Source: Paenibacillus endoradicis (GTDB lineage: Bacteria; Bacillota; Bacilli; Paenibacillales; Paenibacillaceae). Taken from it: a stretch of 64,000 nucleotides of DNA. Positions within the stretch are counted from its first letter, which is position 1; each line of letters starts with the position of its first letter. The stretch is taken from contig NZ_JANQBB010000006.1 of assembly GCF_024721975.1 (NCBI RefSeq), positions 310,001 through 374,000 of the forward strand. The letters run 5' to 3'. The position numbers were made by a program, and so were the translations under genes. The notes under the pieces were generated by a model. It was not told where the DNA came from and did not search any database. It saw only the letters and a program-made list of their open reading frames with translations. Shown piece by piece: positions 1-64,000 of this stretch.

Positions 1-275
1 CAATAAAGTGACTCCTTCGTTTGAAAACGAATATTGGGCATTAATACAAGAACCGATTGCTTACCTGTTACTTGTGTACGGGTATTAGATTCTACTCTAT
101 TCGGTTTCATATATGCATTTTTTTGTGAAAAATAACCTAATTGAGAAGCAGCTTCAATGACCCTTTCTTTCGTATGATCACTTACTCCACCTTTTCCAGA
201 TAACGCTTTGGACACTACGAATTTGGAAACTCCTAAGTAATTGGCAATTTGTTGCATAGTAATTTTTTTGGACAT
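1..275 (-). CDS. LacI-family transcriptional regulator, N-terminal part (cut by window edge)
   Basis: Translating the minus strand from the ATG at 273-275 gives a typical LacI N-terminus: a helix-turn-helix containing MQQIANYLGVSKFVVSKAL, a hinge, then the start of the periplasmic-binding-like fold (VLVLMPNI). The reading frame is open to base 1, so only about 91 residues are visible. The ribosome site AGGTGG (285-290) overlaps the stop codon of the upstream solute-binding-protein gene, implying translational coupling. The protein is clearly paralogous to the LacI regulator at 50462-51499: both share the ALSGKxGVS, QLGYF and MPNI/FPNI...ESLYW segments. It probably controls a sugar system further left. 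The effector is unknown. Confidence 0.9.
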   Translation of the reverse strand, partial: MSKKITMQQIANYLGVSKFVVSKALSGKGGVSDHTKERVIEAASQLGYFSQKNAYMKPNRVESNTRTQVTGKQSVLVLMPNIRFQTKESLY

Positions 276-289
276 CTATATTTTCCACC

Positions 290-1579
290 TTACTTATGTG
301 TGATTATGGTACGTGCTTCTGTCCATCGTTTATTATACTGATCAAATACTTCTTGAAGACTAGGCGCAGCTATCCATTCTTGAATATACGACCCAGACCA
401 TAATGTAATTTGTGCGGTTGAAGCAAGTTCGAGTAATCGATCATTCGGAATCATGCGCTCTACAGGAATACTACCATACGATTCAAACTCTTGAAATTGT
501 GGTAATGTTGGAACTTTTGTCATATCAACAGGGAGAAATCCAGAGTCATCAACAAACCCCGATTCATGGATGAAATACTCAACCCAATCAATAGCAATAT
601 CAGTATGCTCACTATACTTACTGACACCAACGAACCAGTCTGGATTCAAAGGCGAATATAAAGGTTTCTCATTAGAATATGGAAATGGGAAAAATCCGAT
701 GGTTTCTGGATCAGCACCAAGTGCAATTAATTGATTAATAACCCAATTCCCCATAAAGTACATACCGGCTCTGCCTTCAGCGAGCTCTAGCTTAGAAGCT
801 TCCCATTGATTAGATATTAATGATTTTTCAACATAGTCATTTTCAATTAATGTCTTAACGATCGTAATGGCTTCTCCCCATTCATTATCCACTTGCCATG
901 GCTCATCTAACTCGACCATATCATTCAAGTAAGCTGCATCGCCCTTCATAATACTAACTAGCTCTTCTCCCCAATTCATAAGTGGCCACTGAGCCCCATA
1001 GTTCAAATATATTGGAGTTATATTGGCCTGCTTCAACTTATGACAAGCATCATAAAATTCATCTAAAGTTGTAGGTATGCTAGTAATCCCAGCAGCCTTA
1101 AATGCCTCCTTATTGTATACAATTCCCGTTGAAGATGCGCCTGCAGCTATTCCATAACGTTGACCGTTGTAGGTTTTATAATCAGAAAATCGAATATTAC
1201 GAAACATCTCATCTGGTAAAGGAATAAAGTAGTTCGGCAATACCTCATTTTTTAAATGATTCGGAATCAGCAATACATCTCCAAAATTTTGCGTAGATAA
1301 TCGGACCGAAATATCAGATACATAGTTCGTTAATCCTGCAAATTGTATCGTTACATGTGGATGTTCTAGCTTGAACTCTTCTGCGTACTTTTGAAATCCA
1401 CCATTTTCGATCAAATCTACTCGATTAGTTAGTATCGTTAATATGATATCTTCATTTATTTCCTGTAACTGATCTTGCTCGATGTCTACTGATGAATTCG
1501 GTTCAACAACATGATTACTACATGAAACAAGTTGTATGACACATAACAACAAGACAAAAATACTACATATCGCTCTCAT
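290..1579 (-). CDS. Lipoprotein extracellular solute-binding protein (sugar ABC type, family 1)
   Basis: A short hydrophobic signal ends in the lipobox LVSC (Cys about residue 20), so the mature protein should be anchored to the outer face of the membrane. The rest matches the family 1 sugar-binding fold: TILTNRVD near the N-terminus, GIVYNKEAFKAAGI, a WxMGNWV segment and a C-terminal helical region, about 429 residues. I chose the ATG at 1579 (MRAIC) because AGGTG lies 7 nt upstream; a TTG two codons earlier is also open. The gene overlaps the 3' end of the kinase gene by 17 bp. No permease genes lie next to it in the window, so it may act as the ligand-sensing partner of the adjacent kinase or belong to a transporter beyond the left edge. 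Confidence 0.85.
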   Translation of the reverse strand: MRAICSIFVLLLCVIQLVSCSNHVVEPNSSVDIEQDQLQEINEDIILTILTNRVDLIENGGFQKYAEEFKLEHPHVTIQFAGLTNYVSDISVRLSTQNFGDVLLIPNHLKNEVLPNYFIPLPDEMFRNIRFSDYKTYNGQRYGIAAGASSTGIVYNKEAFKAAGITSIPTTLDEFYDACHKLKQANITPIYLNYGAQWPLMNWGEELVSIMKGDAAYLNDMVELDEPWQVDNEWGEAITIVKTLIENDYVEKSLISNQWEASKLELAEGRAGMYFMGNWVINQLIALGADPETIGFFPFPYSNEKPLYSPLNPDWFVGVSKYSEHTDIAIDWVEYFIHESGFVDDSGFLPVDMTKVPTLPQFQEFESYGSIPVERMIPNDRLLELASTAQITLWSGSYIQEWIAAPSLQEVFDQYNKRWTEARTIITHK

Positions 1580-3422
1580 CACCAATCACCTTCACCCTCC
1601 CTATCGGAAGTTGTAGAATGACTTCTGTGCCTACACCAAGTTGACTTTCTACACGAATTCCATATTGTTGGCCGTATTGCAGCTTGATTCTTTCGTTTAC
1701 ATTTTTCAAGCCAATACCTCCAATGCCATATTTCGCTTCATCAACACTCCCGTCTCGTAATCCGCTATTCAACCTCAATAGCTTACTTGTCTCTATTCCA
1801 ATCCCGTCATCGACAATATGTATCATGAGCAAAGGATATTTCACAGCCGAGCTAATCTTCAGATGCATTACACCTTTATTATCATCTAACCCATGATATA
1901 TAGCATTTTCAATAATAGGTTGTAACAATAACCGGATCATTCTATATTTCATCACGCTACGATCGACATTAATTACTAGTTGGAAACGATCAGGGTAACG
2001 ATAATTTAATAGCTCAATATAATGTTGAACATGGTTCATTTCCTCTTCAATATTCGTCTCATCATTCAAATTACTAATACTATAGCGTAACAATTTACCT
2101 AGTATAGCTATCATATCTGCTGTTGTACTGTCATCATTCATTTCTGCACTCATTCGTATTGATTCAAGTGTATTGTACATAAAATGAGGATTAATCTGAT
2201 TTTGTAATGCTTGTAATTCAGCTTTCTTCTTCTTCGTCTCCATTTCATAAATCTCTTGAATAAGTTGATCCAGTCGTACAATCATGCGATTAAACTGGCT
2301 ACCAAGCATGCCTACCTCATCATGATATTTCACAGGAAATTTCTCTTTGAAATTACCTTCTTGTACACTTTTCATTAGTCTAGTCATCGTACGTAATGGT
2401 CTAGTAATTGCTAATGATAGGATGATAGCTACAATAATAGAAATAAGAACAGCGACGGCTGTCGTAATCCAGATGATTCGCTTTACTACAATGGTATCAT
2501 TCGTAAGCTCTGTAACTGGGATAGAAGTAATGATTTTCCAACCTGTACTATTTGAAATTGCATATATATGTAGAAATTGAATACCATCCTTCTCTAGATA
2601 GAAACTCCCCTTCTTATTCAATGCATGGTTTACAATATTATGTTCACTCATATTAATAGCAATCCACTTTTTTTCACTATCGTAAATAACATTACCTTCC
2701 TTATCTACAATTAATGAAGCTCCTTTTGTCACTTGATCTAGTTCACTAGTCTGATCTTCAATAATACTAATATCTGCATCGATTGCAATTAGACCAATGA
2801 CAGACAAAGAATCATCTACAATCTTTCGAACTACGGAGAATGCATACCTTTCCGATTGTAAATTACTCGTATACTTTTGCGTTCTAAGCAGTACTGCTTC
2901 GCCTCGTGATAACTCCGCTTCATTCAACCAATAATGATAGCTTTTATCTAGATCATTACGTATACCACCTGAGACGATGGAGTAGTAACTATTACCATAC
3001 ACATCAAACAGGTAGACGGAATTAGCCCCACGCTTGATCGTATTGATAAATGAAAGCTGACCTTCTATTCCACGCTGAATAGATAATAGTTGATCAAAAT
3101 TGTTAGGTAATGAAGTAGAAAGTTCTGAGGATTGTCGCTCCGCATAATATCGATTCGAGCGAATAAGATTACTTTTAATATCATCAATATACGCTGGAAT
3201 TGAAGATATACTTTTCATATCTTCTATATAATCATCAACACGCACCATCATACTCTCTTGCATTTTAATAGAATATGCTATTGTTTTCTCTTCTATTGAA
3301 GTTGCATATTTTGAAGACGAATTGTAACCAACCACAGAAAGAGGAATAGTAACAAGTAATATGAAAGAGAGTAGTAGTTTACGATCCATCTTCATATCAC
3401 CAATACGAAGCTTCGATCTCAT
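1563..3422 (-). CDS. YesM-type sensor histidine kinase (Cache/HAMP/His_kinase)
   Basis: Membrane sensor kinase of the YesM/LytS-like class. TM1 is near residues 15-33, an extracellular double-Cache-like sensor follows to about 312, TM2 is near 315-338 and then HAMP. The His_kinase domain has the phospho-acceptor motif NQINPHFMYNTLES. The C-terminal ATPase shows N box (NAIYHGL), G1 (DDGIGI) and G2 (GIGGIGLKNV). GGAGGG lies 7 nt before the ATG at 3422; an in-frame ATG five codons upstream overlaps that site and is not preferred. YesM kinases are normally paired with an AraC-type YesN response regulator, but none is adjacent here. Family knowledge suggests sensing of extracellular sugars with the lipoprotein SBP encoded just downstream. 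Confidence 0.92.
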   Translation of the reverse strand: MRSKLRIGDMKMDRKLLLSFILLVTIPLSVVGYNSSSKYATSIEEKTIAYSIKMQESMMVRVDDYIEDMKSISSIPAYIDDIKSNLIRSNRYYAERQSSELSTSLPNNFDQLLSIQRGIEGQLSFINTIKRGANSVYLFDVYGNSYYSIVSGGIRNDLDKSYHYWLNEAELSRGEAVLLRTQKYTSNLQSERYAFSVVRKIVDDSLSVIGLIAIDADISIIEDQTSELDQVTKGASLIVDKEGNVIYDSEKKWIAINMSEHNIVNHALNKKGSFYLEKDGIQFLHIYAISNSTGWKIITSIPVTELTNDTIVVKRIIWITTAVAVLISIIVAIILSLAITRPLRTMTRLMKSVQEGNFKEKFPVKYHDEVGMLGSQFNRMIVRLDQLIQEIYEMETKKKKAELQALQNQINPHFMYNTLESIRMSAEMNDDSTTADMIAILGKLLRYSISNLNDETNIEEEMNHVQHYIELLNYRYPDRFQLVINVDRSVMKYRMIRLLLQPIIENAIYHGLDDNKGVMHLKISSAVKYPLLMIHIVDDGIGIETSKLLRLNSGLRDGSVDEAKYGIGGIGLKNVNERIKLQYGQQYGIRVESQLGVGTEVILQLPIGRVKVIGDESDM

Positions 3423-3448
3423 CGTTATACCCTCCATTAGTTTCGCAA

Positions 3449-4210
3449 TTAGATCGTAGGCATTACATTTCCACCATTAACCGGAATGAACGCTCCTGTA
3501 ATAAAACTAGCAAGATCAGAGGCAAGAAATGCTACTGCATTGGCAACTTCTTGATCTGTGCCGCGTCTACGTAGTGGTACTGAACTGCTATATCCTTCAT
3601 TCAATTCTGTACCCGCTTCACGATCTCGCGCACTAATCGTCCAGCCCGGAGCAATCTGGTTAACTGTTATCTGATGTTCGCCAACCTCTTTCGCTAATAC
3701 GCGGTACACGCCATCCATTCCACGTTTTCCTGCAACATATGCAGATTGCGTAGGCGCATTTTGCATAGAACATTCTGTATTAATCCCAATAAAGCGACCA
3801 GATCCACGTTCGATCATCGCTGGAATGAATGATTTGGCAAGAAACACACTTTGCATCACGCAAGAATCGAATTGACTTTGGAAGTCTGCAGCAGCTTGCT
3901 CTAGTACAGACGTCCACTCATATTGAATCACTGCGTTAGCTACGACGATATGTATATCTCCCATCTCTTCAGTCGCTGCCTTATACATTGCTTGAATATC
4001 TTCTTCTTGTGTAATATTTGCTTTGATGATCATCGCTTTCCGACCAAGTTGCTTTATATCATCTTGCAATTGTATCGCTTTTTGTTCATTGGAATGATAA
4101 TGAATAATAATATTTGCGCCGCATGCTGCTAGTGTATTGACAATAACTCTTCCCAAATCACCTGTTGCTCCAGTAACTAACGCGGTTTGACCTGTTAAAT
4201 CTAAGTTCAT
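3449..4210 (-). CDS. SDR-family NAD(P)-dependent oxidoreductase
   Basis: A 253-residue classical short-chain dehydrogenase/reductase. The N-terminal dinucleotide-binding motif TGATGDLG (TGxxxGxG type), the catalytic pattern (Ser-143 region, SAYVAGKRG for YxxxK) and the C-terminal PVNGG segment are all present, so an active cytosolic enzyme is expected. The sequence resembles 3-oxoacyl-ACP reductase (FabG)-like or sugar dehydrogenase members; the substrate cannot be read from it. GAGGAG lies upstream of the ATG. It is the first gene of the group with the kinase, SBP and LacI genes (26 bp gap), which favours a role in sugar or polyol oxidation over fatty acid synthesis. Confidence 0.88.
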   Translation of the reverse strand: MNLDLTGQTALVTGATGDLGRVIVNTLAACGANIIIHYHSNEQKAIQLQDDIKQLGRKAMIIKANITQEEDIQAMYKAATEEMGDIHIVVANAVIQYEWTSVLEQAAADFQSQFDSCVMQSVFLAKSFIPAMIERGSGRFIGINTECSMQNAPTQSAYVAGKRGMDGVYRVLAKEVGEHQITVNQIAPGWTISARDREAGTELNEGYSSSVPLRRRGTDQEVANAVAFLASDLASFITGAFIPVNGGNVMPTI

Positions 4211-4371
4211 ATTGATCTCCTCTATTCTATTGTTCTTGTCTATTTATCGCTCTATAGTGCTGTAATGTATTATTAGTTTTGTTAGTAATAATGCTACCAT
4301 ATTTACTAACTTTTATCATTGAATATTTAATTAGCGCTATGTTGTTGGTTAATAAACTTATATCATACAAA
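4211..4371. other. Non-coding gap upstream of the SDR gene
   Basis: AT-rich region between the SDR start and the terminator. It should hold the promoter of the minus-strand operon. I could not assign -35/-10 boxes with confidence, and the ORF in the gap has no ribosome site. Confidence 0.4.
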
Positions 4372-4417
4372 AATAGCCAGCGGCAGTCGATATTTAGATC
4401 GACTGCCGCTGGCTATT
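4367..4417 (-). terminator. Rho-independent terminator of the AEC transporter gene
   Basis: A perfect 20-bp inverted repeat (4372-4391 with 4398-4417) encloses a 6-base loop. On the minus strand it is followed by five T. It lies about 50 bp past the stop of the AEC gene and isolates it from the SDR operon. Confidence 0.95.
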
Positions 4418-4469
4418 CTTTTATCTCAAACCTTAATTATTACCAACCTATAGAAAATATAAAGCTCCA

Positions 4470-5402
4470 CTAGACATTAATATTAAGCATGAAAATAACT
4501 GCAGTAACGGTAAATATACTAATTAATGTAGAGATAAATACTGCTTGTGAAGCAAATTCCTTCTCATTATCGAATTCAACTGCGAGTAGTACACTACTTA
4601 ATGAAGTCGGTACTGCTGATGAAACAATTAATGCTGCTGATGTTAATGGATCAAGATTCATCACACTAACAACTAACCATGCTAATACTGGACCACCGAT
4701 TAAGCGAAGTATTCCTGCAATGGATACATCTATCGCAAGTGATTTGGAAATTTTCCATTCCATCTGACCAAGTTGAACACCAAGTGTTAATAGTGCCGTA
4801 CCAATAAAAGCATCCGTAATATAATCGAGTGGTGTCTGGATCGGAGCTGGGATAGGAATCTCAAACCCTCTCATAATAAATGCGAGTGGAATGACGTAGA
4901 TGACGGGCATAGAAAAAATGGTTTTCCATACCTCTTTCATACTAGTCTTGTGCGCATTTACGCTATATACACCGTATGTATTAGGGATTAAAGACTGCAT
5001 CATCATAATAATAACTTGAATCCCTAGCGTCTCTTTGTTTCCAGCGAACGCTAGTTGATTCAATGGCACGCCATAATTGGCACTATTATAAAATAACACA
5101 CTATTTTTCATCGCACTTCTCATCGTAGGACTGTAACCACGAAGACGTACAACAATCTCAACCACGATATATTGTATTATCATGAAGATCGCGAAAAACA
5201 ACAATACTTTCCCAATTATGCTAGCTGAAATTGAAGTTTCATATACTAAAGAAAAAATAATAGCCGGTGAGAACAAATAAAAGTTAAGTTTGGATAGCGT
5301 TTTGATGTCCAAGTGAAAGATTTTCTCAAGTGTAATGCCGATGACAATCATTATTGTCATCGGCATTACATTCTCTAATAAAATATGCAGAAAAATACTC
5401 AT
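4470..5402 (-). CDS. AEC-family (auxin efflux carrier-like) transporter
   Basis: A 310-residue integral membrane protein with about ten predicted hydrophobic helices arranged as two inverted five-helix halves. The N-terminal half has PMTIMIVIGITLEK and SKLNFYLFSPAIIFSLVY, and the C-terminal half has TLGVQLGQMEW and SSAVPTSLSSVLLA, as expected for AEC/malonate-type carriers (PF03547). Bacterial members export or exchange small organic anions; the substrate is unknown. It lies 13 bp downstream of the nitroreductase gene on the same strand, so the two are probably cotranscribed, with a strong terminator after this gene. Confidence 0.88.
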   Translation of the reverse strand: MSIFLHILLENVMPMTIMIVIGITLEKIFHLDIKTLSKLNFYLFSPAIIFSLVYETSISASIIGKVLLFFAIFMIIQYIVVEIVVRLRGYSPTMRSAMKNSVLFYNSANYGVPLNQLAFAGNKETLGIQVIIMMMQSLIPNTYGVYSVNAHKTSMKEVWKTIFSMPVIYVIPLAFIMRGFEIPIPAPIQTPLDYITDAFIGTALLTLGVQLGQMEWKISKSLAIDVSIAGILRLIGGPVLAWLVVSVMNLDPLTSAALIVSSAVPTSLSSVLLAVEFDNEKEFASQAVFISTLISIFTVTAVIFMLNINV

Positions 5403-5415
5403 TACTGTAGTATTC

Positions 5416-6045
5416 CTATTCTACATTATACGAAATTACCAATTCGTCTAATGATTTTCTCGGAGTTGGACCATTCACTTTATGGAACGATTCATCTAAT
5501 TGATCAATAGTACCAGGTTTTCCGATTGCAATAACAACGTGAGGGACGAAATGTTCAGGCATAGCTAACAATTGCTTCGCTTGTTCCCGGTCATAGCCAC
5601 CCATTGCTCTTGTAGAAAGTCCTAACATTTTCGCTTGAAATGCGATAGATGCCCATGCTGCACCAGAATCAAATGCCTGATTATTATTCGTTTTGCCTTC
5701 AGGTAACGAAGTATCCCCTGCAAGTAAAATATAAGCAGAAGCTTTTTGCGACCACACTGCATTACGAGGCATAATAAATTGCTCGAATAATGCTTTTTGT
5801 TCTGTAGTTGTAGCTACAAAGAAACGCCATGGTTGAAAATTATTAGCAGAAGGTGCGTAGCTCGCTGCTTCAAGAATCGTATTCATTTCTTCATTGGAAA
5901 TTTCATAATTGTCAAATGCACGAGTAGACCAACGATTAATGAATAGTGGACTTACCTCATGCTTTGGTTTACGAATAGCCAACGTTTCCTCATTGTAAGA
6001 TGCGACGTTCTGTACTTCTATCTCTTTTGTATGGTTCGAATTCAT
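5416..6045 (-). CDS. Nitroreductase-family FMN oxidoreductase
   Basis: A 209-residue nitroreductase fold. The N-terminal part has RWSTRAFD (FMN phosphate-binding arginine region), followed by EAASYAPSANNFQPWRF, typical of the NfsB/YodC-like group. AFDSGAAWASIAFQAKMLGL and the C-terminal AIGKPG match conserved family blocks. It is expected to be a cytosolic, FMN-dependent NAD(P)H oxidoreductase acting on quinones or nitro compounds. The AGGAGG site 7 nt before the ATG is part of a duplicated leader element at 6058-6183. It is first in a probable two-gene unit with the AEC transporter. Confidence 0.9.
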   Translation of the reverse strand: MNSNHTKEIEVQNVASYNEETLAIRKPKHEVSPLFINRWSTRAFDNYEISNEEMNTILEAASYAPSANNFQPWRFFVATTTEQKALFEQFIMPRNAVWSQKASAYILLAGDTSLPEGKTNNNQAFDSGAAWASIAFQAKMLGLSTRAMGGYDREQAKQLLAMPEHFVPHVVIAIGKPGTIDQLDESFHKVNGPTPRKSLDELVISYNVE

Positions 6046-6057
6046 TTCTATCTCCTC

Positions 6058-6183
6058 CTAAAACTTTTTGTATTCTACTTGATGAACTGCCTGCTAACGA
6101 AAAGTTACTTCGAAAGCATAAGCTAAAACTTTTTGTATTCTACTTGATGAACTGCCTGCTAACGAAAAGTTACTTCGAAAGCA
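6058..6183 (-). repeat. Tandemly duplicated 65-bp 5' leader of the nitroreductase gene
   Basis: Bases 6058-6118 recur as 6123-6183 without a difference I can see; the period is 65 bp. Each unit reads on the minus strand as CTTTCGAAGTAACTTTTCG ... AAAAAGTTTTAG. Only the gene-proximal unit runs into GGAGG and the start codon. The same leader motif stands before thrC, the DHHW gene and the cytosolic GH26 gene. Confidence 0.9.
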
Positions 6184-6221
6184 AATTAATTTACTACTAA
6201 AATACTTTCAATCTCATTATA

Positions 6222-7103
6222 TCATCTGAATAAATGAATCAGCAATATGCCACAAACAGCAAGTGTCATCCCAATAACCTCAAACTTAGTTAATGGTTCT
6301 CGTACAACAAACCTTGTATAGAGAAGAATAATGACAACGTTCAACGCGATAACAGCTGAAACGAGTCCAGTTTTACCTAATTGGAATGCTTGCAGTATAA
6401 GCATCATACCGACTACATTTGTTATTCCTACCGCTAAACCAATCCCAAAAGTTGATCTATTGCTGAATATTTTTATCGTTTGATCATGTTGATTAATACT
6501 AGCTGAATTCTTTTTCCCACGCTGTTCAATGAGCCACCAAAGTCCGAAACACAATGTACCTGTAGTAAACATCAAGAACAATGTAGGAAATCTTTCTGAT
6601 TGGAGTAGCGTTGACCATTTACCAGAAAGGTCATTTCCAGCAAAAAACAACATCGCTAATAGACCCCATTGTGCCCCTTGCATATTAGTTAATGAAATAT
6701 CGGTAGAATACCGAATCGTTAATATGCCTATAAGTAACACAAGAAACGCTAATAATTGCATCATATGTAATTTCTCATCCCAAAGTAGATATGCAGCAAT
6801 GACAACAACTACAGAAGGTAAGGAAGTTAGAATCGCAACGATAGACGCCTTGCCTACTGCAAAACCTTTAAACATACACGCACTAGCAGCAAATGAGAAC
6901 AGCCCCATCTGTATACCTACCAAACAAGATGTAGACCATTCGGCACCTGATACTAACATAATTATTCCGTTAATGATCATACCCGAAGCAAAAACACCAC
7001 ATAGCATTAAATTTCTATCAAGCTTCATTGTACTTGTCTTATGATACAATACACCCCGTAAACCAAAAGCTAGCGCTGCAAGTAATGCATACATTAACCA
7101 CAT
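6222..7103 (-). CDS. EamA/DMT-superfamily permease
   Basis: A 293-residue membrane protein with ten predicted helices in two EamA repeats. The first contains LAFGLRGVLYHK and ends around LVLLIGILTIRY; the second starts around GLLAMLFFAGNDLSGKW and ends with VIGMTLAVCGILLIHLF. Members export amino acids, metabolites or drugs; no substrate can be assigned. GAGGAG lies 10 nt before the ATG. It is transcribed divergently from the GH42 gene, sharing a 169-bp promoter region, and is followed by the leader duplication of the nitroreductase gene. Confidence 0.88.
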   Translation of the reverse strand: MWLMYALLAALAFGLRGVLYHKTSTMKLDRNLMLCGVFASGMIINGIIMLVSGAEWSTSCLVGIQMGLFSFAASACMFKGFAVGKASIVAILTSLPSVVVVIAAYLLWDEKLHMMQLLAFLVLLIGILTIRYSTDISLTNMQGAQWGLLAMLFFAGNDLSGKWSTLLQSERFPTLFLMFTTGTLCFGLWWLIEQRGKKNSASINQHDQTIKIFSNRSTFGIGLAVGITNVVGMMLILQAFQLGKTGLVSAVIALNVVIILLYTRFVVREPLTKFEVIGMTLAVCGILLIHLFR

Positions 7104-7175
7104 ACTCTAGTTGCTCCTCTACTACTAACATTCTACTAATTCTATATCTAGTACCATGAAACGGCAAATGAAAAC

Positions 7176-7204
7176 TTGTAAAGAACTGTTAAGCTAGCTA
7201 CAAT
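7176..7204 (+). promoter_or_regulatory. Predicted sigma-A promoter of the GH42 gene
   Basis: TTGTAA (7176-7181) and TACAAT (7199-7204) are separated by 17 bp and lie about 70 bp upstream of the GH42 start codon. Confidence 0.65.
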
Positions 7205-7272
7205 CATATTAAATAAATTGTTATTACTATTCTTTTTTATCATAATCATTCATTGATAAGGGGTTAATTAAT

Positions 7273-9333
7273 ATGAGTAAATTTCAGTTAAACGAACAAT
7301 TGTCATTAGGTGTATGCTATTATCCCGAACAATGGCCACAGCATTTATGGGCAGATGATATGAGACGTATGAAAGAAATGGATATCTCTGTTATCCGTAT
7401 AGCAGAATTTGCATGGTCGGTTTTTGAGCCTTTAGAAGGACAGTTTAGCTTTGAACTATTTGATAACGTACTTCAACTTGCTAAGGAAAACGATTTGAAA
7501 GTCATTATCGGAACGCCAACAGCAACACCACCTGCATGGCTTACTGAGAAATATCCTCAAGTACTCAATGCAACGATTGAAGGACATTTATTACAACATG
7601 GTTTACGTCGCCATACCAATTATACAAGTACTACATACCATCAATTTTGCTCTATCATTACAACGAAACTAGTAGAACACTATCACACACATCCTAATGT
7701 TATAGGATGGCAAATTGATAATGAGTTCAACTGTGAAATCGGGGAGTTCTATAGCGAATCTGATCATATTGCATTCCGTCAATGGGTAGAGTCTCGTTAC
7801 GTAACTCTTGAAACTCTGAATGAAGCTTGGGGTACAACTTTCTGGAGCCAAACCTATTCCAGCTGGGATCAAGTTTATCTTCCTCGTCTAGTTCCAGGTG
7901 GTCGACAACCGAACCCTCATCTTGCTCTTGATGAAAAACGTTTTATATCTGATAGCGTTCTTGCATTTGCACGTATCCAAGCTGATATTATTGCCGAGCT
8001 TGCGCCACATCACTTTATAACGACAAATGGATTATTTGGACATTTAAATAGTCATCAATTAACAAACGAACTACTGGACTTTTTCAGTTACGATTCCTAT
8101 CCTCAGTTTTCTACTATATTTCAAGATCCCAACGAGGAAAACCCTTTGGCCGATCGTAGTTGGAGTCAAACGCTTAGTGCCGTTCGTTCTATCTCATCGA
8201 AGTTTTGCATTATGGAGCAACAAGCAGGTCCAGGGGGCTGGGTGAATAAAATGGATATGCCGTCCCCTCGTCCTGGTCAGTTACGTCTTTGGAGCTATCA
8301 ATCAATCGCACACGGTGCGAACATGGTCGTATATTTCCGTTGGCGTACAGCAACTTTTGGGCAAGAGATCTACTGGCATGGTCTGAATGATTATAGTAAT
8401 AAACCAAATCGTCGACTTGCAGAAGCTGCTAAAGTCGGACATGAATTACAATTCATTAGTGATGTACTGGCGCCTACTACCTATGAAGCGAACGTTGCGA
8501 TTATGCGTGACTACAATAATGAATGGGACGGCGAATATGACGTATGGCACGGACCATATGGTTGGACTAGTGGTAAGGAATGGTATAAAGCTCTAACGCG
8601 TAAACATATCCCTACAGATATTGTATATATGGAAGAGAGTACTACTTTAGAAAAACTTCAAAAATATCAACTTATTATCTATCCTCATCCTGCCATTATG
8701 AGTGCTGCTACTGCTTCATTGTTAGAGCAATATGTGGAACTTGGGGGGGAAATTATCTTTGGTTGCCGAACTGGATACAAAGATACTCGCGGACATTGCT
8801 ATATGTTACCGTTCCCTGGTGTAGCTTCCAAATTAACAGGTATCGAACTTGAAGAATATACTGTTGTAAAAGGTACACGATCAGCACCATCTATTAAATT
8901 TATAGGCAATGACAACACAATGGCTACACAACATTTCAATGAAATTATTGAGCCAATCTCAGATAATGTTGAAATACTTGCGACTTATGAGGATGACTAC
9001 TACGCTGGTAAGCCTGCATTAACTCGCCATGCGTTTGGTAAAGGTCAAGCTTGGTATTATGGTTCTGTATTCAGTGAACAAGTAGCTAATGAAATATTGT
9101 CATTATTACCCGATGTACATTCGCCGGCATCTTGGCTACACTTACCGACTGAGGTTGAGCTTGCGGTTCGTGGTAATGATAGCAGACGTATATACATACT
9201 ATTGAATTATAGTGAGCAACCAATGTCTATTCAGATTGACGAATCAAAACTTAATCTGTTAACAAATGAAGCGATGGTGGGGAAGGTCGAGTTACAAGGG
9301 TATGATGTGTTACTATTAGTAGAGGAAAAGTAA
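7273..9333 (+). CDS. Glycoside hydrolase family 42 beta-galactosidase
   Basis: A 686-residue protein with full GH42 architecture. The N-terminal catalytic TIM barrel starts GVCYYPEQWP and includes RIAEFAWSVFEP. The acid/base Glu lies in QIDNEFNCEIG (about residue 151) and the nucleophile Glu in CIMEQQAGPGGW (about 314). The trimerisation domain (HPAIMSAATASLLEQYVELGG region) and a small C-terminal beta domain follow. There is no signal peptide, so it should be cytosolic and hydrolyse beta-galactosides imported by another system. AAGGGG lies before the ATG and a promoter at 7176-7204. A small ORF follows 20 bp after the stop. Galactomannan side-chain use is possible given the mannan locus, but those side chains are alpha-linked, so galactan or lactose-type substrates fit better. 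Confidence 0.95.
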   Translation: MSKFQLNEQLSLGVCYYPEQWPQHLWADDMRRMKEMDISVIRIAEFAWSVFEPLEGQFSFELFDNVLQLAKENDLKVIIGTPTATPPAWLTEKYPQVLNATIEGHLLQHGLRRHTNYTSTTYHQFCSIITTKLVEHYHTHPNVIGWQIDNEFNCEIGEFYSESDHIAFRQWVESRYVTLETLNEAWGTTFWSQTYSSWDQVYLPRLVPGGRQPNPHLALDEKRFISDSVLAFARIQADIIAELAPHHFITTNGLFGHLNSHQLTNELLDFFSYDSYPQFSTIFQDPNEENPLADRSWSQTLSAVRSISSKFCIMEQQAGPGGWVNKMDMPSPRPGQLRLWSYQSIAHGANMVVYFRWRTATFGQEIYWHGLNDYSNKPNRRLAEAAKVGHELQFISDVLAPTTYEANVAIMRDYNNEWDGEYDVWHGPYGWTSGKEWYKALTRKHIPTDIVYMEESTTLEKLQKYQLIIYPHPAIMSAATASLLEQYVELGGEIIFGCRTGYKDTRGHCYMLPFPGVASKLTGIELEEYTVVKGTRSAPSIKFIGNDNTMATQHFNEIIEPISDNVEILATYEDDYYAGKPALTRHAFGKGQAWYYGSVFSEQVANEILSLLPDVHSPASWLHLPTEVELAVRGNDSRRIYILLNYSEQPMSIQIDESKLNLLTNEAMVGKVELQGYDVLLLVEEK

Positions 9334-9353
9334 GTCCTGAGAGGAGTATTACC

Positions 9354-9515
9354 ATGTTTACACTTCAAGAAAAGCAATTTCTACTGCAATTATTGAAGAG
9401 CAAGACACGCTGGGGTTGGTTCAATCGCAAGAAAAAGCAAACAATGCAGCAAGAGTTGATTGAGAAGATTGAGCAGATGGTGCGGAATGAGCAAGTCAAC
9501 AAGTCTCACTTGTAG
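9354..9515 (+). CDS. Small hypothetical protein (53 aa)
   Basis: A short ORF with an AGGAG ribosome site 7 nt before the ATG, starting 20 bp after the GH42 stop and thus probably cotranscribed. The product is highly charged: MFTLQEKQFLLQLLKS, a basic WFNRKKKQ segment, then an amphipathic helix (MQQELIEKIEQMV). No membrane segment or known domain is seen. The TAG stop is immediately followed by a dispersed repeat element, so the original C-terminus may have been altered by its insertion. I cannot assign a function. Confidence 0.55.
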   Translation: MFTLQEKQFLLQLLKSKTRWGWFNRKKKQTMQQELIEKIEQMVRNEQVNKSHL

Positions 9516-9674
9516 GCTCACTTGTGATCACGATGCCATGCTACGTAGTCTATTCGACTGCGAAGATGGCATTCATCGCTTGTTCCAGTGCTCATGTACC
9601 AACTACGTACATTCCGCGCTTCGCTTCACTAGCTTCATACCATCTTCTTGGTGCTGACAAGCGAGCAGGCCCAT
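9516..9674 (+). repeat. Dispersed ~155-bp element, copy E1 (starts at a stop codon)
   Basis: This stretch closely matches the reverse complement of 51939-52096. Shared blocks include CTTGTGATCACGATG, ATTCGACTGCGAA, GTGCTCATGTACCAA and CATCTTCTTGGTGCTGACAA. It begins directly after the TAG of the small ORF, and its distal end runs into a 74-bp tandem array. No transposase or terminal target duplication is visible. Confidence 0.85.
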
Positions 9675-9942
9675 TTGAAACCACTTGCATGTATTTCTTC
9701 GTTGCATTTCACAAACAAAGCTTCTTGGTGATGACTAGCGAGCACACTCACTTGGTTCATCTTTGTGTCGCTACGTTGCATTTCACAAACAAAGCTTCTT
9801 GGTGATGACAAGCGAGCACACTCACTTGGTTCATCTTGGTGTCGCTACGTTGCATTTCACACAACAGGCTTCTTGGTGATGACAAGCGAGCACGCTCACT
9901 TGGTTCATCTTTGTGGCACTTCGTTGCACCTAGCTCAGCAGC
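9644..9942 (+). repeat. Tandem array, four units of ~74 bp
   Basis: Units start at 9644 (77 bp, most diverged), 9721, 9795 and 9869, each opening with CTTCTTGGTG. The last three are close copies with a 74-bp period. The units are contiguous without spacers, which rules out CRISPR. ORFs through the array have no ribosome sites and are repeat artefacts. Confidence 0.9.
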
Positions 9943-10066
9943 GGAGAGGATTAATCGTTCGTGGAAAAGCGATAGCGGTCGTTTTTGTCCTCGGATTTAT
10001 ACCTCTATTACTTTTCAATAAATCCGAGGACAACGGCGATTGGAACAACGATTAGTCATCGCAGCG
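9941..10066 (+). repeat. Palindromic dispersed element, copy P1
   Basis: An intergenic element with nested inverted repeats. The inner arms GTCCTCGGATTTAT and ATAAATCCGAGGAC form a perfect 14-bp stem; the outer arms read TTAATCGTT and AACGATTAG. Sister copies lie at 12126-12250, 25589-25843 and 54515-54640. Confidence 0.9.
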
Positions 10067-10178
10067 TCACACGAGCACTACTTCATATCATTGCTACAAA
10101 GCAGTACTACAATCGCTTAGTCATCCGGCGTCACCAAAACAGCATCACTACAACTAGATTTCGACATCAGGAGGTTTC
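10067..10178. other. Short gap before the ydjM-like gene
   Basis: About 110 bp between repeat P1 and the YdjM-like gene. It ends with an AGGAGG site 4 nt before the ATG. I see no clear promoter. Confidence 0.4.
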
Positions 10179-10829
10179 ATGAACGGAAAAACACATTTAG
10201 CGATTGGAGCTACGATTGGGGCGGCATGTACACTGTACTTTTCACCCGCGCAACAATTAGAATCCATCGTTGCATATATTGGGGTAGCAAGTTTCTCAGC
10301 TCTAGCTGCTGATCTTGATGGCCCCAGTATTCTAACAAGAAAATTAACAAAGATCAGTCGTAATCTTCATCAGTTTGCATTGATTGGCGGTATTGCTGGT
10401 TTAGCCTTCTCTCTTTACTTATGGTTAACAACTTCTACATTCTCTCCATTATGGATCGGTGCATCAGTTGCAGCTATCCTTATCGGTCTTATTGTTAATC
10501 GCAGTGCTATGCGCAATGCATTAGTGAGCATGGTCGGTGCTGGGATTGGGGTATATGGAATTTCACAAAGTTGGTATTGGCTTATTGGTCTTGGTATATT
10601 TATTATAATCGCTCCTTGGCTCAAACATCGTGGACTAACTCATACGATTTGGATCTTACCAATATGGGGACTAATTGGCTATGGATTAGAGCAACAACTA
10701 GCAATTGAGGGCCTTGGCTTAACAGCAATTCTTGGTTATCTATCGCATATTATCACAGATATGTTAACGCCTGCTGGTGTACGTTGGCTATATCCATTAA
10801 CGAAGAAAAAATTCAAGCTGAAATTTTAA
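10179..10829 (+). CDS. YdjM-like membrane-bound metal-dependent hydrolase family protein
   Basis: A 216-residue protein of the YdjM/PF04307 family. It starts with MNGKTHLAIGA, where the His in the KTHLAIG motif is a conserved putative metal ligand; further signatures are LAADLDGPSI (DxD type), KHRGLTHT and GYLSHIITDMLTPAGVRWL near the C-terminus. Hydrophobic stretches between these motifs predict a multi-span inner-membrane protein. Family members are annotated as metal-dependent hydrolases, but the reaction is unestablished. Repeat P1 lies upstream and a strong terminator follows. It is convergent with ppaC. Confidence 0.85.
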   Translation: MNGKTHLAIGATIGAACTLYFSPAQQLESIVAYIGVASFSALAADLDGPSILTRKLTKISRNLHQFALIGGIAGLAFSLYLWLTTSTFSPLWIGASVAAILIGLIVNRSAMRNALVSMVGAGIGVYGISQSWYWLIGLGIFIIIAPWLKHRGLTHTIWILPIWGLIGYGLEQQLAIEGLGLTAILGYLSHIITDMLTPAGVRWLYPLTKKKFKLKF

Positions 10830-10870
10830 TTTATCTTAATGTTACTAGATTCATATAGTTACATCTACGT

Positions 10871-10909
10871 AAAAGGAGCAGTCCTCGATTATCGAGAACT
10901 GCTCCTTTT
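10871..10909. terminator. Bidirectional terminator between the ydjM-like gene and ppaC
   Basis: Arms AAAAGGAGCAGT and ACTGCTCCTTTT close a hairpin flanked by A-rich and T-rich sequence, so it can end transcription in both directions. Confidence 0.93.
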
Positions 10910-10956
10910 CGTTACTGCTACATACAATTAAATATGTGGCCTATTATAGAGGTATC

Positions 10957-11889
10957 TTATAGAGCACTCAATGTCTCAGTTAATACCGGAACGATTTGAG
11001 ATTTACGAGATACTACACCTTTTAATAATGCAGTGTTATTATCAAGTGTTACGTTATATGCTTTTTCTACAGCAGAAGCTTGTTTACCTAGAGCTAGTGC
11101 AACTGAATCATTGTTAAGAATATCAGTTGTAACTAATAAGAATAGATCAAGTCCTTTTGCATCAATAATCGCTTGCAGAGCGGGCTCAAGTTCAGCTTGA
11201 CGAGATAGAACATCATTCGTATCTACAGCATTCACTTGCGCAATTTCAACTTTATAGTTACCCATAGAGAACTCTTTTGCATCAAGGGAAATTAATTGTG
11301 CAATTGTTTTGTCACTTAGGTCTGCACCAGCTTTAAGCATCTCAAGACCGTATACTTGTGGATCAACACCAGCGATAGCTGCAAGCTCATTAGCTGCTGC
11401 AACATCTTGCTCTGTGCAAGTTGGAGATTTGAATAGAAGAGAATCAGAAATGATTGCTGATAACATAAGACCAGCAACTTCTTTCGTTACTGCTACGCCA
11501 TTTTCTTTATGAAGCTTATTAAGAATTGTAGCAGTACAACCAACTGGCTCAGCACGGAAATATAGAGGAGCACTAGTCTCAAAGTTCGCAATACGGTGAT
11601 GATCGATAACTTCAACAACTCTTACTTGATCGATATCATCAGCACTTTGTTGACGCTCATTGTGGTCAACAAGAATAACTTCACTTACTTCATTAGCAAC
11701 AGTTGCGACATAACGAGGAGCTTCTACTCCAAAATAGTCCAATGCATATTGAGTCTCACCATTAACATCGCCTAGACGAACAGCTTCTACATCTGCACCA
11801 AGTTTAGTTTTCAAGTCAGCATATACTAACGCTGACGTAATTGTATCCGTATCAGGATTTTTGTGACCGAAAATTAAAGTTTTTGACAT
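10957..11889 (-). CDS. ppaC: Manganese-dependent inorganic pyrophosphatase (family II, DHH)
   Basis: A 310-residue cytosolic family II pyrophosphatase that hydrolyses PPi to phosphate using Mn2+. The DHH-phosphoesterase motifs are intact: GHKNPDTDT (HxxxDxD), LVDHNE and [10 protein letters not shown]; the C-terminal DHHA2 substrate domain contains the SRKSQIVP signature. The length fits the normal 305-310 residues and there is no CBS/DRTGG insert, so the regulated form is excluded. AAGGAG lies upstream of the ATG. The gene is monocistronic, with a terminator downstream. An Mn-dependent housekeeping enzyme lies in the same window as the Mn-riboswitch-controlled TerC gene, though nothing in the sequence links the two. 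Confidence 0.97.
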
Positions 11890-12125
11890 GTTTTTTTAAC
11901 TCCTTAAATTTTTTATTTTCTTCTTGATACCCTTCATCTTAACAAAAGATAAAGAAATATCGGAAGCATATTTGTTATACAAATAATATGAGTACATTCT
12001 GACTGACAAGCATCTAACAAATATTATACTCTGTTTCCCGCATTATTCCTAGTCTTTTACTATGAATATTCTCCCTGTTTTTGTATAATTACAGATTCTA
12101 AGTCCTTCTCCTCATCCAATTAGAA
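11890..12125. other. Upstream region of ppaC
   Basis: AT-rich gap expected to contain the ppaC promoter. A TATAAT is visible on the minus strand near 12028, but no convincing -35 accompanies it. No gene is seen. Confidence 0.35.
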
Positions 12126-12250
12126 ACGGAGAGGACTAATCATTGTGGAAAAGCGATAGCGGTCGTTTTTGTCTTCGGATTTATACTCAAATTAATATTA
12201 CAATAAATCCGAGGACAACGGCGATTGGAACAACGATTGGTCATCGCAGT
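12126..12250 (+). repeat. Palindromic dispersed element, copy P2
   Basis: Same orientation and nearly the same sequence as P1, sharing AAAAGCGATAGCGGTCG and ACAACGGCGATTGGAACAAC. The inner stem has one C-to-T change that keeps a G:U pair in RNA. P1 and P2 bracket the ydjM-like/ppaC gene pair as direct repeats. Confidence 0.9.
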
Positions 12251-12275
12251 GGACAAACCCTCCCACCAGAAAACA

Positions 12276-12323
12276 GTAAAAAAGCTACAGTCTTGCATCG
12301 ATACAACATGCAAGACAATAGCT
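12276..12323 (-). terminator. Rho-independent terminator of thrC
   Basis: The minus strand reads AGCTATTGTCTTGCAT, a 9-base loop, ATGCAAGACTGTAGCT and then six T, starting 16 bp past the thrC stop codon. Confidence 0.9.
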
Positions 12324-12338
12324 CATACCTATTAATAA

Positions 12339-13733
12339 TTACGAACGATAGAATTGTTCAATTGTAGCAGCGATCGCCGCTTTGTCACCCGCAATGCGAG
12401 TTTGGCGTTGCGATTGATTGAATAACGCTTGAATTTGTTCTGGGTATTGTTGTTCAATTCCACATAATTCAATAGCTTCGTTGAATTTCCCAGGATGAGC
12501 AGTAGCAAGAGAAATTGTAATTTCACCTTCACCAGCACATTGCTTCGCAGCTGCAACACCACATGCACTATGCGGATCCAACAAGTAGTTTGTCTCTTCT
12601 TTATAATTAGAAATAGTAGCAAGACATTCTGCACCTAGAACGCCATGAGCAGCAAATTCAGCTTGAACTTTAGCAAGAGCTTCTGCAGAGATTGAAATTT
12701 CACCTTCAACTTTGAATTGTTCCATTATTGAAGTAATTAGCTCAGCGTCTTCACCAAGGACATAATACAAGTAACGCTCGAAGTTACTTGCCACTTGAAT
12801 ATCCATAGAAGGACTATGCGTCATACGGAAATCACCAGGCATATACACACCTTCGTTAATAAAGCGCTCTAAAATATTGTTTTCATTTGTAGCTAAGATC
12901 AATTTATTAATAGGTAGTCCCATACGCTTAGCTAGATAGCCTGCGAAAATATCTCCGAAGTTACCAGTTGGCACGCTGAAGTTCACTTTAACTGAACCTG
13001 TTTCTTTCGCAACTTGGAAGTAAGCGTAGAAATAATACACAGTTTGCGCAAGGATACGAACAAAGTTAATAGAATTAATCGCTGCAAGTTGATTTTCAGC
13101 TTTGAAATCAAGATCTGCAAATAGCTCTTTAATGATTCGTTGGCAATCATCAAAATTACCATCAACTGAGAGATTCAATACATTATCTTCTTGGACCGTT
13201 GTCATTTGCAATTCTTGTACTTTACTTACTTTACCATGTGGATGTAGAATACAAATTTTAATGCCTTCTTTACCACGTACGCCTTCAATTGCTGATGCAC
13301 CTGTATCGCCTGATGTCGCACCAAGAATATGAATTTTCGCACCTTTCTTTTTCGCAACATAGGAATAGAATTGACCCATAAATTGTAGCGCGATATCTTT
13401 AAAAGCAAATGTTGGTCCGTGGAACAACTCCAATAAATATAGCTCATCAGATAGCTTTTTCACTGGTGTTACTTCTGGATGACGGAATGTGCTGTAACTT
13501 GCAGTTACTAATTCCTTCAATTCATCTGCTGGAATTTCATCATTCGTGAAATATGAGAATATTTCAAGCACTAGCTCTGTATAGCTTAGCTTGCTCCAAG
13601 CCTGTAATGTACCTTCAGAGAAAGTTGGGATTTCCTTAGGGATTAGTAAGCCACCATCATTAGCAAGACCCATCATGAATGCATCGACAAAACCAATACT
13701 ACCAACTTTACCTCTTGTACTAATGTACTCCAT
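12339..13733 (-). CDS. thrC: Threonine synthase
   Basis: A 464-residue PLP enzyme converting O-phosphohomoserine to threonine in the cytosol. It is the longer, E. coli/yeast-like type: the N-terminal domain begins MEYISTRGKVGSIGFVDAFM, and the PLP lysine lies in the motif TFAFKDIALQFMGQF. The phosphate-binding glycine loop (GATSGDTG) and the C-terminal ATAHPGKF segment are intact. This type differs from the shorter B. subtilis ThrC, which is genetically linked to hom and thrB; neither gene is nearby here. AGGAGG lies 7 nt before the ATG, inside a conserved hairpin leader (13741-13813). Confidence 0.96.
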   Translation of the reverse strand: MEYISTRGKVGSIGFVDAFMMGLANDGGLLIPKEIPTFSEGTLQAWSKLSYTELVLEIFSYFTNDEIPADELKELVTASYSTFRHPEVTPVKKLSDELYLLELFHGPTFAFKDIALQFMGQFYSYVAKKKGAKIHILGATSGDTGASAIEGVRGKEGIKICILHPHGKVSKVQELQMTTVQEDNVLNLSVDGNFDDCQRIIKELFADLDFKAENQLAAINSINFVRILAQTVYYFYAYFQVAKETGSVKVNFSVPTGNFGDIFAGYLAKRMGLPINKLILATNENNILERFINEGVYMPGDFRMTHSPSMDIQVASNFERYLYYVLGEDAELITSIMEQFKVEGEISISAEALAKVQAEFAAHGVLGAECLATISNYKEETNYLLDPHSACGVAAAKQCAGEGEITISLATAHPGKFNEAIELCGIEQQYPEQIQALFNQSQRQTRIAGDKAAIAATIEQFYRS

Positions 13734-13740
13734 TATTCTT

Positions 13741-13813
13741 CCTCCTAAAACTTTTCATTAGCTTCTCAATATAACTTCATAGAAATGAAAAGTTACTCCG
13801 GAAGCGTAAGCTA
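13741..13813 (-). promoter_or_regulatory. Hairpin 5' leader of thrC (AAAAGTTTTAGGAGG family)
   Basis: A perfect 11-bp inverted repeat (AACTTTTCATT at 13749-13759 with 13784-13794) stands directly upstream of the thrC ribosome site. On the minus strand GCTTACGCTTCCGG and GTAACTTTTCATT precede the loop, and AATGAAAAGTTTTAGGAGG follows. The same arrangement occurs before three other genes in the window. Confidence 0.75.
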
Positions 13814-14090
13814 GAAATATCCTTGTAGTTCTCAATTTGACTTACATACAAAAAATAAGTAGCATCGAGAGCATAAGTACTCTATTGCACTTTCGTACAT
13901 GAACTATTAATTGCATTTTACCATCGTTTGCCCGAAAAATGAATGTTCAATTTGTACAATAGCTTATTATTCAAATGCTGGCAATCGCATCAGGTAGAAA
14001 TTACAAGATCACATTATTGCAACATTATGCTTGTTCCTATCGTTTAATTCATATAACTCTACACTATTCTAACATAACAGGTGACTACTT
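13814..14090. other. Divergent gap between thrC and the MBOAT gene
   Basis: About 280 bp of AT-rich sequence that must hold promoters for both directions. I see no RNA gene, repeat or credible ORF in it. Confidence 0.4.
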
Positions 14091-15494
14091 ATGGTTTTTA
14101 GCAGCTTATTATTTATTGTTTTCTTTCTTCCAACCGTTCTATTCCTATATTACATTAGTCCACCGAAGTTTCGAAATTGGATTCTTCTTATCAGCTCGTT
14201 CATATTCTACGCATGGGGCGAACCGATCTATATAGTCCTTCTGCTAGTATCTACGACAACTGATTTTTGGTTAGGCAAATGGATTGGGAACACGCAGCGG
14301 GGTGAGCGATCGCGCAAAACCATGCTCATTATTTCCATTTCCATTAACTTAGCTGTCCTATTTTTCTTCAAATATGCTGGTTTCCTGATCGAGAATTTGA
14401 ATAATATTTTTGGTACTACTATTGCAGATTTAGACTTACCATTACCAATCGGTATTTCGTTCTATACATTTCAATCGATCTCATACATCGTGGATGTGTA
14501 TCGACGCAAAGTTGAACCACAACAGCATTGGGTTCCCTTTGCCACCTATATTGCGCTTTTCCCACAACTAGTCGCTGGACCAATTGTCCAATATAGTACA
14601 ATCGCAGCGCAACTGAACAATCGTAAATTTAAGGAATCGGAATTTGCAGAAGGCATTCAACGCTTTATTCGCGGTCTTGCCAAAAAAGTACTGCTTGCCA
14701 ATAATATTGGTTTGCTTTGGGATCACATTCAATCTCAGCCAATGGACACCATGTCAATCTGGCTAGCTTGGCTCGGTATTATTGCATTTGCCTTCCAGAT
14801 CTACTTCGATTTCAGTGGTTACTCGGATATGGCAATTGGGCTTGGACTTATGTTTGGCTTCCGATTCAATGAAAACTTTAATCTACCTTACCTAGCTAGA
14901 AGTATTACAGACTTTTGGAGAAGATGGCATATTTCACTTAGTAGCTGGTTCAGAGATTATGTATATATTCCACTCGGTGGTAATCGACAAGGACTTTGGA
15001 AACAACTAAGAAATATAATGATTGTCTGGGCACTTACTGGAATATGGCATGGTGCGAGCTGGAATTTTGCATTATGGGGTATCTATTTCGGAATCATACT
15101 TATATGCGAGAAGCTATTCCTACTGAAATGGTTAACTCGTTCTCCGCGATGGTTACAGCATAGTTACGCCATTATTCTAATATTGTGCGGATGGGTATTA
15201 TTCGTATTCGAAGATATGACCATCATGGGGCAATATATAATGTCAATGCTTGGCATGCATGAAGGTTCAACATGGATTAGTGATGAGTTATTATTCCAAC
15301 TTAGAAATTACTTTGTGTTACTAGCGATTCTCGTTATTGTATCCATTTCACCAAAATTTAAGTTGTGGAATCGATTCACACACTCCAATCGTGGCATGAT
15401 TATTGTCTGGGCAATTCATATGTTATTGTTATTCGTATCTATAGCGTATCTAGTGGATGCGAGTTTCAACCCATTTCTATACTTCCGTTTCTAG
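14091..15494 (+). CDS. MBOAT-family O-acyltransferase (AlgI/DltB-like)
   Basis: A 467-residue polytopic membrane protein. It begins MVFSSLLFIVFFLPTVLFLYY, has the AlgI signature region PIGISFYTFQSISYIVDVYR, FWRRWHISLSSWFRDYVYIPLGG, and the catalytic histidine in LTGIWHGASWNFALWG. These proteins move acyl (usually acetyl) groups across the membrane onto an extracellular polysaccharide or wall polymer. AGGTG lies 7 nt before the ATG. The next gene encodes a DHHW protein, the usual extracytoplasmic partner that completes the transfer. The acceptor polymer is unknown; no polymer-synthesis genes are adjacent. Confidence 0.93.
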   Translation: MVFSSLLFIVFFLPTVLFLYYISPPKFRNWILLISSFIFYAWGEPIYIVLLLVSTTTDFWLGKWIGNTQRGERSRKTMLIISISINLAVLFFFKYAGFLIENLNNIFGTTIADLDLPLPIGISFYTFQSISYIVDVYRRKVEPQQHWVPFATYIALFPQLVAGPIVQYSTIAAQLNNRKFKESEFAEGIQRFIRGLAKKVLLANNIGLLWDHIQSQPMDTMSIWLAWLGIIAFAFQIYFDFSGYSDMAIGLGLMFGFRFNENFNLPYLARSITDFWRRWHISLSSWFRDYVYIPLGGNRQGLWKQLRNIMIVWALTGIWHGASWNFALWGIYFGIILICEKLFLLKWLTRSPRWLQHSYAIILILCGWVLFVFEDMTIMGQYIMSMLGMHEGSTWISDELLFQLRNYFVLLAILVIVSISPKFKLWNRFTHSNRGMIIVWAIHMLLLFVSIAYLVDASFNPFLYFRF

Positions 15495-15576
15495 ATAGGT
15501 AATTCAAAAAGCGGACTTATGATAACGATGATCACGCTAACGTAGTTCAAAAAGCACGAATATTTGCCTATTCTTT

Positions 15577-15635
15577 CGAAGTACTTTTCTTTGCATAGAT
15601 GATTTACTTCAAGTAAGAAAAGTTTAAGGAGTTAC
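15577..15635 (+). promoter_or_regulatory. Hairpin 5' leader of the DHHW gene (AAAAGTTTTAGGAGG family)
   Basis: CTTTCGAAGTACTTTTCTT is followed by a loop and AAGAAAAGTTTAAGGAG before the ATG at 15640. The arms ACTTTTCTT (15583-15591) and AAGAAAAGT (15615-15623) pair perfectly. The layout matches the leaders of thrC, nitroreductase and GH26. Confidence 0.65.
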
Positions 15636-15639
15636 AACG

Positions 15640-16800
15640 ATGACTAACAAATGGAATACCAAATTGTATATTATTGGGTTTACGGTGATGCTTGGTGGAT
15701 TACTTATTCTGTTCATTGTCTCACCTAAAGGTACTTTTTCTCAGTTTGAGAATCGAACACTACAAAGCAAGGTTTCTTTCAGCTGGGAAGCATTAGTGGA
15801 TAAATCATTTGCAGAAGATACGGAAACGTATCTTTCCGATCAATTCCCATTTCGCCAACAATGGTTTATGGTCAAATCTATTGCTGAACAAGCGCGCCTG
15901 ATGACCGTCAACAATGGAATTATTCATGGAGAAAATGGATACTTATTCGAACCATTGAAAGAGCCTATCTGGGAAGATGTAGAAAAGTATGTGGATAGCA
16001 TTAACAAATTCCAAGGGGGTTTTGCTAATACACATATGTCACTATTATTAGCGCCTACTTCAGTGGAAATGTATCCACAATTTTTACCAAAATGGAGCAC
16101 TTCTTTCTCTCAGAAACTTACTAATGATACCATTCAAACTTTTTTATCCACAGATATTAATTTCATTGATGGCATCGATGCCCTTCAACCGCATATAGCT
16201 GGTGAGAATAACCTATATTTCCGCAATGATCACCACTGGACGAGCTATGGAGCGTATTTTGCTTATGCGGAGTATATGAATAGCATTGGCATAGAACCTA
16301 TTGCTTTGGATGAATTGCAGCCTAACATAATGTCATCAGACTTCCTTGGCAGCTATGACACAAAAGGACAATTTTGGGGAGCACAACCTGATGAAATTGT
16401 AGCTTTTACTAATCCATGGTTTAGCTCACAGATGTTTATTGCTGATGATGAATCGACTAGCGATTCGTTGTACTATGATACCTTCTTAGATGTGAAAGAT
16501 CAGTATAGTTATTATCTAGGTGGCGTTCATGCACTTATGACAATTACGAATGAACCGATCAATGGACAAACAGCAAAGAAACCTGAAATCGACAAATTAC
16601 TTGTCATTAAAGATTCTTATGCGCATAATTTTATTCCTTTACTAGTAAACCACGCTCGTGAAATCCATGTTGTTGATCTGCGTTATTATAACGGTTCAAT
16701 GAAAGCTTATATGGAGCAAGAACAATTTGATGAAGTGTTATTACTTTACAATACGCCAACATTTGTTTCTGAACGTAGTTTGCTTAATTTGAAATATTAA
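15640..16800 (+). CDS. DHHW-family protein, AlgJ/AlgX-like partner of the MBOAT acyltransferase
   Basis: A 386-residue protein with one N-terminal membrane anchor (about residues 10-30) and an extracytoplasmic SGNH-like domain. The family hallmark is YFRNDHHWTSYGAYFAYAEY; a further conserved block near the C-terminus is LLVIKDSYAHNFIPLL, carrying the Asp-Ser pair. FENRTLQ and YLSDQFPFRQQW near the N-terminus are also typical. It lies 145 bp after the MBOAT gene on the same strand. By analogy with AlgI-AlgJ/AlgX, the MBOAT exports the acyl group and this protein places it on the polymer. It ends only 7 bp from the convergent DUF72 gene, with no obvious terminator between. Confidence 0.9.
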   Translation: MTNKWNTKLYIIGFTVMLGGLLILFIVSPKGTFSQFENRTLQSKVSFSWEALVDKSFAEDTETYLSDQFPFRQQWFMVKSIAEQARLMTVNNGIIHGENGYLFEPLKEPIWEDVEKYVDSINKFQGGFANTHMSLLLAPTSVEMYPQFLPKWSTSFSQKLTNDTIQTFLSTDINFIDGIDALQPHIAGENNLYFRNDHHWTSYGAYFAYAEYMNSIGIEPIALDELQPNIMSSDFLGSYDTKGQFWGAQPDEIVAFTNPWFSSQMFIADDESTSDSLYYDTFLDVKDQYSYYLGGVHALMTITNEPINGQTAKKPEIDKLLVIKDSYAHNFIPLLVNHAREIHVVDLRYYNGSMKAYMEQEQFDEVLLLYNTPTFVSERSLLNLKY

Positions 16801-16807
16801 TTATGAA

Positions 16808-17686
16808 TTAGAATAGTTCCAACTGCTCGACGCTCTGAGGTAATGCTTCCATAGGATGCTTTCCATCAGGGCGTTGTTGCCCTAAAAGTATCATAAGTTG
16901 CTTCGCATTATGGGCTGCATGACCACCTGAGTTATTATTAAATATGACAAATACATCTTCACTACCTTGAGATAACTGTTCAAGCCTCGGTAACCACTCC
17001 GCTAACTGTTGCTCGCTATAATCGTACAAATACCTTACTTCTCGCCACTTATCATCTCCTGTATCGTTCCAACCGCTCTCATTGCGACCATGCAATCTAA
17101 CCATCGTTAATGTTTCATTCGTCGATTCTATAATCATCGGTATACTTCCATCCCCAGCTTGTGGTTCATCACATACACTATGGATCCATTGTTCATCTTT
17201 CATAAATTGAATCGTCTTCGCTCTCATCTCATCTCTAAACCAGCTCTGATGCCGGAATTCAAGCGCACAGGGAATATTGTTCATTAGTTTCTTCGTTGCG
17301 CGAAGTACCATCACATGCTTGGTCATACAATCAAACCAAGGCGGATATTGAAATAAAACACATATTAGCCGATCATGCTCAATTAAAGGCTGAATCATCG
17401 CAAGAAATGCAGCAAACATTTCCTCTCGTTTTGAAGCAACATCAGAACTCCCACGTTGATGACCGGTCATACCTTGATATGCCTTCACTATAAATTTGAA
17501 ATGAGGTGGAGTTTGAGCCATCCATTGACGCATTCTCTCTGGGGACTGTATCGCATAGAATGTACTATCAATTTCAACAATTTCAAAATGCTTCGTGTAT
17601 ACTGATAGTCTATCTGTACTTTTCGTACCTTTAGAATATAGTGAATCATGATCACCCCATCCACCAAGCCCAATGTAAATGCTCAT
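16808..17686 (-). CDS. DUF72 (YecE-like) TIM-barrel protein
   Basis: A 292-residue cytosolic protein of the DUF72/YecE family. Conserved features are IGLGGWGDHDSLY near the N-terminus, FEIVEIDSTFYAI, FKFIVKAYQGMTGH, ALEFRHQSWF and MVRLHGRN, plus the C-terminal VFVIFNNNSGGHAAHNA. The fold is a TIM barrel resembling sugar-phosphate isomerases, but no reaction is established. The ATG overlaps the stop of the MEKHLA gene as TAATG, so the two are translationally coupled. Cotranscription with a MEKHLA sensor-type protein suggests that the two act together; that is inference. Confidence 0.9.
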   Translation of the reverse strand: MSIYIGLGGWGDHDSLYSKGTKSTDRLSVYTKHFEIVEIDSTFYAIQSPERMRQWMAQTPPHFKFIVKAYQGMTGHQRGSSDVASKREEMFAAFLAMIQPLIEHDRLICVLFQYPPWFDCMTKHVMVLRATKKLMNNIPCALEFRHQSWFRDEMRAKTIQFMKDEQWIHSVCDEPQAGDGSIPMIIESTNETLTMVRLHGRNESGWNDTGDDKWREVRYLYDYSEQQLAEWLPRLEQLSQGSEDVFVIFNNNSGGHAAHNAKQLMILLGQQRPDGKHPMEALPQSVEQLELF

Positions 17687-18144
17687 TACATCACCTCAAC
17701 TCCATTATTGATATACTCATAATCAGAAAATGTTGCCGCTTGACCACAGTATTTCCCTCTTTCATCAATCAAATTCCATACGGTTGCTTTCTTAATATAA
17801 AACCGTTTCCCAGAGCTAGAAATGCGAACCCCTGTATAATTTGCTACGTATCCATTATTCGTAACTTCCGACATAAAGTTTGCTCTTTCTACTCTTTCCA
17901 TTGGCTCTGCGGTCAACCTTGAAGGTGTAGAAGTAAATTGTTCTTCTGTCATTTCCCATAACAACATTGCACGTTCATTTCCATAATTCAAGATCGGATC
18001 AGCCTCAGTACCGTGCGATAAAATTATGCAATTAGCTTTATTCAATTGGTCCAATAATGGTATCTCTTGAACCTCATCAACTAGCTTATTTCCCGTCCAA
18101 CGATTATAACTATGTATCAATAAACGCGCATGACTTTCCGTCAT
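17686..18144 (-). CDS. MEKHLA-domain protein
   Basis: A 152-residue single-domain protein matching MEKHLA (PF08670), a PAS-related sensory fold first described in plant HD-ZIP III factors and bacterial proteins. Visible blocks are LLIHSYNRWTGNKLV, ILSHGTEADPILNYGN, LWEMTEEQFTSTPSRLTAEP and ATVWNLIDERG. I place the start at 18144 (MTESHAR), 9 nt after GGGGG; the ATG three codons upstream abuts that run. The ribosome site lies inside the 3' arm of the terminator that ends the TerC gene, so translation from read-through RNA would be blocked (see the terminator entry). Ligand and partner are unknown; DUF72 is coupled downstream. Confidence 0.85.
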   Translation of the reverse strand: MTESHARLLIHSYNRWTGNKLVDEVQEIPLLDQLNKANCIILSHGTEADPILNYGNERAMLLWEMTEEQFTSTPSRLTAEPMERVERANFMSEVTNNGYVANYTGVRISSSGKRFYIKKATVWNLIDERGKYCGQAATFSDYEYINNGVEVM

Positions 18145-18197
18145 AAAAAACATCCCCCATTCTTGCTTAGCTTCACTTTAGCAAGTGTGGGGGATGT
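18144..18197 (-). terminator. terC terminator overlapping the MEKHLA ribosome site and start codon
   Basis: On the minus strand ACATCCCCCA and TGGGGGATGT pair, with an inner CTTGCT/AGCAAG stem, and the U-tract TTTTTT runs into the MEKHLA ATG. The GGGGG of the 3' arm is also that gene's Shine-Dalgarno run. A candidate promoter (TTGTCA 18198-18203, 17 bp, TAAAGT 18175-18180) would start RNA within or just after the loop, freeing the ribosome site. Confidence 0.8.
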
Positions 18198-18203
18198 TGA
18201 CAA
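18175..18203 (-). promoter_or_regulatory. Candidate promoter inside the terC terminator
   Basis: TTGTCA and TAAAGT with a 17-bp spacer on the minus strand. The -10 box is poor, so this is tentative. Its position would produce an RNA lacking the 5' arm of the hairpin. Confidence 0.35.
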
Positions 18204-18239
18204 TATAGGTAGATATAAATATTTACTTTTTATCAATGA

Positions 18240-19022
18240 CTAAGCAGATTGCTTAGTACCTTCATCTGATGCTTTCTTGTTGTTAGATAATAACCAACCA
18301 AAGACAGCAATACCAATAAGTACGAAATAGAACGTTAACTTCCAGCCCGTTGATTCAGCAAAATCATGAGAAATTACGCCAACAGCTTCATGAGCTAATG
18401 TATGAACAGCAAGTTTAACACCTACCCACCCTACAATTACGAACGCCGCAATTTCTAGACCTGGACGACTTTCAAGTAATTTAACAAACATATTTGCTGC
18501 GAAACGCATAATAACTACTCCGATTAGTCCTCCAAGGAATATGACGATGAAGTGACCACCATCCATACCACCTATTTTTGGTAAATTGGTAGCTGGTAAT
18601 GATACAGCAAGCGCGATGGCTGCTAAAATCGAATCAATCGCAAATGCGATATCAGCTAATTCTACTTTCAATACAGTAACCCAGAATCCGCTTCCTTTTT
18701 TCTCTTTCTTATCCTTCGTTGAATCTTTTCCGTGGAACCATAATTTTCTTATTATATGGTTGAGCGCGATAAAGAGTAGATATAATGCCCCGATCGCTTG
18801 TACTTGCCATATATCCACTAAGAAAGAAATAATAAATAACGATGCAAATCTAAATACTAATGCGCCAAATAACCCGTAAAACAATGCTTTTTTTCGTTCT
18901 TCTTCTGGTAAATGTTTTACCATAATTGCAAGCACGAGTGCATTATCAGCTGCTAATAAACCTTCTAATGCGATTAAAATTAGTAAAACTGAACCATACT
19001 CGAAAAAAATTGACCAATCCAT
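18240..19022 (-). CDS. TerC-family integral membrane protein, probable Mn(II) exporter
   Basis: A 260-residue membrane protein with seven to eight predicted helices. The TerC signatures are the N-terminal LIALEGLLAADNALVLAIMV and the C-terminal-half repeat LKVELADIAFAIDSILAAIAL, each with the acidic residues thought to bind metal. B. subtilis relatives (YkoY/YceF, named MeeY/MeeF) export Mn2+ and help metallate secreted enzymes. Here the leader carries a yybP-ykoY manganese riboswitch with its terminator (19191-19312), which directly supports Mn-dependent expression. AGGAGG lies before the ATG. The gene is monocistronic apart from possible read-through into the MEKHLA-DUF72 pair. Confidence 0.93.
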   Translation of the reverse strand: MDWSIFFEYGSVLLILIALEGLLAADNALVLAIMVKHLPEEERKKALFYGLFGALVFRFASLFIISFLVDIWQVQAIGALYLLFIALNHIIRKLWFHGKDSTKDKKEKKGSGFWVTVLKVELADIAFAIDSILAAIALAVSLPATNLPKIGGMDGGHFIVIFLGGLIGVVIMRFAANMFVKLLESRPGLEIAAFVIVGWVGVKLAVHTLAHEAVGVISHDFAESTGWKLTFYFVLIGIAVFGWLLSNNKKASDEGTKQSA

Positions 19023-19081
19023 CGTATTCCTCCTAAATTTTTTTATTGATCGAATTTCATTTTGTTCTCTTTAACATTCCC

Positions 19082-19138
19082 TTTCACTCATTGAAAAGTA
19101 CTTACATAATTATTACCAGTACTTTTCAATGAGTGAAA
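19082..19138 (-). repeat. 21-bp perfect inverted repeat in the terC 5' UTR
   Basis: 19082-19102 and 19118-19138 are perfect complements around a 15-base loop, between the riboswitch terminator and the terC start. It carries AAGTACTTTTC, as in the DHHW leader, but no T-run, so it is not an ordinary terminator. Confidence 0.8.
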
Positions 19139-19190
19139 AGATGAATCGAAAACAAAACCTTCGATCAGCGTCACTTCCATCTCATCACAC

Positions 19191-19312
19191 AAAAAAGACC
19201 TTTGCCTAAATAGGCAAAGGTCTTGCAAACAACGATAATTTCATTCGTTGCCAATAAAACCGGAGATTTCTCTCGTAATGACGACTTTATTGTAGTAGCT
19301 ACTCCCCTTTGG
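19191..19312 (-). promoter_or_regulatory. yybP-ykoY manganese riboswitch with expression-platform terminator
   Basis: The minus strand reads AAAGGGGAGTAGCTAC near 19312-19297, the hallmark of this riboswitch class, and then two helical arms. It ends with a terminator AAGACCTTTGCCTA/TAGGCAAAGGTCTT (19195-19224) and TTTTTT. The class senses Mn2+ and permits read-through when Mn is high, switching on exporters. It lies directly upstream of terC. Confidence 0.92.
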
Positions 19313-19359
19313 AGGTATGTGCATATGAAATTTTATGACTCATGACACTCTATACGGCG

Positions 19360-19388
19360 AATGTACCTAAGGGTTTCATTTTTCCCAA
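19360..19388 (-). promoter_or_regulatory. Predicted promoter of the riboswitch-terC transcript
   Basis: TTGGGA (19383-19388) and TACATT (19360-19365) with a 17-bp spacer on the minus strand, about 50 bp upstream of the riboswitch. Confidence 0.5.
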
Positions 19389-19424
19389 AAAAATATTATG
19401 CTTATTTATATGGAGGGAATACTA

Positions 19425-19745
19425 ATGAATCAAACGATTACAGAACTAACTGAAGATCAGCTTCACCAAATGGCTTCCATAGAGATAGGCCGAGTAGCCA
19501 TACTATTCACATCACCTTTTTGTGGAACATGTAAAGTTGCTTTAACGATGCTTCAAATTGTACAGGTAGTAGGTGTTCCATATTCACTTTATCAAGCAAA
19601 TATTAATTATACGCCATATTTCCGTGAATTATGGCAACTTAGAAGTATACCTGCACTTGTACTTATTCATAACGGTAAAGTGATCGACATAGTTTATGCT
19701 ATTCAATCCGTAGACTCACTCTATACAAAATTGCAAATAAATTAA
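19425..19745 (+). CDS. Thioredoxin-like protein
   Basis: A 106-residue cytosolic thioredoxin-fold protein. The redox motif is CGTC in LFTSPFCGTCKVALTML, and the cis-Pro region RSIPALVLIHNGKV is intact. The CGTC active site differs from the CGPC of standard thioredoxin and resembles YtpP/YdbP-like small thioredoxins. GGAGGG lies 7 nt before the ATG at 19425; the ATG nine codons upstream is not supported. It is transcribed divergently from the Mn riboswitch-terC unit and convergently with the stalk/TraB gene, whose stop is 2 bp away. The partner protein is unknown. Confidence 0.88.
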   Translation: MNQTITELTEDQLHQMASIEIGRVAILFTSPFCGTCKVALTMLQIVQVVGVPYSLYQANINYTPYFRELWQLRSIPALVLIHNGKVIDIVYAIQSVDSLYTKLQIN

Positions 19746-19747
19746 AT

Positions 19748-21040
19748 CTATAATCTATCAACCTTGTAGCCTTTTGCTTCTAGCATTTTAATAATACTAT
19801 CAGGTCCAGCCAAATGAAGTGCACCTGCAATTACGAAATAAGTTTTTGGCTCAGTTCCATTTAGATAGCCTACAACTTTATCAGTCATACCTTTATTACG
19901 ATTAGTTAGCATACCGTTATAGTAATCAAGTTCTTCTTTTTTCATAGATTCAGCCATACTATCCATTGTGACTAGATCTCCTGCTTTCCAAATATCTAGA
20001 AGATAGTCAGAACCACTATTTACATCGTAGCCTTTATTAGCATATCCAATCATTTCAATCGTATTTCTCAATGCTGATTCTTGATATTCGTCAGAGAAGC
20101 TACTTAACATATCATATTGTAAAAAAGCATTTTCCAGTTCTAAGTTCGGTATTTTCTTATCTTTAGCTGCCTCTAAGAAATGACTGTCGATGCCATAGTC
20201 AGCACTGATTTTCTCATCTTCAGGAAGTAAATCTTGTAGAATCAAATTGAGGAACCAAACTTGGGTCTGATCAACCGCTTCCATATTGAATCCTTCTTTT
20301 TTAGCTAAAGCAACCAATTTCGCATATGTTTCTGGAGTTACATGATCCTTAAGTGTCGTACCAGCTTCATAATATAATAACTTTTGAATAGCTTCTTCTT
20401 CTTCTTTAGTTAGTTGTTTTGTAATATCAACTTCAGTTACAACAACATCTGATGCTTCGAAGGCCTCGGTTATTTCAGTGCGTAACGGATATAATTCTTC
20501 ATCTCCTACATGAATCGAACCTAGTAGGTAAACAACATTTCCGTTACTTTCAACTTTCCATAAAAATCCTTGAGAAGCTAATCTAGGCTCAGTAGTCTCT
20601 TCAGGGAATGTATACATATCTGTTAAGTAGATAGAATTACTTTCCTTTTTCCAGTCAATATTCAATAATGTAACTGGTTGTAATTCTCTAAGTGGAGCAT
20701 AAGTCGTATTATTACGCTTAATAATATCTAATTTATCGACGACTACTTCGCCATATTCAGAAACTTTATTAGTTTTCAAATCAATAATAGATTCGAATCC
20801 ATCATATGAAACTGTAATCGTCTTATTTTTACTCGAATAGCCAACAGTATAGCCTAATTCTTCGAAATAACTACGCAATGGTATGTATGTTTTACCTTTT
20901 TCAATGAATGGTGCCTCGGTTAAATCTAGCTTTTCTCCATTGTAATATACTGTTGCATTAGTGGAACTTGCTGCTTGAGCAGGTAAAGCGAGTGTGAAAA
21001 GTAGTACAAATGCAAATAAAATAGATAAACTCTTTTTCAC
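19748..21040 (-). CDS. Secreted stalk-domain (copper amine oxidase N-like) plus TraB/GumN protein
   Basis: A 430-residue secreted protein. A Sec signal peptide ends at ALPAQAAS. Residues about 28-130 form a copper-amine-oxidase-N-like stalk domain with two repeats (IEKGKTYIPLRSYFEELGY; RNNTTYAPLRELQ). Residues about 155-430 are a TraB/GumN (PF01963) domain with the two conserved histidine motifs VYLLGSIHVGDEELYPLR and FVIAGALHLAGPDSI, and the conserved EVD block. The family is related to Tiki-type metalloproteases, so proteolysis at the cell surface is plausible but unproven. The start codon is GTG with GGAGATGAG upstream. Domain fusion of this kind is common in Paenibacillaceae. Confidence 0.9.
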   Translation of the reverse strand: MKKSLSILFAFVLLFTLALPAQAASSTNATVYYNGEKLDLTEAPFIEKGKTYIPLRSYFEELGYTVGYSSKNKTITVSYDGFESIIDLKTNKVSEYGEVVVDKLDIIKRNNTTYAPLRELQPVTLLNIDWKKESNSIYLTDMYTFPEETTEPRLASQGFLWKVESNGNVVYLLGSIHVGDEELYPLRTEITEAFEASDVVVTEVDITKQLTKEEEEAIQKLLYYEAGTTLKDHVTPETYAKLVALAKKEGFNMEAVDQTQVWFLNLILQDLLPEDEKISADYGIDSHFLEAAKDKKIPNLELENAFLQYDMLSSFSDEYQESALRNTIEMIGYANKGYDVNSGSDYLLDIWKAGDLVTMDSMAESMKKEELDYYNGMLTNRNKGMTDKVVGYLNGTEPKTYFVIAGALHLAGPDSIIKMLEAKGYKVDRL

Positions 21041-21141
21041 TAGTTTCTCATCTCCAATTCATATAGTCATAGACACTATCATATCATAATTTGGTAATAT
21101 TTTACTAGCCTATAGTGATCTTCAATAACATAGCTACACGT

Positions 21142-21180
21142 AAAAAATCTCAAGTCCTATGAAATGACTTGAGATTTTTT
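21142..21180 (-). terminator. Rho-independent terminator of the vanZ-like gene
   Basis: AAAAAATCTCAAGTC and GACTTGAGATTTTTT close a hairpin with a T-run on both strands, 35 bp past the vanZ-like stop. Confidence 0.93.
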
Positions 21181-21214
21181 GTAATACTTCACTCATTGTA
21201 TTATGTAGTTTATA

Positions 21215-21715
21215 TTAGTTCACTTCCTGAACTTTTCCGAAGTGAAACAATTTTCTTACTAATAAGCTACCTATAACTACTATTCCAGCGCCAATCAGAC
21301 CACCAGAAGTATTCAGAATAAGATCATCTACATCGAAGGAACCCATCGCTAGAAATAATTGCATACATTCTAGTAATAAGCTAATTCCAAAAGAAATGAT
21401 AATCGATAGTGACCATCTCTTCTTCACTATCAAACTAATAATAATACCTGTCGGGATAAAAATAGCAATATTGCCGTACAAATTCATAAATTGCGATAAA
21501 CTGAGTTGACGACCTACACTTACTGATATTGTATCGAAAGGTACAAGATTAGCCCATTCCCATCTATTTAATATGATTTCTGGTTGTTCATACGTTCTTT
21601 TGGCTTGATCTATTAAGGTCATCATAGATACTGGACCGAATTTAAATAGAATGATTTTCAATAGTAAAAACAAATTAACTATAAAAAGTGGAATTAACAA
21701 ACTTTTGCTTAACAT
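21215..21715 (-). CDS. VanZ-family membrane protein
   Basis: A 166-residue membrane protein with four to five predicted helices and VanZ-family signatures: NLVPFDTI, NLYGNIAIFIPTGIIISL and LLECMQLFLAMGSFDVDDLILNTSGGLIG. VanZ proteins give low-level teicoplanin resistance in Tn1546, but most chromosomal homologues have unknown roles. The start lies 2 bp after the vanY-like stop with GGAGGGG upstream, so the two genes are coupled. It closes the vanR-vanS-vanY-vanZ-like block. Confidence 0.9.
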   Translation of the reverse strand: MLSKSLLIPLFIVNLFLLLKIILFKFGPVSMMTLIDQAKRTYEQPEIILNRWEWANLVPFDTISVSVGRQLSLSQFMNLYGNIAIFIPTGIIISLIVKKRWSLSIIISFGISLLLECMQLFLAMGSFDVDDLILNTSGGLIGAGIVVIGSLLVRKLFHFGKVQEVN

Positions 21716-21717
21716 AA

Positions 21718-22575
21718 TTATTCCCCTCCTAAAACTGATGTTACGATAATCCCATTCATATTATCTCCAGAAATAGTATAGGAATGATTTGAAGGAACTT
21801 TAATTTTCAATTCTTTTTCAAAGGCATAATAATCTACAATATATTTTTCCCCGTTAATGGATGTCATTAATGTAGTATTCTCACTTATGTAATCAAGGTA
21901 CTCCTCTAACACCCAATTATGATCACTCATAATGACGCTGTGTGGTAGTCCAACATAACGAAAATGCCAAGGCTCATATTGTATCCCAGTAATATCTACT
22001 TTGTCTTCAGGGTAACGTAATATAAATCCAAAGTCCGACGCATGTTTTCTTAGCCATTGCCCTTCTGGTGCATCCTCCATTTTGCCTAATGATGATCCGA
22101 TATCCAATGATAGTCCCACATTATGTTCACTATATCCCGCAGGCAAAGCGTATGCCGGACCCATTTCATTATATAGTGAGGCTTGCTTTTCCTTATTTCT
22201 ATATCCACTACTTAGTATAAAATGTGTTATTCCATCTTCTTTCGCGTGTTCAACCATATGTTGAAAACTAGTAATGACTGATTTTGATAGTTTTACATCG
22301 TCACTACCAAGTTGATATTCGCCCTGTACATGAACTTCATCTTCAACTAAGACGATATCATCTACTAATCCTTCATCGTTCATCTCATAGTTTCGGTTAA
22401 CTAATATCAGATTACCCGCGTATTTCATCTTTTCATCTATTTGTAAGACATCATATCCTTCTTGGCGTAACTTATTATTATTTAGTTCTATAGGCTCAAT
22501 TCCGCTTTCCTTAAAATTAACAAATAGATAGATCAGAACTGCTGCTACACATGAAATTATGATCGCTTTCTTCAT
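21718..22575 (-). CDS. VanY-type D-alanyl-D-alanine carboxypeptidase
   Basis: A 285-residue membrane-anchored protein with an N-terminal TM at about residues 4-20. The peptidase M15/VanY domain has LSSGYRNKEKQASLYNEMG, the zinc motif SEHNVGLSLDIG (SxHxxGxAxD type) and EPWHFRYVG (catalytic Glu and Zn His). It should trim the terminal D-Ala from peptidoglycan stem peptides outside the membrane. I set the start at 22575 (MKKAII), 9 nt after GAGAGG; an upstream in-frame ATG lacks a site. A terminator separates it from vanS, so expression may be partial read-through or from its own promoter. Confidence 0.9.
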   Translation of the reverse strand: MKKAIIISCVAAVLIYLFVNFKESGIEPIELNNNKLRQEGYDVLQIDEKMKYAGNLILVNRNYEMNDEGLVDDIVLVEDEVHVQGEYQLGSDDVKLSKSVITSFQHMVEHAKEDGITHFILSSGYRNKEKQASLYNEMGPAYALPAGYSEHNVGLSLDIGSSLGKMEDAPEGQWLRKHASDFGFILRYPEDKVDITGIQYEPWHFRYVGLPHSVIMSDHNWVLEEYLDYISENTTLMTSINGEKYIVDYYAFEKELKIKVPSNHSYTISGDNMNGIIVTSVLGGE

Positions 22576-22628
22576 ATTTAACTTCCTCTCATTACAATGT
22601 ACCTTAATCATAATGAAAAGATATTAAT

Positions 22629-22672
22629 AAAAAAGATCGGAAAATCTTAAGAATTCCTTAAGTTCCCGATCC
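22629..22672 (-). terminator. Terminator at the vanS-like stop codon
   Basis: The minus strand has GATCGGGAACTTAAG, GAATTC, TTAAGATTTTCCGATC and TTTTTT. The 5' arm contains the TAA stop of the kinase gene. It partly uncouples vanR-vanS from vanY-vanZ. Confidence 0.85.
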
Positions 22673-23758
22673 TATAGGTAGTATTACTGTAAATTGTGTA
22701 GCTGTAATGTCACTTTGCACGAGAATTGTACCGCCATGCTGTTCAATAATATTTTTTGCAATATATAAACCTAGCCCAGTACTCCCTGCTTTTTCAGTAC
22801 GAGCACGATCTCCACTATAGAACATATCGAAGAGAAACGGAAGCTCCTCCTGTGGAATAAAATCACCATAATTTCTAACGATAATTTCTATGTGATCATC
22901 TAATATGTTCCCAACGATGTCAATGTATTTCCCATCATTCCCATATCGGGCTGCATTAGCAAGAAGATTTTCAAAAACACGTGCGAGTAGCTCTCCATCA
23001 CCATGTATTTGAACGGTAGTAGGAAGATCTACTCTAGCTTCCAATTGCTGTGATTCGAAAATGGGATATAATTCTTCGGTCAATTGAACGAGCAATTGGA
23101 TTAGATCAATCGGTTTCTTCTTCAAAGAAAGATTACCATAGTTCATTCTAGTAATCTCAAACAACTGTTCGATTAATGTTTCTAAACGCTTAGATTTTGT
23201 GTAAGCAATCGTTGTGTAATGTGTAGAAGTTACTTTGGACAGTTCTTCATGCTGTAAAATATACTCCAAATAGCCAATAACTGAAGTAAGAGGCGTACGT
23301 AAATCATGTGCTAAATTCAGTACAAGTTGATCTTTACTACTCTCAGCAAAGTCACCTCTTGTTACAGCTTCTTGCAGCTTCATTCCCGCACGATTAATAT
23401 CTTCAGCTATACTCTGAAATTCATCTCTTGTTTCAATGACTACCTGCTCTGAAAATTCCCCATTGGCTAGATGATGAATCCCTTTAGAAATCGATTTGAA
23501 GTAGCCCGAGTACGGTATTGTTAGTAAATAGAACATAAGTATAGCAAGCGGAATAAATAGGATAAGGAAAAAATTAACATCACCAACTTTTAGTATCCAC
23601 TTTCTCCACAATGCTATTTGGTCCTCATAATATACATAGTTATGATAATAGTATTGTAACCCACGATATACGCCATAGGTGACAAGGGCTGAAGTAGCTA
23701 TACTGAGCATAAATAAAACGAGCATTTTAGTTCGAAAACTTTTTATCGCTCTACCCAT
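22658..23758 (-). CDS. VanS-like sensor histidine kinase
   Basis: A 366-residue kinase with two membrane segments (about residues 13-33 and 58-78) enclosing a short extracellular loop, HAMP, then HisKA with LNLAHDLRTPLTSVIGYLEY and HATPase_c with NAARYG and STGLGLYIAK. The arrangement is the VanS/PhoR-like class with a small sensor. The correct start is the ATG at 23758, which overlaps the response-regulator stop by 8 bp (ATGGGTAG) with GGAG upstream; the longer ORF to 23893 only shadows the regulator gene. It pairs with the regulator upstream and probably controls vanY-vanZ-like genes in response to wall stress. Confidence 0.93.
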   Translation of the reverse strand: MGRAIKSFRTKMLVLFMLSIATSALVTYGVYRGLQYYYHNYVYYEDQIALWRKWILKVGDVNFFLILFIPLAILMFYLLTIPYSGYFKSISKGIHHLANGEFSEQVVIETRDEFQSIAEDINRAGMKLQEAVTRGDFAESSKDQLVLNLAHDLRTPLTSVIGYLEYILQHEELSKVTSTHYTTIAYTKSKRLETLIEQLFEITRMNYGNLSLKKKPIDLIQLLVQLTEELYPIFESQQLEARVDLPTTVQIHGDGELLARVFENLLANAARYGNDGKYIDIVGNILDDHIEIIVRNYGDFIPQEELPFLFDMFYSGDRARTEKAGSTGLGLYIAKNIIEQHGGTILVQSDITATQFTVILPIGSGT

Positions 23759-24443
23759 TAAACGTATACCCCACTCCCCAAATTGTTTTAATCCACTGAT
23801 CCTTATCTTTACCAAGCTTTTTACGAAGTGTACGAATATGCACCATGACAGTGTTAGCAGAATCTTGATATGATTCTCCCCATACTTGAACAAATATATT
23901 TTCCGTACTAAATACCTTTTTCGGAGTTTGTGCTAGCAGATACAATATTTCGAACTCTTTCGGAGTTAGCTCTATCACTTGATCATACAAAGTAACGATA
24001 TGAGAAGATGGATCGATCTGTAATCCACCTTGTATAATGAGCTGAGATTCCTTTACCGATAAGCTCTGATTAAGTAGTGTATATCTTCTAAGTTGTGCTT
24101 TCACTCTAGCTACTAATTCCATTGGATTAAACGGCTTAGTCATATAATCATCGGCACCCATAATGAGCCCTGTAATTTTGTCCATATCGGAAGTTTTAGC
24201 ACTCAGAAAGATGATCGGCATACTATACTTCTCTCTAATTTTCCGAGTGGCTTCGAGTCCATCTAAGAGCGGCATCATTATATCTAGAATAATAAGATCA
24301 ATTTGCTGTGACATCACAATATCTAGTGCCGCTTGTCCATCATATGCAAAGATCGTTTTATATCCTTCATGTTGAAGATGGATCGCTACTAATTGAGCAA
24401 TTTCTTGATCATCTTCGGCAATAAGTATCGTTGGCACGCTCAT
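23751..24443 (-). CDS. OmpR-family response regulator (VanR-like)
   Basis: A 230-residue two-domain regulator. The receiver has the acidic pocket EDD, phospho-acceptor Asp in LIILDIMMPLLDG, Thr/Ser and Lys in ADDYMTKPF; the C-terminal winged helix has LTPKEFEILYLLAQTPKKVF and HIRTLRKKL. It is the cognate regulator of the overlapping kinase. A GTG two codons downstream (24437) has a better-spaced GAGGTG and is an alternative start. No vanHAX ligase genes follow, so acquired-type glycopeptide resistance is not expected. Confidence 0.95.
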   Translation of the reverse strand: MSVPTILIAEDDQEIAQLVAIHLQHEGYKTIFAYDGQAALDIVMSQQIDLIILDIMMPLLDGLEATRKIREKYSMPIIFLSAKTSDMDKITGLIMGADDYMTKPFNPMELVARVKAQLRRYTLLNQSLSVKESQLIIQGGLQIDPSSHIVTLYDQVIELTPKEFEILYLLAQTPKKVFSTENIFVQVWGESYQDSANTVMVHIRTLRKKLGKDKDQWIKTIWGVGYTFNG

Positions 24444-24523
24444 TCACCTCTTTCAAAGCTCTTTACTAACTATAGATAACTATCAAGGAATTTCATCTTT
24501 GTTATGAAAGTCCATTTTTTGAA

Positions 24524-25516
24524 CTACCCCATTAATGATGCTACGATTTCAAAAGAACGTAGTCTTGCCTCATGATCATGAATATACGCTGTCACCATTA
24601 CTTCGTCTACTTCTGTAGCCGCAATTAATTGTTCTAGCTTCTTCTCAACTGTAGCCTTGCTTCCGATAATGGACGAACCTACTTGTTGTTCTACTATGAA
24701 CTTCTCTTGCTGCGTCCAGATTTGTGCCATATCACGAACTGGAGGTGCCAATGGCGCAGACCTACTACGAACAAAACCAAGGAACATCTGATACATTGAA
24801 GTCGCTAAATACTGTGCCTCTTCATCTGTCTCTGCTGCAATAACATTTACGGCAACCATACTATATGGCTTTGGATAAAGAGTGGATGGTTGAAATTGAG
24901 ACTTATAAAGATTCAAAGCAGGTACGATATACGTTGGTGAGAAATGTCCAGCAAAAGCAAAGGGTAGACCTTTCTCTGCCGCCAACGCTGCACTAAAATC
25001 ACTTGAGCCTAACAACCAAATCGGAACATTACTTCCTTCTCCAGGAATTGCTCGTATCGCTGGACGGGAATTACCGTATGAAGGGTCTATATATTTTCTC
25101 AATTCATCTAGCTGATCAGGAAAATTTTGTCCATGTGTACCACGTTCACCACGGAGTGCTTTAGCAGTTAAGGGATCAGTTCCAGGTGCTCTTCCTAACC
25201 CAAGATCAATACGTCCTGGAAAGAGTGCTTCAAGTGTACCAAATTGCTCAGCAATAGCTAATGCAGCATGATTAGGTAGCATTACACCACCTGATCCTAC
25301 CCGAATAGATTGTGTTTGTGAAGCAACATGTCCGATAACAACGGCTGTCGCGGAACTAGCAATGCTTGGCGAGTTATGATGTTCAGCAAGCCAATAACGA
25401 GTATATCCCCATTGCTCCGCATGTTGTGCCAAATCAACAGTTCTCTTTAATGCATCTCCTACAGTACCGCCTTGTATTATTGGCGAAACATCTAATATTG
25501 ATAATTTATTAATCAT
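24524..25516 (-). CDS. LLM-class flavin-dependent oxidoreductase (luciferase-like)
   Basis: A 330-residue TIM-barrel flavoenzyme of the bacterial luciferase-like superfamily, group similar to MsnO8/YhbW. Markers are [19 protein letters not shown] at the N-terminus, [44 protein letters not shown] and [12 protein letters not shown]. It should use reduced flavin from another protein to oxidise a small molecule; the substrate is unknown. AAGGAG lies upstream of the ATG. It stands alone between the van-like block and the repeat region at 25589-25843. Confidence 0.92.
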
Positions 25517-25588
25517 AAAAGTAACTCCTTTATTAGTCGGCTCATTAAAGTACCGTTTTATTTTGTAATCATTTTCCCCCTATATAAT

Positions 25589-25843
25589 AGCGGAGAGAAC
25601 CATTCACTACTGGAAAAGCGAAGAGAACTAATCACCACTATAATAGCGGAGAGAACTAATCACTAGTGAAAAAGCGATAGCGGTCGTTTTTGTCCTCGGA
25701 TTTATACCTCTAATATAATCCAATAAATCCGTGGCCAACGGCGATTGGAACAGTGATTTGTTCTCGGAGCGACCCTAATTTGTTCTCGCAGCGATCACCC
25801 AGTAGTTCTCGCATCGGTCTCCGATCAGTTCTCGGAGCGGCTT
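25589..25843 (+). repeat. Palindromic dispersed element, copy P3 (expanded ends)
   Basis: The core shares AAAAAGCGATAGCGGTCG and CCAACGGCGATTGGAAC with P1/P2. The left end repeats the CGGAGAGAAC...AAAAGCG segment; the right end repeats TTCTCGGAGCG-like units four times. One inner-stem change (GTCCTCGG against CCGTGGCC) is uncompensated. Confidence 0.85.
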
Positions 25844-25870
25844 ACTCTAATAGTAGCAAGTTATTTCAGG

Positions 25871-25900
25871 TTAAGCAAAGCTTCTTAATAATGGTATACT
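25871..25900 (+). promoter_or_regulatory. Candidate promoter of the SNF2 helicase gene
   Basis: TTAAGC (25871-25876) and TATACT (25895-25900) with an 18-bp spacer, about 40 bp upstream of the start codon. Confidence 0.45.
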
Positions 25901-25937
25901 ACCTATATAAATAATCGATTCGTGAGGGAAATTGTTC

Positions 25938-28856
25938 ATGCGTAATGATAACCAATCAAAAGCGGAGCAGATGCTCCAATTGTTTCAATCCGATCATACA
26001 AGGTCCTCTCAGCGACTCACGCTGTTTCCAGTTCATCTCCGCTGTGTCATTATGGAACAGAATGATCAATACTTAATGAACATCGACATACTAGCTGGAA
26101 TTAAGAAACGAATTCATGTCGCACAACCGAAAGCATTTCTTGAAGCTATTGTTAACCGGGAGTATTTCCCGATTTCCAAAACTAGCTATTATGATCCTGA
26201 TCAACATTATGTTTCTCAATCAATGAAACAAATAACGCTTGTACTACTGCAAATATTAGAGTTAGATCGAACTTGGACTCGCACCAAAAGTATTCCATTA
26301 CCTGCAGCTTGGTATCATCGAATTGCACCAATTCTGCTTTCTTATGAGCATGTCAGTCTAGAATACTACTTACTATCAGGTCCACTAGATGAACAACTGC
26401 AAAGATATGAGAAAATCGAGATGGCAGAAGGTAAGCTTCCTCTTCCATTAACTATTACAGAGGACAATGAACAATACTGGTTACGTTGTAGTACTATCCA
26501 TCACTTAGTTGTAATGCCTTCATATGAACTAGCTATAATGTATGGTCAATGGTACAAGACAAGCTATGAGCATGCTAAGCAGCTTCAAGGTATTCAGCAA
26601 CTACTTATGGAAGATGACAATTATGAGATGATCATTGACCCACATATGCTATCTTCGTTATTAGATGTTGCTCTTCCGAAGCTTCATCGTATTGCTCATG
26701 TTGTCATAGCTGAGGATATAGCAGCGAAAGTATTACAACAGCCACTCTCGGCACAATTATTTCTAGATCGAGTTCGTGATCGTCTACTCGTTGGACTAGA
26801 ATTTCACTATGGTGGACTCGCTATTAATCCACTATTACCTGAAGCTTCCCAAGTACAATCTGATTATATAATGCTTAGAGAACGAGAAAAGGAACAATAT
26901 ATTCTAGATATCATTGATCAAATACCTAGCTTGCAAACAGAAGGTGGCTGGATTATTGAAGGTGATGAGGATGAGTACAGCTTTTTTCACGACGCTTTAC
27001 CCAAACTTAAATCTTGCACAACCGTGCTAGCTACAAGTGCTGTTCGCATAAGATATGTTTCTGAAGATGTATATCCTGAGCTTACACTTAGCTGGGATGA
27101 AAAAAGCAATTGGTTACAGTATTCCTTCTCAATGACAGGCATAAGTAACGAAGAACTTCGTCAAGTTATTCAATCATTGCAGATGAAGCGTCGCTTCTAT
27201 CGACTTTCGCAAGGTACTTTATTATCGCTTGAACATGAGAAATACGATCAACTAATTAAAGTTATGAACGAGCTTGGGTTAGAACATCCTACTCGCTTTG
27301 ATGATCAGATTCCGATTAGAAGGAGTATTGGCTACATTCAGAGCTTACCCAGTGATAGTCCTATTAAATTATCTCGTTCGTTAAAGAAATTCATTGATCA
27401 TATCCAACATCCAGAACTGTATGAAGTACCTTTACCACAAGAACTAACTGCCACTTTACGTGATTATCAAATCGATGGTTATCAATGGATGAGATTGCTT
27501 GCGGATTATAATCTTGGTGGGTTACTAGCTGATGAGATGGGGCTAGGTAAGACGATTCAAGTTATCACATTTATTACTTCTTTGTTAGCTGATATTCGTC
27601 AAGATCAGCACAAAGTGCTAATCGTCACACCCGCTTCATTGCTCTATAATTGGCAAGCAGAATTCCAACGTTTCGCTCCAACCGTTCGAACTTGTGTCGT
27701 TGAAGCGTCGGATGTTAAATCAGGCATTATCGCATCTCAAGACCAATTACAAGCAGATGTTTGGATCGTATCGTATCAAGCGTTGCGTCAACACATTACT
27801 GCATTTATGAGCATGCGATACCATACGCTTGTCTGCGATGAAGCTCAAGCATTCAAAAATGACTATACGCAAACGGCCAAAGCAGTTAAAGCTATTGATG
27901 CACATTATCGTTTTGCATTAACGGGCACACCTATTGAAAATCGATTAGACGAATTATGGTCAATTATGAACCTAGTTAATCCGAATACATTTACAGAGAA
28001 ACATCATTTTATGGAGTGGCCACGTGATGTATTATTAGCACGAATCTCTCCATTCCTATTACGAAGAAAAAAAAGTGAAGTTATTGAAGAACTTCCAGAT
28101 AAGATTGAAACGACGCTAGTTGCACCATTATTACCTGAGCAGAAAAAGATATATCTCGCTTTTCTAGCTAAGTTACAAGAAGATACACTGAAACATCTTG
28201 ATCCTAAGCAACGTGGTAAAACAAGAATTAAGTTACTGGCCGGGATTACGAGATTACGTCAAATCTGTTGTCACCCGTCACTGTTTATGGAAAATTATGA
28301 TGGTGGCTCTGCTAAATTAAATCAATTACTAGAGCTTGTTGAAGATAGCTATAGAGAAGGAAAAAGATTGCTCATCTTCTCTCAATTCACATCTATGCTA
28401 CGTATCATTTCTCAACAACTTGCTTTACGTGGCTATCAGTTTTTCTATATTGATGGTCAGACGCCACCACTTGAACGTGTGCAAAATTGTGATCGATTCA
28501 ACAATGGCGAACGCGATATGTTCCTCTTATCGCTGAAAGCTGGCGGAACCGGGCTTAACTTAACTGGAGCAGATACGGTTGTCTTGTATGATCTATGGTG
28601 GAATCCAGCTGTCGAACAACAAGCAGCGGATCGTGTACATCGGATTGGACAACGTAATGTCGTCAATATTATTAAATTAGTCGCAGAAGGTACATTAGAA
28701 GATAAGATGCTGCAATTGCAACAGAAGAAGCAACAGCTTATTGATGATATATTGGAAGCAGATGAAAATAAGGAATCGAAATGGGATCCTGAGCAAGTCC
28801 TTGAGTTACTTGCACCTTCGCATGATTTTATATTAGAAGAGACTATGGAAGATTGA
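25938..28856 (+). CDS. SNF2/Rad54-family DEAD-box-like helicase
   Basis: A 972-residue SF2 ATPase. The N-terminal ~490 residues are poorly conserved and family-specific. The helicase core follows: Walker A LLADEMGLGKTIQVI (about 534), motif Ia VTPASLLYNWQAEF, Walker B VCDEAQAFKN (about 633), motif III ALTGTPIENRLDELWSI, motif IV LLIFSQFTSML, motif V SLKAGGTGLNLTGA and motif VI QQAADRVHRIGQ. I see no SWIM zinc motif at the N-terminus. Such bacterial proteins are DNA translocases, sometimes binding RNA polymerase (RapA-like) or linked to defence, but no restriction or defence genes are next to it. The ATG at 25938 is preferred over an upstream TTG because GAGGG lies 9 nt before it. Confidence 0.93.
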   Translation: MRNDNQSKAEQMLQLFQSDHTRSSQRLTLFPVHLRCVIMEQNDQYLMNIDILAGIKKRIHVAQPKAFLEAIVNREYFPISKTSYYDPDQHYVSQSMKQITLVLLQILELDRTWTRTKSIPLPAAWYHRIAPILLSYEHVSLEYYLLSGPLDEQLQRYEKIEMAEGKLPLPLTITEDNEQYWLRCSTIHHLVVMPSYELAIMYGQWYKTSYEHAKQLQGIQQLLMEDDNYEMIIDPHMLSSLLDVALPKLHRIAHVVIAEDIAAKVLQQPLSAQLFLDRVRDRLLVGLEFHYGGLAINPLLPEASQVQSDYIMLREREKEQYILDIIDQIPSLQTEGGWIIEGDEDEYSFFHDALPKLKSCTTVLATSAVRIRYVSEDVYPELTLSWDEKSNWLQYSFSMTGISNEELRQVIQSLQMKRRFYRLSQGTLLSLEHEKYDQLIKVMNELGLEHPTRFDDQIPIRRSIGYIQSLPSDSPIKLSRSLKKFIDHIQHPELYEVPLPQELTATLRDYQIDGYQWMRLLADYNLGGLLADEMGLGKTIQVITFITSLLADIRQDQHKVLIVTPASLLYNWQAEFQRFAPTVRTCVVEASDVKSGIIASQDQLQADVWIVSYQALRQHITAFMSMRYHTLVCDEAQAFKNDYTQTAKAVKAIDAHYRFALTGTPIENRLDELWSIMNLVNPNTFTEKHHFMEWPRDVLLARISPFLLRRKKSEVIEELPDKIETTLVAPLLPEQKKIYLAFLAKLQEDTLKHLDPKQRGKTRIKLLAGITRLRQICCHPSLFMENYDGGSAKLNQLLELVEDSYREGKRLLIFSQFTSMLRIISQQLALRGYQFFYIDGQTPPLERVQNCDRFNNGERDMFLLSLKAGGTGLNLTGADTVVLYDLWWNPAVEQQAADRVHRIGQRNVVNIIKLVAEGTLEDKMLQLQQKKQQLIDDILEADENKESKWDPEQVLELLAPSHDFILEETMED

Positions 28857-28874
28857 TTAATTCAATTTTCACAA

Positions 28875-28911
28875 AAGAAGCGCTCAAGGTCATCGACCTT
28901 GAGCGCTTCTT
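28875..28911. terminator. Bidirectional terminator between the SNF2 and HD-GYP genes
   Basis: A 16-bp perfect stem (AAGAAGCGCTCAAGGT with ACCTTGAGCGCTTCTT) around a 5-base loop, between convergent genes. Confidence 0.93.
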
Positions 28912-28920
28912 AATATTATA

Positions 28921-29943
28921 CTACTCATCCGCATCTAGCGAGCCATCTTCATAAAGTGATACAAACGAATCCACAATCTCAGGATCGAAATGTTTCCCAC
29001 TTTGCTCAATAATTAATTCAATGGCAGCTTTTTGAGTCCATTTTTCTTTATATGGTCGTTTCGTTGTTAATGCATCATATACATCAACCACACTTACAAT
29101 TCTCGCCTCAAACGGAATATCTACACCTTTCAACTGGAACGGATAACCTTCCCCATTCCACTTCTCGTGATGATGCAAAATAACGTTTTTCGCTACTGAG
29201 AATTCATTTTCAAATAATTCATCATCTAGTTCACCATAAATCTTCGTCAAAATATCAACGCCGATTTGTGTATGCATTTCGATAATTGTTCGTTCATATG
29301 GTGCCAGTGAACCAGGCTTATAAAGAATACCTTCAGGTATAGCAGATTTTCCAATATCATGCATAATACTTGCGTTAACCATTTGCGAAGTATAGTGATA
29401 ACTCATCTGCAAATTATTTCTTTCGTTATGTCGTTCTACAAGTAATTCCGTGAGATCTTGAACCCGTATAAGATGGTTCTCAATCCCTGGGTCGCGTATC
29501 TCACAAGATATCGCAAGTACTTTCAACAGAGAACCTTGTAATTGACGAACTCTATTCTCATCTAGATAATATCCACGTTCTAGATCCTCTAACGCACGAA
29601 ATACACCGACAAAATATACTTCATCGTCGATAAGATAGGGAGTGATTGTAATCGAAGAATGCCATAGTTCCCCACAAATTTTCCTATTTGTGAAAACCCC
29701 TGACCATGGTTGGTGTATGTTCAAAGATGCTTTCATCTGTATGTATGTATCTGCAGGAGTTAGCTTAGTTTTCAATATTCCAGCTTTTTTCCCGATAATA
29801 TCTTTTTCCTTGTATCCTGTTATCTGTTCATAGGCGTCATTGACAAGACAAATTCTATGGGTAACATCCGTAACGATTACTGCATCCGCTAGAGTTAATA
29901 GCTGATTGAAATGGCTCATTAAACTCTCTTTAGTATTGTTCAT
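28921..29943 (-). CDS. PAS-HD-GYP cyclic-di-GMP phosphodiesterase
   Basis: A 340-residue soluble protein. An N-terminal PAS domain (about residues 10-125; AVIVTDVTHRICLVNDAYE, ITGYKEKDIIGKK) is followed by an HD-GYP domain with metal ligands in NASIMHDIGKSAIPEGIL, EMHTQIGVDIL, the HHHEKWNGEGYP signature and VVDVYDALTT. The full GYP motif supports hydrolysis of c-di-GMP. The PAS domain suggests redox or small-ligand control. I use the ATG at 29943, 8 nt after GAGAG; an upstream GTG is open but badly spaced. Target process is unknown. Confidence 0.92.
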   Translation of the reverse strand: MNNTKESLMSHFNQLLTLADAVIVTDVTHRICLVNDAYEQITGYKEKDIIGKKAGILKTKLTPADTYIQMKASLNIHQPWSGVFTNRKICGELWHSSITITPYLIDDEVYFVGVFRALEDLERGYYLDENRVRQLQGSLLKVLAISCEIRDPGIENHLIRVQDLTELLVERHNERNNLQMSYHYTSQMVNASIMHDIGKSAIPEGILYKPGSLAPYERTIIEMHTQIGVDILTKIYGELDDELFENEFSVAKNVILHHHEKWNGEGYPFQLKGVDIPFEARIVSVVDVYDALTTKRPYKEKWTQKAAIELIIEQSGKHFDPEIVDSFVSLYEDGSLDADE

Positions 29944-30006
29944 CAATATCACTCTCGCTGTTTTTAATTATATATATTAGAAGATTCACTAGTTTATTAT
30001 TTGGAC

Positions 30007-30714
30007 TCAAAGAATAAAGTGTTTTAACTTATCAAAGTTGTCCACTTCACCTTGTAAAGTAATATTACTTTCACGTGCTACTTTTCGATGATTAAACCAT
30101 ATGATACTCCATCCTGCACTTGTTGCACCAATAACATCGTTGCGCCAAGAATCCCCTATGTAAGTACATTGCTCTGGCAATGTTCCTGTCTTGTCATTAA
30201 TATGTTGGAATATTCTTATATCCGGCTTATCCCATTCATAGCTTCCAGATACAAAGATTCGTTCTAAAGGAATAAGTTGGTCAATTTTCAATGCTTTGAT
30301 CTTACGCCATTGATGTGCTTGGGCGCCATTGGTTAATACACCAACAATGAATCCTCGTTGTTGTAACTCTACGATTAGCTCTCGTGCATTAGGGAAGAGC
30401 TCAATATCAAATTGACATTCGAAATACGTCTGCTGAATTCGTTCTGCTTGAATCAGATCGATCTCAACACCATAATCATTTAACGCAAATTGAAATCTAT
30501 CCCTTTTCATTGCTTCAGTAGCTGAGCCTTGCTCCATCTGTCCCGCTCCACCGAGCTCTACTGAAATTTTATCGCTGTAATATCTCATTCGATGATAAGC
30601 TTCTTCATATGGAAAGGACTCCATGTAGCTCACATAAGGCTTTACTGCTTTTTGGAAAGGTATTAGATGATCATAAAGTGTGTCGTCTACATCAAAAAAT
30701 ATCGCTTTTGTCAT
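30007..30714 (-). CDS. HAD-family hydrolase (YjjG-like phosphatase)
   Basis: A 235-residue HAD hydrolase. Motif I is FFDVDDTLYD (DxDDT/L), motif II GVLTNGA, motif III Lys in WRKIKALKI and motif IV YIGDSWRNDVIGA, with an alpha-helical cap between I and II. This is the subfamily I cap type typical of pyrimidine nucleotidases (YjjG/YfnB) and phosphoglycolate-type enzymes; the substrate is not certain. AGGAG lies before the ATG. It stands upstream of the HD-GYP gene (63 bp gap, same strand), so the two may be cotranscribed. Confidence 0.9.
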   Translation of the reverse strand: MTKAIFFDVDDTLYDHLIPFQKAVKPYVSYMESFPYEEAYHRMRYYSDKISVELGGAGQMEQGSATEAMKRDRFQFALNDYGVEIDLIQAERIQQTYFECQFDIELFPNARELIVELQQRGFIVGVLTNGAQAHQWRKIKALKIDQLIPLERIFVSGSYEWDKPDIRIFQHINDKTGTLPEQCTYIGDSWRNDVIGATSAGWSIIWFNHRKVARESNITLQGEVDNFDKLKHFIL

Positions 30715-30860
30715 AAAAATCTCCTAGTATCTATTTCTCACTTTATTGTAGCAGATAATGAAAAGTTTAACGACAGCATTAATAGGCTAGTTAGTAAGGC
30801 GAGAAACTCCTTATAAATAGTTTGTACTCCTTCATAATGTAGTACAGGATGGCGACCACG

Positions 30861-30899
30861 AAAAAGCTGTTGCGAGTTTTTACTCACAACAGCTTCTTT
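30861..30899 (-). terminator. Terminator of the mannan utilisation operon
   Basis: The minus strand has AAGCTGTTGTGAG, TAAAAA, CTCGCAACAGCTT and TTT, about 70 bp past the GH2 stop. A short ORF spanning 30738-30941 runs through it and is rejected. Confidence 0.9.
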
Positions 30900-30967
30900 A
30901 CAACTTAAATCACAATAATTGCTTACAAAAACATGACGCATTTATATTATAACCTATATCAATATCA

Positions 30968-33529
30968 TTACACTTTAGTAGACACCGTAGCATCTTGAAC
31001 AATAAAATCAACCATTGAATTCACTTCTACTTTACCAGCATAATGACTACCACGATTAAGCGTTGTAAATGTAACTGAGTACGGCTTGCCTGGTATAAGA
31101 TCAAAATAATTATCTGACCATATACCGTCAACTTCCGACGTCAACACAACTTGTTTGGCTAATGCCTTTGATTGCAATGTAACTATCGTTGCGCCACTTT
31201 CCACTGTCTCGACAACTTCAATAAATGGTTGCTGTAGTAGCAGTTTTTGATTTTTCACAAAATAGTATATCATTTGTGCTGCCTCTCCGCTAATCGATGT
31301 CCATGTCGCAGAGACAAATAGTTCGCCTTCCTTGTAACCATTAAGCAATTGCGAGATTGTAAGACGCTTAACAACTTCTGACGTATTTACTGGAAGGGCC
31401 ACCTGAGATTTTTCTTCATACAATATCTCACCTGACATATGGTGCAATTGCACTTGTAATGTTCCACCTTCTGAATGGAGCTTATCAGATACAAGATAAA
31501 TCGCTAATTCTTCACCCTCAACTTGTGCCGATAGTAATACATTCGCAAAACTACGACGTGCATAATAGTTAAGTGCTTTCCAGCGACCATAATAATCAAT
31601 TCCCGCCCAAGAAGCAACAGGCCAACAATCATTCATTTGCCAGTATAGTGAACCCATGCAGTATGGCATTTTTCTGCGATGTGCTTCAATAGCCATTTGC
31701 ATAGCATCTGCTTGTAGGACTTGACTTAGATATAGAAATCCTTTGAAATCAGTAGGTTGTGACATATAAATATCCATATATTCTTTAATGAGACGATTTC
31801 CATCACCATTTTTCTGATGAGCCTTCATTACCTTTGTATCTATTGCAAGATCGCTCTCTTCTGCAAAGCTACGAATAGTACGATACTCAGGGAAGGATTG
31901 GAATCCGTATTCACTCATAAAGCGGCCAAGTTTAATTTGATAGTTTTCAAATGGTTCTACATTATGCCACACACCCCAGTAATGAACATCGCCTTCATTC
32001 GTCAATGGATGTGCATGCTGGGCTTGATCATGGCTAACGGATACAATAGGAGAAGATGGCCAATAATCAATCGTTGCATGCAATTCACCTACAACATCAG
32101 GTAATATTTCATGGAAGATTTTTTCGTAATCTGCCCATATCTTTTCACGAATTGCTGGCTCATACTCTTTCTTCCACCCCCAACCTCCATGTTCATCGTA
32201 ATGAGCCCATGCTGAATCAATTTCATTATTTCCACACCATAGTACGATAGATGGATGATTACGCAGACGCTTCACATTATCTATTGCTTCTGCACGAACA
32301 TTTTGCAAGAACGCTTCATCACCTGGATACATACTACAAGCAAACATAAAGTCTTGCCAAACCATAATGCCATACTCATCACAAAGATCGTAGAATACAT
32401 CTGCTTCGTAGACTCCACCACCCCATATGCGCAACATGTTCATATTGGCTTCTACAGCAGACAAAACCTCTGCACGATAACGATCCTCCGAAACTTCCGA
32501 GATAAAGCTATCGTTAGGAATATGATTAGCGCCCTTAGCAAATACAGCAACTCCGTTAAGCTCAAAGTGGAATGTTGCGCCTGATCCGTTTGCATCTCGA
32601 TCACGAACTAATTTGACAGTTCGTAATCCAGTAGTAACATTGGCAATAGTTGAATACTGTTTCTGTTCGTTCTGCAAAATAACCAATGCTTTAAATTGAT
32701 AGCGATTCGGTTCACCCAGTCCATTACTCCACCATAACTTCGGTTGATCTATTGCGATTGGCACAGTCAAAACATGTTCACCAACTTCGACATCTGTTAC
32801 CAATTCCCAGCTTTTATTATCTGATTGTATTTGTAATTGTAGCGATCCACTTTGTTCTACAGATACCGTTATTTTCGCTGAAAGCTGAGCTGATTGCGCT
32901 GTAACCGATAATTGATCGATGAATAAATCTCTTACGATAACACCAGACCAGCTAATTAATTCAACTTCACGCCAAATCCCACTTGTAACGAAGCGCGGGC
33001 CCCAGTCCCAACCATAATGGTAAGGGGCTTTACGAGTAAAGATACTAAGTTTCTGTTCTCCTAATCCACCTAATTCAGATTGATCATTCGTTGCGGGTAA
33101 AGCATAGCCTAGAGCATGTAATTTCGGCAAATCTTCTTGGATAGGTGAACGGAATAAGATGCGAATATGATTCTCTTCTTTATGCAATAAACCAGTTACA
33201 TCAATTTTCCATGTTCGGAACATATTATCCGCTGAAAGAACTAACTGTTCATTAACGAATACATCTGCATACGTATCCAAACCTTTGAAGTGAAGCTCCT
33301 GACGTTCTTCTTGCAAAAATTCAGCTGATGGCGTGAAATGCGTCTCATATTCCCAGTCGAGTTTATCAATCCATTGTAGATCATGCTCATTAGTAGCATA
33401 GAAAGGATTAGGAATACGATCATTGTGCAATAGATCAGTATGCACACAACCCGGAACCGTAGTAGGTAACCAATCATTATCCTTCACAGATTTGAAACGC
33501 CACGAATTTAATAACATCGTTTGGTTCAT
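30968..33529 (-). CDS. Glycoside hydrolase family 2 beta-mannosidase
   Basis: An 853-residue cytosolic enzyme with the five-domain beta-mannosidase layout. The N-terminal jelly roll (LLNSWRFKSV, VPGCVHTDLL, WEYETHF) is followed by an Ig-like domain, then the catalytic barrel with ANHIPNDSF, WGGGVYEADVFYDLCDEYGI, acid/base Glu in VLWCGNNEIDSAWA and nucleophile Glu in GRFMSEYGFQSFPE. C-terminal Ig-like domains complete it. No signal peptide is present. It should release mannose from the non-reducing end of beta-1,4-mannooligosaccharides. It is the last gene of the mannan operon, 24 bp after the anchored GH26 gene, with GGAGG before the ATG. Confidence 0.96.
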   Translation of the reverse strand: MNQTMLLNSWRFKSVKDNDWLPTTVPGCVHTDLLHNDRIPNPFYATNEHDLQWIDKLDWEYETHFTPSAEFLQEERQELHFKGLDTYADVFVNEQLVLSADNMFRTWKIDVTGLLHKEENHIRILFRSPIQEDLPKLHALGYALPATNDQSELGGLGEQKLSIFTRKAPYHYGWDWGPRFVTSGIWREVELISWSGVIVRDLFIDQLSVTAQSAQLSAKITVSVEQSGSLQLQIQSDNKSWELVTDVEVGEHVLTVPIAIDQPKLWWSNGLGEPNRYQFKALVILQNEQKQYSTIANVTTGLRTVKLVRDRDANGSGATFHFELNGVAVFAKGANHIPNDSFISEVSEDRYRAEVLSAVEANMNMLRIWGGGVYEADVFYDLCDEYGIMVWQDFMFACSMYPGDEAFLQNVRAEAIDNVKRLRNHPSIVLWCGNNEIDSAWAHYDEHGGWGWKKEYEPAIREKIWADYEKIFHEILPDVVGELHATIDYWPSSPIVSVSHDQAQHAHPLTNEGDVHYWGVWHNVEPFENYQIKLGRFMSEYGFQSFPEYRTIRSFAEESDLAIDTKVMKAHQKNGDGNRLIKEYMDIYMSQPTDFKGFLYLSQVLQADAMQMAIEAHRRKMPYCMGSLYWQMNDCWPVASWAGIDYYGRWKALNYYARRSFANVLLSAQVEGEELAIYLVSDKLHSEGGTLQVQLHHMSGEILYEEKSQVALPVNTSEVVKRLTISQLLNGYKEGELFVSATWTSISGEAAQMIYYFVKNQKLLLQQPFIEVVETVESGATIVTLQSKALAKQVVLTSEVDGIWSDNYFDLIPGKPYSVTFTTLNRGSHYAGKVEVNSMVDFIVQDATVSTKV

Positions 33530-33553
33530 GATACAGCCTCCAGTAATTATCTA

Positions 33554-35083
33554 TTATTGTTGTTTAAATGGTAGATCTTCTAGAGTTATTACTCTAGGAT
33601 CATTGTAAACTTTATTCAGGAATTCCTTGCTGTTATGCTTACCATCCATTAGGAAATCACCGTTCCAAGTAATAAACAAACCCCAATTTGCCCCATACTG
33701 CACCATTGCATCAGGATCAGGAATTGATCCATTTTCCATCATAGCAATGTATTTTGTACCTCCTGTTAGCTCGACAAGTTTGTCATAATAAGATGAAATA
33801 GCGCTGTGATCCCCCGCTGCAGGATAGCTGTCATAGCTAACGATATCAACGACATCATCACCAGGATACCAACTTGGATCGACTGAGTTCCATACCCAGA
33901 TAAGATTATTCAATTCATGTACATTAACAAAACGATCATACATGATGCGATACAACTCAATAGCTGCTTCTGCCTCACTTGCTCCCCACCAGAACCAACC
34001 GCCCTCAGCTTCATGTAATGGTCTAAATAGAATTGGTATATCATTAATTTTAAGAATTTTGATCTTCTCGGCAATTACATCCATATCGGAAAGTAACAAC
34101 TGATAGTGCTCACTATTTTTATCTGATAGTGCATCTGCTAAGTTGAACGTAACAGAGTCAGTATAGAAACCTCGCCACCACTCTTTACCAGGTTCATCAA
34201 TTAGACCAGTCGGTGCATTCCAATGCCATAAGAAAGAAACAATTCCCCCTTGCTTATGCCATGCAATAGCAGATTCAACTTCTGATGATCGAGAACCATT
34301 AGCAGCTCTAGTAGGAGAGTATTCAATAAAATCAAAGCCAACAATAGCAGGACGTTTACCTGTCATATTCTCTATATCAATAATATGATTGTAGTTTTGT
34401 TGTCCAGATAATAGATACTTTCCTGCCTGTTCATTCATATAATCCATTAATTGTATTGCTTCTGGTGTAGCATTGGGATTACTTAATTGCTCTGTAAGTG
34501 GAGCTTTCGCTAAGCTTGCTACATCGATACTTTGCAGTGATATGTAGTCGATATCATAATATCCCCATCCTCGATGTATCGATATCGTACTGTCGCCGGA
34601 TTTCAGAAACACACGAGTAGCTTTTACTTCTGTGAATGTTAAACTTTCCTCAAATATCACTTTACCGAACGGATCTTCATTCACATAAAGTTCCGCCTCT
34701 TTGTAACCATTTGCTGCGCGATATCCAACCGTTAATTGATACAATTGATCTTGATCAACATGAACAGGTATGACAAGATGATCATTATCATCGATAAATT
34801 GTGTTACATAGCCTTCACCTGAATATCCTGTAGCAAAAGTAGCCAGTTCGGTACCATTTGTAACCCCCGTTTCCGCCTCGAATTTTAAGATCTGTGTGGT
34901 ATTTACTTTTGGTACCTGATCTACTACATCAACAACTGGTGTTACTACACCACTATCGCTTGGTACTACTTCCTTTACATCAACATGCTGAAGCTGCTTT
35001 GTTACGATGACAAGTATTAACGTCAAGCATAATATCGCAATTAGAACGATCCCTAGTTTCTTCTCATTATTCGGTTGACTCAT
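33554..35083 (-). CDS. Membrane-anchored CBM35-GH26 endo-beta-1,4-mannanase
   Basis: A 509-residue protein. One TM anchor (about residues 10-30) has no signal-peptidase or lipobox motif, so the enzyme should face outward but stay attached. Residues about 65-185 resemble CBM35 (FEAETGVTNGTELATFATGYS ... YDIDYISL). The GH26 domain follows: HWHWNAP-type SFLWHWNAPTGL, acid/base Glu in FRPLHEAEGGWFWWG, and nucleophile Glu in IAMMENGSIPDPD. It should bind and cut mannan or glucomannan at the cell surface. Its ATG overlaps the SGNH gene stop by 4 bp (ATGA), so the two are coupled. Confidence 0.93.
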   Translation of the reverse strand: MSQPNNEKKLGIVLIAILCLTLILVIVTKQLQHVDVKEVVPSDSGVVTPVVDVVDQVPKVNTTQILKFEAETGVTNGTELATFATGYSGEGYVTQFIDDNDHLVIPVHVDQDQLYQLTVGYRAANGYKEAELYVNEDPFGKVIFEESLTFTEVKATRVFLKSGDSTISIHRGWGYYDIDYISLQSIDVASLAKAPLTEQLSNPNATPEAIQLMDYMNEQAGKYLLSGQQNYNHIIDIENMTGKRPAIVGFDFIEYSPTRAANGSRSSEVESAIAWHKQGGIVSFLWHWNAPTGLIDEPGKEWWRGFYTDSVTFNLADALSDKNSEHYQLLLSDMDVIAEKIKILKINDIPILFRPLHEAEGGWFWWGASEAEAAIELYRIMYDRFVNVHELNNLIWVWNSVDPSWYPGDDVVDIVSYDSYPAAGDHSAISSYYDKLVELTGGTKYIAMMENGSIPDPDAMVQYGANWGLFITWNGDFLMDGKHNSKEFLNKVYNDPRVITLEDLPFKQQ

Positions 35084-36189
35084 GTAATGATCCCTACTTT
35101 CCCCAATCGAAAATAAGTTTCTTGATTTTTTTCAGGATCTCGATGTTGCACAACTAACTCAAAATGATGTTCGCCTGGCTGAAGATCATCACCACAATCA
35201 AACAGCCTATACCAGCCACTTACACCTACCCAATCTGGGCAATCACGATTAGATTCAATCCATGCACCACCATCTATTCGATAATGAAATTCTGCAGATT
35301 GATAACCGAAATCGAATGCAAGGACTAACCCTCTCCCTTCAAATACGAAAGTTAGAGAAGCACCTATCTCCGTCGTTTCTAGAACTGTATCCATCCATTC
35401 ATAATCATGCCAGCGTTGTTCTAACCAACGACCATTCGTAACTATTTGTGTGAACGGAAGTTCATAAACTTCTTCCCAGCATTGAGCATCTAAGGGCTGA
35501 ATTAATAAATCATGTTGGAATGCATGGTTGTTTACATTGGATATTCTGTCATTACGTTGAAGTTGCTTTTGCAAAAATGAAATGACGCACTCTGCATATA
35601 TACTGCTACCAATTTTTAATGGATGAATACCATCAGGTAGCCATTCTTCCATTGATAATCTACCTGACTTAACTTGATCTAGTCCGTACTTCCCTACCCA
35701 AATTGATGGTAAATGATAATGATTAGCTAACTGTTCAAACTCTATTATTGATGGAGGATATAAACCATTTACCATTGGATCTAGCATCGTATCACAGAAT
35801 GTATATACTAGAATTAGATCTCTGGCATCCTCTCGCAGTAGCTTTCTAATTAATCCCTCTCTACTCCGATGACGTTTCACCGTGGGAAGCTCATCATCGT
35901 TGACCGCATACTCGATAAAGACTACATCACATCCACGCTCAATTAAGTCACGTTGAGCTCTAAACACGCCAAAATCACTACCTGTAGCTCCTATTGCCGC
36001 ATTCTCTACCCGAAATCTCACATTAGGATACTGCACTGCTAACCATTGGACTACATATTCTGGCCAATTGGAACGCGACCTACCATCTGTAATAGATCCA
36101 CCTATAAATCCTAGAGTAACCGTACCGGCTGAAATACACTGTTGAAAGACAGTTAATGGTTCTCTCTCTATCCAATACGGAAGTGTCAT
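35080..36189 (-). CDS. SGNH/GDSL-family carbohydrate esterase, probable mannan deacetylase
   Basis: A 369-residue protein without a signal peptide. The N-terminal SGNH hydrolase domain has block I LGFIGGSITDG (Ser), block II ENAAIGATGSDFG (Gly), block III EYAVNDDE (Asn) and block V LPDGIHPLKIG (Asp-His). The last ~130 residues form a beta-rich accessory domain. GGSITxG-type enzymes deacylate sugars; placement between two GH26 mannanases suggests removal of acetyl groups from imported glucomannan oligosaccharides. That role is inference. It overlaps the anchored GH26 start and follows the cytosolic GH26 gene by about 80 bp. Confidence 0.88.
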   Translation of the reverse strand: MTLPYWIEREPLTVFQQCISAGTVTLGFIGGSITDGRSRSNWPEYVVQWLAVQYPNVRFRVENAAIGATGSDFGVFRAQRDLIERGCDVVFIEYAVNDDELPTVKRHRSREGLIRKLLREDARDLILVYTFCDTMLDPMVNGLYPPSIIEFEQLANHYHLPSIWVGKYGLDQVKSGRLSMEEWLPDGIHPLKIGSSIYAECVISFLQKQLQRNDRISNVNNHAFQHDLLIQPLDAQCWEEVYELPFTQIVTNGRWLEQRWHDYEWMDTVLETTEIGASLTFVFEGRGLVLAFDFGYQSAEFHYRIDGGAWIESNRDCPDWVGVSGWYRLFDCGDDLQPGEHHFELVVQHRDPEKNQETYFRLGKVGIIT

Positions 36190-36268
36190 CTCTATATCTC
36201 CTTCAACTATTTATAACCATTCTATTAAGTTTCTTTCGAAAATGAAAAGCGCATCAGTAGTTATCTCT

Positions 36269-37291
36269 TCAGCTTAATATTAAGTTAGGTAATTGCTCTC
36301 TGGTTATAGTTCTAGGATGATTATAAAAGTCAATCAACGCTTGTCGCTGCGTATAAGTTTCACTGTAGCGAATATGATCACCTTGTCGTTTATATACAAA
36401 TTCCCCATACCATGTGCAGTTCCACAGCCATAATGCATCATCTTTCATCATTTCTGAAACTGCTGGAATAACTCCATTTTCTGATAGTGTAATTATTTTA
36501 TTACCTTTTGAATAAGAGCGAGCTTGTAAGAAACGATCTAATTGAGCGCTGTAGTCATGTTTTTCTGCATAGATATCTTCGCCAATAATATCTACATACT
36601 CATCTCCAGGATACCAATCATCATGCTGTCCATTCCATACCCAGATTAGATTATTCAAGCCATAATAATCCGTTAGACGATGGTACATATATTTCCATAG
36701 TTCCACACATGGTGCTGCTCCTTGAGCACCCCACCAAAACCATTCACCCGATGCTTCATGCAGTGGACGCCATAATACAGGAACATCTTCCGCTTGAAGA
36801 CGTAATAATTGCTGGGCTATCGCATCAATATCTCTTACCATTAATTGAAATAATTCAGATTCTTTGTCTGCCATTGCTTCGGCAAAATTGAAGGTTGTTG
36901 CTTCAGTATAAAAACCACGATCCCAGCTACGTTCAGGTGGTATATCAATTAAGCCAACTGGAGCATTCCAATGCCAACAAAAAGTTACGATACCGCCATC
37001 TTTCCACCACTGAATCGCAATATCCGTATCTTCGCAGGTTGAACCACGCTCAACCCGTGAAGGAGTGTAATTCATAAAATCAAATCCATATACCGCGGGA
37101 TACTTTCCAGTTGTTTCGCGAATAACCTCTATCTCAGGATGACCAATTACACCGATCTGCTGTCCAGAAAGTACTTTTTCACCATAAATACTGCAGAGAT
37201 ATTCCATTAATCGCCTTGCCGAAACAGAAGCCTTTTCATTAATAAGAGTAGGCTGTACATCATAATGCGGTAATTTATTTCTAGTATTCAT
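36269..37291 (-). CDS. Cytosolic glycoside hydrolase family 26 mannanase
   Basis: A 340-residue single-domain GH26 enzyme without signal peptide. It parallels the anchored enzyme: VLSGQQIGVIGH, VYGFDFMNYTPSR, TFCWHWNAPVGL, acid/base Glu in WRPLHEASGEWFWWG and nucleophile Glu in ITLSENGVIP. A cytosolic GH26 would shorten imported mannooligosaccharides, perhaps as an exo-acting mannobiohydrolase; mode of action cannot be read from the sequence. I place the start at 37291 (MNTRNK), 7 nt after GGGAG. The ribosome site is part of the AAAAGTTTTRGGAGG hairpin leader (37304-37342). Confidence 0.9.
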   Translation of the reverse strand: MNTRNKLPHYDVQPTLINEKASVSARRLMEYLCSIYGEKVLSGQQIGVIGHPEIEVIRETTGKYPAVYGFDFMNYTPSRVERGSTCEDTDIAIQWWKDGGIVTFCWHWNAPVGLIDIPPERSWDRGFYTEATTFNFAEAMADKESELFQLMVRDIDAIAQQLLRLQAEDVPVLWRPLHEASGEWFWWGAQGAAPCVELWKYMYHRLTDYYGLNNLIWVWNGQHDDWYPGDEYVDIIGEDIYAEKHDYSAQLDRFLQARSYSKGNKIITLSENGVIPAVSEMMKDDALWLWNCTWYGEFVYKRQGDHIRYSETYTQRQALIDFYNHPRTITREQLPNLILS

Positions 37292-37303
37292 ACCATCTCT
37301 CCC

Positions 37304-37342
37304 AAAACTTTTCATCGTTTAAATGAAAAGTTGCATCGTAAG
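37304..37342 (-). promoter_or_regulatory. Hairpin 5' leader of the cytosolic GH26 gene (AAAAGTTTTAGGAGG family)
   Basis: AACTTTTCAT and ATGAAAAGTT (37306-37315 with 37323-37332) form a stem with a 7-base loop just before GGGAG. It lies in the middle of the operon, in the 70-bp gap after the permease gene. Confidence 0.7.
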
Positions 37343-37360
37343 TGTAAAATTAGGAACAAA

Positions 37361-38353
37361 TTACCCAACAATACCGCTTCTTTCAATACTTTCAACGAAG
37401 TATCTTTGTACAACCAGATATAATGCTAACAATGGTAGAATCGCAAGTAATATCCCTGTATCTATAATCATTGCCACATGATTCTGATCAGCTTTAAAAT
37501 TGGAACTAGGTGAGTATCCCATTAATACAGGTATAAATTGATTCGCTTGAGACGGTAATGTTGCTACTTTCAAAGACATTAATTCCATACCATTCATAAA
37601 CAATGTCGTATAAAATGTATCATTGTACTGCCATACAAAGCAGAACAATACGACCGTAATAATTGGTGGAATCGCATTAGGTAGCATAATTTGGAAAAAG
37701 GTTTGTATTCCACCAGCCCCATCAATAAGTGAAGCTTCCTCAATTTCCTTTGGTAAACCTTTGAAAAATTGACGGAAGATATAGATGAATAGTCCTGCCT
37801 TTAAGCCGATAGCGGTAGCTGAAGTAATAACTGATGGCCAATAACTATTCAACAGATTAATACCTGGTTTTCCAGAAAACAATTCAACAATTCCAAAAAT
37901 ATCAAAGTTTTTGAAATGTAAGTAATAAGGAAGCATTAGTGTTGTTGTTGGAACAAGTATCGTTACAATAACAAGTCCGAATAATATTCCATTACCAGGA
38001 AAATTAAACCTAGCAAACCCGTATCCTGCTAATGCACAACTAGCTACGGTACATAAGGTTGTTATAATTACAAAAACTAATGTTTTCCCTAACATTGGGA
38101 AGTAATCAAGAATTCCCATCGCTAACGTAATATTTTCCCAAGTAAAATTTACAGGTACCATATAAATGGTAGGATTATAAATATCTACTTTATCCTTAAA
38201 GGCAACGGCAATCTTCTGTAATATTGGATAGATAATGATGAATGATATACCTGTAATAAGTAAAGTACGAAATGCTACATAAAGTAGATCAAATACTTTT
38301 TGTAATAGCCGTTGATTACGATAATATCGTTCATCTGTATTTTCTTTGCTCAT
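37361..38353 (-). CDS. Sugar ABC transporter permease, MalG/MsmG type (second pair)
   Basis: A 330-residue permease with six predicted helices. The BPD_transp_1 EAA loop EIEEASLIDGAGGIQTFFQIMLP, for binding the ATPase, lies in the C-terminal half. The start at 38353 (MSKENT) has GGAG 10 nt upstream; a GTG three codons earlier sits on the ribosome site. It partners with the MalF-type permease encoded just upstream to form the second of two channels in the mannan locus. No ATPase gene is present, so a shared MsmX/UgpC-type ATPase must serve it. Confidence 0.9.
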   Translation of the reverse strand: MSKENTDERYYRNQRLLQKVFDLLYVAFRTLLITGISFIIIYPILQKIAVAFKDKVDIYNPTIYMVPVNFTWENITLAMGILDYFPMLGKTLVFVIITTLCTVASCALAGYGFARFNFPGNGILFGLVIVTILVPTTTLMLPYYLHFKNFDIFGIVELFSGKPGINLLNSYWPSVITSATAIGLKAGLFIYIFRQFFKGLPKEIEEASLIDGAGGIQTFFQIMLPNAIPPIITVVLFCFVWQYNDTFYTTLFMNGMELMSLKVATLPSQANQFIPVLMGYSPSSNFKADQNHVAMIIDTGILLAILPLLALYLVVQRYFVESIERSGIVG

Positions 38354-38388
38354 TACGACCACGCTCCTTTCATCGCTTTAAAGTATGA

Positions 38389-39288
38389 TCAGTTGTAGTG
38401 TATTCGTTTGGCAAGTACTACCCCGATAATGGCTAAGAATATCGTAACTACCAACGTATATATCCAAGACATTGCTGCACTCAAACCGTAATTCTGTGTC
38501 TCAAATGCAGTAGAGTATATTAAGTTTGTAATTGGACTTCCACTGAATGAATCAATAATGGTATAGATAATATTCGTTAATATTAACGGACTCACCATCG
38601 GGAATGTAATCTTCCAAAACGATTCATAGGAAGTAGCACCTTCCATCTTCGCTACCTCATACATGGAACTTGGTACGGATTGTAGGGCAGCTAAAAATAT
38701 TAAGATTTGAACGCCTGAACTTGTAATAATGCTATATATTTGTAAAATAGCTGTAACGATATAATCTGCATATGATAACGGTATACCAATATCAAGTAAC
38801 ATATAGACAATCGATGTTACGTTGTAGCTAGATAACGACCCTTGCATTTCTTCAACATACGTTGCACTACCTATTAAACTAATAAGGCCACTTTGCTCTG
38901 CAGATGCAATCGCATTAGACGCTAATATTACTGGTAAGAAGAAGATGGCGCGGGCTACTATCCTACCACGGAATTTCTGATTTAATAATGTCGCAGAGAA
39001 CAAGCTGAAAAATAAAATCATCGGAACAGATAATATCATTTCCCACACTGAACTTGTAAGTATACGATTGAAAGTAGCTTCTACAAATAATGCCGATCGA
39101 AAGTTTTCAAAGCCTACTGGAAGTAAGGAATAACCTTCCGATTGAATTTGTAGTTTTGAAAAACTGAATTTAATAGATTGAATAAGCGGAGACATATAGA
39201 AAAATATAATTCCGAATAACCAAGGACCGATGAAGAAAAAGCCAAGCATCGAGCGCTTACGATATAGGGACATTTTGTTCAATTTCAT
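38389..39288 (-). CDS. Sugar ABC transporter permease, MalF/UgpA type (second pair)
   Basis: A 299-residue permease with six predicted helices and the EAA-type motif YEVAKMEGATSYESFWKITFPM. An N-terminal RKRSMLGFFFIGPWLFGIIFFYMSPL is typical of MalF-type subunits. The ATG overlaps the DUF5696 stop by 4 bp (ATGA), so translation is coupled to that protein. It is one of four permease genes in the locus; pairing with the next gene follows from adjacency and type. Confidence 0.9.
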   Translation of the reverse strand: MKLNKMSLYRKRSMLGFFFIGPWLFGIIFFYMSPLIQSIKFSFSKLQIQSEGYSLLPVGFENFRSALFVEATFNRILTSSVWEMILSVPMILFFSLFSATLLNQKFRGRIVARAIFFLPVILASNAIASAEQSGLISLIGSATYVEEMQGSLSSYNVTSIVYMLLDIGIPLSYADYIVTAILQIYSIITSSGVQILIFLAALQSVPSSMYEVAKMEGATSYESFWKITFPMVSPLILTNIIYTIIDSFSGSPITNLIYSTAFETQNYGLSAAMSWIYTLVVTIFLAIIGVVLAKRIHYN

Positions 39289-41858
39289 GAGCGCTCTCCT
39301 CCTACACTGTAATTTCTTGGTGCGATTTGCACACCTTTCACCGACACTTCTTCATCGTTATAATTGACAATAACGACCTGGCCATTATCATATTGGACCT
39401 CAACAACTCCTGGCTCATGTACAATTCGATTGCTAATTGAGGCATTACTTACTGCTGCTAACACATCATTAACTTCGCTATACATGGTTACAGCATCCTC
39501 CAGCCATATTTCATATTGCGTAGAGAAATACTCATCGTATCTGGTGAACTTTAATTCAGAGGAATCATCATAACTCCATATAAAATGTGGGTATGCTCCT
39601 TGTTCAATAGATACTAGTATCTGATATTGTGTATCTTGCTCATCCGATAAGTTTATCGACTTACTTGTATAAGGAATATAACCGTGTAATACCATTTGAT
39701 AGAATGGAACAGCTTCATCCGTAATATTAAAATTGCTAGATGCAGATGGCGCATCGATAATATGATCGGCATAGGCCCAAGCGTATGCATTACCACCTAC
39801 AATTAATGTTTCTTGCTTATCAGCTATTTGTTGGAGTGATTGCTTGACAATTTCTTTAGCTGATTCACGATGAACAACTCTTGAGACTCGATAATCTGCA
39901 CCTAGCACATTTCCTAGATCACGTAATGACAATCCCGTAACCTTATAGCGACTATAGCTATCAAGAAACTCATCTACGAAATAAGATAATTTGGATGGAG
40001 ATAGTAAATATTGACTACCTAGAATTGGACTCATTCTGTTTAAAGAACGATTATAAGGATGTAGTTCTACAACTTCTCTCGTTACAAAACGTGAAGCATC
40101 AGATGACGGGGTAAAGCTTAGATCATCTTCATACATCAATTGGAACGCGACATCAGGGAACAGATTACCACCATTTTGTTGTAATTGTGCCGCTAATTGT
40201 TGCAAATCATCTTTATTACCTAGCACGGAATCAATCTTTGTGTTCGTTGGGGTTCCGTGTCGGATGCCTTTTTCGAACCAGCCAACGTAACGCATATTCA
40301 CATTGTTAATTCCACGGCTACCTAATTGATCAACAATAGTACCTGCTTCTTTAAAAGTTGTCAGTGAATCGATTGCGCGATAAGGTATACCTAGAAACGA
40401 CTCACGAGTATCATACGATCCAACGATATCAAGGTAGAATGGAACGGTAGCTTCTGATGTTAACTGCTGTAATATGCCCGCCTCAATTAGATGCTCCCGA
40501 TAACGTTCTGCCATTCCACTATAATTCGCCTTCTCTCCACTTAGGAAGCTATAACGAACTTCAAAATCCCCGTTATATCGCTCTTCATTCAAGATTTGAA
40601 TTTCTTGATATACGGTACCAGTATAAAGCTCAAGCCAATCTTCACCACGCAAACTGAATGACGAATAAACGTTATTGTAAGAGTTTTTCATTCCACTTAT
40701 AGAACTAGTAATACTCCCTATAGCCTCACCATTGGTTATTTCTGCCAACCAACCTGCATCATTACGTGCCAATCCAAAGACAGGCATTCTTGCACTTTCG
40801 CTAACCATGCCACGCGACCAACGTGTATTATTCGGATCATCTCCATAAACACGTTGCACGTATTGTTCTTCTTTCACTTTACCGTTGTTCAAGTAGATTA
40901 AACTTCCTGAACCGTCTGGTACAAACATATAACCTTCATCTTCAAGTCCTGCAGCCCCAAAGAATGGCAGTATATCAATACTACGAATAAGGTAGCCGCT
41001 AGACTCTTCTATCGCCGCTACTGGAACTTTGGCAACTAATTGATCACCTTCAAGACGATATTCAAGAGAAACCGTAAACTTTGGTTTTTCAACAGTACTT
41101 CCCGCTCCAGCACCATTCTCTGCCTCGTCGAATGCCAAGTCTTCCTCCGTATATCCTGATTCATCAAAAGCTTTAATCATCTTATTAAGAACAAGTTGCT
41201 TTTCCACTTGAGCATCCAATCGTTCCATTACGTTAGGATTATCTTTCATCGCCATATAACGTGCTTTAACGTAATTCATTGAGCCTTCAGGTAGATTAGC
41301 TAGAACTTTTGATTCGAATCTTTCCTTACTAATATATTTGGGCAACGCGTCAATGCCTTTAGATACATCGCCTAGTGTGTAGGTTACACGTACACCATCA
41401 GTAATCGACTCTACAACAAATTGCTCATTTTCGATGCTTTTGTCGTAATTAGAAAAAACGTATAGATTACCTACAGTATCTCGATACTGCAGGACCAACT
41501 GTGAAGACAGTAAAGACTTTTCATATCCTGAAGCTATACTATCATCCGCCCTATCTTGCGGGTTACTGTACCAAGTTTCCCCAGTAGCAAGATTTACCAC
41601 TGCAATTTCCGTGGACTTTTCATTGATGAATAGCGCTAATTCACCATTATCAGCAATGAGTTTCATGCCATCTACCTTTGCTGAACTTTTAACATTAATC
41701 GAGCTCAGGTCTTGCCCTATTTCAAGTTGTTCACTACGTGCAAATGCAGACAAATCTGTCGCAGGAGCTCCTTTATTAACTAGTAATAGTGTCCCAATGA
41801 TCAATCCTGTAAGAAGGAGAGCACCGAGCACCACATATAAAACCTTTCTATTTTTCAT
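39285..41858 (-). CDS. DUF5696 membrane-anchored protein
   Basis: An 857-residue protein with one N-terminal TM (about residues 7-27) and a large extracytoplasmic part. The N-terminal third is beta-rich; the region from about residue 460 (VPFYLDIVGSYDTRESFLG, INNVNMRYVGWFEKGIRHG, FPDVAFQLMYEDD) reads like a TIM barrel of a glycoside-hydrolase-like clan, ending with a beta-sandwich (GVVEVQYDNGQVVIVNYND). I believe it matches DUF5696, a family with no established activity. It is tightly coupled to YIP1 upstream (14 bp) and to a permease downstream (4-bp overlap). A carbohydrate-active role is inferred from context. Confidence 0.8.
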   Translation of the reverse strand: MKNRKVLYVVLGALLLTGLIIGTLLLVNKGAPATDLSAFARSEQLEIGQDLSSINVKSSAKVDGMKLIADNGELALFINEKSTEIAVVNLATGETWYSNPQDRADDSIASGYEKSLLSSQLVLQYRDTVGNLYVFSNYDKSIENEQFVVESITDGVRVTYTLGDVSKGIDALPKYISKERFESKVLANLPEGSMNYVKARYMAMKDNPNVMERLDAQVEKQLVLNKMIKAFDESGYTEEDLAFDEAENGAGAGSTVEKPKFTVSLEYRLEGDQLVAKVPVAAIEESSGYLIRSIDILPFFGAAGLEDEGYMFVPDGSGSLIYLNNGKVKEEQYVQRVYGDDPNNTRWSRGMVSESARMPVFGLARNDAGWLAEITNGEAIGSITSSISGMKNSYNNVYSSFSLRGEDWLELYTGTVYQEIQILNEERYNGDFEVRYSFLSGEKANYSGMAERYREHLIEAGILQQLTSEATVPFYLDIVGSYDTRESFLGIPYRAIDSLTTFKEAGTIVDQLGSRGINNVNMRYVGWFEKGIRHGTPTNTKIDSVLGNKDDLQQLAAQLQQNGGNLFPDVAFQLMYEDDLSFTPSSDASRFVTREVVELHPYNRSLNRMSPILGSQYLLSPSKLSYFVDEFLDSYSRYKVTGLSLRDLGNVLGADYRVSRVVHRESAKEIVKQSLQQIADKQETLIVGGNAYAWAYADHIIDAPSASSNFNITDEAVPFYQMVLHGYIPYTSKSINLSDEQDTQYQILVSIEQGAYPHFIWSYDDSSELKFTRYDEYFSTQYEIWLEDAVTMYSEVNDVLAAVSNASISNRIVHEPGVVEVQYDNGQVVIVNYNDEEVSVKGVQIAPRNYSVGGERS

Positions 41859-41872
41859 GGTTGCCTCCCCCT

Positions 41873-42493
41873 TTACGTTCGGAACAGCATTTCACGGTAT
41901 ACGTTATAAATAAAATCATAAATTTGTTGAACCATACTTAATACAAGTGCACCAAGGAATACAATAATCCCCATTACTATGATCGTAAGACCGATTGTAA
42001 TAATTGTTTTCAAGACAGTGTATTGATGCACGGTCATTATTCCAATAAAGAGCAGCCATATGAACCACAATGATGCAATCGAAATAAGTAAGTAGTAGAA
42101 GGCGATCTCCTCTTCTGCCATAAACCGACTAATAAAAGTCATTGGTAGATAAACAAGAATAATTGGAGTCAACGAGTATCCTGTCGCTTTTACAATTTCA
42201 AGAAATTTCCCTTCACCACCCATTAGCGTTGTAATGGACCAGTTGGCAACACACCATAGTAGAAATGGTAAGATTACGGTAACGATATCCATAATACTAT
42301 TGAGTGTACGTGGATCAGAATAGTTAACAAGAAATCCTGCATATTTCTTCTGTAAAATGATAGCAAGAATCGTTAAGAAAATAAGAGTGTAGACAACTTT
42401 CAACTTACCTTTGTTTTCGTACTTCAGATCCCAGAAACTATCGAACGGCTTGAAGATAACTTGTAATGGGAAGTTGATGAAATCTTGCTTCAT
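41873..42493 (-). CDS. YIP1-family membrane protein
   Basis: A 206-residue protein with five predicted membrane helices. The pattern (FPLQVIFKPFDSFWDLKYENKG at the N-terminus, then LLWCVANWSITTLMGGEGKF and LTPIILVYLPMTFISRFM) fits the Yip1 domain (PF04893). Its function in bacteria is unknown; eukaryotic Yip1 acts in vesicle trafficking and is no guide here. The ATG overlaps the NHL/TPR stop by 4 bp, so the two are made together and may form a membrane complex with DUF5696. Confidence 0.85.
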   Translation of the reverse strand: MKQDFINFPLQVIFKPFDSFWDLKYENKGKLKVVYTLIFLTILAIILQKKYAGFLVNYSDPRTLNSIMDIVTVILPFLLWCVANWSITTLMGGEGKFLEIVKATGYSLTPIILVYLPMTFISRFMAEEEIAFYYLLISIASLWFIWLLFIGIMTVHQYTVLKTIITIGLTIIVMGIIVFLGALVLSMVQQIYDFIYNVYREMLFRT

Positions 42494-43974
42494 AACGCTT
42501 GATCCCTCCCAACGGAATGACTGTTATTGGATATAGCGTCTTTTCTACGCAATTTTCGCCAAATAGATATGCCAAATGCTACAAGAGAAATGATAAGAAT
42601 AGTTGTCATAATAATAGTGAAATGTTCTTTCAGTTCTTCACGACGATAACGTTTGAATGCAACAGAATATTGTTCGCGCTCCATACCTTGCTTGAAGTAA
42701 AAAATTGCTTCTTCATTCTGTTTCGCCATAACTAATGAACGCCCAATGCCGATATATGCTACATCATAATTACTATTTAACGTAAGTATTTCTTTCCACA
42801 AAGGAACAGCTTCTTGACTATATCCGTTATAATGCAAACGAGATGCCTCATTGACGAGACTTCCAAATTTTGTAGGTTTTAGTATTGTAATATTAGCTTT
42901 GGCCCGATCGAGTATATATTGCTTCTCTCCATCGAATTCAACCGCTACAGGAGTTTTGAATGTTCCCATCTGATTACCAAGTGCACCATAGATATAAAGC
43001 AAATTGCCTTCTGCGTCATATGTAAATACTTTACCTTGGCGTCTATCTAATGCACTATATAGACCATCACCTAAATATTTAATATCCACAAAAACAGATG
43101 GCCCTACTGAAAACCGAAATATAATATCGCCTTTAACATCAAAATATCCGAATCGTTTTAATACATCTTCTCCAGAAGGATTCAGACGTTTAATCGGTGT
43201 CTGAGTATTCAAATCTATATTAGTCGCATATACAAATCCTTTATGATCGACATCAAGATTTGAAAATTCTGTAGGAATAAATAACACCATCTGACTGCGT
43301 TGTTCCTTCGTAGAAAGTGATCTCCATAATATTTCGTAATAATCACGTCGAACTTCATTTTTTCCGATATATCCTAGAAATGATCCATCGATATCGAATT
43401 GCATAATCCCCTCAAACACGCCATTCGCTACGACGTACATACGCTTTGCTTCGTCTACCGCTATTTTTTGTGGAACGAATTTGAACCCTGTAGCAATAAT
43501 ATCTGATTGTGGATTTTCAATAACAAGTCTCAAATTATATTGATCATCAAATGCAACGACTTGACCTAGTACAGAGTCTGCCACGTACAGTAAATTATCT
43601 GTATCTACAAATATACCTGTTGGATTTTGAAAATTCGTCTCCGTACCATCCACTGTTGTATACCCTTCAATTATCTGTTCAACTTGCCATTGTTCATTAA
43701 TAATAACAATTCGCTTATTCCCTGTATCAGCAATGTAAATTGTACCGTCACTAGCTATTGCCATATCATTAGGCTCTAATAAAGCACCTATGCCCAGATC
43801 CATTCCATATATTGTTTTCTCTGGTACATAAGCTGCTGGAGAAGCAACTGCTTCTTTCCAATAGTTATAGTTATAGGCTTCATAAGGTGTACTTGCCTTC
43901 GCGACATCGATCATACTACTCGAGAAGAGAAGGGAAGCCATTACGACAGCTGATATCCATTTCTTAATGAACAT
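42490..43974 (-). CDS. NHL beta-propeller/TPR membrane protein
   Basis: A 494-residue secreted, C-terminally anchored protein. A signal peptide ends near VAKAST. Residues about 50-365 carry NHL-type beta-propeller blades (ALLEPNDMAIASDGTIYIADTG, NPTGIFVDTDNLLYVADSV). About 370-435 resembles TPR (EASRLHYNGYSQEAVPLW, AYIGIGRSLVMAKQNEEAIFYF). One TM follows (TIIMTTILIISLVAFGISIW) and a basic cytoplasmic tail. AGGAGGG lies before the ATG. It may sense or dock sugar or enzyme at the surface; the function is unestablished. It is coupled to YIP1 downstream and 10 bp after the first permease pair. Confidence 0.85.
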   Translation of the reverse strand: MFIKKWISAVVMASLLFSSSMIDVAKASTPYEAYNYNYWKEAVASPAAYVPEKTIYGMDLGIGALLEPNDMAIASDGTIYIADTGNKRIVIINEQWQVEQIIEGYTTVDGTETNFQNPTGIFVDTDNLLYVADSVLGQVVAFDDQYNLRLVIENPQSDIIATGFKFVPQKIAVDEAKRMYVVANGVFEGIMQFDIDGSFLGYIGKNEVRRDYYEILWRSLSTKEQRSQMVLFIPTEFSNLDVDHKGFVYATNIDLNTQTPIKRLNPSGEDVLKRFGYFDVKGDIIFRFSVGPSVFVDIKYLGDGLYSALDRRQGKVFTYDAEGNLLYIYGALGNQMGTFKTPVAVEFDGEKQYILDRAKANITILKPTKFGSLVNEASRLHYNGYSQEAVPLWKEILTLNSNYDVAYIGIGRSLVMAKQNEEAIFYFKQGMEREQYSVAFKRYRREELKEHFTIIMTTILIISLVAFGISIWRKLRRKDAISNNSHSVGRDQAL

Positions 43975-43984
43975 AGTTACCCTC

Positions 43985-44857
43985 CTATTCCTTCATACCT
44001 GATGATGCCATCGTTTCAATGATCTTACTTTGTGAGAAGACGAATAGCGTAATGGGTACACTCATAAGGATTAGTGCCACCGCTGCTGCTGCACCTGCCC
44101 TAGCAATCCCCCCATAAATGATTTGGTTTGCTGCAAAGTGAAGACTTTTCAGTTGTTCACTGTAAATAAAACCATTGCCATCACTACCCCATAAAATTTG
44201 GAATTGTAAGATGATTAACGTTAACCAAGCAGGCTTCACATTCGGCATAACAATCGTCCAAAAAATACGATATTCACTTGCTCCATCAATTTTTGCAGAT
44301 TCTAACAGTGCATCTGGCATTTGCTCCATAAATTGCTTCATTAGATATAGTCCGAGTGAATATGCGAATGCAGGGATGATTACTGCCCAATAAGAATCAA
44401 TAAGGCCAAGCCAGCTCATTACCATGTAATTCGGAATTGCTGTAACTGCTGGTGTAAACATTAAAGATAAAACAACAATTTGAAACAAGATTTTTTTACC
44501 CGGGAAGCGATGTTTTGCTAGCGGATATGCTGCCGCCGAAGCAAAAATAACATGTCCTACAACACCCATTAATGTAATGAATACCGTATTAAAGATATAA
44601 CGACTGAACGGGACCCAAGATTCTCCCAGTAGGTTAAGTAAGTCGCTAAAGTTATTAAAGGTCGGATTACGTACGAACAAAGTCGGTGGGAACAGAAATA
44701 TTTCATCTAATGGCTTAAATGCATTATTAACCGCATATACCAAAGGCAAAATCATAAATGCTCCAAAGAAGGCTAGTATTGTAAACAAGCTAAAGCTTCC
44801 CCAGAACGAGCGATTTACCCTTTTTGTACGTAGTTTAAAGGAGAAGGGCATGCTCAT
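43985..44857 (-). CDS. Sugar ABC transporter permease, MalG type (first pair)
   Basis: A 290-residue permease with six predicted helices and the EAA loop LLESAKIDGASEYRIFWTIVMPN. The ATG overlaps the preceding permease stop by 4 bp. It forms the first permease pair with that protein, next to the giant substrate-binding protein. No ATPase gene is in the locus. Confidence 0.92.
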   Translation of the reverse strand: MSMPFSFKLRTKRVNRSFWGSFSLFTILAFFGAFMILPLVYAVNNAFKPLDEIFLFPPTLFVRNPTFNNFSDLLNLLGESWVPFSRYIFNTVFITLMGVVGHVIFASAAAYPLAKHRFPGKKILFQIVVLSLMFTPAVTAIPNYMVMSWLGLIDSYWAVIIPAFAYSLGLYLMKQFMEQMPDALLESAKIDGASEYRIFWTIVMPNVKPAWLTLIILQFQILWGSDGNGFIYSEQLKSLHFAANQIIYGGIARAGAAAAVALILMSVPITLFVFSQSKIIETMASSGMKE

Positions 44858-45759
44858 TCACCTACCTTACGTAATAATTTTTGTACGATGAGGTTAGTAC
44901 CTAGCATAATGATAAACAGTACGGTAGCAATTGACGAAGCATACCCCATCTCAAATCGAGTTGTACCGTAATCAATCAAATGGGTAACGATCGTTTCTGC
45001 TGCATAGTTCACACTTGGGAACCCAGCTAACGCTATCGATACTTCGGCGACGGCCAGTGAGGTTGTTAACTGGATAACCGCACCAAACATTAATTGTGGA
45101 CGCATCGAAGGTAGAGTAATGTACCATAACTCTTGCCAACGATTACGAATTCCATCAACTGCACCCGCCTCATAAAGCGTACGATCTACCGTCTGTAGAC
45201 CTGCAATAAATGCTAGGAAACCTGTTCCCAGTGACAACCATAATTGGACAATAATAATAATAGGTAAAATATATTCTTCCTTCTTCAACCATTGAATAGG
45301 CTCCAATAGTATGCCAACTTTAATAAGAAAACCGTTAGCTATACCGTAGCGATCACCTGAAAAGATCATTAACCAGATGAAAAATACATTACCTGAAATC
45401 GATGGTGCATAGAATACCAGCGTCATTAATGCTCGCAGCTTCGGAGATAACTCATTAATAATCCAAGCGAATACGAAGCAGGCGATGTAACTTATAGGAC
45501 CCGTAATCACTGCAAATAATATTGTATTTTTGATTGCAACTAAGAAAATGTCATCCTCTAAAAATAGTCTGGAATAATTATGCCACCCAACAAATTTAGG
45601 GAATTCTAGCATATTGAAATACGTAAAGCTTAGGATCATCGAAATCATAACAGGTAGAATTGTAAATATTGCGAATAAAATCATATACGGTGCTAGAAGG
45701 ATATATGATTGTTTGTTCTGTTTCATTGCTTGCCATTTCAAGCTCCACCAGTTGGACAT
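44854..45759 (-). CDS. Sugar ABC transporter permease, MalF type (first pair)
   Basis: A 301-residue permease with six predicted helices. The EAA region TLYEAGAVDGIRNRWQELWY is present (Ala-Gly variant), as are FTILPVMISMILSFTYFN at the N-terminus and FYAPSISGNVFFIWLM. AAGGAGGGG lies before the ATG, 15 bp after the giant SBP gene. It pairs with the overlapping MalG-type gene. Confidence 0.92.
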   Translation of the reverse strand: MSNWWSLKWQAMKQNKQSYILLAPYMILFAIFTILPVMISMILSFTYFNMLEFPKFVGWHNYSRLFLEDDIFLVAIKNTILFAVITGPISYIACFVFAWIINELSPKLRALMTLVFYAPSISGNVFFIWLMIFSGDRYGIANGFLIKVGILLEPIQWLKKEEYILPIIIIVQLWLSLGTGFLAFIAGLQTVDRTLYEAGAVDGIRNRWQELWYITLPSMRPQLMFGAVIQLTTSLAVAEVSIALAGFPSVNYAAETIVTHLIDYGTTRFEMGYASSIATVLFIIMLGTNLIVQKLLRKVGE

Positions 45760-45774
45760 GCTGTTCTCCCCTCC

Positions 45775-48699
45775 TTATTGTGGCAATCCAAACTCTTCTC
45801 GTTTATTATCAATCTCATCTTGAATGTAACCGGTATAGTCCATTAAAGCTTCTCTAGCTTCTATTTGACCGATAACCGTTTTGTAGAATGCATTAAATAG
45901 ATGACGACCAGTAAAGTATCCGCCCGGTACTTCCGGAATTCCTACCACGTATTGGAATTGCTCTTTCAATTGCTTATAATCTGCAACTGGCCAAGGCAAA
46001 CTATCAAGCGCATTAATGTTAGCGGTAGGGTAACGAGCTGCTGCTCCCATTAATCCTTCCATTTCACGTCCGAATTTCGCTTGCGTTTCGTCACTAGTCC
46101 ACCATTTCATAAATTGCCATGCTGCTTCTTTGTCCTCTGCTTTTTCAAGCATCATTACAGAAGAACCACCACTTGGTACTTGACGATTAATTGAACCATC
46201 TTCTTGCAATGTACCTGGCATTGGTGCAAACCCCCATAGACCACGAATCTCTGGAGCAAACACTGTCAGCTGATTATAAAGTGTGTAATCTGCAATTCCG
46301 ATTGGCATTTGACCTGTGCGGAAACGGTTTGCAAAATCATACTCACGTTCTAATTTGTAGTCGGTATAATACTCCGTCCATGTCTTAAATGTCTCAATAG
46401 CAAGACGCGAATCAAGATCTGATTCTTTGCCATCGTTTCGATAGAATTGACCACCATTTTGGAATAATAATGCCGCAAAGAGTGAGTTAGGTGGGATGTT
46501 CTGACCTTGTACTGCTGCTTGTTGTACTTGTGGCATTCCAAATTCCATATGATTTTTACTTAGGACCGCAAGTAAAGAAGACACTTCATCCCAAGTCGTT
46601 GGAACTTCTAATCCAAGCTCCTCCAACACATCTTTACGATAGAACAACATATTGAATGTTTGTTGCTCAGGTAGAGCATATACACCATCAGAGTATTGAT
46701 AAGGGACAACTGCGCTTGAACGAAAACGTGTTGCTACCTCGGCGAAATCTTCAAATTGTGTTAGATCAACCGAAGAATTACGCATCGCAAAGTTTACTGG
46801 AATATCATTTTCAATTTGCATCGCAACATCTGGACCTTGCCCCGCTAAAGTTGCCGGTAGTAGCGTATGCATTTGGACAAGTTTCAAGTTAACGTTAATA
46901 CCTGTCTCTGAAGTAAATGTCTCATCGATCATCGCCTTCATCGTATTCGCTTGGTCACGACCACTACCAATCCATACTGTTATCGTTCGTTGATCTGTAG
47001 CATCAGATACATTACCGATACTGTTGTAATCGATAAAGAAGGAATTAGCAAACGTCTTTACTTCATGCGTTGCTTTCGCTATCAAACCTAATCCATCTAC
47101 TTTGATCTTCTCATCTGGTGAAGTTAGTAAAATGGCATCGATCTCAAGTGGATGTTCTCTAGCTTTTTGAACCCATGTGCCAAGACCACCTGTATTCGTC
47201 TTATATTCGTTTAGTTTACGATGAATATTTTCAGGTTTTTCAATCATTTCATTAAGCTGGACAGTCATTGTTTTCAATAATGCTTCTTGATCGCTTGAAC
47301 CATCAGCTAATAGTTTCAATTGAGCTGCAACAGCCGTTAAACGATTTCGCTCTTTAGTTAAATTCTCAATTAAATTAGGAATTTTACTCGTCAGTTGATA
47401 ATCACGATATTCATCAGGCTTCGTACCTGTAATCATGAGAATACTACGATAGGTCGAGTTAAGTTCGTATAAGGAATCTTCAACCTCAGAGATTAGCTCG
47501 GCAAATGGACCGAGTGTAACTTCCATACGAATCGAATGCTTACCCGCTGTGAAATGATATAAGTATGGTTTATCATCTGCTCCTAGTGTCTCCAGACGGT
47601 AGCCACTCTTGTATTTGAATCCTACTGCATTCATTTCTTGGAATGGAACTTGACCATCAATGTAAAGTTTTCTAGTAGAATAGATTCCGCGAACCCAGTT
47701 CTGCTGAGTTACAAACGATAGGTTATATAAACCATCGGTAGGAACATCTACTTCCCATTCCACCCATTGTCCTGGCATGCGCCAGTTAAATCCGCCAATC
47801 GTATTTATTTTAATTAGAGAAGCGCTATATGGTGATACCGCTGCACTAGTACGTTCACTAACTGGATAGAGCGTAGGAGAAGATTTTACAATAGCGGATT
47901 CACCTTCAACTCGAAGCTGCACTCCTGATGTTTCTACAATTCCTGCTTGCTCATATTGTTGCAATAACGTTTCATAGGTTGGCACAACTTGTTGTTGCAT
48001 TAATTTTAATTCTTTCAGTATCATGGGCTCACGAGAAGCTTGGAATGAAAGACTATGTATGCCTTTACTAAAGTAAAATTGGAATGGCTCCGTTATGTAG
48101 CCATTAGAATCTTGAACTAGCTTAGTTGTCCATCGTGGAGCTTCGACTTGCCTAGGGCGTAACTCATTCCCTTGATTATCTACTTTAATTTCGGATAGTT
48201 CGTTATTCCATAATCGATCGAATTGGATAAATTGTGCTTCTTCAAAAGGTACTATGCCATCAATAGCAATAATTCTTTCGATAGATGAACTCTTTCCCTC
48301 TACGGGATAGTAAAGTACTTCTAATTGGTACAGTCCTGCTTGCTTGACCTCAAAATCCCATTGCACTGTTCCTGTCTCACCTGTGTAGAGTGCAGAACCT
48401 TCTATTCCTTCAACCTGTAACACTTCAAACTCAGTACCATTCACATGAGCATATTGGGTTGCGTCAATGACAATCGTTGTGTCAGGTTTTGATGCAGATT
48501 CATGTTCAGAAAGGTATGATGCATAGCTGTTCTCTCCATTTAGAGATGTCGCCAAAAAATCATTAATAGTCGATACTACTTGATTATCTTTACTTGAAAA
48601 CGCATTCACAATAAGGATGATTGTCGTTAATAAGAGCAAACATGCCCCTAACATAACGATCGCTGTAGCCTTATTAGGCTTCCTACGCTGACGGCTCAC
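45775..48699 (-). CDS. Giant membrane-anchored substrate-binding protein with two carbohydrate-binding-like domains
   Basis: A 974-residue protein, over twice the size of a normal SBP. One N-terminal TM (about 12-33) without a lipobox anchors it. Two beta-sandwich regions follow: about 70-235 (VQWDFEVKQAGLYQLEVLYY, IIAIDGIVPFEEAQ) and about 265-400 (WVEWEVDVPTDGLYNLSFV, KLYIDGQVPFQEMNAVGF). A helical linker (405-500) leads to a family 1 SBP domain from about 560 (ITVWIGSGRDQANTMKAMID, GPDVAMQIENDIP, FNMLFYRKDVLEELGLEVP). The GTG at 48699 is preferred, 7 nt after GGAGG; a TTG one codon upstream is possible. It probably captures polysaccharide fragments next to the first permease pair. Confidence 0.88.
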   Translation of the reverse strand: MSRQRRKPNKATAIVMLGACLLLLTTIILIVNAFSSKDNQVVSTINDFLATSLNGENSYASYLSEHESASKPDTTIVIDATQYAHVNGTEFEVLQVEGIEGSALYTGETGTVQWDFEVKQAGLYQLEVLYYPVEGKSSSIERIIAIDGIVPFEEAQFIQFDRLWNNELSEIKVDNQGNELRPRQVEAPRWTTKLVQDSNGYITEPFQFYFSKGIHSLSFQASREPMILKELKLMQQQVVPTYETLLQQYEQAGIVETSGVQLRVEGESAIVKSSPTLYPVSERTSAAVSPYSASLIKINTIGGFNWRMPGQWVEWEVDVPTDGLYNLSFVTQQNWVRGIYSTRKLYIDGQVPFQEMNAVGFKYKSGYRLETLGADDKPYLYHFTAGKHSIRMEVTLGPFAELISEVEDSLYELNSTYRSILMITGTKPDEYRDYQLTSKIPNLIENLTKERNRLTAVAAQLKLLADGSSDQEALLKTMTVQLNEMIEKPENIHRKLNEYKTNTGGLGTWVQKAREHPLEIDAILLTSPDEKIKVDGLGLIAKATHEVKTFANSFFIDYNSIGNVSDATDQRTITVWIGSGRDQANTMKAMIDETFTSETGINVNLKLVQMHTLLPATLAGQGPDVAMQIENDIPVNFAMRNSSVDLTQFEDFAEVATRFRSSAVVPYQYSDGVYALPEQQTFNMLFYRKDVLEELGLEVPTTWDEVSSLLAVLSKNHMEFGMPQVQQAAVQGQNIPPNSLFAALLFQNGGQFYRNDGKESDLDSRLAIETFKTWTEYYTDYKLEREYDFANRFRTGQMPIGIADYTLYNQLTVFAPEIRGLWGFAPMPGTLQEDGSINRQVPSGGSSVMMLEKAEDKEAAWQFMKWWTSDETQAKFGREMEGLMGAAARYPTANINALDSLPWPVADYKQLKEQFQYVVGIPEVPGGYFTGRHLFNAFYKTVIGQIEAREALMDYTGYIQDEIDNKREEFGLPQ

Positions 48700-48748
48700 C
48701 AAGTTTCCTCCTCACTTCCGCTATTGCTATGAACAATTATTGGTATAA

Positions 48749-48780
48749 GAAAAGGGAAGGCATAGTACACTTCCCCTTTT
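48749..48780 (-). terminator. Attenuating terminator after the lipoprotein SBP gene
   Basis: The minus strand has AAAAGGGGAAG, a 10-base loop, CTTCCCTTTTCTT. The T-run is short, so it probably passes part of the RNA polymerase into the rest of the operon and gives the SBP gene a higher transcript level. Confidence 0.6.
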
Positions 48781-48798
48781 CATCATTAGCTATTGCAA

Positions 48799-50148
48799 TT
48801 AATTACCAAGTTTCTTTATCGCAGCTTCTGCTTGCCCTTTATAAGTCTCCGCAGCGGCAGCAGCACTAACTTTATTGACAATAATATCATTAACAAATGC
48901 CCAAGTAGGGAATTCAGGGAAGGCATCATCAAGGGTGATTAAACCAGTACCAGCTATATGATTACGAAGCATATCAACATCATCTTCGAAGCCATATTTC
49001 CCTTCTAAGTAATCTTGACCTGGATAGTCTTCAAGCATTGGTACATCAAATGTTTCTTCGAAGATTTGGTAAACTAGTTTTGAATCTTTAACACCTTTAC
49101 CAATGAACTTTCCAGACGCAGCTGTATTTGCATAAGTATAGTCTGTTGTTTGGCTAGGACCTTTAGGAATTGGCACGATACCGAAATCGAAAGTCAATCC
49201 TCCTAGATTCCATTCAGCTACCGTAAACATTGCTACGTCGCCGTCTTTGAATGTATTAGATTCATTCCAATCCATTGGGTCACCAGTACTTACTTTCACA
49301 ACTTTATCTACATTATATAGTTGGTTCAAGAACTCGCCTGTTTCAATAGATCCTGCACTAGAAAGTCCTTCAACTAAATTTACATCATCAGCGATATTTA
49401 CTCCATTTGATACTGCGAAATGTTTATAAACATCTAAACTCCATCCAGCGAATCCAAATACATCATTTTTACCGTCATTGTTCGTATCCTTTGTTGCTAG
49501 CTTAGCAAGCTCTAGGAATTTATCCCATGTCCACTCACCATTTGCATACAACTCTTTCGGATCTGGAAGACCAAGTTGTTCGAATATTGCACGATTATAG
49601 TGCATACCTGCTCCGATTGATGATGGATTGTCGAATCCATAGTAATCACCAGCAATTGGTGAATACTTAGTTAATAAGTTACCTTCGTTATTAATGTTAC
49701 TAGCGGAATCAGTAAATTCACTAATAGGTTGAATGAGTCCTTGCATAATAAGTGGTAATGCTGCTTTATACTCTAGTTGTACGATATCAGCGAATGGTTC
49801 GCCGCTAAGTACACTATTCGTGAAATTAGCAACCATTTCTTCAAATGGAACGACCACGAATTCGATCTTCACCTTATATTTTTCCTCTACTGCAGCAATT
49901 TTTTCTAATCTGTTAATATCTGATTGTGTTTCACCTAGTGGGGTTTGATCATACCAAGCAGCAATTTTAATGACACGTCCACCAAGATCGTATGTTTCTT
50001 CTGGCTCAGGTGTTGGAGTTGTTTCTTCTACTACTGGAGTTGGTGTTGGAGTTGGTGTAGCATTAGCAGGACTTTTACCACCGCCACAAGCTGTAAGTAC
50101 CATTACTAGACAAAGAAGCAAAAATGAAAACCCTTTCAATTTACGCAT
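48799..50148 (-). CDS. Lipoprotein sugar-binding protein of the mannan locus
   Basis: A 449-residue SBP. The signal peptide ends in the lipobox LTAC, and a Pro/Thr-rich tether (PTPTPTPVVEETTPTPEPEE) follows before the family 1 binding fold (VIKIAAWYDQTPLGETQ, FADIVQLEYKAALPLIMQGL, GAGMHYNRAIFEQLGLPDP). The true start is the ATG at 50148, 7 nt after GGGAGG; the longer ORF has no ribosome site. It is the first gene of the operon, behind promoter, operator-like repeats and a cre-like site. It should deliver mannooligosaccharides to one of the two permease pairs. Confidence 0.93.
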   Translation of the reverse strand: MRKLKGFSFLLLCLVMVLTACGGGKSPANATPTPTPTPVVEETTPTPEPEETYDLGGRVIKIAAWYDQTPLGETQSDINRLEKIAAVEEKYKVKIEFVVVPFEEMVANFTNSVLSGEPFADIVQLEYKAALPLIMQGLIQPISEFTDSASNINNEGNLLTKYSPIAGDYYGFDNPSSIGAGMHYNRAIFEQLGLPDPKELYANGEWTWDKFLELAKLATKDTNNDGKNDVFGFAGWSLDVYKHFAVSNGVNIADDVNLVEGLSSAGSIETGEFLNQLYNVDKVVKVSTGDPMDWNESNTFKDGDVAMFTVAEWNLGGLTFDFGIVPIPKGPSQTTDYTYANTAASGKFIGKGVKDSKLVYQIFEETFDVPMLEDYPGQDYLEGKYGFEDDVDMLRNHIAGTGLITLDDAFPEFPTWAFVNDIIVNKVSAAAAAETYKGQAEAAIKKLGN

Positions 50149-50230
50149 TGTCGAACCTCCCATTTTTATTATGTTTAGGTCACACCAACAAAACTGGACA
50201 AATGATGTAAAATAAATTGTTGCACTCTCG

Positions 50231-50255
50231 CATAACATGTAAACAATTGTTATGA
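50231..50255. promoter_or_regulatory. Operator-like inverted repeat in the mannan operon leader
   Basis: CATAACA and TGTTATG arms flank an 11-bp spacer. The same 7-mer recurs at other sites in the intergenic region, as expected for binding of the divergent LacI regulator. Confidence 0.5.
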
Positions 50256-50265
50256 TTTGTTATTT

Positions 50266-50280
50266 TGTTAGCGCTTCTTT
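50266..50280 (-). promoter_or_regulatory. Cre-like site (CcpA)
   Basis: The minus strand contains AAGCGCTAACA, matching the 3' eleven bases of the catabolite-responsive element TGWAAGCGCTWNCA; the 5' end is degenerate. It lies about 10 bp downstream of the predicted -10 box, a typical roadblock position. Confidence 0.45.
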
Positions 50281-50289
50281 ACATAACAA

Positions 50290-50319
50290 ATATTAACATG
50301 CACATAACAGTTTGGTCAA
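50290..50319 (-). promoter_or_regulatory. Predicted promoter of the mannan operon
   Basis: TTGACC (50314-50319) and TAATAT (50290-50295) with an 18-bp spacer. The spacer contains TGTTATG, the operator-like half site. Confidence 0.65.
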
Positions 50320-50389
50320 TGATATTATCTTTTTTTTCCATAATTATTAATAAACCACATATTTTTTAACAGTTCCACATATAATGACG

Positions 50390-50428
50390 TTGCAAAACAG
50401 TAACTATCATGTTATGTTTGGGATAACA
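50390..50428 (+). promoter_or_regulatory. Predicted promoter of the LacI gene with overlapping operator-like repeat
   Basis: TTGCAA (50390-50395) and TATGTT (50413-50418) are 17 bp apart. The inverted repeat TGTTAT-N7-ATAACA (50410-50428) covers the -10 box, which suggests autoregulation. Confidence 0.55.
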
Positions 50429-50461
50429 AAAATAACAAATAAAGCGAAGTGATATTTTATC

Positions 50462-51499
50462 ATGAGAAATAAAATAACGATACAAGATATAGCTAATGAA
50501 GTTGGGATGTCCAAGTATGCAGTCTCACGAGCTTTATCAGGTAAATCTGGGGTCAGCCCGGAAACAAGACAGTATATTGTTCAAAGTGCTGAACAGTTAG
50601 GTTATTTTAAGGAGAAGCCACTAACGAAATTTTATTCTCCTACTATTGAAATCCCTCTTGATTCTTGGACTGGAACTGGAACCATTCTTGTTCTATTTCC
50701 TAATATTCCATACCAAGATACAGAATCTTTATATTGGGGTCCTCTCTTCAATGGTATATCTACTCGCTTGAATCAAAAAGGAGTTAACATTCTTACATTA
50801 ACCGAACCACCTAACGATTCTATTTTTTCGTTATTGAATCCAGATGCAATTAAAGGCATTGTTACACTTGGTTCAATTTCTACTTCTATATTGCTAGAAA
50901 TACAGAGTCTCAATATACCGATGATCATGGTTGATCACCTGGATTCGAATTTGCAGTGCGATACTGTTTTTTCAGATAACACGATAGCAATGCAACAAAT
51001 TATGCAACAACTAATACACGATGGATATCGTAAGTATCAATTTATTGGAAGAATTAAAGAAGCTCAAAGCTTCAAAGAACGCTGGTTAGCTTATCGTACT
51101 GCTTTAGAAGAACATGATATCGAGCTGAATCAGAATCCAATACTAATCACGCCCACTTTAGAGCATATCCATGATGCAATTCTAGAAGCTGTTCAAAAGG
51201 ATGGGCTCCCTGAAGTATTTGTATGCACGAACGATACTACTGCAATGTTCACTATTGAAGTACTAAATAGCATTGGCTTACAAGTTCCACGTGATTGTAT
51301 CCTTACAGGCTTTGACTATACCTATCCTGAATTACCGTTATATGCAACGGTTAATGTGAACAAAGAGATTATAGGTAGTCGTGCCGTAGATCAATTGTTT
51401 TGGCGTATTATGAATCCAAATCAACCCTATGAACGTAAGTCACTCAGCGCAGATCTTATTTTGAATAAACAATACAGTAAAGCATTACAAAAAACATAA
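50462..51499 (+). CDS. LacI-family regulator of the mannan utilisation locus
   Basis: A 345-residue LacI-type repressor. The helix-turn-helix ITIQDIANEVGMSKYAVSRAL and hinge are at the N-terminus, followed by a periplasmic-binding-like sensor (ILVLFPNIPYQDTESLYWGP, VDHLDSN, YQFIGRI, EVFVCTNDTTAM, ILTGFDYTYPEL). It is divergent from the mannan operon and separated by 313 bp containing promoters and TGTTATG-type repeats, so control of that operon and of its own gene is likely; the inducer would be a mannooligosaccharide. It is paralogous to the partial LacI at 1-275. A strong terminator follows. Confidence 0.93.
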   Translation: MRNKITIQDIANEVGMSKYAVSRALSGKSGVSPETRQYIVQSAEQLGYFKEKPLTKFYSPTIEIPLDSWTGTGTILVLFPNIPYQDTESLYWGPLFNGISTRLNQKGVNILTLTEPPNDSIFSLLNPDAIKGIVTLGSISTSILLEIQSLNIPMIMVDHLDSNLQCDTVFSDNTIAMQQIMQQLIHDGYRKYQFIGRIKEAQSFKERWLAYRTALEEHDIELNQNPILITPTLEHIHDAILEAVQKDGLPEVFVCTNDTTAMFTIEVLNSIGLQVPRDCILTGFDYTYPELPLYATVNVNKEIIGSRAVDQLFWRIMNPNQPYERKSLSADLILNKQYSKALQKT

Positions 51500-51504
51500 T
51501 CAAC

Positions 51505-51559
51505 AAAAAGAGGAAGCAGAGAGCAGCCCACTAAGGGGCCATCCCTGCTTCCTCTTTCT
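51505..51559 (+). terminator. Terminator of the LacI gene
   Basis: AAAGAGGAAGCAG (51507-51519) pairs perfectly with CTGCTTCCTCTTT (51545-51557), with extra GC pairing in the loop region. It begins just past the LacI stop. Confidence 0.9.
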
Positions 51560-51585
51560 ATATATTTATGTTGGATGTTAGCACA

Positions 51586-51936
51586 CGACTTGTTGTGCAT
51601 CGCACAACAGAGTCCTGACTACCTCGGAGCATTACTCGCACGCTGCGATGATGTTACCCCAGAAGCAACCCCAACGACTTGTTGTGCAGCGCACAACAGA
51701 GACCTGACTACCTCGAAGGTAATTCATCAAGCTTCGTAAGGATTACCCCAGAAGCAACCCCAACGACTTGTTGTGCAGCGCACAACAGAGGCCTGACTAC
51801 CTCGAAGGTAATTCATCAAGCTTCGAAAGATACCCAGAAGCAACCCCAACAACTTGTTGTGCAGCGCACAACAGAGACCTGACTACCTCGAAGGTAATTC
51901 ATCAAGCTTCGTAAGGATTACCCCAGAAGGTGCTTC
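51586..51936 (+). repeat. Tandem array, four units of ~89 bp
   Basis: Units start at 51586, 51675, 51764 and 51850, with spacings of 89, 89 and 86 bp. Each holds the hairpin TTGTTGTGC-AGC-GCACAACA followed by GACTACCTCGAAGGTAATTC; the first unit is the most diverged. Units are contiguous without spacers. The array lies between the LacI terminator and repeat E2. Confidence 0.9.
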
Positions 51937-51938
51937 GC

Positions 51939-52096
51939 GAGCCAGCTCGGTTGTCAGCACCAAGAAGATGACATGAAGCTAGTGACGCGAAGCGCGGAAT
52001 GTACGTTATTGGTACATGAGCACTGGAGCAAGCGATGAATGGCATATTCGCAGTCGAATCCGCTACGTCAGCATAACCATCGTGATCACAAGCGAG
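51939..52096 (-). repeat. Dispersed ~155-bp element, copy E2 (starts at the htpG stop codon)
   Basis: Read on the minus strand it begins with CTCGCTTGTGATCACGATG immediately after the TAG of htpG and aligns with E1 (9516-9674) over its whole length. As at E1, its distal end abuts a tandem array. Confidence 0.85.
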
Positions 52097-53977
52097 CTAA
52101 ACCATTACGCGGCAAATATTGTTACTTAATTCAACCGGATCCTCAATCGATAACCCTTCAATCAATAGAGCTTGGCTATATAATAGTTGTGTATACAGTC
52201 CAAACTTCTCTTGATCATTACTGTATGCTTGTTGTAGTGCACGGAATACATCATGGTTGATGTTAATTTCTAATACTTTATCCGCTTGAACGCCATTAGC
52301 ATCAGGCATTCCTTTTAAGATTTTCTCCATCTCGATGGACAATTCGCCTTCGGAAGATAGACATACTGGATGACTCTTCAGACGTTTAGAAGCTTTAACA
52401 GACTTCACTTTTCCATCAAGTAAACTTTGCATACCAGCAAACAATTCCTTTGTTTCCTCAGTCTCAGCTTGTTCTTGATCTTCGCTGCTATTCACATCAA
52501 ACCCTAAATCTCCGCTTGAGATTGAACGGAATTCTTTCTCATTGTAGCTTTGGATAACTTTTAGAGCGAACTCATCAATATCATCCGTTAAGTACAATAC
52601 TTCATAGCCTTTATCTAGCACAACTTCAAGTTGTGGTGATTTCTCAATTCTCGCTACGGATTCACCTGTAGCATAGTAAATATATTTCTGATCTTCTGGC
52701 ATACGCTCAACATACTCTGCAAGAGTAACTAATTGTTTGTCTTTGGAAGATGTAAACAATAGTAGATCTTGAAGATCACCTTTGTTCATACCGTAATCAT
52801 TGTATACCCCAAACTTCAATTGGCGACCGAATGATGCATAGAATTTCTCATAAGATTCGCGCTCATCTTTCAACAAGCTTTGAAGCATAGATTTGATTTT
52901 GTTTTTAATATTTTTCGCAATTAATTTCAATTGACGATCATGTTGTAATAGCTCACGAGAAATATTAAGAGATAGATCCTCTGAATCAACCATACCTTTC
53001 ACAAACCCAAAATAGTCTGGAAGTAGATCCGAGCATTTCTCCATAATTAGTACGCCATTAGAGTATAATTCTAACCCTTTTTCATATTCCTTCGTGTAGA
53101 AGTCATATGGCGGATTTTCAGGTAAGAATAGAATTGCATTGTATACAACAGCACCATCTGCGCTAATATGAACATGTTTCAATGGTTTATCAAATCCATA
53201 ACGCTTGTCCATATAGAAGAGATTATAATCATCGTCTGTTAGCTCATTTTTGTTGCGGCGCCATAGAGGAACCATACTGTTAAGTACTTGCTCTTCCACA
53301 ACTTCTTCAAATTCGCCTTCGCTATCTGCTTTTGGTTGCTGTGAAGCAATATCCATCTTAATCGGATAACGAATGAAATCTGAGTATTTTTTAACAATAG
53401 CTTTTAAGCGATATTGTTCAAGATACTCATCATATTGCTCATCTTCAGTGTTTTCCTTAATGTGCATTACAATTTCAGTACCAATCGTTGCTTTCTCTGC
53501 TGATTCGATTACATAACCATCTGCACCATCAGAAACCCAACGATATGCTTCATCACTACCAAGTGCACGTGATGTTACAACTAGCTTATCTGCAACCATG
53601 AATGCGGAATAGAAACCAACACCGAATTGACCAATAATGTTATGTCCATCTTGAGCTTCATTTTCTGACTTGAATGCAAGCGAACCACTCTTAGCAATTA
53701 CGCCTAGATTATTATCTAGCTCTTCCTTAGACATACCGATACCAGTATCAGTAATTGTTACCGTACGAGCACTTTTATCGATTGAAATTTTGATGAAGTA
53801 GTCCTCTTTATTGAACACTAACTGATCATCAGATAACGCCTTATAATAAATTTTATCCATAGCATCACTTGCGTTAGAAAGTAATTCTCTAAGGAAAATT
53901 TCCTTTTGTGTATAGATGGAGTTAATCATCATCTCCAACAGTCGTTTGGATTCTGCTTTAAATTGCTTTTTAGCCAT
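52097..53977 (-). CDS. htpG: Molecular chaperone HtpG (Hsp90)
   Basis: A 626-residue cytosolic Hsp90. The N-terminal GHKL ATPase has [27 protein letters not shown] and [14 protein letters not shown]; the middle domain has [26 protein letters not shown] sequence ([16 protein letters not shown]) and the C-terminal dimerisation domain is present. The length is normal and no disruption is seen. AGGAG lies before the ATG. A perfect CIRCE operator (54015-54041) stands upstream, so HrcA control is likely, unlike B. subtilis htpG, which is not HrcA-regulated. The TAG stop is directly followed by repeat E2. Confidence 0.97.
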
Positions 53978-54014
53978 TGTGATTCCAATCTCCTTTCAAC
54001 TACTATCCATTTTT

Positions 54015-54041
54015 ATTAGCACTCTATCAACTAGAGTGCTA
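54015..54041 (-). promoter_or_regulatory. CIRCE operator (HrcA binding site) upstream of htpG
   Basis: TTAGCACTC-N9-GAGTGCTAA, a perfect match to the CIRCE consensus in both arms and spacer length, about 40 bp before the htpG start. Confidence 0.95.
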
Positions 54042-54052
54042 ACCCTACTTGT

Positions 54053-54083
54053 TTATATACCATATTTTAAATTCCACTGTCAA
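54053..54083 (-). promoter_or_regulatory. Predicted sigma-A promoter of htpG
   Basis: TTGACA (54078-54083) and a GTATAT/TATATA -10 region (54053-54059) with an 18-19 bp spacer. The CIRCE site lies just downstream, as in the groE and dnaK operons. Confidence 0.75.
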
Positions 54084-54141
54084 TATTTTAGAGATTAACT
54101 TCTCCAAAAACGTTGCATTGAATTACTGTTTGGATTGTTGC

Positions 54142-54460
54142 CATAGACCCTAAATTTAATGCCTGTACAAAGAAAATAAGTAATTTGAGCTCCATAGACC
54201 ACAATTTTAATGCCTATACAAAGCAAATGAGCAATTCCAGCGTCATAGGCCACAATTTTAGTGTCTATACAAAGAAATTAAGCTATTCCAGCTTCATAGA
54301 CCACAATTTTAGTGTCTATACAAAGAAATTAAGCTATTCCAGCTTCATAGACCACAATTTTAGTGCCTATTCAAAGCAAATGAGCAATTACAGCTTCATA
54401 GACCATAATCTTAATGCCTATACAGAGAAATTAAGCTTTTCCAGCGTCATAGACCACCAT
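54142..54460 (+). repeat. Tandem array, six and a partial unit of 51 bp
   Basis: CATAGACC-type anchors occur at 54142, 54193, 54244, 54295, 54346, 54397 and 54448, exactly 51 bp apart. Two central units are nearly identical. Because 51 is a multiple of three, a 121-codon ORF (54185-54550) stays open, but it lacks a ribosome site and I treat it as an artefact. Confidence 0.93.
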
Positions 54461-54514
54461 ACTGTGCAATTTGAAGTAACCTTTGGCACAATGTACAAAT
54501 ACTCCGTACATAGT

Positions 54515-54640
54515 AGCGGAGAGGACATATCGTTGATGGAAAAGCGTTAACAATCGTGTTGTTCACAGATTTATATTGTACGTACACTTAGAAAAATCCG
54601 TGGACAACGGCGATTTGAGTATTGATTTGTTCTGGAAGCA
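54515..54640 (+). repeat. Palindromic dispersed element, copy P4 (most diverged)
   Basis: It shares GCGGAGAGGAC, GGAAAAGCG and CGTGGACAACGGCGATT with the other copies. In the inner stem P1 has CTC/GAG where P4 has CAC/GTG, a compensatory pair change. Confidence 0.8.
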
Positions 54641-54696
54641 TCAAAATTACACAGCTTCATTAGCTACATCAAAACGTCTCACTAGTACATATTAAT

Positions 54697-55881
54697 TTAC
54701 TCCGTAGTGTTGTATGCATGTAGCAATGTATAACGCTCAATGCGAATATGATGTGCTTCCTCTAAACTTAATTTACAAAGTTCTGGTGAAATACCAAGCT
54801 CAGCAATCGTTGTTGGACCACCCACTTTAGCGAGCAGTTCTGTTAAAACTTGGCTACTTGGAAGTTCACTCAATAGTTGCTTAATTTCTGCCCAATGTTG
54901 CGTGATAGCTGGATTAACATTTGGCTGTGAACCGAAATCTTTTTCCGCTAGTTGATGATACAATGAAGCGATTACAATACAGCTTACGCCAACCTTTGCA
55001 CCATGCAATAGTTGCTTATAGCCTTTCTTAATAAATTCCATCTCCCAATAGTGTGACAGATGATGTTCTGCGCCTGAAGCTGGATGCGATTTCCCGAATA
55101 TTAACATAGCAATACCCGATTCAATAAGTGCACTCATAAGATGTGCAATACCCGCTTCTTCTCCCGCAGCGATACTATCTGCTGCTCGTACGCATTTGTG
55201 AAGTGCATTGACCGTAATCTCATCTGATATAGGAAGATACGGCTCATCATTCGTTAGATTGCCGAATTTCCAATCCAGCAACGATGTATATTTACCTAGA
55301 ATATCACCAAAGCCTGCGGCAATAAGTGACTTAGGTGCTTTAACTAATATATTTAGATCAGCGAAAACAGCATCTGGACCAATCGCTACGATCGTTTTCT
55401 TGAATCCCCGTATGATGATTGGAGCGCCTTTGGAGTTGAATCCATCGACAGAAGGAGCTGTTGGTACAGATATGAATGGTAATGATACCGTATGCGCCGC
55501 ATAACGCACTACATCATGAATCGTACCGCTACCTACAGCAATAACTACTTCGGGATGATGCTGTTGGATCGCTAATATTAACTCGATAATAGTTTGCTCG
55601 TCTGCAATAACATCATCGATTTTATTAGCAGTAAGTATTGTAGTTGTCACTCCGACTGTACCATCTTCATTAAAGTATTGCTCTAATTGCTTGGCAGCTA
55701 CTTCATAAGTTTTGTTATCCGCTACTAACATAACCTGTTTCATTCCACGTCGTTTCACATAAGGAACAATTTTTGATAAAGCGCCTGTTTCAATCATAAT
55801 AGTATCCATACCGATACTTTCTCGTACGTTTACATCTAACTTTTCCATAATGGAGTTAATGTCTTGCACATAGTTCATCAT
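54697..55881 (-). CDS. egsA: sn-Glycerol-1-phosphate dehydrogenase (AraM/EgsA)
   Basis: A 394-residue enzyme of the iron-containing alcohol dehydrogenase superfamily, AraM/G1PDH branch. The NAD-binding GSGTIHD, SVPTAPSVDGFNSKGAPI and the metal-ligand regions AAGFGDILGKYTSLLDW, SGAEHHLSHYWEM and LHGAKVGVS are all visible. It reduces dihydroxyacetone phosphate to glycerol-1-phosphate, which in Bacillota feeds PcrB to make heptaprenylglyceryl phosphate. No pcrB or arabinose genes are adjacent, so the gene is unlinked here. GGGAGAG stands before two consecutive ATG codons; either may be used. Confidence 0.94.
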   Translation of the reverse strand: MMNYVQDINSIMEKLDVNVRESIGMDTIMIETGALSKIVPYVKRRGMKQVMLVADNKTYEVAAKQLEQYFNEDGTVGVTTTILTANKIDDVIADEQTIIELILAIQQHHPEVVIAVGSGTIHDVVRYAAHTVSLPFISVPTAPSVDGFNSKGAPIIIRGFKKTIVAIGPDAVFADLNILVKAPKSLIAAGFGDILGKYTSLLDWKFGNLTNDEPYLPISDEITVNALHKCVRAADSIAAGEEAGIAHLMSALIESGIAMLIFGKSHPASGAEHHLSHYWEMEFIKKGYKQLLHGAKVGVSCIVIASLYHQLAEKDFGSQPNVNPAITQHWAEIKQLLSELPSSQVLTELLAKVGGPTTIAELGISPELCKLSLEEAHHIRIERYTLLHAYNTTE

Positions 55882-55911
55882 GATCTCTCCCAGCTCATCT
55901 GTAGTATAGGT

Positions 55912-55959
55912 AAAGGAGACAATCCCTCACTCTAATATAGAGAGGAAATTGTCTCCTTT
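55912..55959 (-). terminator. Terminator of the FecR/NHL/cyclase gene group
   Basis: AAAGGAGACAAT and ATTGTCTCCTTT form a perfect 12-bp stem, with extra pairing in the loop. It lies downstream of the FecR-repeat gene and upstream of egsA. Confidence 0.88.
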
Positions 55960-56046
55960 CATTATAACTATTTCTTGTTTATAAGTCATATCAATTACTA
56001 GCTTAATCATCTAGTAATTGATCTCAGTCTGTATAACGGTTCATAA

Positions 56047-58722
56047 TTACCATTGAATGGACGGGGCATTAATAAAATACGTCTCTGTAATCCCGTTCTT
56101 TATATATACTAATTTGTATTGCACTGAATCAGTCCCTTGAGATGGATAGTGTATAAAATCCATATTTCCTTCGTTCTTAGCTTCTTGAGGTTGCCACTCT
56201 TCTCCAACCTTTACCGATAACAACATCTCATCTGCATCATCTTTCTTCTCAAATCCTAAAGAATGAATATATTGATTACTAAAATAAATATCGTCTAATG
56301 TAATAACATATTCATTAATAGAAACTCCCTTGCTAATTGAGTAGAAGGCGGGTACATAAACAGTAAAATTTTGTTCAAGACTCGTTTGTAATTCGTAAAT
56401 ATTGAATGGTTGCACAACGGTATCCACATTCAAAATGAATTGTTTCTCACCTAATATGCTATGTTCCACAGTTATTGTGAAAATCATCTCGGCTTGCTGT
56501 TGTTCCAAACCCCATCTGAATACTCCATCAGCATTTCCGTCATTGTCTACATCTAGCTCAGGAAGAGACTCACTACCCTGTCTAACTGCTATTAGCTGAA
56601 TCGATGGTACTGTGGAGCTGAATAGAAGACTTATACCATCAGTATTCACTGGTATTGCTTCATTTGTTAGTAGATATGTGATATCTTCGTCGCCAACCAC
56701 ATCATTCTTAATATAATCAATAGGTTTCAACCTTACAACTTTCTGAAGATTAAGATCGAAAGGTCTCGCTATATCTGACCATTGAGGGGGTACTGTTGAT
56801 AAATTTAAGTTGAATTCTTTCTCACCTAACATTTCGTGATTCACCTTTATTGTGAATCTCATCTCAGCTTGTTCTGGTTCCAACTGTGTTGTAAACACAC
56901 CATCATCTAGTTTTCCGATGTCTTTGCCGTCGCTTCGTGTAACCTCTAGTAGCTGTATCGATTGATCTTCAGATTGGAATACAAGATTTACATCATAGCT
57001 GTTTACTTCTATTGGTTGTTCAATGACTAGATTGGTGTAATCATCATCAGTTTCATCGCCGCTTCTAGTATAATCCATAGGCGTTGAACTTCCGTCTGTC
57101 TCGAGTTGAACAATAAACGGTCTTATTATATCTTCCCATGTAATCAATGGCGTCGAAACAGTAGTAGCTACATTCAAATTGAATTCTTTCTCACCTAATT
57201 TGTCATGTTTCACCGTTACTTTGAATCTCATCTCAGCGTGATCCTTATCCAAATGTGTTCTAAACACACCATCATCTTGCTTAGGAAGAGACTCGTCACC
57301 TCGTGTAACTTTCAATATTTGTATCGATGAATCTTTTGATTGGAATACAAGATTTACATCATCGCTATTTACTAGTATTGGTTCTTCAATTATTAGATCA
57401 GTTATCGAATTACCACTTTTAATATAATCCATAGGTGTCTGAATTCCATCTGTCTGGAGTTGAACATCGAATGGTTTTGTTATGTCAGACCATGTAATTG
57501 ATGGCCCGGGTGGATTAGTTGGCTTAGGTGTATTAGGAATAGATCCATTCTTACTTTGCTCTTCTTCTAATCTCTCTTGCTTCTCACGTTCATATTTATC
57601 TCTCTCAGCCTGACTAAGCTTTTGAAGCCACAACTTTTCTAATGCATCGAGACGATCCTGTTTTAATTTATCTTCTTTAGCTTTTTGTTCGCTAGCGTTG
57701 AATCCATTGGTTAATGCATCTTTTTTCGCTTGTTCAGCAAGTAATTTTTCCTGGCGTTGTTGTTCTGATAATGCATCAAGTTCAAATTTCCAGTCTACAT
57801 CGCCTGTATTTTGATGTAATTCATTATTAGTTAATTGTTGTTCTTTAATTTGCTGTTGTAATTTTAACAGATTATTTCCATCTATTTTGTTAAGTTTAAA
57901 TGCCTCTTTTGCTAATGCAAGTAATAGATTATATACGTTATCGGTATATTGGTTTTGTGATAACGGGAATTGATTAATTTCAGTTGGGAAAGTTGATGTT
58001 GTAAATTTATTCATCAATTCTTGGTTTTCACTAATTATTTTTTGAGCACTTTCCAATATTGATTCCATAACTTCAGTACTTGTCGATTTAAGCATTTGCG
58101 CTAAAACTTGATTATCAATCGGAATCATCTGAAGCTGATCTTGAGCCCCTACAGTTAATGCTGAAGCTGGATATACATTAAAATGATCCGAATTATTGTC
58201 GTTGCCTGTAACATTAACATTTCCAGATAATACGGCTAATGATGGTAGTCCTGTATTAGGATCTACGCCTACAAAGAAATTAGTACCTCGCACGCCCATT
58301 ATTGCAGTAGGTGTTTCCAATACAAATTCGTCATCTTTATTTTTGATCGACTTCACATCGACCCATACTTTACCTTTAAGCATACTTACTTTGGTTGTTG
58401 TACCACTCTTGTTAGATAACTTACTAAACGTTACTGTGGTACTGCTTTCTAATACGAAAGTGTCATCTTCTGATGTTCCATTCGAAAACTTCAATACAAC
58501 TGAACTTTTCTTACCCGTTGTTACGACATCACCTTGATTCAAACTCATGCCTTTGAATCCTTTTAGTGTCTTCTTGCCACCAGATTTTTTGACATCAACA
58601 GTACCTTCAATCTTGGAAATAATTGCTACTCTTGAAGTAGCGGCTTCTGCTAATCCAACATGACTAAATATCGATACAGCTAAGAAGATAGCAATAAAAG
58701 TGACTATACTCCATCTTTTCAA
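56047..58722 (-). CDS. Secreted FecR-domain protein with three beta-sandwich repeats
   Basis: About 891 residues. A signal peptide (ending near GLAEAAT) is followed by a FecR domain (about 35-180; VDVKKSGGKKTLKGFKG, GDVVTTGKKSSVVLKFSNGT, LETPTAIMGVRGTNFFV). A Gln/Lys-rich coiled coil covers about 210-395. Three tandem repeats start with WSDITKPFD, WEDIIRPF and WSDIARPFD, each carrying a V-x-LVFQS/LLFSS segment and LGEKEFNLN/LGEKQFILN. They resemble cadherin-like beta-sandwich domains. The TTG start at 58722 is preferred because GAAGGAGGG stands 6 nt before it; an ATG at 58743 overlaps the previous stop as TAATG but lacks a ribosome site. It may be a surface sensor or scaffold for the neighbouring CHASE2 cyclase. 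Confidence 0.85.
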   Translation of the reverse strand: MKRWSIVTFIAIFLAVSIFSHVGLAEAATSRVAIISKIEGTVDVKKSGGKKTLKGFKGMSLNQGDVVTTGKKSSVVLKFSNGTSEDDTFVLESSTTVTFSKLSNKSGTTTKVSMLKGKVWVDVKSIKNKDDEFVLETPTAIMGVRGTNFFVGVDPNTGLPSLAVLSGNVNVTGNDNNSDHFNVYPASALTVGAQDQLQMIPIDNQVLAQMLKSTSTEVMESILESAQKIISENQELMNKFTTSTFPTEINQFPLSQNQYTDNVYNLLLALAKEAFKLNKIDGNNLLKLQQQIKEQQLTNNELHQNTGDVDWKFELDALSEQQRQEKLLAEQAKKDALTNGFNASEQKAKEDKLKQDRLDALEKLWLQKLSQAERDKYEREKQERLEEEQSKNGSIPNTPKPTNPPGPSITWSDITKPFDVQLQTDGIQTPMDYIKSGNSITDLIIEEPILVNSDDVNLVFQSKDSSIQILKVTRGDESLPKQDDGVFRTHLDKDHAEMRFKVTVKHDKLGEKEFNLNVATTVSTPLITWEDIIRPFIVQLETDGSSTPMDYTRSGDETDDDYTNLVIEQPIEVNSYDVNLVFQSEDQSIQLLEVTRSDGKDIGKLDDGVFTTQLEPEQAEMRFTIKVNHEMLGEKEFNLNLSTVPPQWSDIARPFDLNLQKVVRLKPIDYIKNDVVGDEDITYLLTNEAIPVNTDGISLLFSSTVPSIQLIAVRQGSESLPELDVDNDGNADGVFRWGLEQQQAEMIFTITVEHSILGEKQFILNVDTVVQPFNIYELQTSLEQNFTVYVPAFYSISKGVSINEYVITLDDIYFSNQYIHSLGFEKKDDADEMLLSVKVGEEWQPQEAKNEGNMDFIHYPSQGTDSVQYKLVYIKNGITETYFINAPSIQW

Positions 58723-58742
58723 AGTATTCCCTCCTTCGTTCA

Positions 58743-60353
58743 TTATGAGTTAAAGATTGTATGTCGAATGACAACATTATTGTTCGCTTGATCCCACTCC
58801 ACGTCATATCCAAGTTGCTCTGCAAAGAATCGCAATGGAACTAACAAGCGATTTTCCTTTACGATAATTGGATTTCCCATTAGCAATTCACTACTTACTC
58901 CATCATTAATAATATTTACGATGTTACTTGTTGCAGAGAATCTATAGGAAAGTTTATCATTTACGATAACTTCATATTGCTCAGTCGCTGCCAAATAGTT
59001 TATTGTCATACCAAGCTTCGTAACGATTGCTCGTAGAGGTACATACGTACGATTTTCTTTCATAATAGGAGCTACATCAGTTTCTAAGAGCTCATCGTTA
59101 ACGATAATATGGATTTCACCATCTTGCTCTACTGTTTCAGGTATTACATAAGATTGTACGACTCTAATCCTATTGTTGGAAGAGTCCGCTATTGCGATAT
59201 CTCCATTATCCAATTCTATGACGTCAGTAGGTTCATTCAATGCTGCCGAGGATAGTACGCCATCTGCGAAACCATATTCCCCACCAATACCTGCTAACGT
59301 AGTGACGTTACCATTTTGAATGGCACGAATGACATGATTAAGCGTATCTGCAACTAGCAATACACCTGATTTTGTTAGTGTAATACCCGACGGAGAAGAT
59401 AGTCTTGCATCTGAGATTGGTCCGTCGATATAATCTCCTGTCACGTATAGTTCATTGCTGCCATACGATCCATTCCCCGCTACAGTGGACACCTTGTTGT
59501 TAGAAAAATCGATATAACGGATTCGCTGATTTCCTTTATCACTTACATATAAATTATCTTTCTCATCTATTACTAAGCCAGTAGGTTCATTGAACATAGA
59601 TTCAGAGATAGAACCATCAGCAAAATCCCCACTATGTTCTATTACACCTGGGAAATACTCTACGACTCTTTCTGAAGCTTTATTCAAAGTTGTAACTTTG
59701 CCATCCGTATCAATTTTACGAATAAGATGATTAAGTGTATCAGTAACATAGACGTTACCTTTACTATCTACCGCAACATCTGATGGATAGTAGAAGCCTG
59801 CTGCTGAACCTATGCCATCTTGATCACCAGGTCGCCATGAGCCGGCAATCGTAGTAACAACACCGTCTTTACCAATACGGCGAATACTATGATTATCTGT
59901 ATCTGCAATATAGATTTGTCCTTGTGCGTCTAGTGCAAGCCCACCAGGTGACTGATACATAGCTACATCAATAGCACCATCTCCGTAACTTCCAATAGGT
60001 AGCGAAGATTCATCGAAATCTACAATAAGACCGCTTAGTGTTTTTAGCTTGTCATTAGCTAGTACTCTAATTTTATGATTTTTGCTATCACTAATTAATA
60101 AGCTACCATCTTGCTGCTGCAATAGTGAAGTAGGATAGAAAAGTGATGCCTCTGCGGTAGAACCGTCATTAAAATCAGACTTTGATTGTCCAATCATCGT
60201 TCGTAATTCTAATAACCCTTTCTTACTATTAAGCACACTATCAGCTTGCACAGTTAATGGTGTCGCTACAGCCATAACGAACACCGACGTAATAATGATA
60301 TTTTCCCTTAGAAATTGACGTTTCAAATCAGTCACCAACCTTTTATTTTTCAA
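58743..60353 (-). CDS. Secreted NHL beta-propeller protein with copper amine oxidase-N stalk domain
   Basis: A 536-residue protein. The N-terminal signal (IIITSVFVMAVATPLTVQAD) is followed by NHL-type propeller blades (LYPTSLLQQQDGSLLISDS-like blocks, GGLALDAQGQIYIADTDNHSI, YPSDVAVDSKGNVYVTDTLNH), then a C-terminal stalk domain of two repeats (MKENRTYVPLRAIVTKLGM; VKENRLLVPLRFFAEQLGY). The start codon is TTG at 60353; ribosome-site evidence is weak, and GTG or TTG codons further in are possible. It lies directly before the FecR gene and is probably coupled with it. Function is unknown; propeller and stalk suggest ligand or wall binding. Confidence 0.85.
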   Translation of the reverse strand: MKNKRLVTDLKRQFLRENIIITSVFVMAVATPLTVQADSVLNSKKGLLELRTMIGQSKSDFNDGSTAEASLFYPTSLLQQQDGSLLISDSKNHKIRVLANDKLKTLSGLIVDFDESSLPIGSYGDGAIDVAMYQSPGGLALDAQGQIYIADTDNHSIRRIGKDGVVTTIAGSWRPGDQDGIGSAAGFYYPSDVAVDSKGNVYVTDTLNHLIRKIDTDGKVTTLNKASERVVEYFPGVIEHSGDFADGSISESMFNEPTGLVIDEKDNLYVSDKGNQRIRYIDFSNNKVSTVAGNGSYGSNELYVTGDYIDGPISDARLSSPSGITLTKSGVLLVADTLNHVIRAIQNGNVTTLAGIGGEYGFADGVLSSAALNEPTDVIELDNGDIAIADSSNNRIRVVQSYVIPETVEQDGEIHIIVNDELLETDVAPIMKENRTYVPLRAIVTKLGMTINYLAATEQYEVIVNDKLSYRFSATSNIVNIINDGVSSELLMGNPIIVKENRLLVPLRFFAEQLGYDVEWDQANNNVVIRHTIFNS

Positions 60354-60474
60354 CTCACTTTTGCATCTCGCTTAATACCTTTAAGTGAACTTTCCTATAA
60401 ATGTTATTTACTCTAATAGCAAATATACATGTTCATATAGGTCATTTCAGTAATCCAGCTCTCATTTTGCAAAA

Positions 60475-62316
60475 TTATTTTTTTCTTAACAACTCATAAA
60501 TGGCAATCGCTTGTGATTTACCTTTGAATATTTTCTCTTCGGCATCTCCATACTCAAAATGATCACTAGTCGCTCTATAGACATCCTCTGACACCATAAT
60601 TTGACCAGCAGCAGTTCCAGACTCTATTCGAGATGCTATATTCACGCTATCACCAATTGCTGTATAATCCATTCGTAAGTAAGATCCTATATTACCGATA
60701 ACGACATTTCCTGTATGAATCCCAATACCAATATTTACTTCAACACCATACTTCTTTAATAGTTGATCATGAATTGGCTTCATATTTTGTTGTATCTGAT
60801 ATGCAGTTAAGACAGCCATTTTTTCATGCTCTACTACATCAAGCGGGGCATTGAACAGAATCATTGCAGCATCTCCGATAAATTTATCAATGGTACCATT
60901 GTTTTCTAACGCTGTTTTGGTAATCATTGTGAATTTCGTATTCAACACATCAACAACTTCAGCAGGAGTTAGCTTCTCAGAAAGTGAAGTAAACCCACGA
61001 ATATCTAGGAATAGAATCGTTATTCGCTTTGATATCCCACCGATTTGAATATCCATTCCTTGCTTCACAATGTCCTTTACAAGATCAGGGGAAATATATC
61101 TACCAAACTGTCTAGTAACAAAGTTTTTCTGCGATTGTTCCATATAGGATTTCAATGACACATTAAATACATAAGCAAGTAGCATACCTACTAGTACGTA
61201 TACAACACTTATATGATAGTTAACATGTTGATAGCTATATTGCTGAGCAAAATAAATAACAACTATGCTTAGTATGACAATGCTAAATGTATATAGATTT
61301 TTTAATCGCCAAGGTAATAACATGAAAAGTACATATGCAATAATAATTATACTTAGTTCAACAACATTGGGTGCGTATTGAATATAACTCCCTTGTAATA
61401 ATTGGTTTGCAATATTAGCATGTACATAGACTAACTTAGTATCTCGTTCAAGTGGTGTAGGTCCAGAATCTTGTCCACTATCACCTGAAACACCCGTTGC
61501 CGTTGCCCCTACAAACACGATAGCATTTTGAAAAGTTTCCGGAGGTATGTCGCCATAGAGCACATTAACAAATGGAACAGTTAAGAAATCATCTGTAACC
61601 AATTCATAATCAATGGTCATCGTATTTTTCGCTATAGGATCACTTGTTTTCTTGCGATCTGTAAATTCATCGTAGAAAGAGAGATCCGCACCCGTCATTT
61701 CTACTGCTTTGTAGGCTAACGAAGGAATAACTGTTCCATCAGGTGCTTGTACGTTCAACCATGCTTGTCTTATAACTCCGTCATGACTTACAACACGATT
61801 GATATGAGCAAATCGTGCATGTTGTGCTAACAGATCATATGGATAGAAAACTTGATTCGTTTGCAAATATTGATCTTCACGAACAACAGAAGTTTGGAAT
61901 ACGTCTCCTGACGTGACCCCTACAACAGGCAATATAACGTTATTATATGATGACAAAGCTTCAGCAAACATGAGATCGCTTTCTTCATTGCTTGCATCGC
62001 TAAATGTTAGGTCAAATGCAATAGCATCAGGCTCATAACCTTCTTGATTCACCATTTCGAGAAAAGAGGCATACACCGCACGATCCCAAGGAAATTGCCC
62101 TAAAGCTTCGATCGATTCATTGTCAATAGCAACAACAACAATATGAGGATCAGGATCATGACTTGCTGATTGCTTCATATTCATATCTAGCATAATCGTT
62201 TCAAATTTTTGAAATCCGTGTAGTTGATAACTAAAAACAACTATAAACAGTAGTATAATGTTAGCAATTATGAATGTTTTTTTAATTGTTGATTTCAATC
62301 CATCCCCACTTTCCAT
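60475..62316 (-). CDS. CHASE2-domain adenylate/guanylate cyclase (class III)
   Basis: A 613-residue membrane enzyme. TM1 (about 12-31) precedes an extracellular CHASE2 sensor (40-310; HIVVVAIDNESIEALGQFPWDR, DAIAFDLTFSD). Three TMs follow (about 315-390), then the class III cyclase (about 430-610). Catalytic features are present: metal Asp in ILFLDIRGFTSLSEKL, Lys and second Asp in DKFIGDAAMILF, the base-specifying Thr region and transition-state Asn/Arg in MDYTAIGDSVNIASRIES. It should make cAMP (or cGMP) in response to an extracellular signal. A TTG at 62298 has GGGG 5 nt upstream and may be the real start. It lies about 120 bp upstream of the NHL/FecR genes on the same strand. Confidence 0.92.
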   Translation of the reverse strand: MESGDGLKSTIKKTFIIANIILLFIVVFSYQLHGFQKFETIMLDMNMKQSASHDPDPHIVVVAIDNESIEALGQFPWDRAVYASFLEMVNQEGYEPDAIAFDLTFSDASNEESDLMFAEALSSYNNVILPVVGVTSGDVFQTSVVREDQYLQTNQVFYPYDLLAQHARFAHINRVVSHDGVIRQAWLNVQAPDGTVIPSLAYKAVEMTGADLSFYDEFTDRKKTSDPIAKNTMTIDYELVTDDFLTVPFVNVLYGDIPPETFQNAIVFVGATATGVSGDSGQDSGPTPLERDTKLVYVHANIANQLLQGSYIQYAPNVVELSIIIIAYVLFMLLPWRLKNLYTFSIVILSIVVIYFAQQYSYQHVNYHISVVYVLVGMLLAYVFNVSLKSYMEQSQKNFVTRQFGRYISPDLVKDIVKQGMDIQIGGISKRITILFLDIRGFTSLSEKLTPAEVVDVLNTKFTMITKTALENNGTIDKFIGDAAMILFNAPLDVVEHEKMAVLTAYQIQQNMKPIHDQLLKKYGVEVNIGIGIHTGNVVIGNIGSYLRMDYTAIGDSVNIASRIESGTAAGQIMVSEDVYRATSDHFEYGDAEEKIFKGKSQAIAIYELLRKK

Positions 62317-62389
62317 AAAAAGGTTCTATATCTATATTAAACTATCGAAAATTAACGTCAATAGTTATGATAGATTTACATACATTTAA

Positions 62390-62455
62390 TGCAAAAAAAA
62401 ATCCTCATATATCATTGCCATCATCTGAGATGACTAATTGATTTATAAGGATTAT
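62390..62455 (-). terminator. Probable terminator of ridA
   Basis: The minus strand has AATCCTTATA and TATGAGGATT arms around inner pairing (TCATCTCAGATGA), followed by nine T. Confidence 0.6.
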
Positions 62456-62484
62456 CGGAGAATTGTATAGTTAAATTATGCTAA

Positions 62485-62859
62485 TTATAATTGAACGATA
62501 ACTTCGATTTCTACAAGAGCATCTTTCGGTAACCTTGCAACTTCTACAGCGCTACGAGCTGGATAAGGTTGTTCGAAGAAACTAGCGTAAACTTCATTAA
62601 CAGAAGCAAAATCGTTCATATCTTTCAAGAACACCGTTGTTTTAATAATATCGCTCATAGTGCCTCCAGCAGTTTCAACAATCGCTTTCACATTTTCAAG
62701 AGATTGCTTCGCTTGTTCTGCTGTAGTAGCAGGGAAAATATTATTTACAGGGTCCATTCCTAATTGACCAGACGTGAATAGTAGGTTGCCTACTTGTACA
62801 GCTTGAGAATATGGTCCAATTGCTTGTGGTGCTTGCTCCGTATGTATTGCTTTCTTCAT
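62485..62859 (-). CDS. ridA: RidA-family enamine/imine deaminase
   Basis: A 124-residue trimer-forming protein of the YjgF/YER057c/UK114 family. Markers are APQAIGPYSQAV near the N-terminus, FTSGQLGMDP, EQAKQSLENVKAIVETAG, KTTVFLKDMNDF and the catalytic Arg in PARSAVEVARLPKDALVEIE. It hydrolyses reactive 2-aminoacrylate and related imines made by PLP enzymes. Length and conserved residues are normal. GGAAGGAAG lies before the ATG. It is a single-gene unit with a T-rich terminator. Confidence 0.96.
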   Translation of the reverse strand: MKKAIHTEQAPQAIGPYSQAVQVGNLLFTSGQLGMDPVNNIFPATTAEQAKQSLENVKAIVETAGGTMSDIIKTTVFLKDMNDFASVNEVYASFFEQPYPARSAVEVARLPKDALVEIEVIVQL

Positions 62860-62953
62860 CTAAAATCTTCCTTCCTATTCTGTTCGATTCTACATATATT
62901 TGATCATTATATTTTATCTATTATTATCTTATATAGCAAGTTATTGGTGATTA

Positions 62954-63769
62954 TTATACATGATTCTTTTTTGGAGACAATAAGGGACGATACATCATAC
63001 GCGCATTATTTTCTGTAATGAATTCATCACTTAATGTAAAGCCCTCTTCATCAAACATTTTTCTAAATATAACATTATGTCTAATATAATATCCTTTAGA
63101 AGTTTGTTTAATTCGATGTTCTCTCTCATATATTTCATAGTGGTAGGGAAGTTGTTCATCCGAGCGGATTTGTCCTTGAAGCTCATTCTCAGTTAATAGT
63201 AAGTGCAATTGAAAACGATAAGGGGTATCATTCCTCAATTGTAAATCTTCTGTGTTAAATATACAGGTTGCTCCAATACCAAAAGGACGAGATCTTGCCT
63301 TGTCTGGAAATAGATCATAAGGGTGACGATGTCTCTCTATAATCGAAAGTGGGGTATGTAATGCCATCCAATAAATAAAACTAGATACTTGACTCAATCC
63401 TCCACCTATCATATGTGTCATTTTATCATCCTGTAACCCATAACTTTTCTTATAACCTCTTCCACGACTAGGGGCACCTATAACTTTCCAAAATGAAAAT
63501 ATTTGTCCTGGTTCTATTATTAGTCCATTTATACACTTAAGCGCTAACGCAAGATTATGTTGTGTGTTTAGGTCATATTGAAAAATATTAGGCAAAAAAC
63601 TCTTCTTCAATATTGTGCGATGTTCAAATAAATTCACTTCTAGTAAAGTTTCATCATATAGTTTTGCATAATTCCCACTATTCATGTACCACTGGATATA
63701 ACGTTTTATTTTAGGAAAAGTTCTTAATATCGGGAACGTTTTCTTCTTCTCAATCGATAAATGTTTCAT
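62954..63769 (-). CDS. VanW-family protein
   Basis: A 271-residue VanW-domain protein (PF04294). Typical blocks are NLALALKCINGLIIEPGQIFSFW, RGYKKSYGLQ, GGGLSQVSSFIYWMALH, RHRHPYDLFPDKARSRPFGIGAT and NDTPYRFQLHLLL. It has no signal peptide or TM segment, unlike many VanW/YoaR wall proteins, and is close in size to VanW encoded by vanB-type clusters. The function is unknown. AGGGTGG lies before the ATG. It stands alone, about 39 kb from the vanR-vanS-vanY-vanZ-like block. Confidence 0.92.
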   Translation of the reverse strand: MKHLSIEKKKTFPILRTFPKIKRYIQWYMNSGNYAKLYDETLLEVNLFEHRTILKKSFLPNIFQYDLNTQHNLALALKCINGLIIEPGQIFSFWKVIGAPSRGRGYKKSYGLQDDKMTHMIGGGLSQVSSFIYWMALHTPLSIIERHRHPYDLFPDKARSRPFGIGATCIFNTEDLQLRNDTPYRFQLHLLLTENELQGQIRSDEQLPYHYEIYEREHRIKQTSKGYYIRHNVIFRKMFDEEGFTLSDEFITENNARMMYRPLLSPKKNHV

Positions 63770-64000
63770 TTGTCCACCCTAACTTAATACTGTAATTACA
63801 AATTTATACATTATTATCATTGTAATATTTTTACAGCATATGTCAACTTATTTATAATGTCATTACCCACCGTCGTCTCTCGTTGAATCAACTTTTAATA
63901 AGGCCAGATAGCAAAGAAGACCATTCAAAAGATGAATGGTCTTCAATTACATAGATATACTATCTAATTTTTACTCTATAGCATTATCATTCTTTAATTC
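63770..64000. other. Right-edge intergenic region
   Basis: AT-rich region upstream of the VanW gene. It holds one hairpin (63916-63944) and no credible gene. Confidence 0.5.
63916..63944 (-). terminator. Hairpin, probable terminator of a gene beyond the right edge
   Basis: GAAGACCATTCA and TGAATGGTCTTC form a perfect 12-bp stem with a 5-base loop. The T-run on the minus strand is only TTT, so this is tentative. Confidence 0.55.

Follow-up and report, generated by a model that had tools for sequence, protein, structure and literature searches.

A beta-mannan utilisation locus of Paenibacillus endoradicis with one copy of a widespread, probably substrate-adaptable importer module

The locus consists of 14 genes in the window (the entire stretch of 64,000 nucleotides analysed here). 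Thirteen of these lie on the minus strand (30968-50238) and are likely to form one operon; the remaining gene (50462-51499), on the plus strand, is divergent and encodes a LacI-family regulator recognised by Pfam. The genes, their order, their coordinates and the divergent LacI are as given in the initial annotation, but its count of 14 minus-strand genes has to be corrected to 13, the LacI gene being the fourteenth. None of the 7 terminator-like sites from a terminator scan falls between the genes. An inverted repeat downstream of the GH2 gene (30861-30898, minus strand; 17-nt arms, 88% complementary), with a hairpin ending in T5, is a possible terminator, and a second, weaker inverted repeat is located inside the 96-bp gap separating the two genes for solute-binding proteins (SBPs); both are absent from the list produced by the terminator scan. 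The single promoter of the initial annotation is putative: promoter-like matches show no excess over shuffled sequences (61 in the scan vs 73.8 in shuffles). In the divergent intergenic region (50239-50461), TGTTATG/CATAACA motifs recur and there is a palindrome, AGCGCT, at 50270-50275; judging by sequence, the region is possibly an operator.

Nine of the minus-strand genes make up a module with the order lipoprotein SBP, 975-aa SBP, permease pair 1, NHL/TPR protein, Yip1, DUF5696 and permease pair 2. The 479-aa solute-binding lipoprotein (SBP_bac_1 in Pfam; 48799-50238) has the arabino-oligosaccharide-binding protein 6rjy as its nearest solved relative by sequence (E 1e-13), shows the lowest mean identity among the nine module genes and is taken to be the substrate-specific SBP of the module. 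The 975-aa SBP (TTG start; 45775-48702) is assigned by Pfam, AlphaFold2 and Foldseek and carries an N-terminal hydrophobic anchor (helix 12-34) followed by two beta-sandwich domains (about 68-235 and 260-396), a helical region (400-515) and the SBP domain (570-975); the AlphaFold2 model has a pLDDT of 84.5 and its Foldseek matches are SBPs, and the N-terminal part yields sub-threshold Pfam matches only. All four permeases, namely MF1 (44854-45759) and MG1 (43985-44857) of pair 1, and MF2 (38389-39288) and MG2 (37361-38362) of pair 2, contain the BPD_transp_1 domain, and the family consensus of each (alignments of 117, 114, 137 and 136 sequences, respectively) includes an EAA-type ATPase-coupling loop. 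A dead permease pair is therefore ruled out, since the coupling loop is kept in all four proteins.

Three further proteins are encoded between the two permease pairs. The NHL/TPR protein (42490-43974) has a signal peptide and a C-terminal hydrophobic helix, both read off the sequence; the NHL part of its label is backed by Pfam (42.2 bits), but the TPR part is weak, with sub-threshold matches only. The Yip1-domain membrane protein (41873-42493) matches PF04893 with 60.8 bits against a cut-off of 28.6, and the DUF5696 protein (39285-41858) consists of an N-terminal hydrophobic helix and a GH129-fold domain. NCBIfam supplied no specific name. The tight packing originally described for this block was reproduced from the coordinates, with distances in the order of transcription of -4 (NHL-Yip1), +14 (Yip1-DUF5696) and -4 (DUF5696-permease). 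The lack of a local ATPase holds as well: a phmmer search (E<=1) detects no UgpC/MsmX-like ATPase among the window ORFs of at least 60 aa.

The module is followed by four cargo genes, also on the minus strand, which encode a GH26 beta-mannanase-type enzyme (36269-37315; Pfam, 252 bits), an SGNH/GDSL esterase (35080-36189), a CBM35-GH26 protein (33554-35083; Pfam) and a GH2 mannosidase-type enzyme (30968-33529; Pfam Glyco_hydro_2_N2, Ig_mannosidase and Mannosidase_ig). The mannan enzyme set initially proposed thus holds for GH2, CBM35-GH26 and GH26, which are well over the Pfam cut-offs, but SGNH, at 32.5 bits, falls just below its cut-off of 32.9; the esterase is possibly a mannan deacetylase.

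The architecture of the module is strongly conserved. Of 137 other loci, 86 have the identical nine-gene order and 20 more differ from it only in that the lipoprotein SBP lies at the opposite end, so that the arrangement is far beyond chance. NHL and Yip1 are encoded immediately upstream of DUF5696 in all 135 testable loci of the 137 (L003 and L105 are cut) and, in 53 of the 135, are naturally fused into one polypeptide. MF2 is found immediately downstream of DUF5696 in 135 of 135 loci (L103 and L136 being cut) and MG2 comes next in 134 of 134 (L130 is also cut); gaps do not exceed 302 bp for Yip1-DUF5696 and 53 bp for DUF5696-MF2. Hence permeases adjoin the three accessory proteins in every testable locus, in agreement with the original proposal that these proteins belong with the importer. 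The unusually long permeases of L135 are in fact over-extended ORFs in GC-rich DNA.

Conservation is highest for pair 1 and lowest for the lipoprotein SBP and DUF5696 (identity table of 103 loci, with L028, L088, L109, L117 and L123 omitted for split or cut genes). The module is probably made up of a conserved core, comprising the membrane-anchored long SBP and pair 1, and a substrate-specific unit comprising the lipoprotein SBP, NHL/TPR, Yip1, DUF5696 and pair 2. The long SBP is encoded within the same fetched locus in 117 of the 137 cases, and some NHL-Yip1-DUF5696-pair 2 units have no core beside them; the two halves are thus not a fixed 1:1 cluster. Partial Mantel correlations (300 permutations, MF1, MG1 and MG2 regressed out), computed over non-independent locus pairs, are 0.75 for DUF5696-NHL, 0.66 for the long SBP-DUF5696, 0.61 for the lipoprotein SBP-DUF5696, 0.46 for Yip1-MF2 and -0.15 for the lipoprotein SBP-Yip1, a hint that the extracellular parts co-vary. 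A megablast search for a mobile origin, with window positions 39285-45759 against phages, gave no match. DUF5696 is present on two plasmid records.

Of the 398 Bacillota genomes sampled, 37 (about a tenth) carry the module. Strong matches to DUF5696 (E<1e-100), NHL, Yip1 and the N-terminus of the long SBP fall in the same 37 genomes, which are phylogenetically non-independent; the expected co-occurrence of the accessory families with the transporter is thereby supported. Matches elsewhere are contig-end fragments or distant relatives: in two additional genomes with the long SBP the contig edge falls inside MF1, five genomes encode distant relatives of its N-terminal part (E 1e-37 to 1e-50), and a partial NHL relative (E 1e-61) occurs in G249, which lacks Yip1. 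Given this co-occurrence and the permease adjacency, strong matches to the three subfamilies do not lie mostly apart from transporters. Scoring covered 3-8 candidates per genome, so a module copy could have been missed. Of 12 multi-copy genomes, 5 have more DUF5696 than strong long-SBP matches among the candidates scored (10 vs 4, 10 vs 4 and 8 vs 4, for example), which suggests that a shared core serves several substrate-specific units; the remaining 7 have equal numbers, so the arrangement with a shared core does not apply throughout.

The initial annotation treated the module as a mannan feature, and this view has to be abandoned. A phmmer search (E<=1e-15) with both GH26 proteins of the window, including the one with CBM35, finds GH26-like genes in 37 of the 137 loci, and elsewhere GH36, GH95, GH30, GH38 or GH42 occurs. 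Within the identity table, 34 of 103 loci contain a GH26-like gene; 32 of these are among the 48 loci of the largest DUF5696 cluster, and the other two (L097 and L099) belong to a separate small cluster. Of 206 neighbours found, 181 were usable, the remainder running off an end, and 180 of them were scanned (L039:8199-8879, a short overlapping ORF, was omitted); among the families listed (the first 25 of 70 and the first 25 of 86) the neighbouring glycosidases include GH43, GH36, GH95, GH30, GH38 and GH42. LacI or AraC regulators also adjoin the module elsewhere, among the families listed. A UgpC/MsmX-like ATPase is encoded in all 19 genomes tested out of the 37, as a single match in 17, among them four genomes, fully scored, that have 8-11 matches to DUF5696. 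An MsmX-type ATPase lies away from the module in all 19, as had been anticipated, but in G004 two UgpC-like ATPases adjoin module copies, so that the ATPase is not always remote.

For DUF5696, no solved structure was found by plain sequence search and no paper in the literature searched. The predicted structure has the GH129 fold with a TIM barrel, and the profile matches GH129-like structures (E 2e-6). When the catalytic residues of the GH129 reference (as given in the available part of PMC5698469) are mapped by spacing and a weak profile alignment, which is not a residue-level structural alignment, the inferred nucleophile position (window D647) is Asp in 102 of 138 sequences and Tyr, Ser, Asn, Thr or Gln in many of the others, and the inferred acid/base position (N690) is Asn in 131 of 138. 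The GH129 fold is thus there, but the catalytic Asp plus acid/base carboxylate of a GH129 hydrolase is not conserved at these inferred positions, and DUF5696 is therefore probably a pseudo-glycosidase. The alternative of a new glycosidase family whose membrane-bound members are active and trim oligosaccharides there immediately ahead of their import is quite unlikely on the same grounds, even though the fold and the profile relation to GH129 would fit, the window protein itself has Asp at D647, and D655 (131/138) and E752 (136/138) are nearly invariant. Three weak DUF5696 matches that were checked are two DUF6259 proteins and one GH129 protein; an hhalign comparison of A2 with the GH129 protein of L148 aligned the C-terminal domain alone.

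On balance, the locus is probably an operon for the use of beta-mannan, with a single copy of a widely distributed importer module adaptable to different substrates. Oligosaccharides released by the mannanases would be bound and presented by two proteins, the lipoprotein SBP and DUF5696; with its membrane anchor and GH129 fold, the latter would serve as a platform that holds glycans without hydrolysing them. NHL/TPR and Yip1, in many loci fused into a single polypeptide, might keep the extracellular parts on the permeases, much as YknW, a Bacillus Yip1 protein, works with the ABC transporter YknXYZ (available text of PMC4887032), and uptake would proceed through both permease pairs, powered by the genome-wide MsmX-type ATPase. 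Under this model, the module proteins would form a single physical complex, long oligosaccharides would be handed over to the channel, and the two permease pairs would divide the labour. A stronger version, in which all nine proteins are one composite import machine of novel architecture whose ATP-driven shared core (long SBP and pair 1) docks interchangeable substrate units (the lipoprotein SBP, NHL-Yip1 as scaffold, DUF5696 as pseudo-enzyme platform, and pair 2) and draws on one housekeeping ATPase, is offered tentatively and seems rather doubtful. Somewhat unlikely, too, is the arrangement of two CUT1-type importers side by side (the long SBP with pair 1, and the lipoprotein SBP with pair 2) for different product lengths, with NHL, Yip1 and DUF5696 assisting only one. 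Each half has canonical importer parts, down to the coupling loops, and both the units without a local core and the equal numbers in 7 multi-copy genomes, among candidates scored, are compatible with independence of the halves; against it, strong matches to the long SBP and DUF5696 share genomes across the 398 sampled, the two exceptions being cut contigs, and conservation of pair 1 amid varying cargo enzymes would be odd for an independent importer of variable substrates. By far the least probable is a glycan-sensing device, made of the core and NHL-Yip1-DUF5696, that is linked to one importer and uses the remaining permease pair for signalling rather than uptake: SBP-based sensing is reported in clostridia (CuaD of Ruminiclostridium cellulolyticum, in the part of PMC10384115 available) and regulator genes adjoin the module here and elsewhere, but pair 1 keeps its ATPase-coupling loops and the conserved set includes no kinase or dedicated signalling protein.

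No description of the nine-gene module was found in the open-access literature searched, and it may represent a type of glycan importer not described before. The module provides the DUF5696 family with a firm functional setting and predicts an importer role for a bacterial Yip1 protein; given its presence in 37 of 398 genomes next to many glycan enzymes, any mechanism established for it would apply generally. With CUT1/MalFGK2-type importers served by an orphan MsmX/MsmK, it shares extracellular SBP_bac proteins (two), MalF/MalG-type permeases with EAA loops, the lack of a local ATPase and, in relatives, an MsmX-type ATPase encoded at a distance from the module; it differs in having two permease pairs, two dissimilar SBPs, three conserved accessory proteins and, in the 975-aa SBP, about 560 additional N-terminal residues. 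A published orphan-ATPase case is MsmK of Anaerocellum bescii (PMC12838199, as far as its available text goes). In YknWXYZ, too, a Yip1-family membrane protein works alongside an ABC transporter and an extracellular partner but, according to the portion of PMC4887032 available, that system belongs to the MacB-type exporters and includes a membrane fusion protein, whereas the present locus is of the importer type and has an NHL/TPR partner; Pfam domains of MacB-type permeases or membrane fusion proteins were not detected among the 14 genes (E<=0.001). GH129 and GH129-like glycosidases (NagBb, ZGAL_3152) have the same beta-sandwich, TIM barrel and C-terminal beta domain in the same order and fold; in contrast to these, DUF5696 has an N-terminal membrane anchor, lacks conservation at the inferred catalytic positions and adjoins permease genes in all testable loci.

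In the SusCD-type PULs of Bacteroidota, surface glycan binding and uptake are linked to hydrolase cargo, a task to which that of the present locus is analogous; to our knowledge, the uptake of large plant-glycan fragments by Gram-positive bacteria is far less understood than the SusCD route of Bacteroidota. No Pfam domain of the SusC TonB-dependent transporter or of SusD is present among the 14 genes (E<=0.001), and the locus relies on ABC permeases instead of a TonB-dependent channel. If the nine proteins do form a composite machine, it would be a modular Gram-positive equivalent of SusCD, with a single core able to serve several glycan-specific units.

The locus consists of 13 tightly spaced minus-strand genes (30968-50238) and a divergent LacI gene (50462-51499), not fourteen minus-strand genes as in the initial annotation, whose coordinates and gene overlaps agree with the gene calls and the gap table. 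In transcription order, the products are a lipoprotein solute-binding protein (SBPs), a larger membrane-anchored one of 975 aa (SBPL), the first permease pair (MF1, MG1), NHL/TPR, Yip1 and DUF5696 proteins, the second permease pair (MF2, MG2), and the GH26, SGNH, CBM35-GH26 and GH2 enzymes. The successive gaps are 96, 15, -4, 10, -4, 14, -4, 26, 45, 79, -4 and 24 bp. The genes may share a single transcript. An inverted repeat (48749-48781) lies within the 96-bp SBPs-SBPL gap and possibly lowers read-through or stabilises the SBPs message. A nearby minus-strand cluster (56047-62316) encodes a FecR-domain protein, an NHL/copper-amine-oxidase-N protein and a CHASE2-cyclase protein.

The order of the module genes is highly conserved. 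A profile search of genomes with the DUF5696 alignment gave 524 relatives, of which the best 80 loci were kept; among these, the nearest named one, whose DUF5696 is 86% identical, belongs to Candidatus Paenibacillus intestinavium, and the host is accordingly regarded as Paenibacillus-like. Together with two loci from plasmid records carrying DUF5696 and 55 regions with strong DUF5696 matches in the Bacillota sample (with up to three scored candidates for each genome and the centre genome G004 excluded), 137 loci were compared using HMMs of the nine window genes, an order tally and a gap check. NHL and Yip1 lie directly upstream of DUF5696 in all 135 loci where the contig permits (L003, which nonetheless retains Yip1, and L105 are cut), and are a single polypeptide in 53 of these 135. 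MF2 directly follows DUF5696 in 135/135 loci (L103 and L136 are cut) and is followed by MG2 in 134/134 (L130 is cut as well). Across the 137 loci, the Yip1-DUF5696 gap never exceeds 302 bp, and the DUF5696-MF2 gap 53 bp. The complete order is found in 86 loci, 68 with separate and 18 with fused NHL and Yip1; 20 further loci differ in having the lipoprotein SBP at the opposite end. For 117 of the 137, the fetched stretch also includes SBPL.

The link to the importer made in the initial annotation would have been refuted had the NHL/TPR, Yip1 and DUF5696 families occurred mostly apart from transporters; instead, strong matches to all three co-occur with SBPL in 37 of 398 Bacillota genomes. These are the genomes with DUF5696 at E<1e-100; two others above the Pfam cut-off were rejected, their proteins being a DUF6259 and a GH129 member. 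The same 37 contain strong matches to the NHL subfamily, to the Yip1 subfamily (E<=2e-49) and to the SBPL N-terminal part, the last being a contig-edge fragment in G109 (E 2e-48). Outside this set, the SBPL N-terminus is also strong in G110 and G160, on contigs of 3.8 and 4.3 kb that end inside MF1, and distant relatives (E 1e-37 to 1e-50; 327-544 aa) are found in five genomes (G013, G060, G099, G133 and G163; L140-L144), the one scanned against Pfam, L141, lacking an SBP domain. The sole outside NHL match below E 1e-60 is a partial relative in G249 (L150, G249:C103:7682-8536; E 1e-61) at a contig end, with no Yip1 after it; three other genomes have matches at 1e-21 to 1e-23. Yip1 matches in 14 other genomes are weak (best 5e-10). 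Because 3-8 candidates were scored per genome and the genomes are partly related, so that the counts are non-independent, no probability is attached to this overlap.

Within the module, a putative core of SBPL and pair 1 can be distinguished from a unit comprising the other genes. At DUF5696 identities of 35-42% (103 loci), mean identities are 30% for SBPs, 44% for NHL, 49% for SBPL, 51% for MG2 and MF2, 53% for Yip1, 66% for MG1 and 69% for MF1; thus, pair 1 is the most conserved, and SBPs and DUF5696 the most variable. In five of 12 genomes with at least two DUF5696 matches, these outnumber the strong matches to SBPL (G068, 10 vs 4; G141, 10 including one fragment vs 4; G171, 8 vs 4; G046, 11 including four fragments vs 6; G088, 20 including five fragments vs 7), and several of their units have no local core; the numbers are equal in the other seven (G004, G072, G107, G296, G341, G348 and G382). 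A single core may therefore serve several units in the five genomes with excess DUF5696. Small secreted-looking proteins resembling the SBPL beta-sandwich domain are encoded in some core-less units and adjoin DUF5696 units in G171:C3, G141:C118, G068:C11 and G107:C77 (L128:11803-12342 and 13357-13995); the two L128 proteins examined have a CBM-like beta-sandwich weakly related to the second SBPL domain.

The neighbourhoods point to diverse substrates. Genes neighbouring the module were collected from 97 loci (dereplicated among those with the complete nine-gene set), and the scan covered 180 of the 181 that were usable. The families listed for 93 neighbours include GH26 (20), the GH2 N-terminal domain (9), GH9 (4), GH113 (3) and GH30 (3), and those listed for 87 include GH10, GH43 and GH42 (3 each), and GH38, apiosidase and ABC ATPase (2 each). 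GH36, GH95, GH30, GH38 and GH42 genes adjoin L051, L056, L060, L064 and L094/L095, respectively. A GH26-like gene is present in 34 of the 103 identity-table loci, 32 of them within the largest DUF5696 cluster. The module in the window is therefore the mannan-associated form of a device of general use. A module copy on a P. cellulosilyticus plasmid (L002) lies, with its own UgpC ATPase, amid LLM-class flavin oxidoreductases, not glycosidases; this copy may accordingly have a substrate other than a polysaccharide.

All four permeases retain an EAA-type loop in the alignment consensus (MF1, E-A-G-A-x-D-G; MG1, E-A-A-K-I-D-G-A; MF2, E-x-A-K-x-E-G-A-T; MG2, E-E-A-A-x-x-D-G-A-G), and accordingly neither pair looks dead. 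No UgpC/MsmX-like ATPase was found in the window. In relatives, one is encoded elsewhere: all 19 tested of the 37 module-bearing genomes have a match at E<1e-100, a single one in 17 (105 candidates scored in six large genomes), and the four genomes with 8-11 DUF5696 matches, all fully scored, each have one ATPase, whose contig lacks DUF5696. Two cases speak against an ATPase that is always remote: G004, where two of four matches adjoin SBPL copies, and L002, the only one of 137 loci with such a gene within reach of the module.

DUF5696 was not found in the open-access literature (5.39 million papers; a description in subscription papers or bioRxiv preprints may exist), and no description of the module appeared among the listed matches to NHL, Yip1, permease, SBP and mannan in open-access titles and abstract starts. 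Two transporter papers (PMC4765114, PMC12838199) do not mention Yip1 or NHL. DUF5696 has a predicted GH129 fold and might be a platform that holds the glycan. The module proteins may form one physical complex, and the two permease pairs could divide labour. As for known systems, several importers of Anaerocellum bescii are powered by MsmK, according to PMC12838199, and YknW, a Yip1 protein that works with the YknXYZ transporter (PMC4887032), offers a possible precedent for the Yip1 component.
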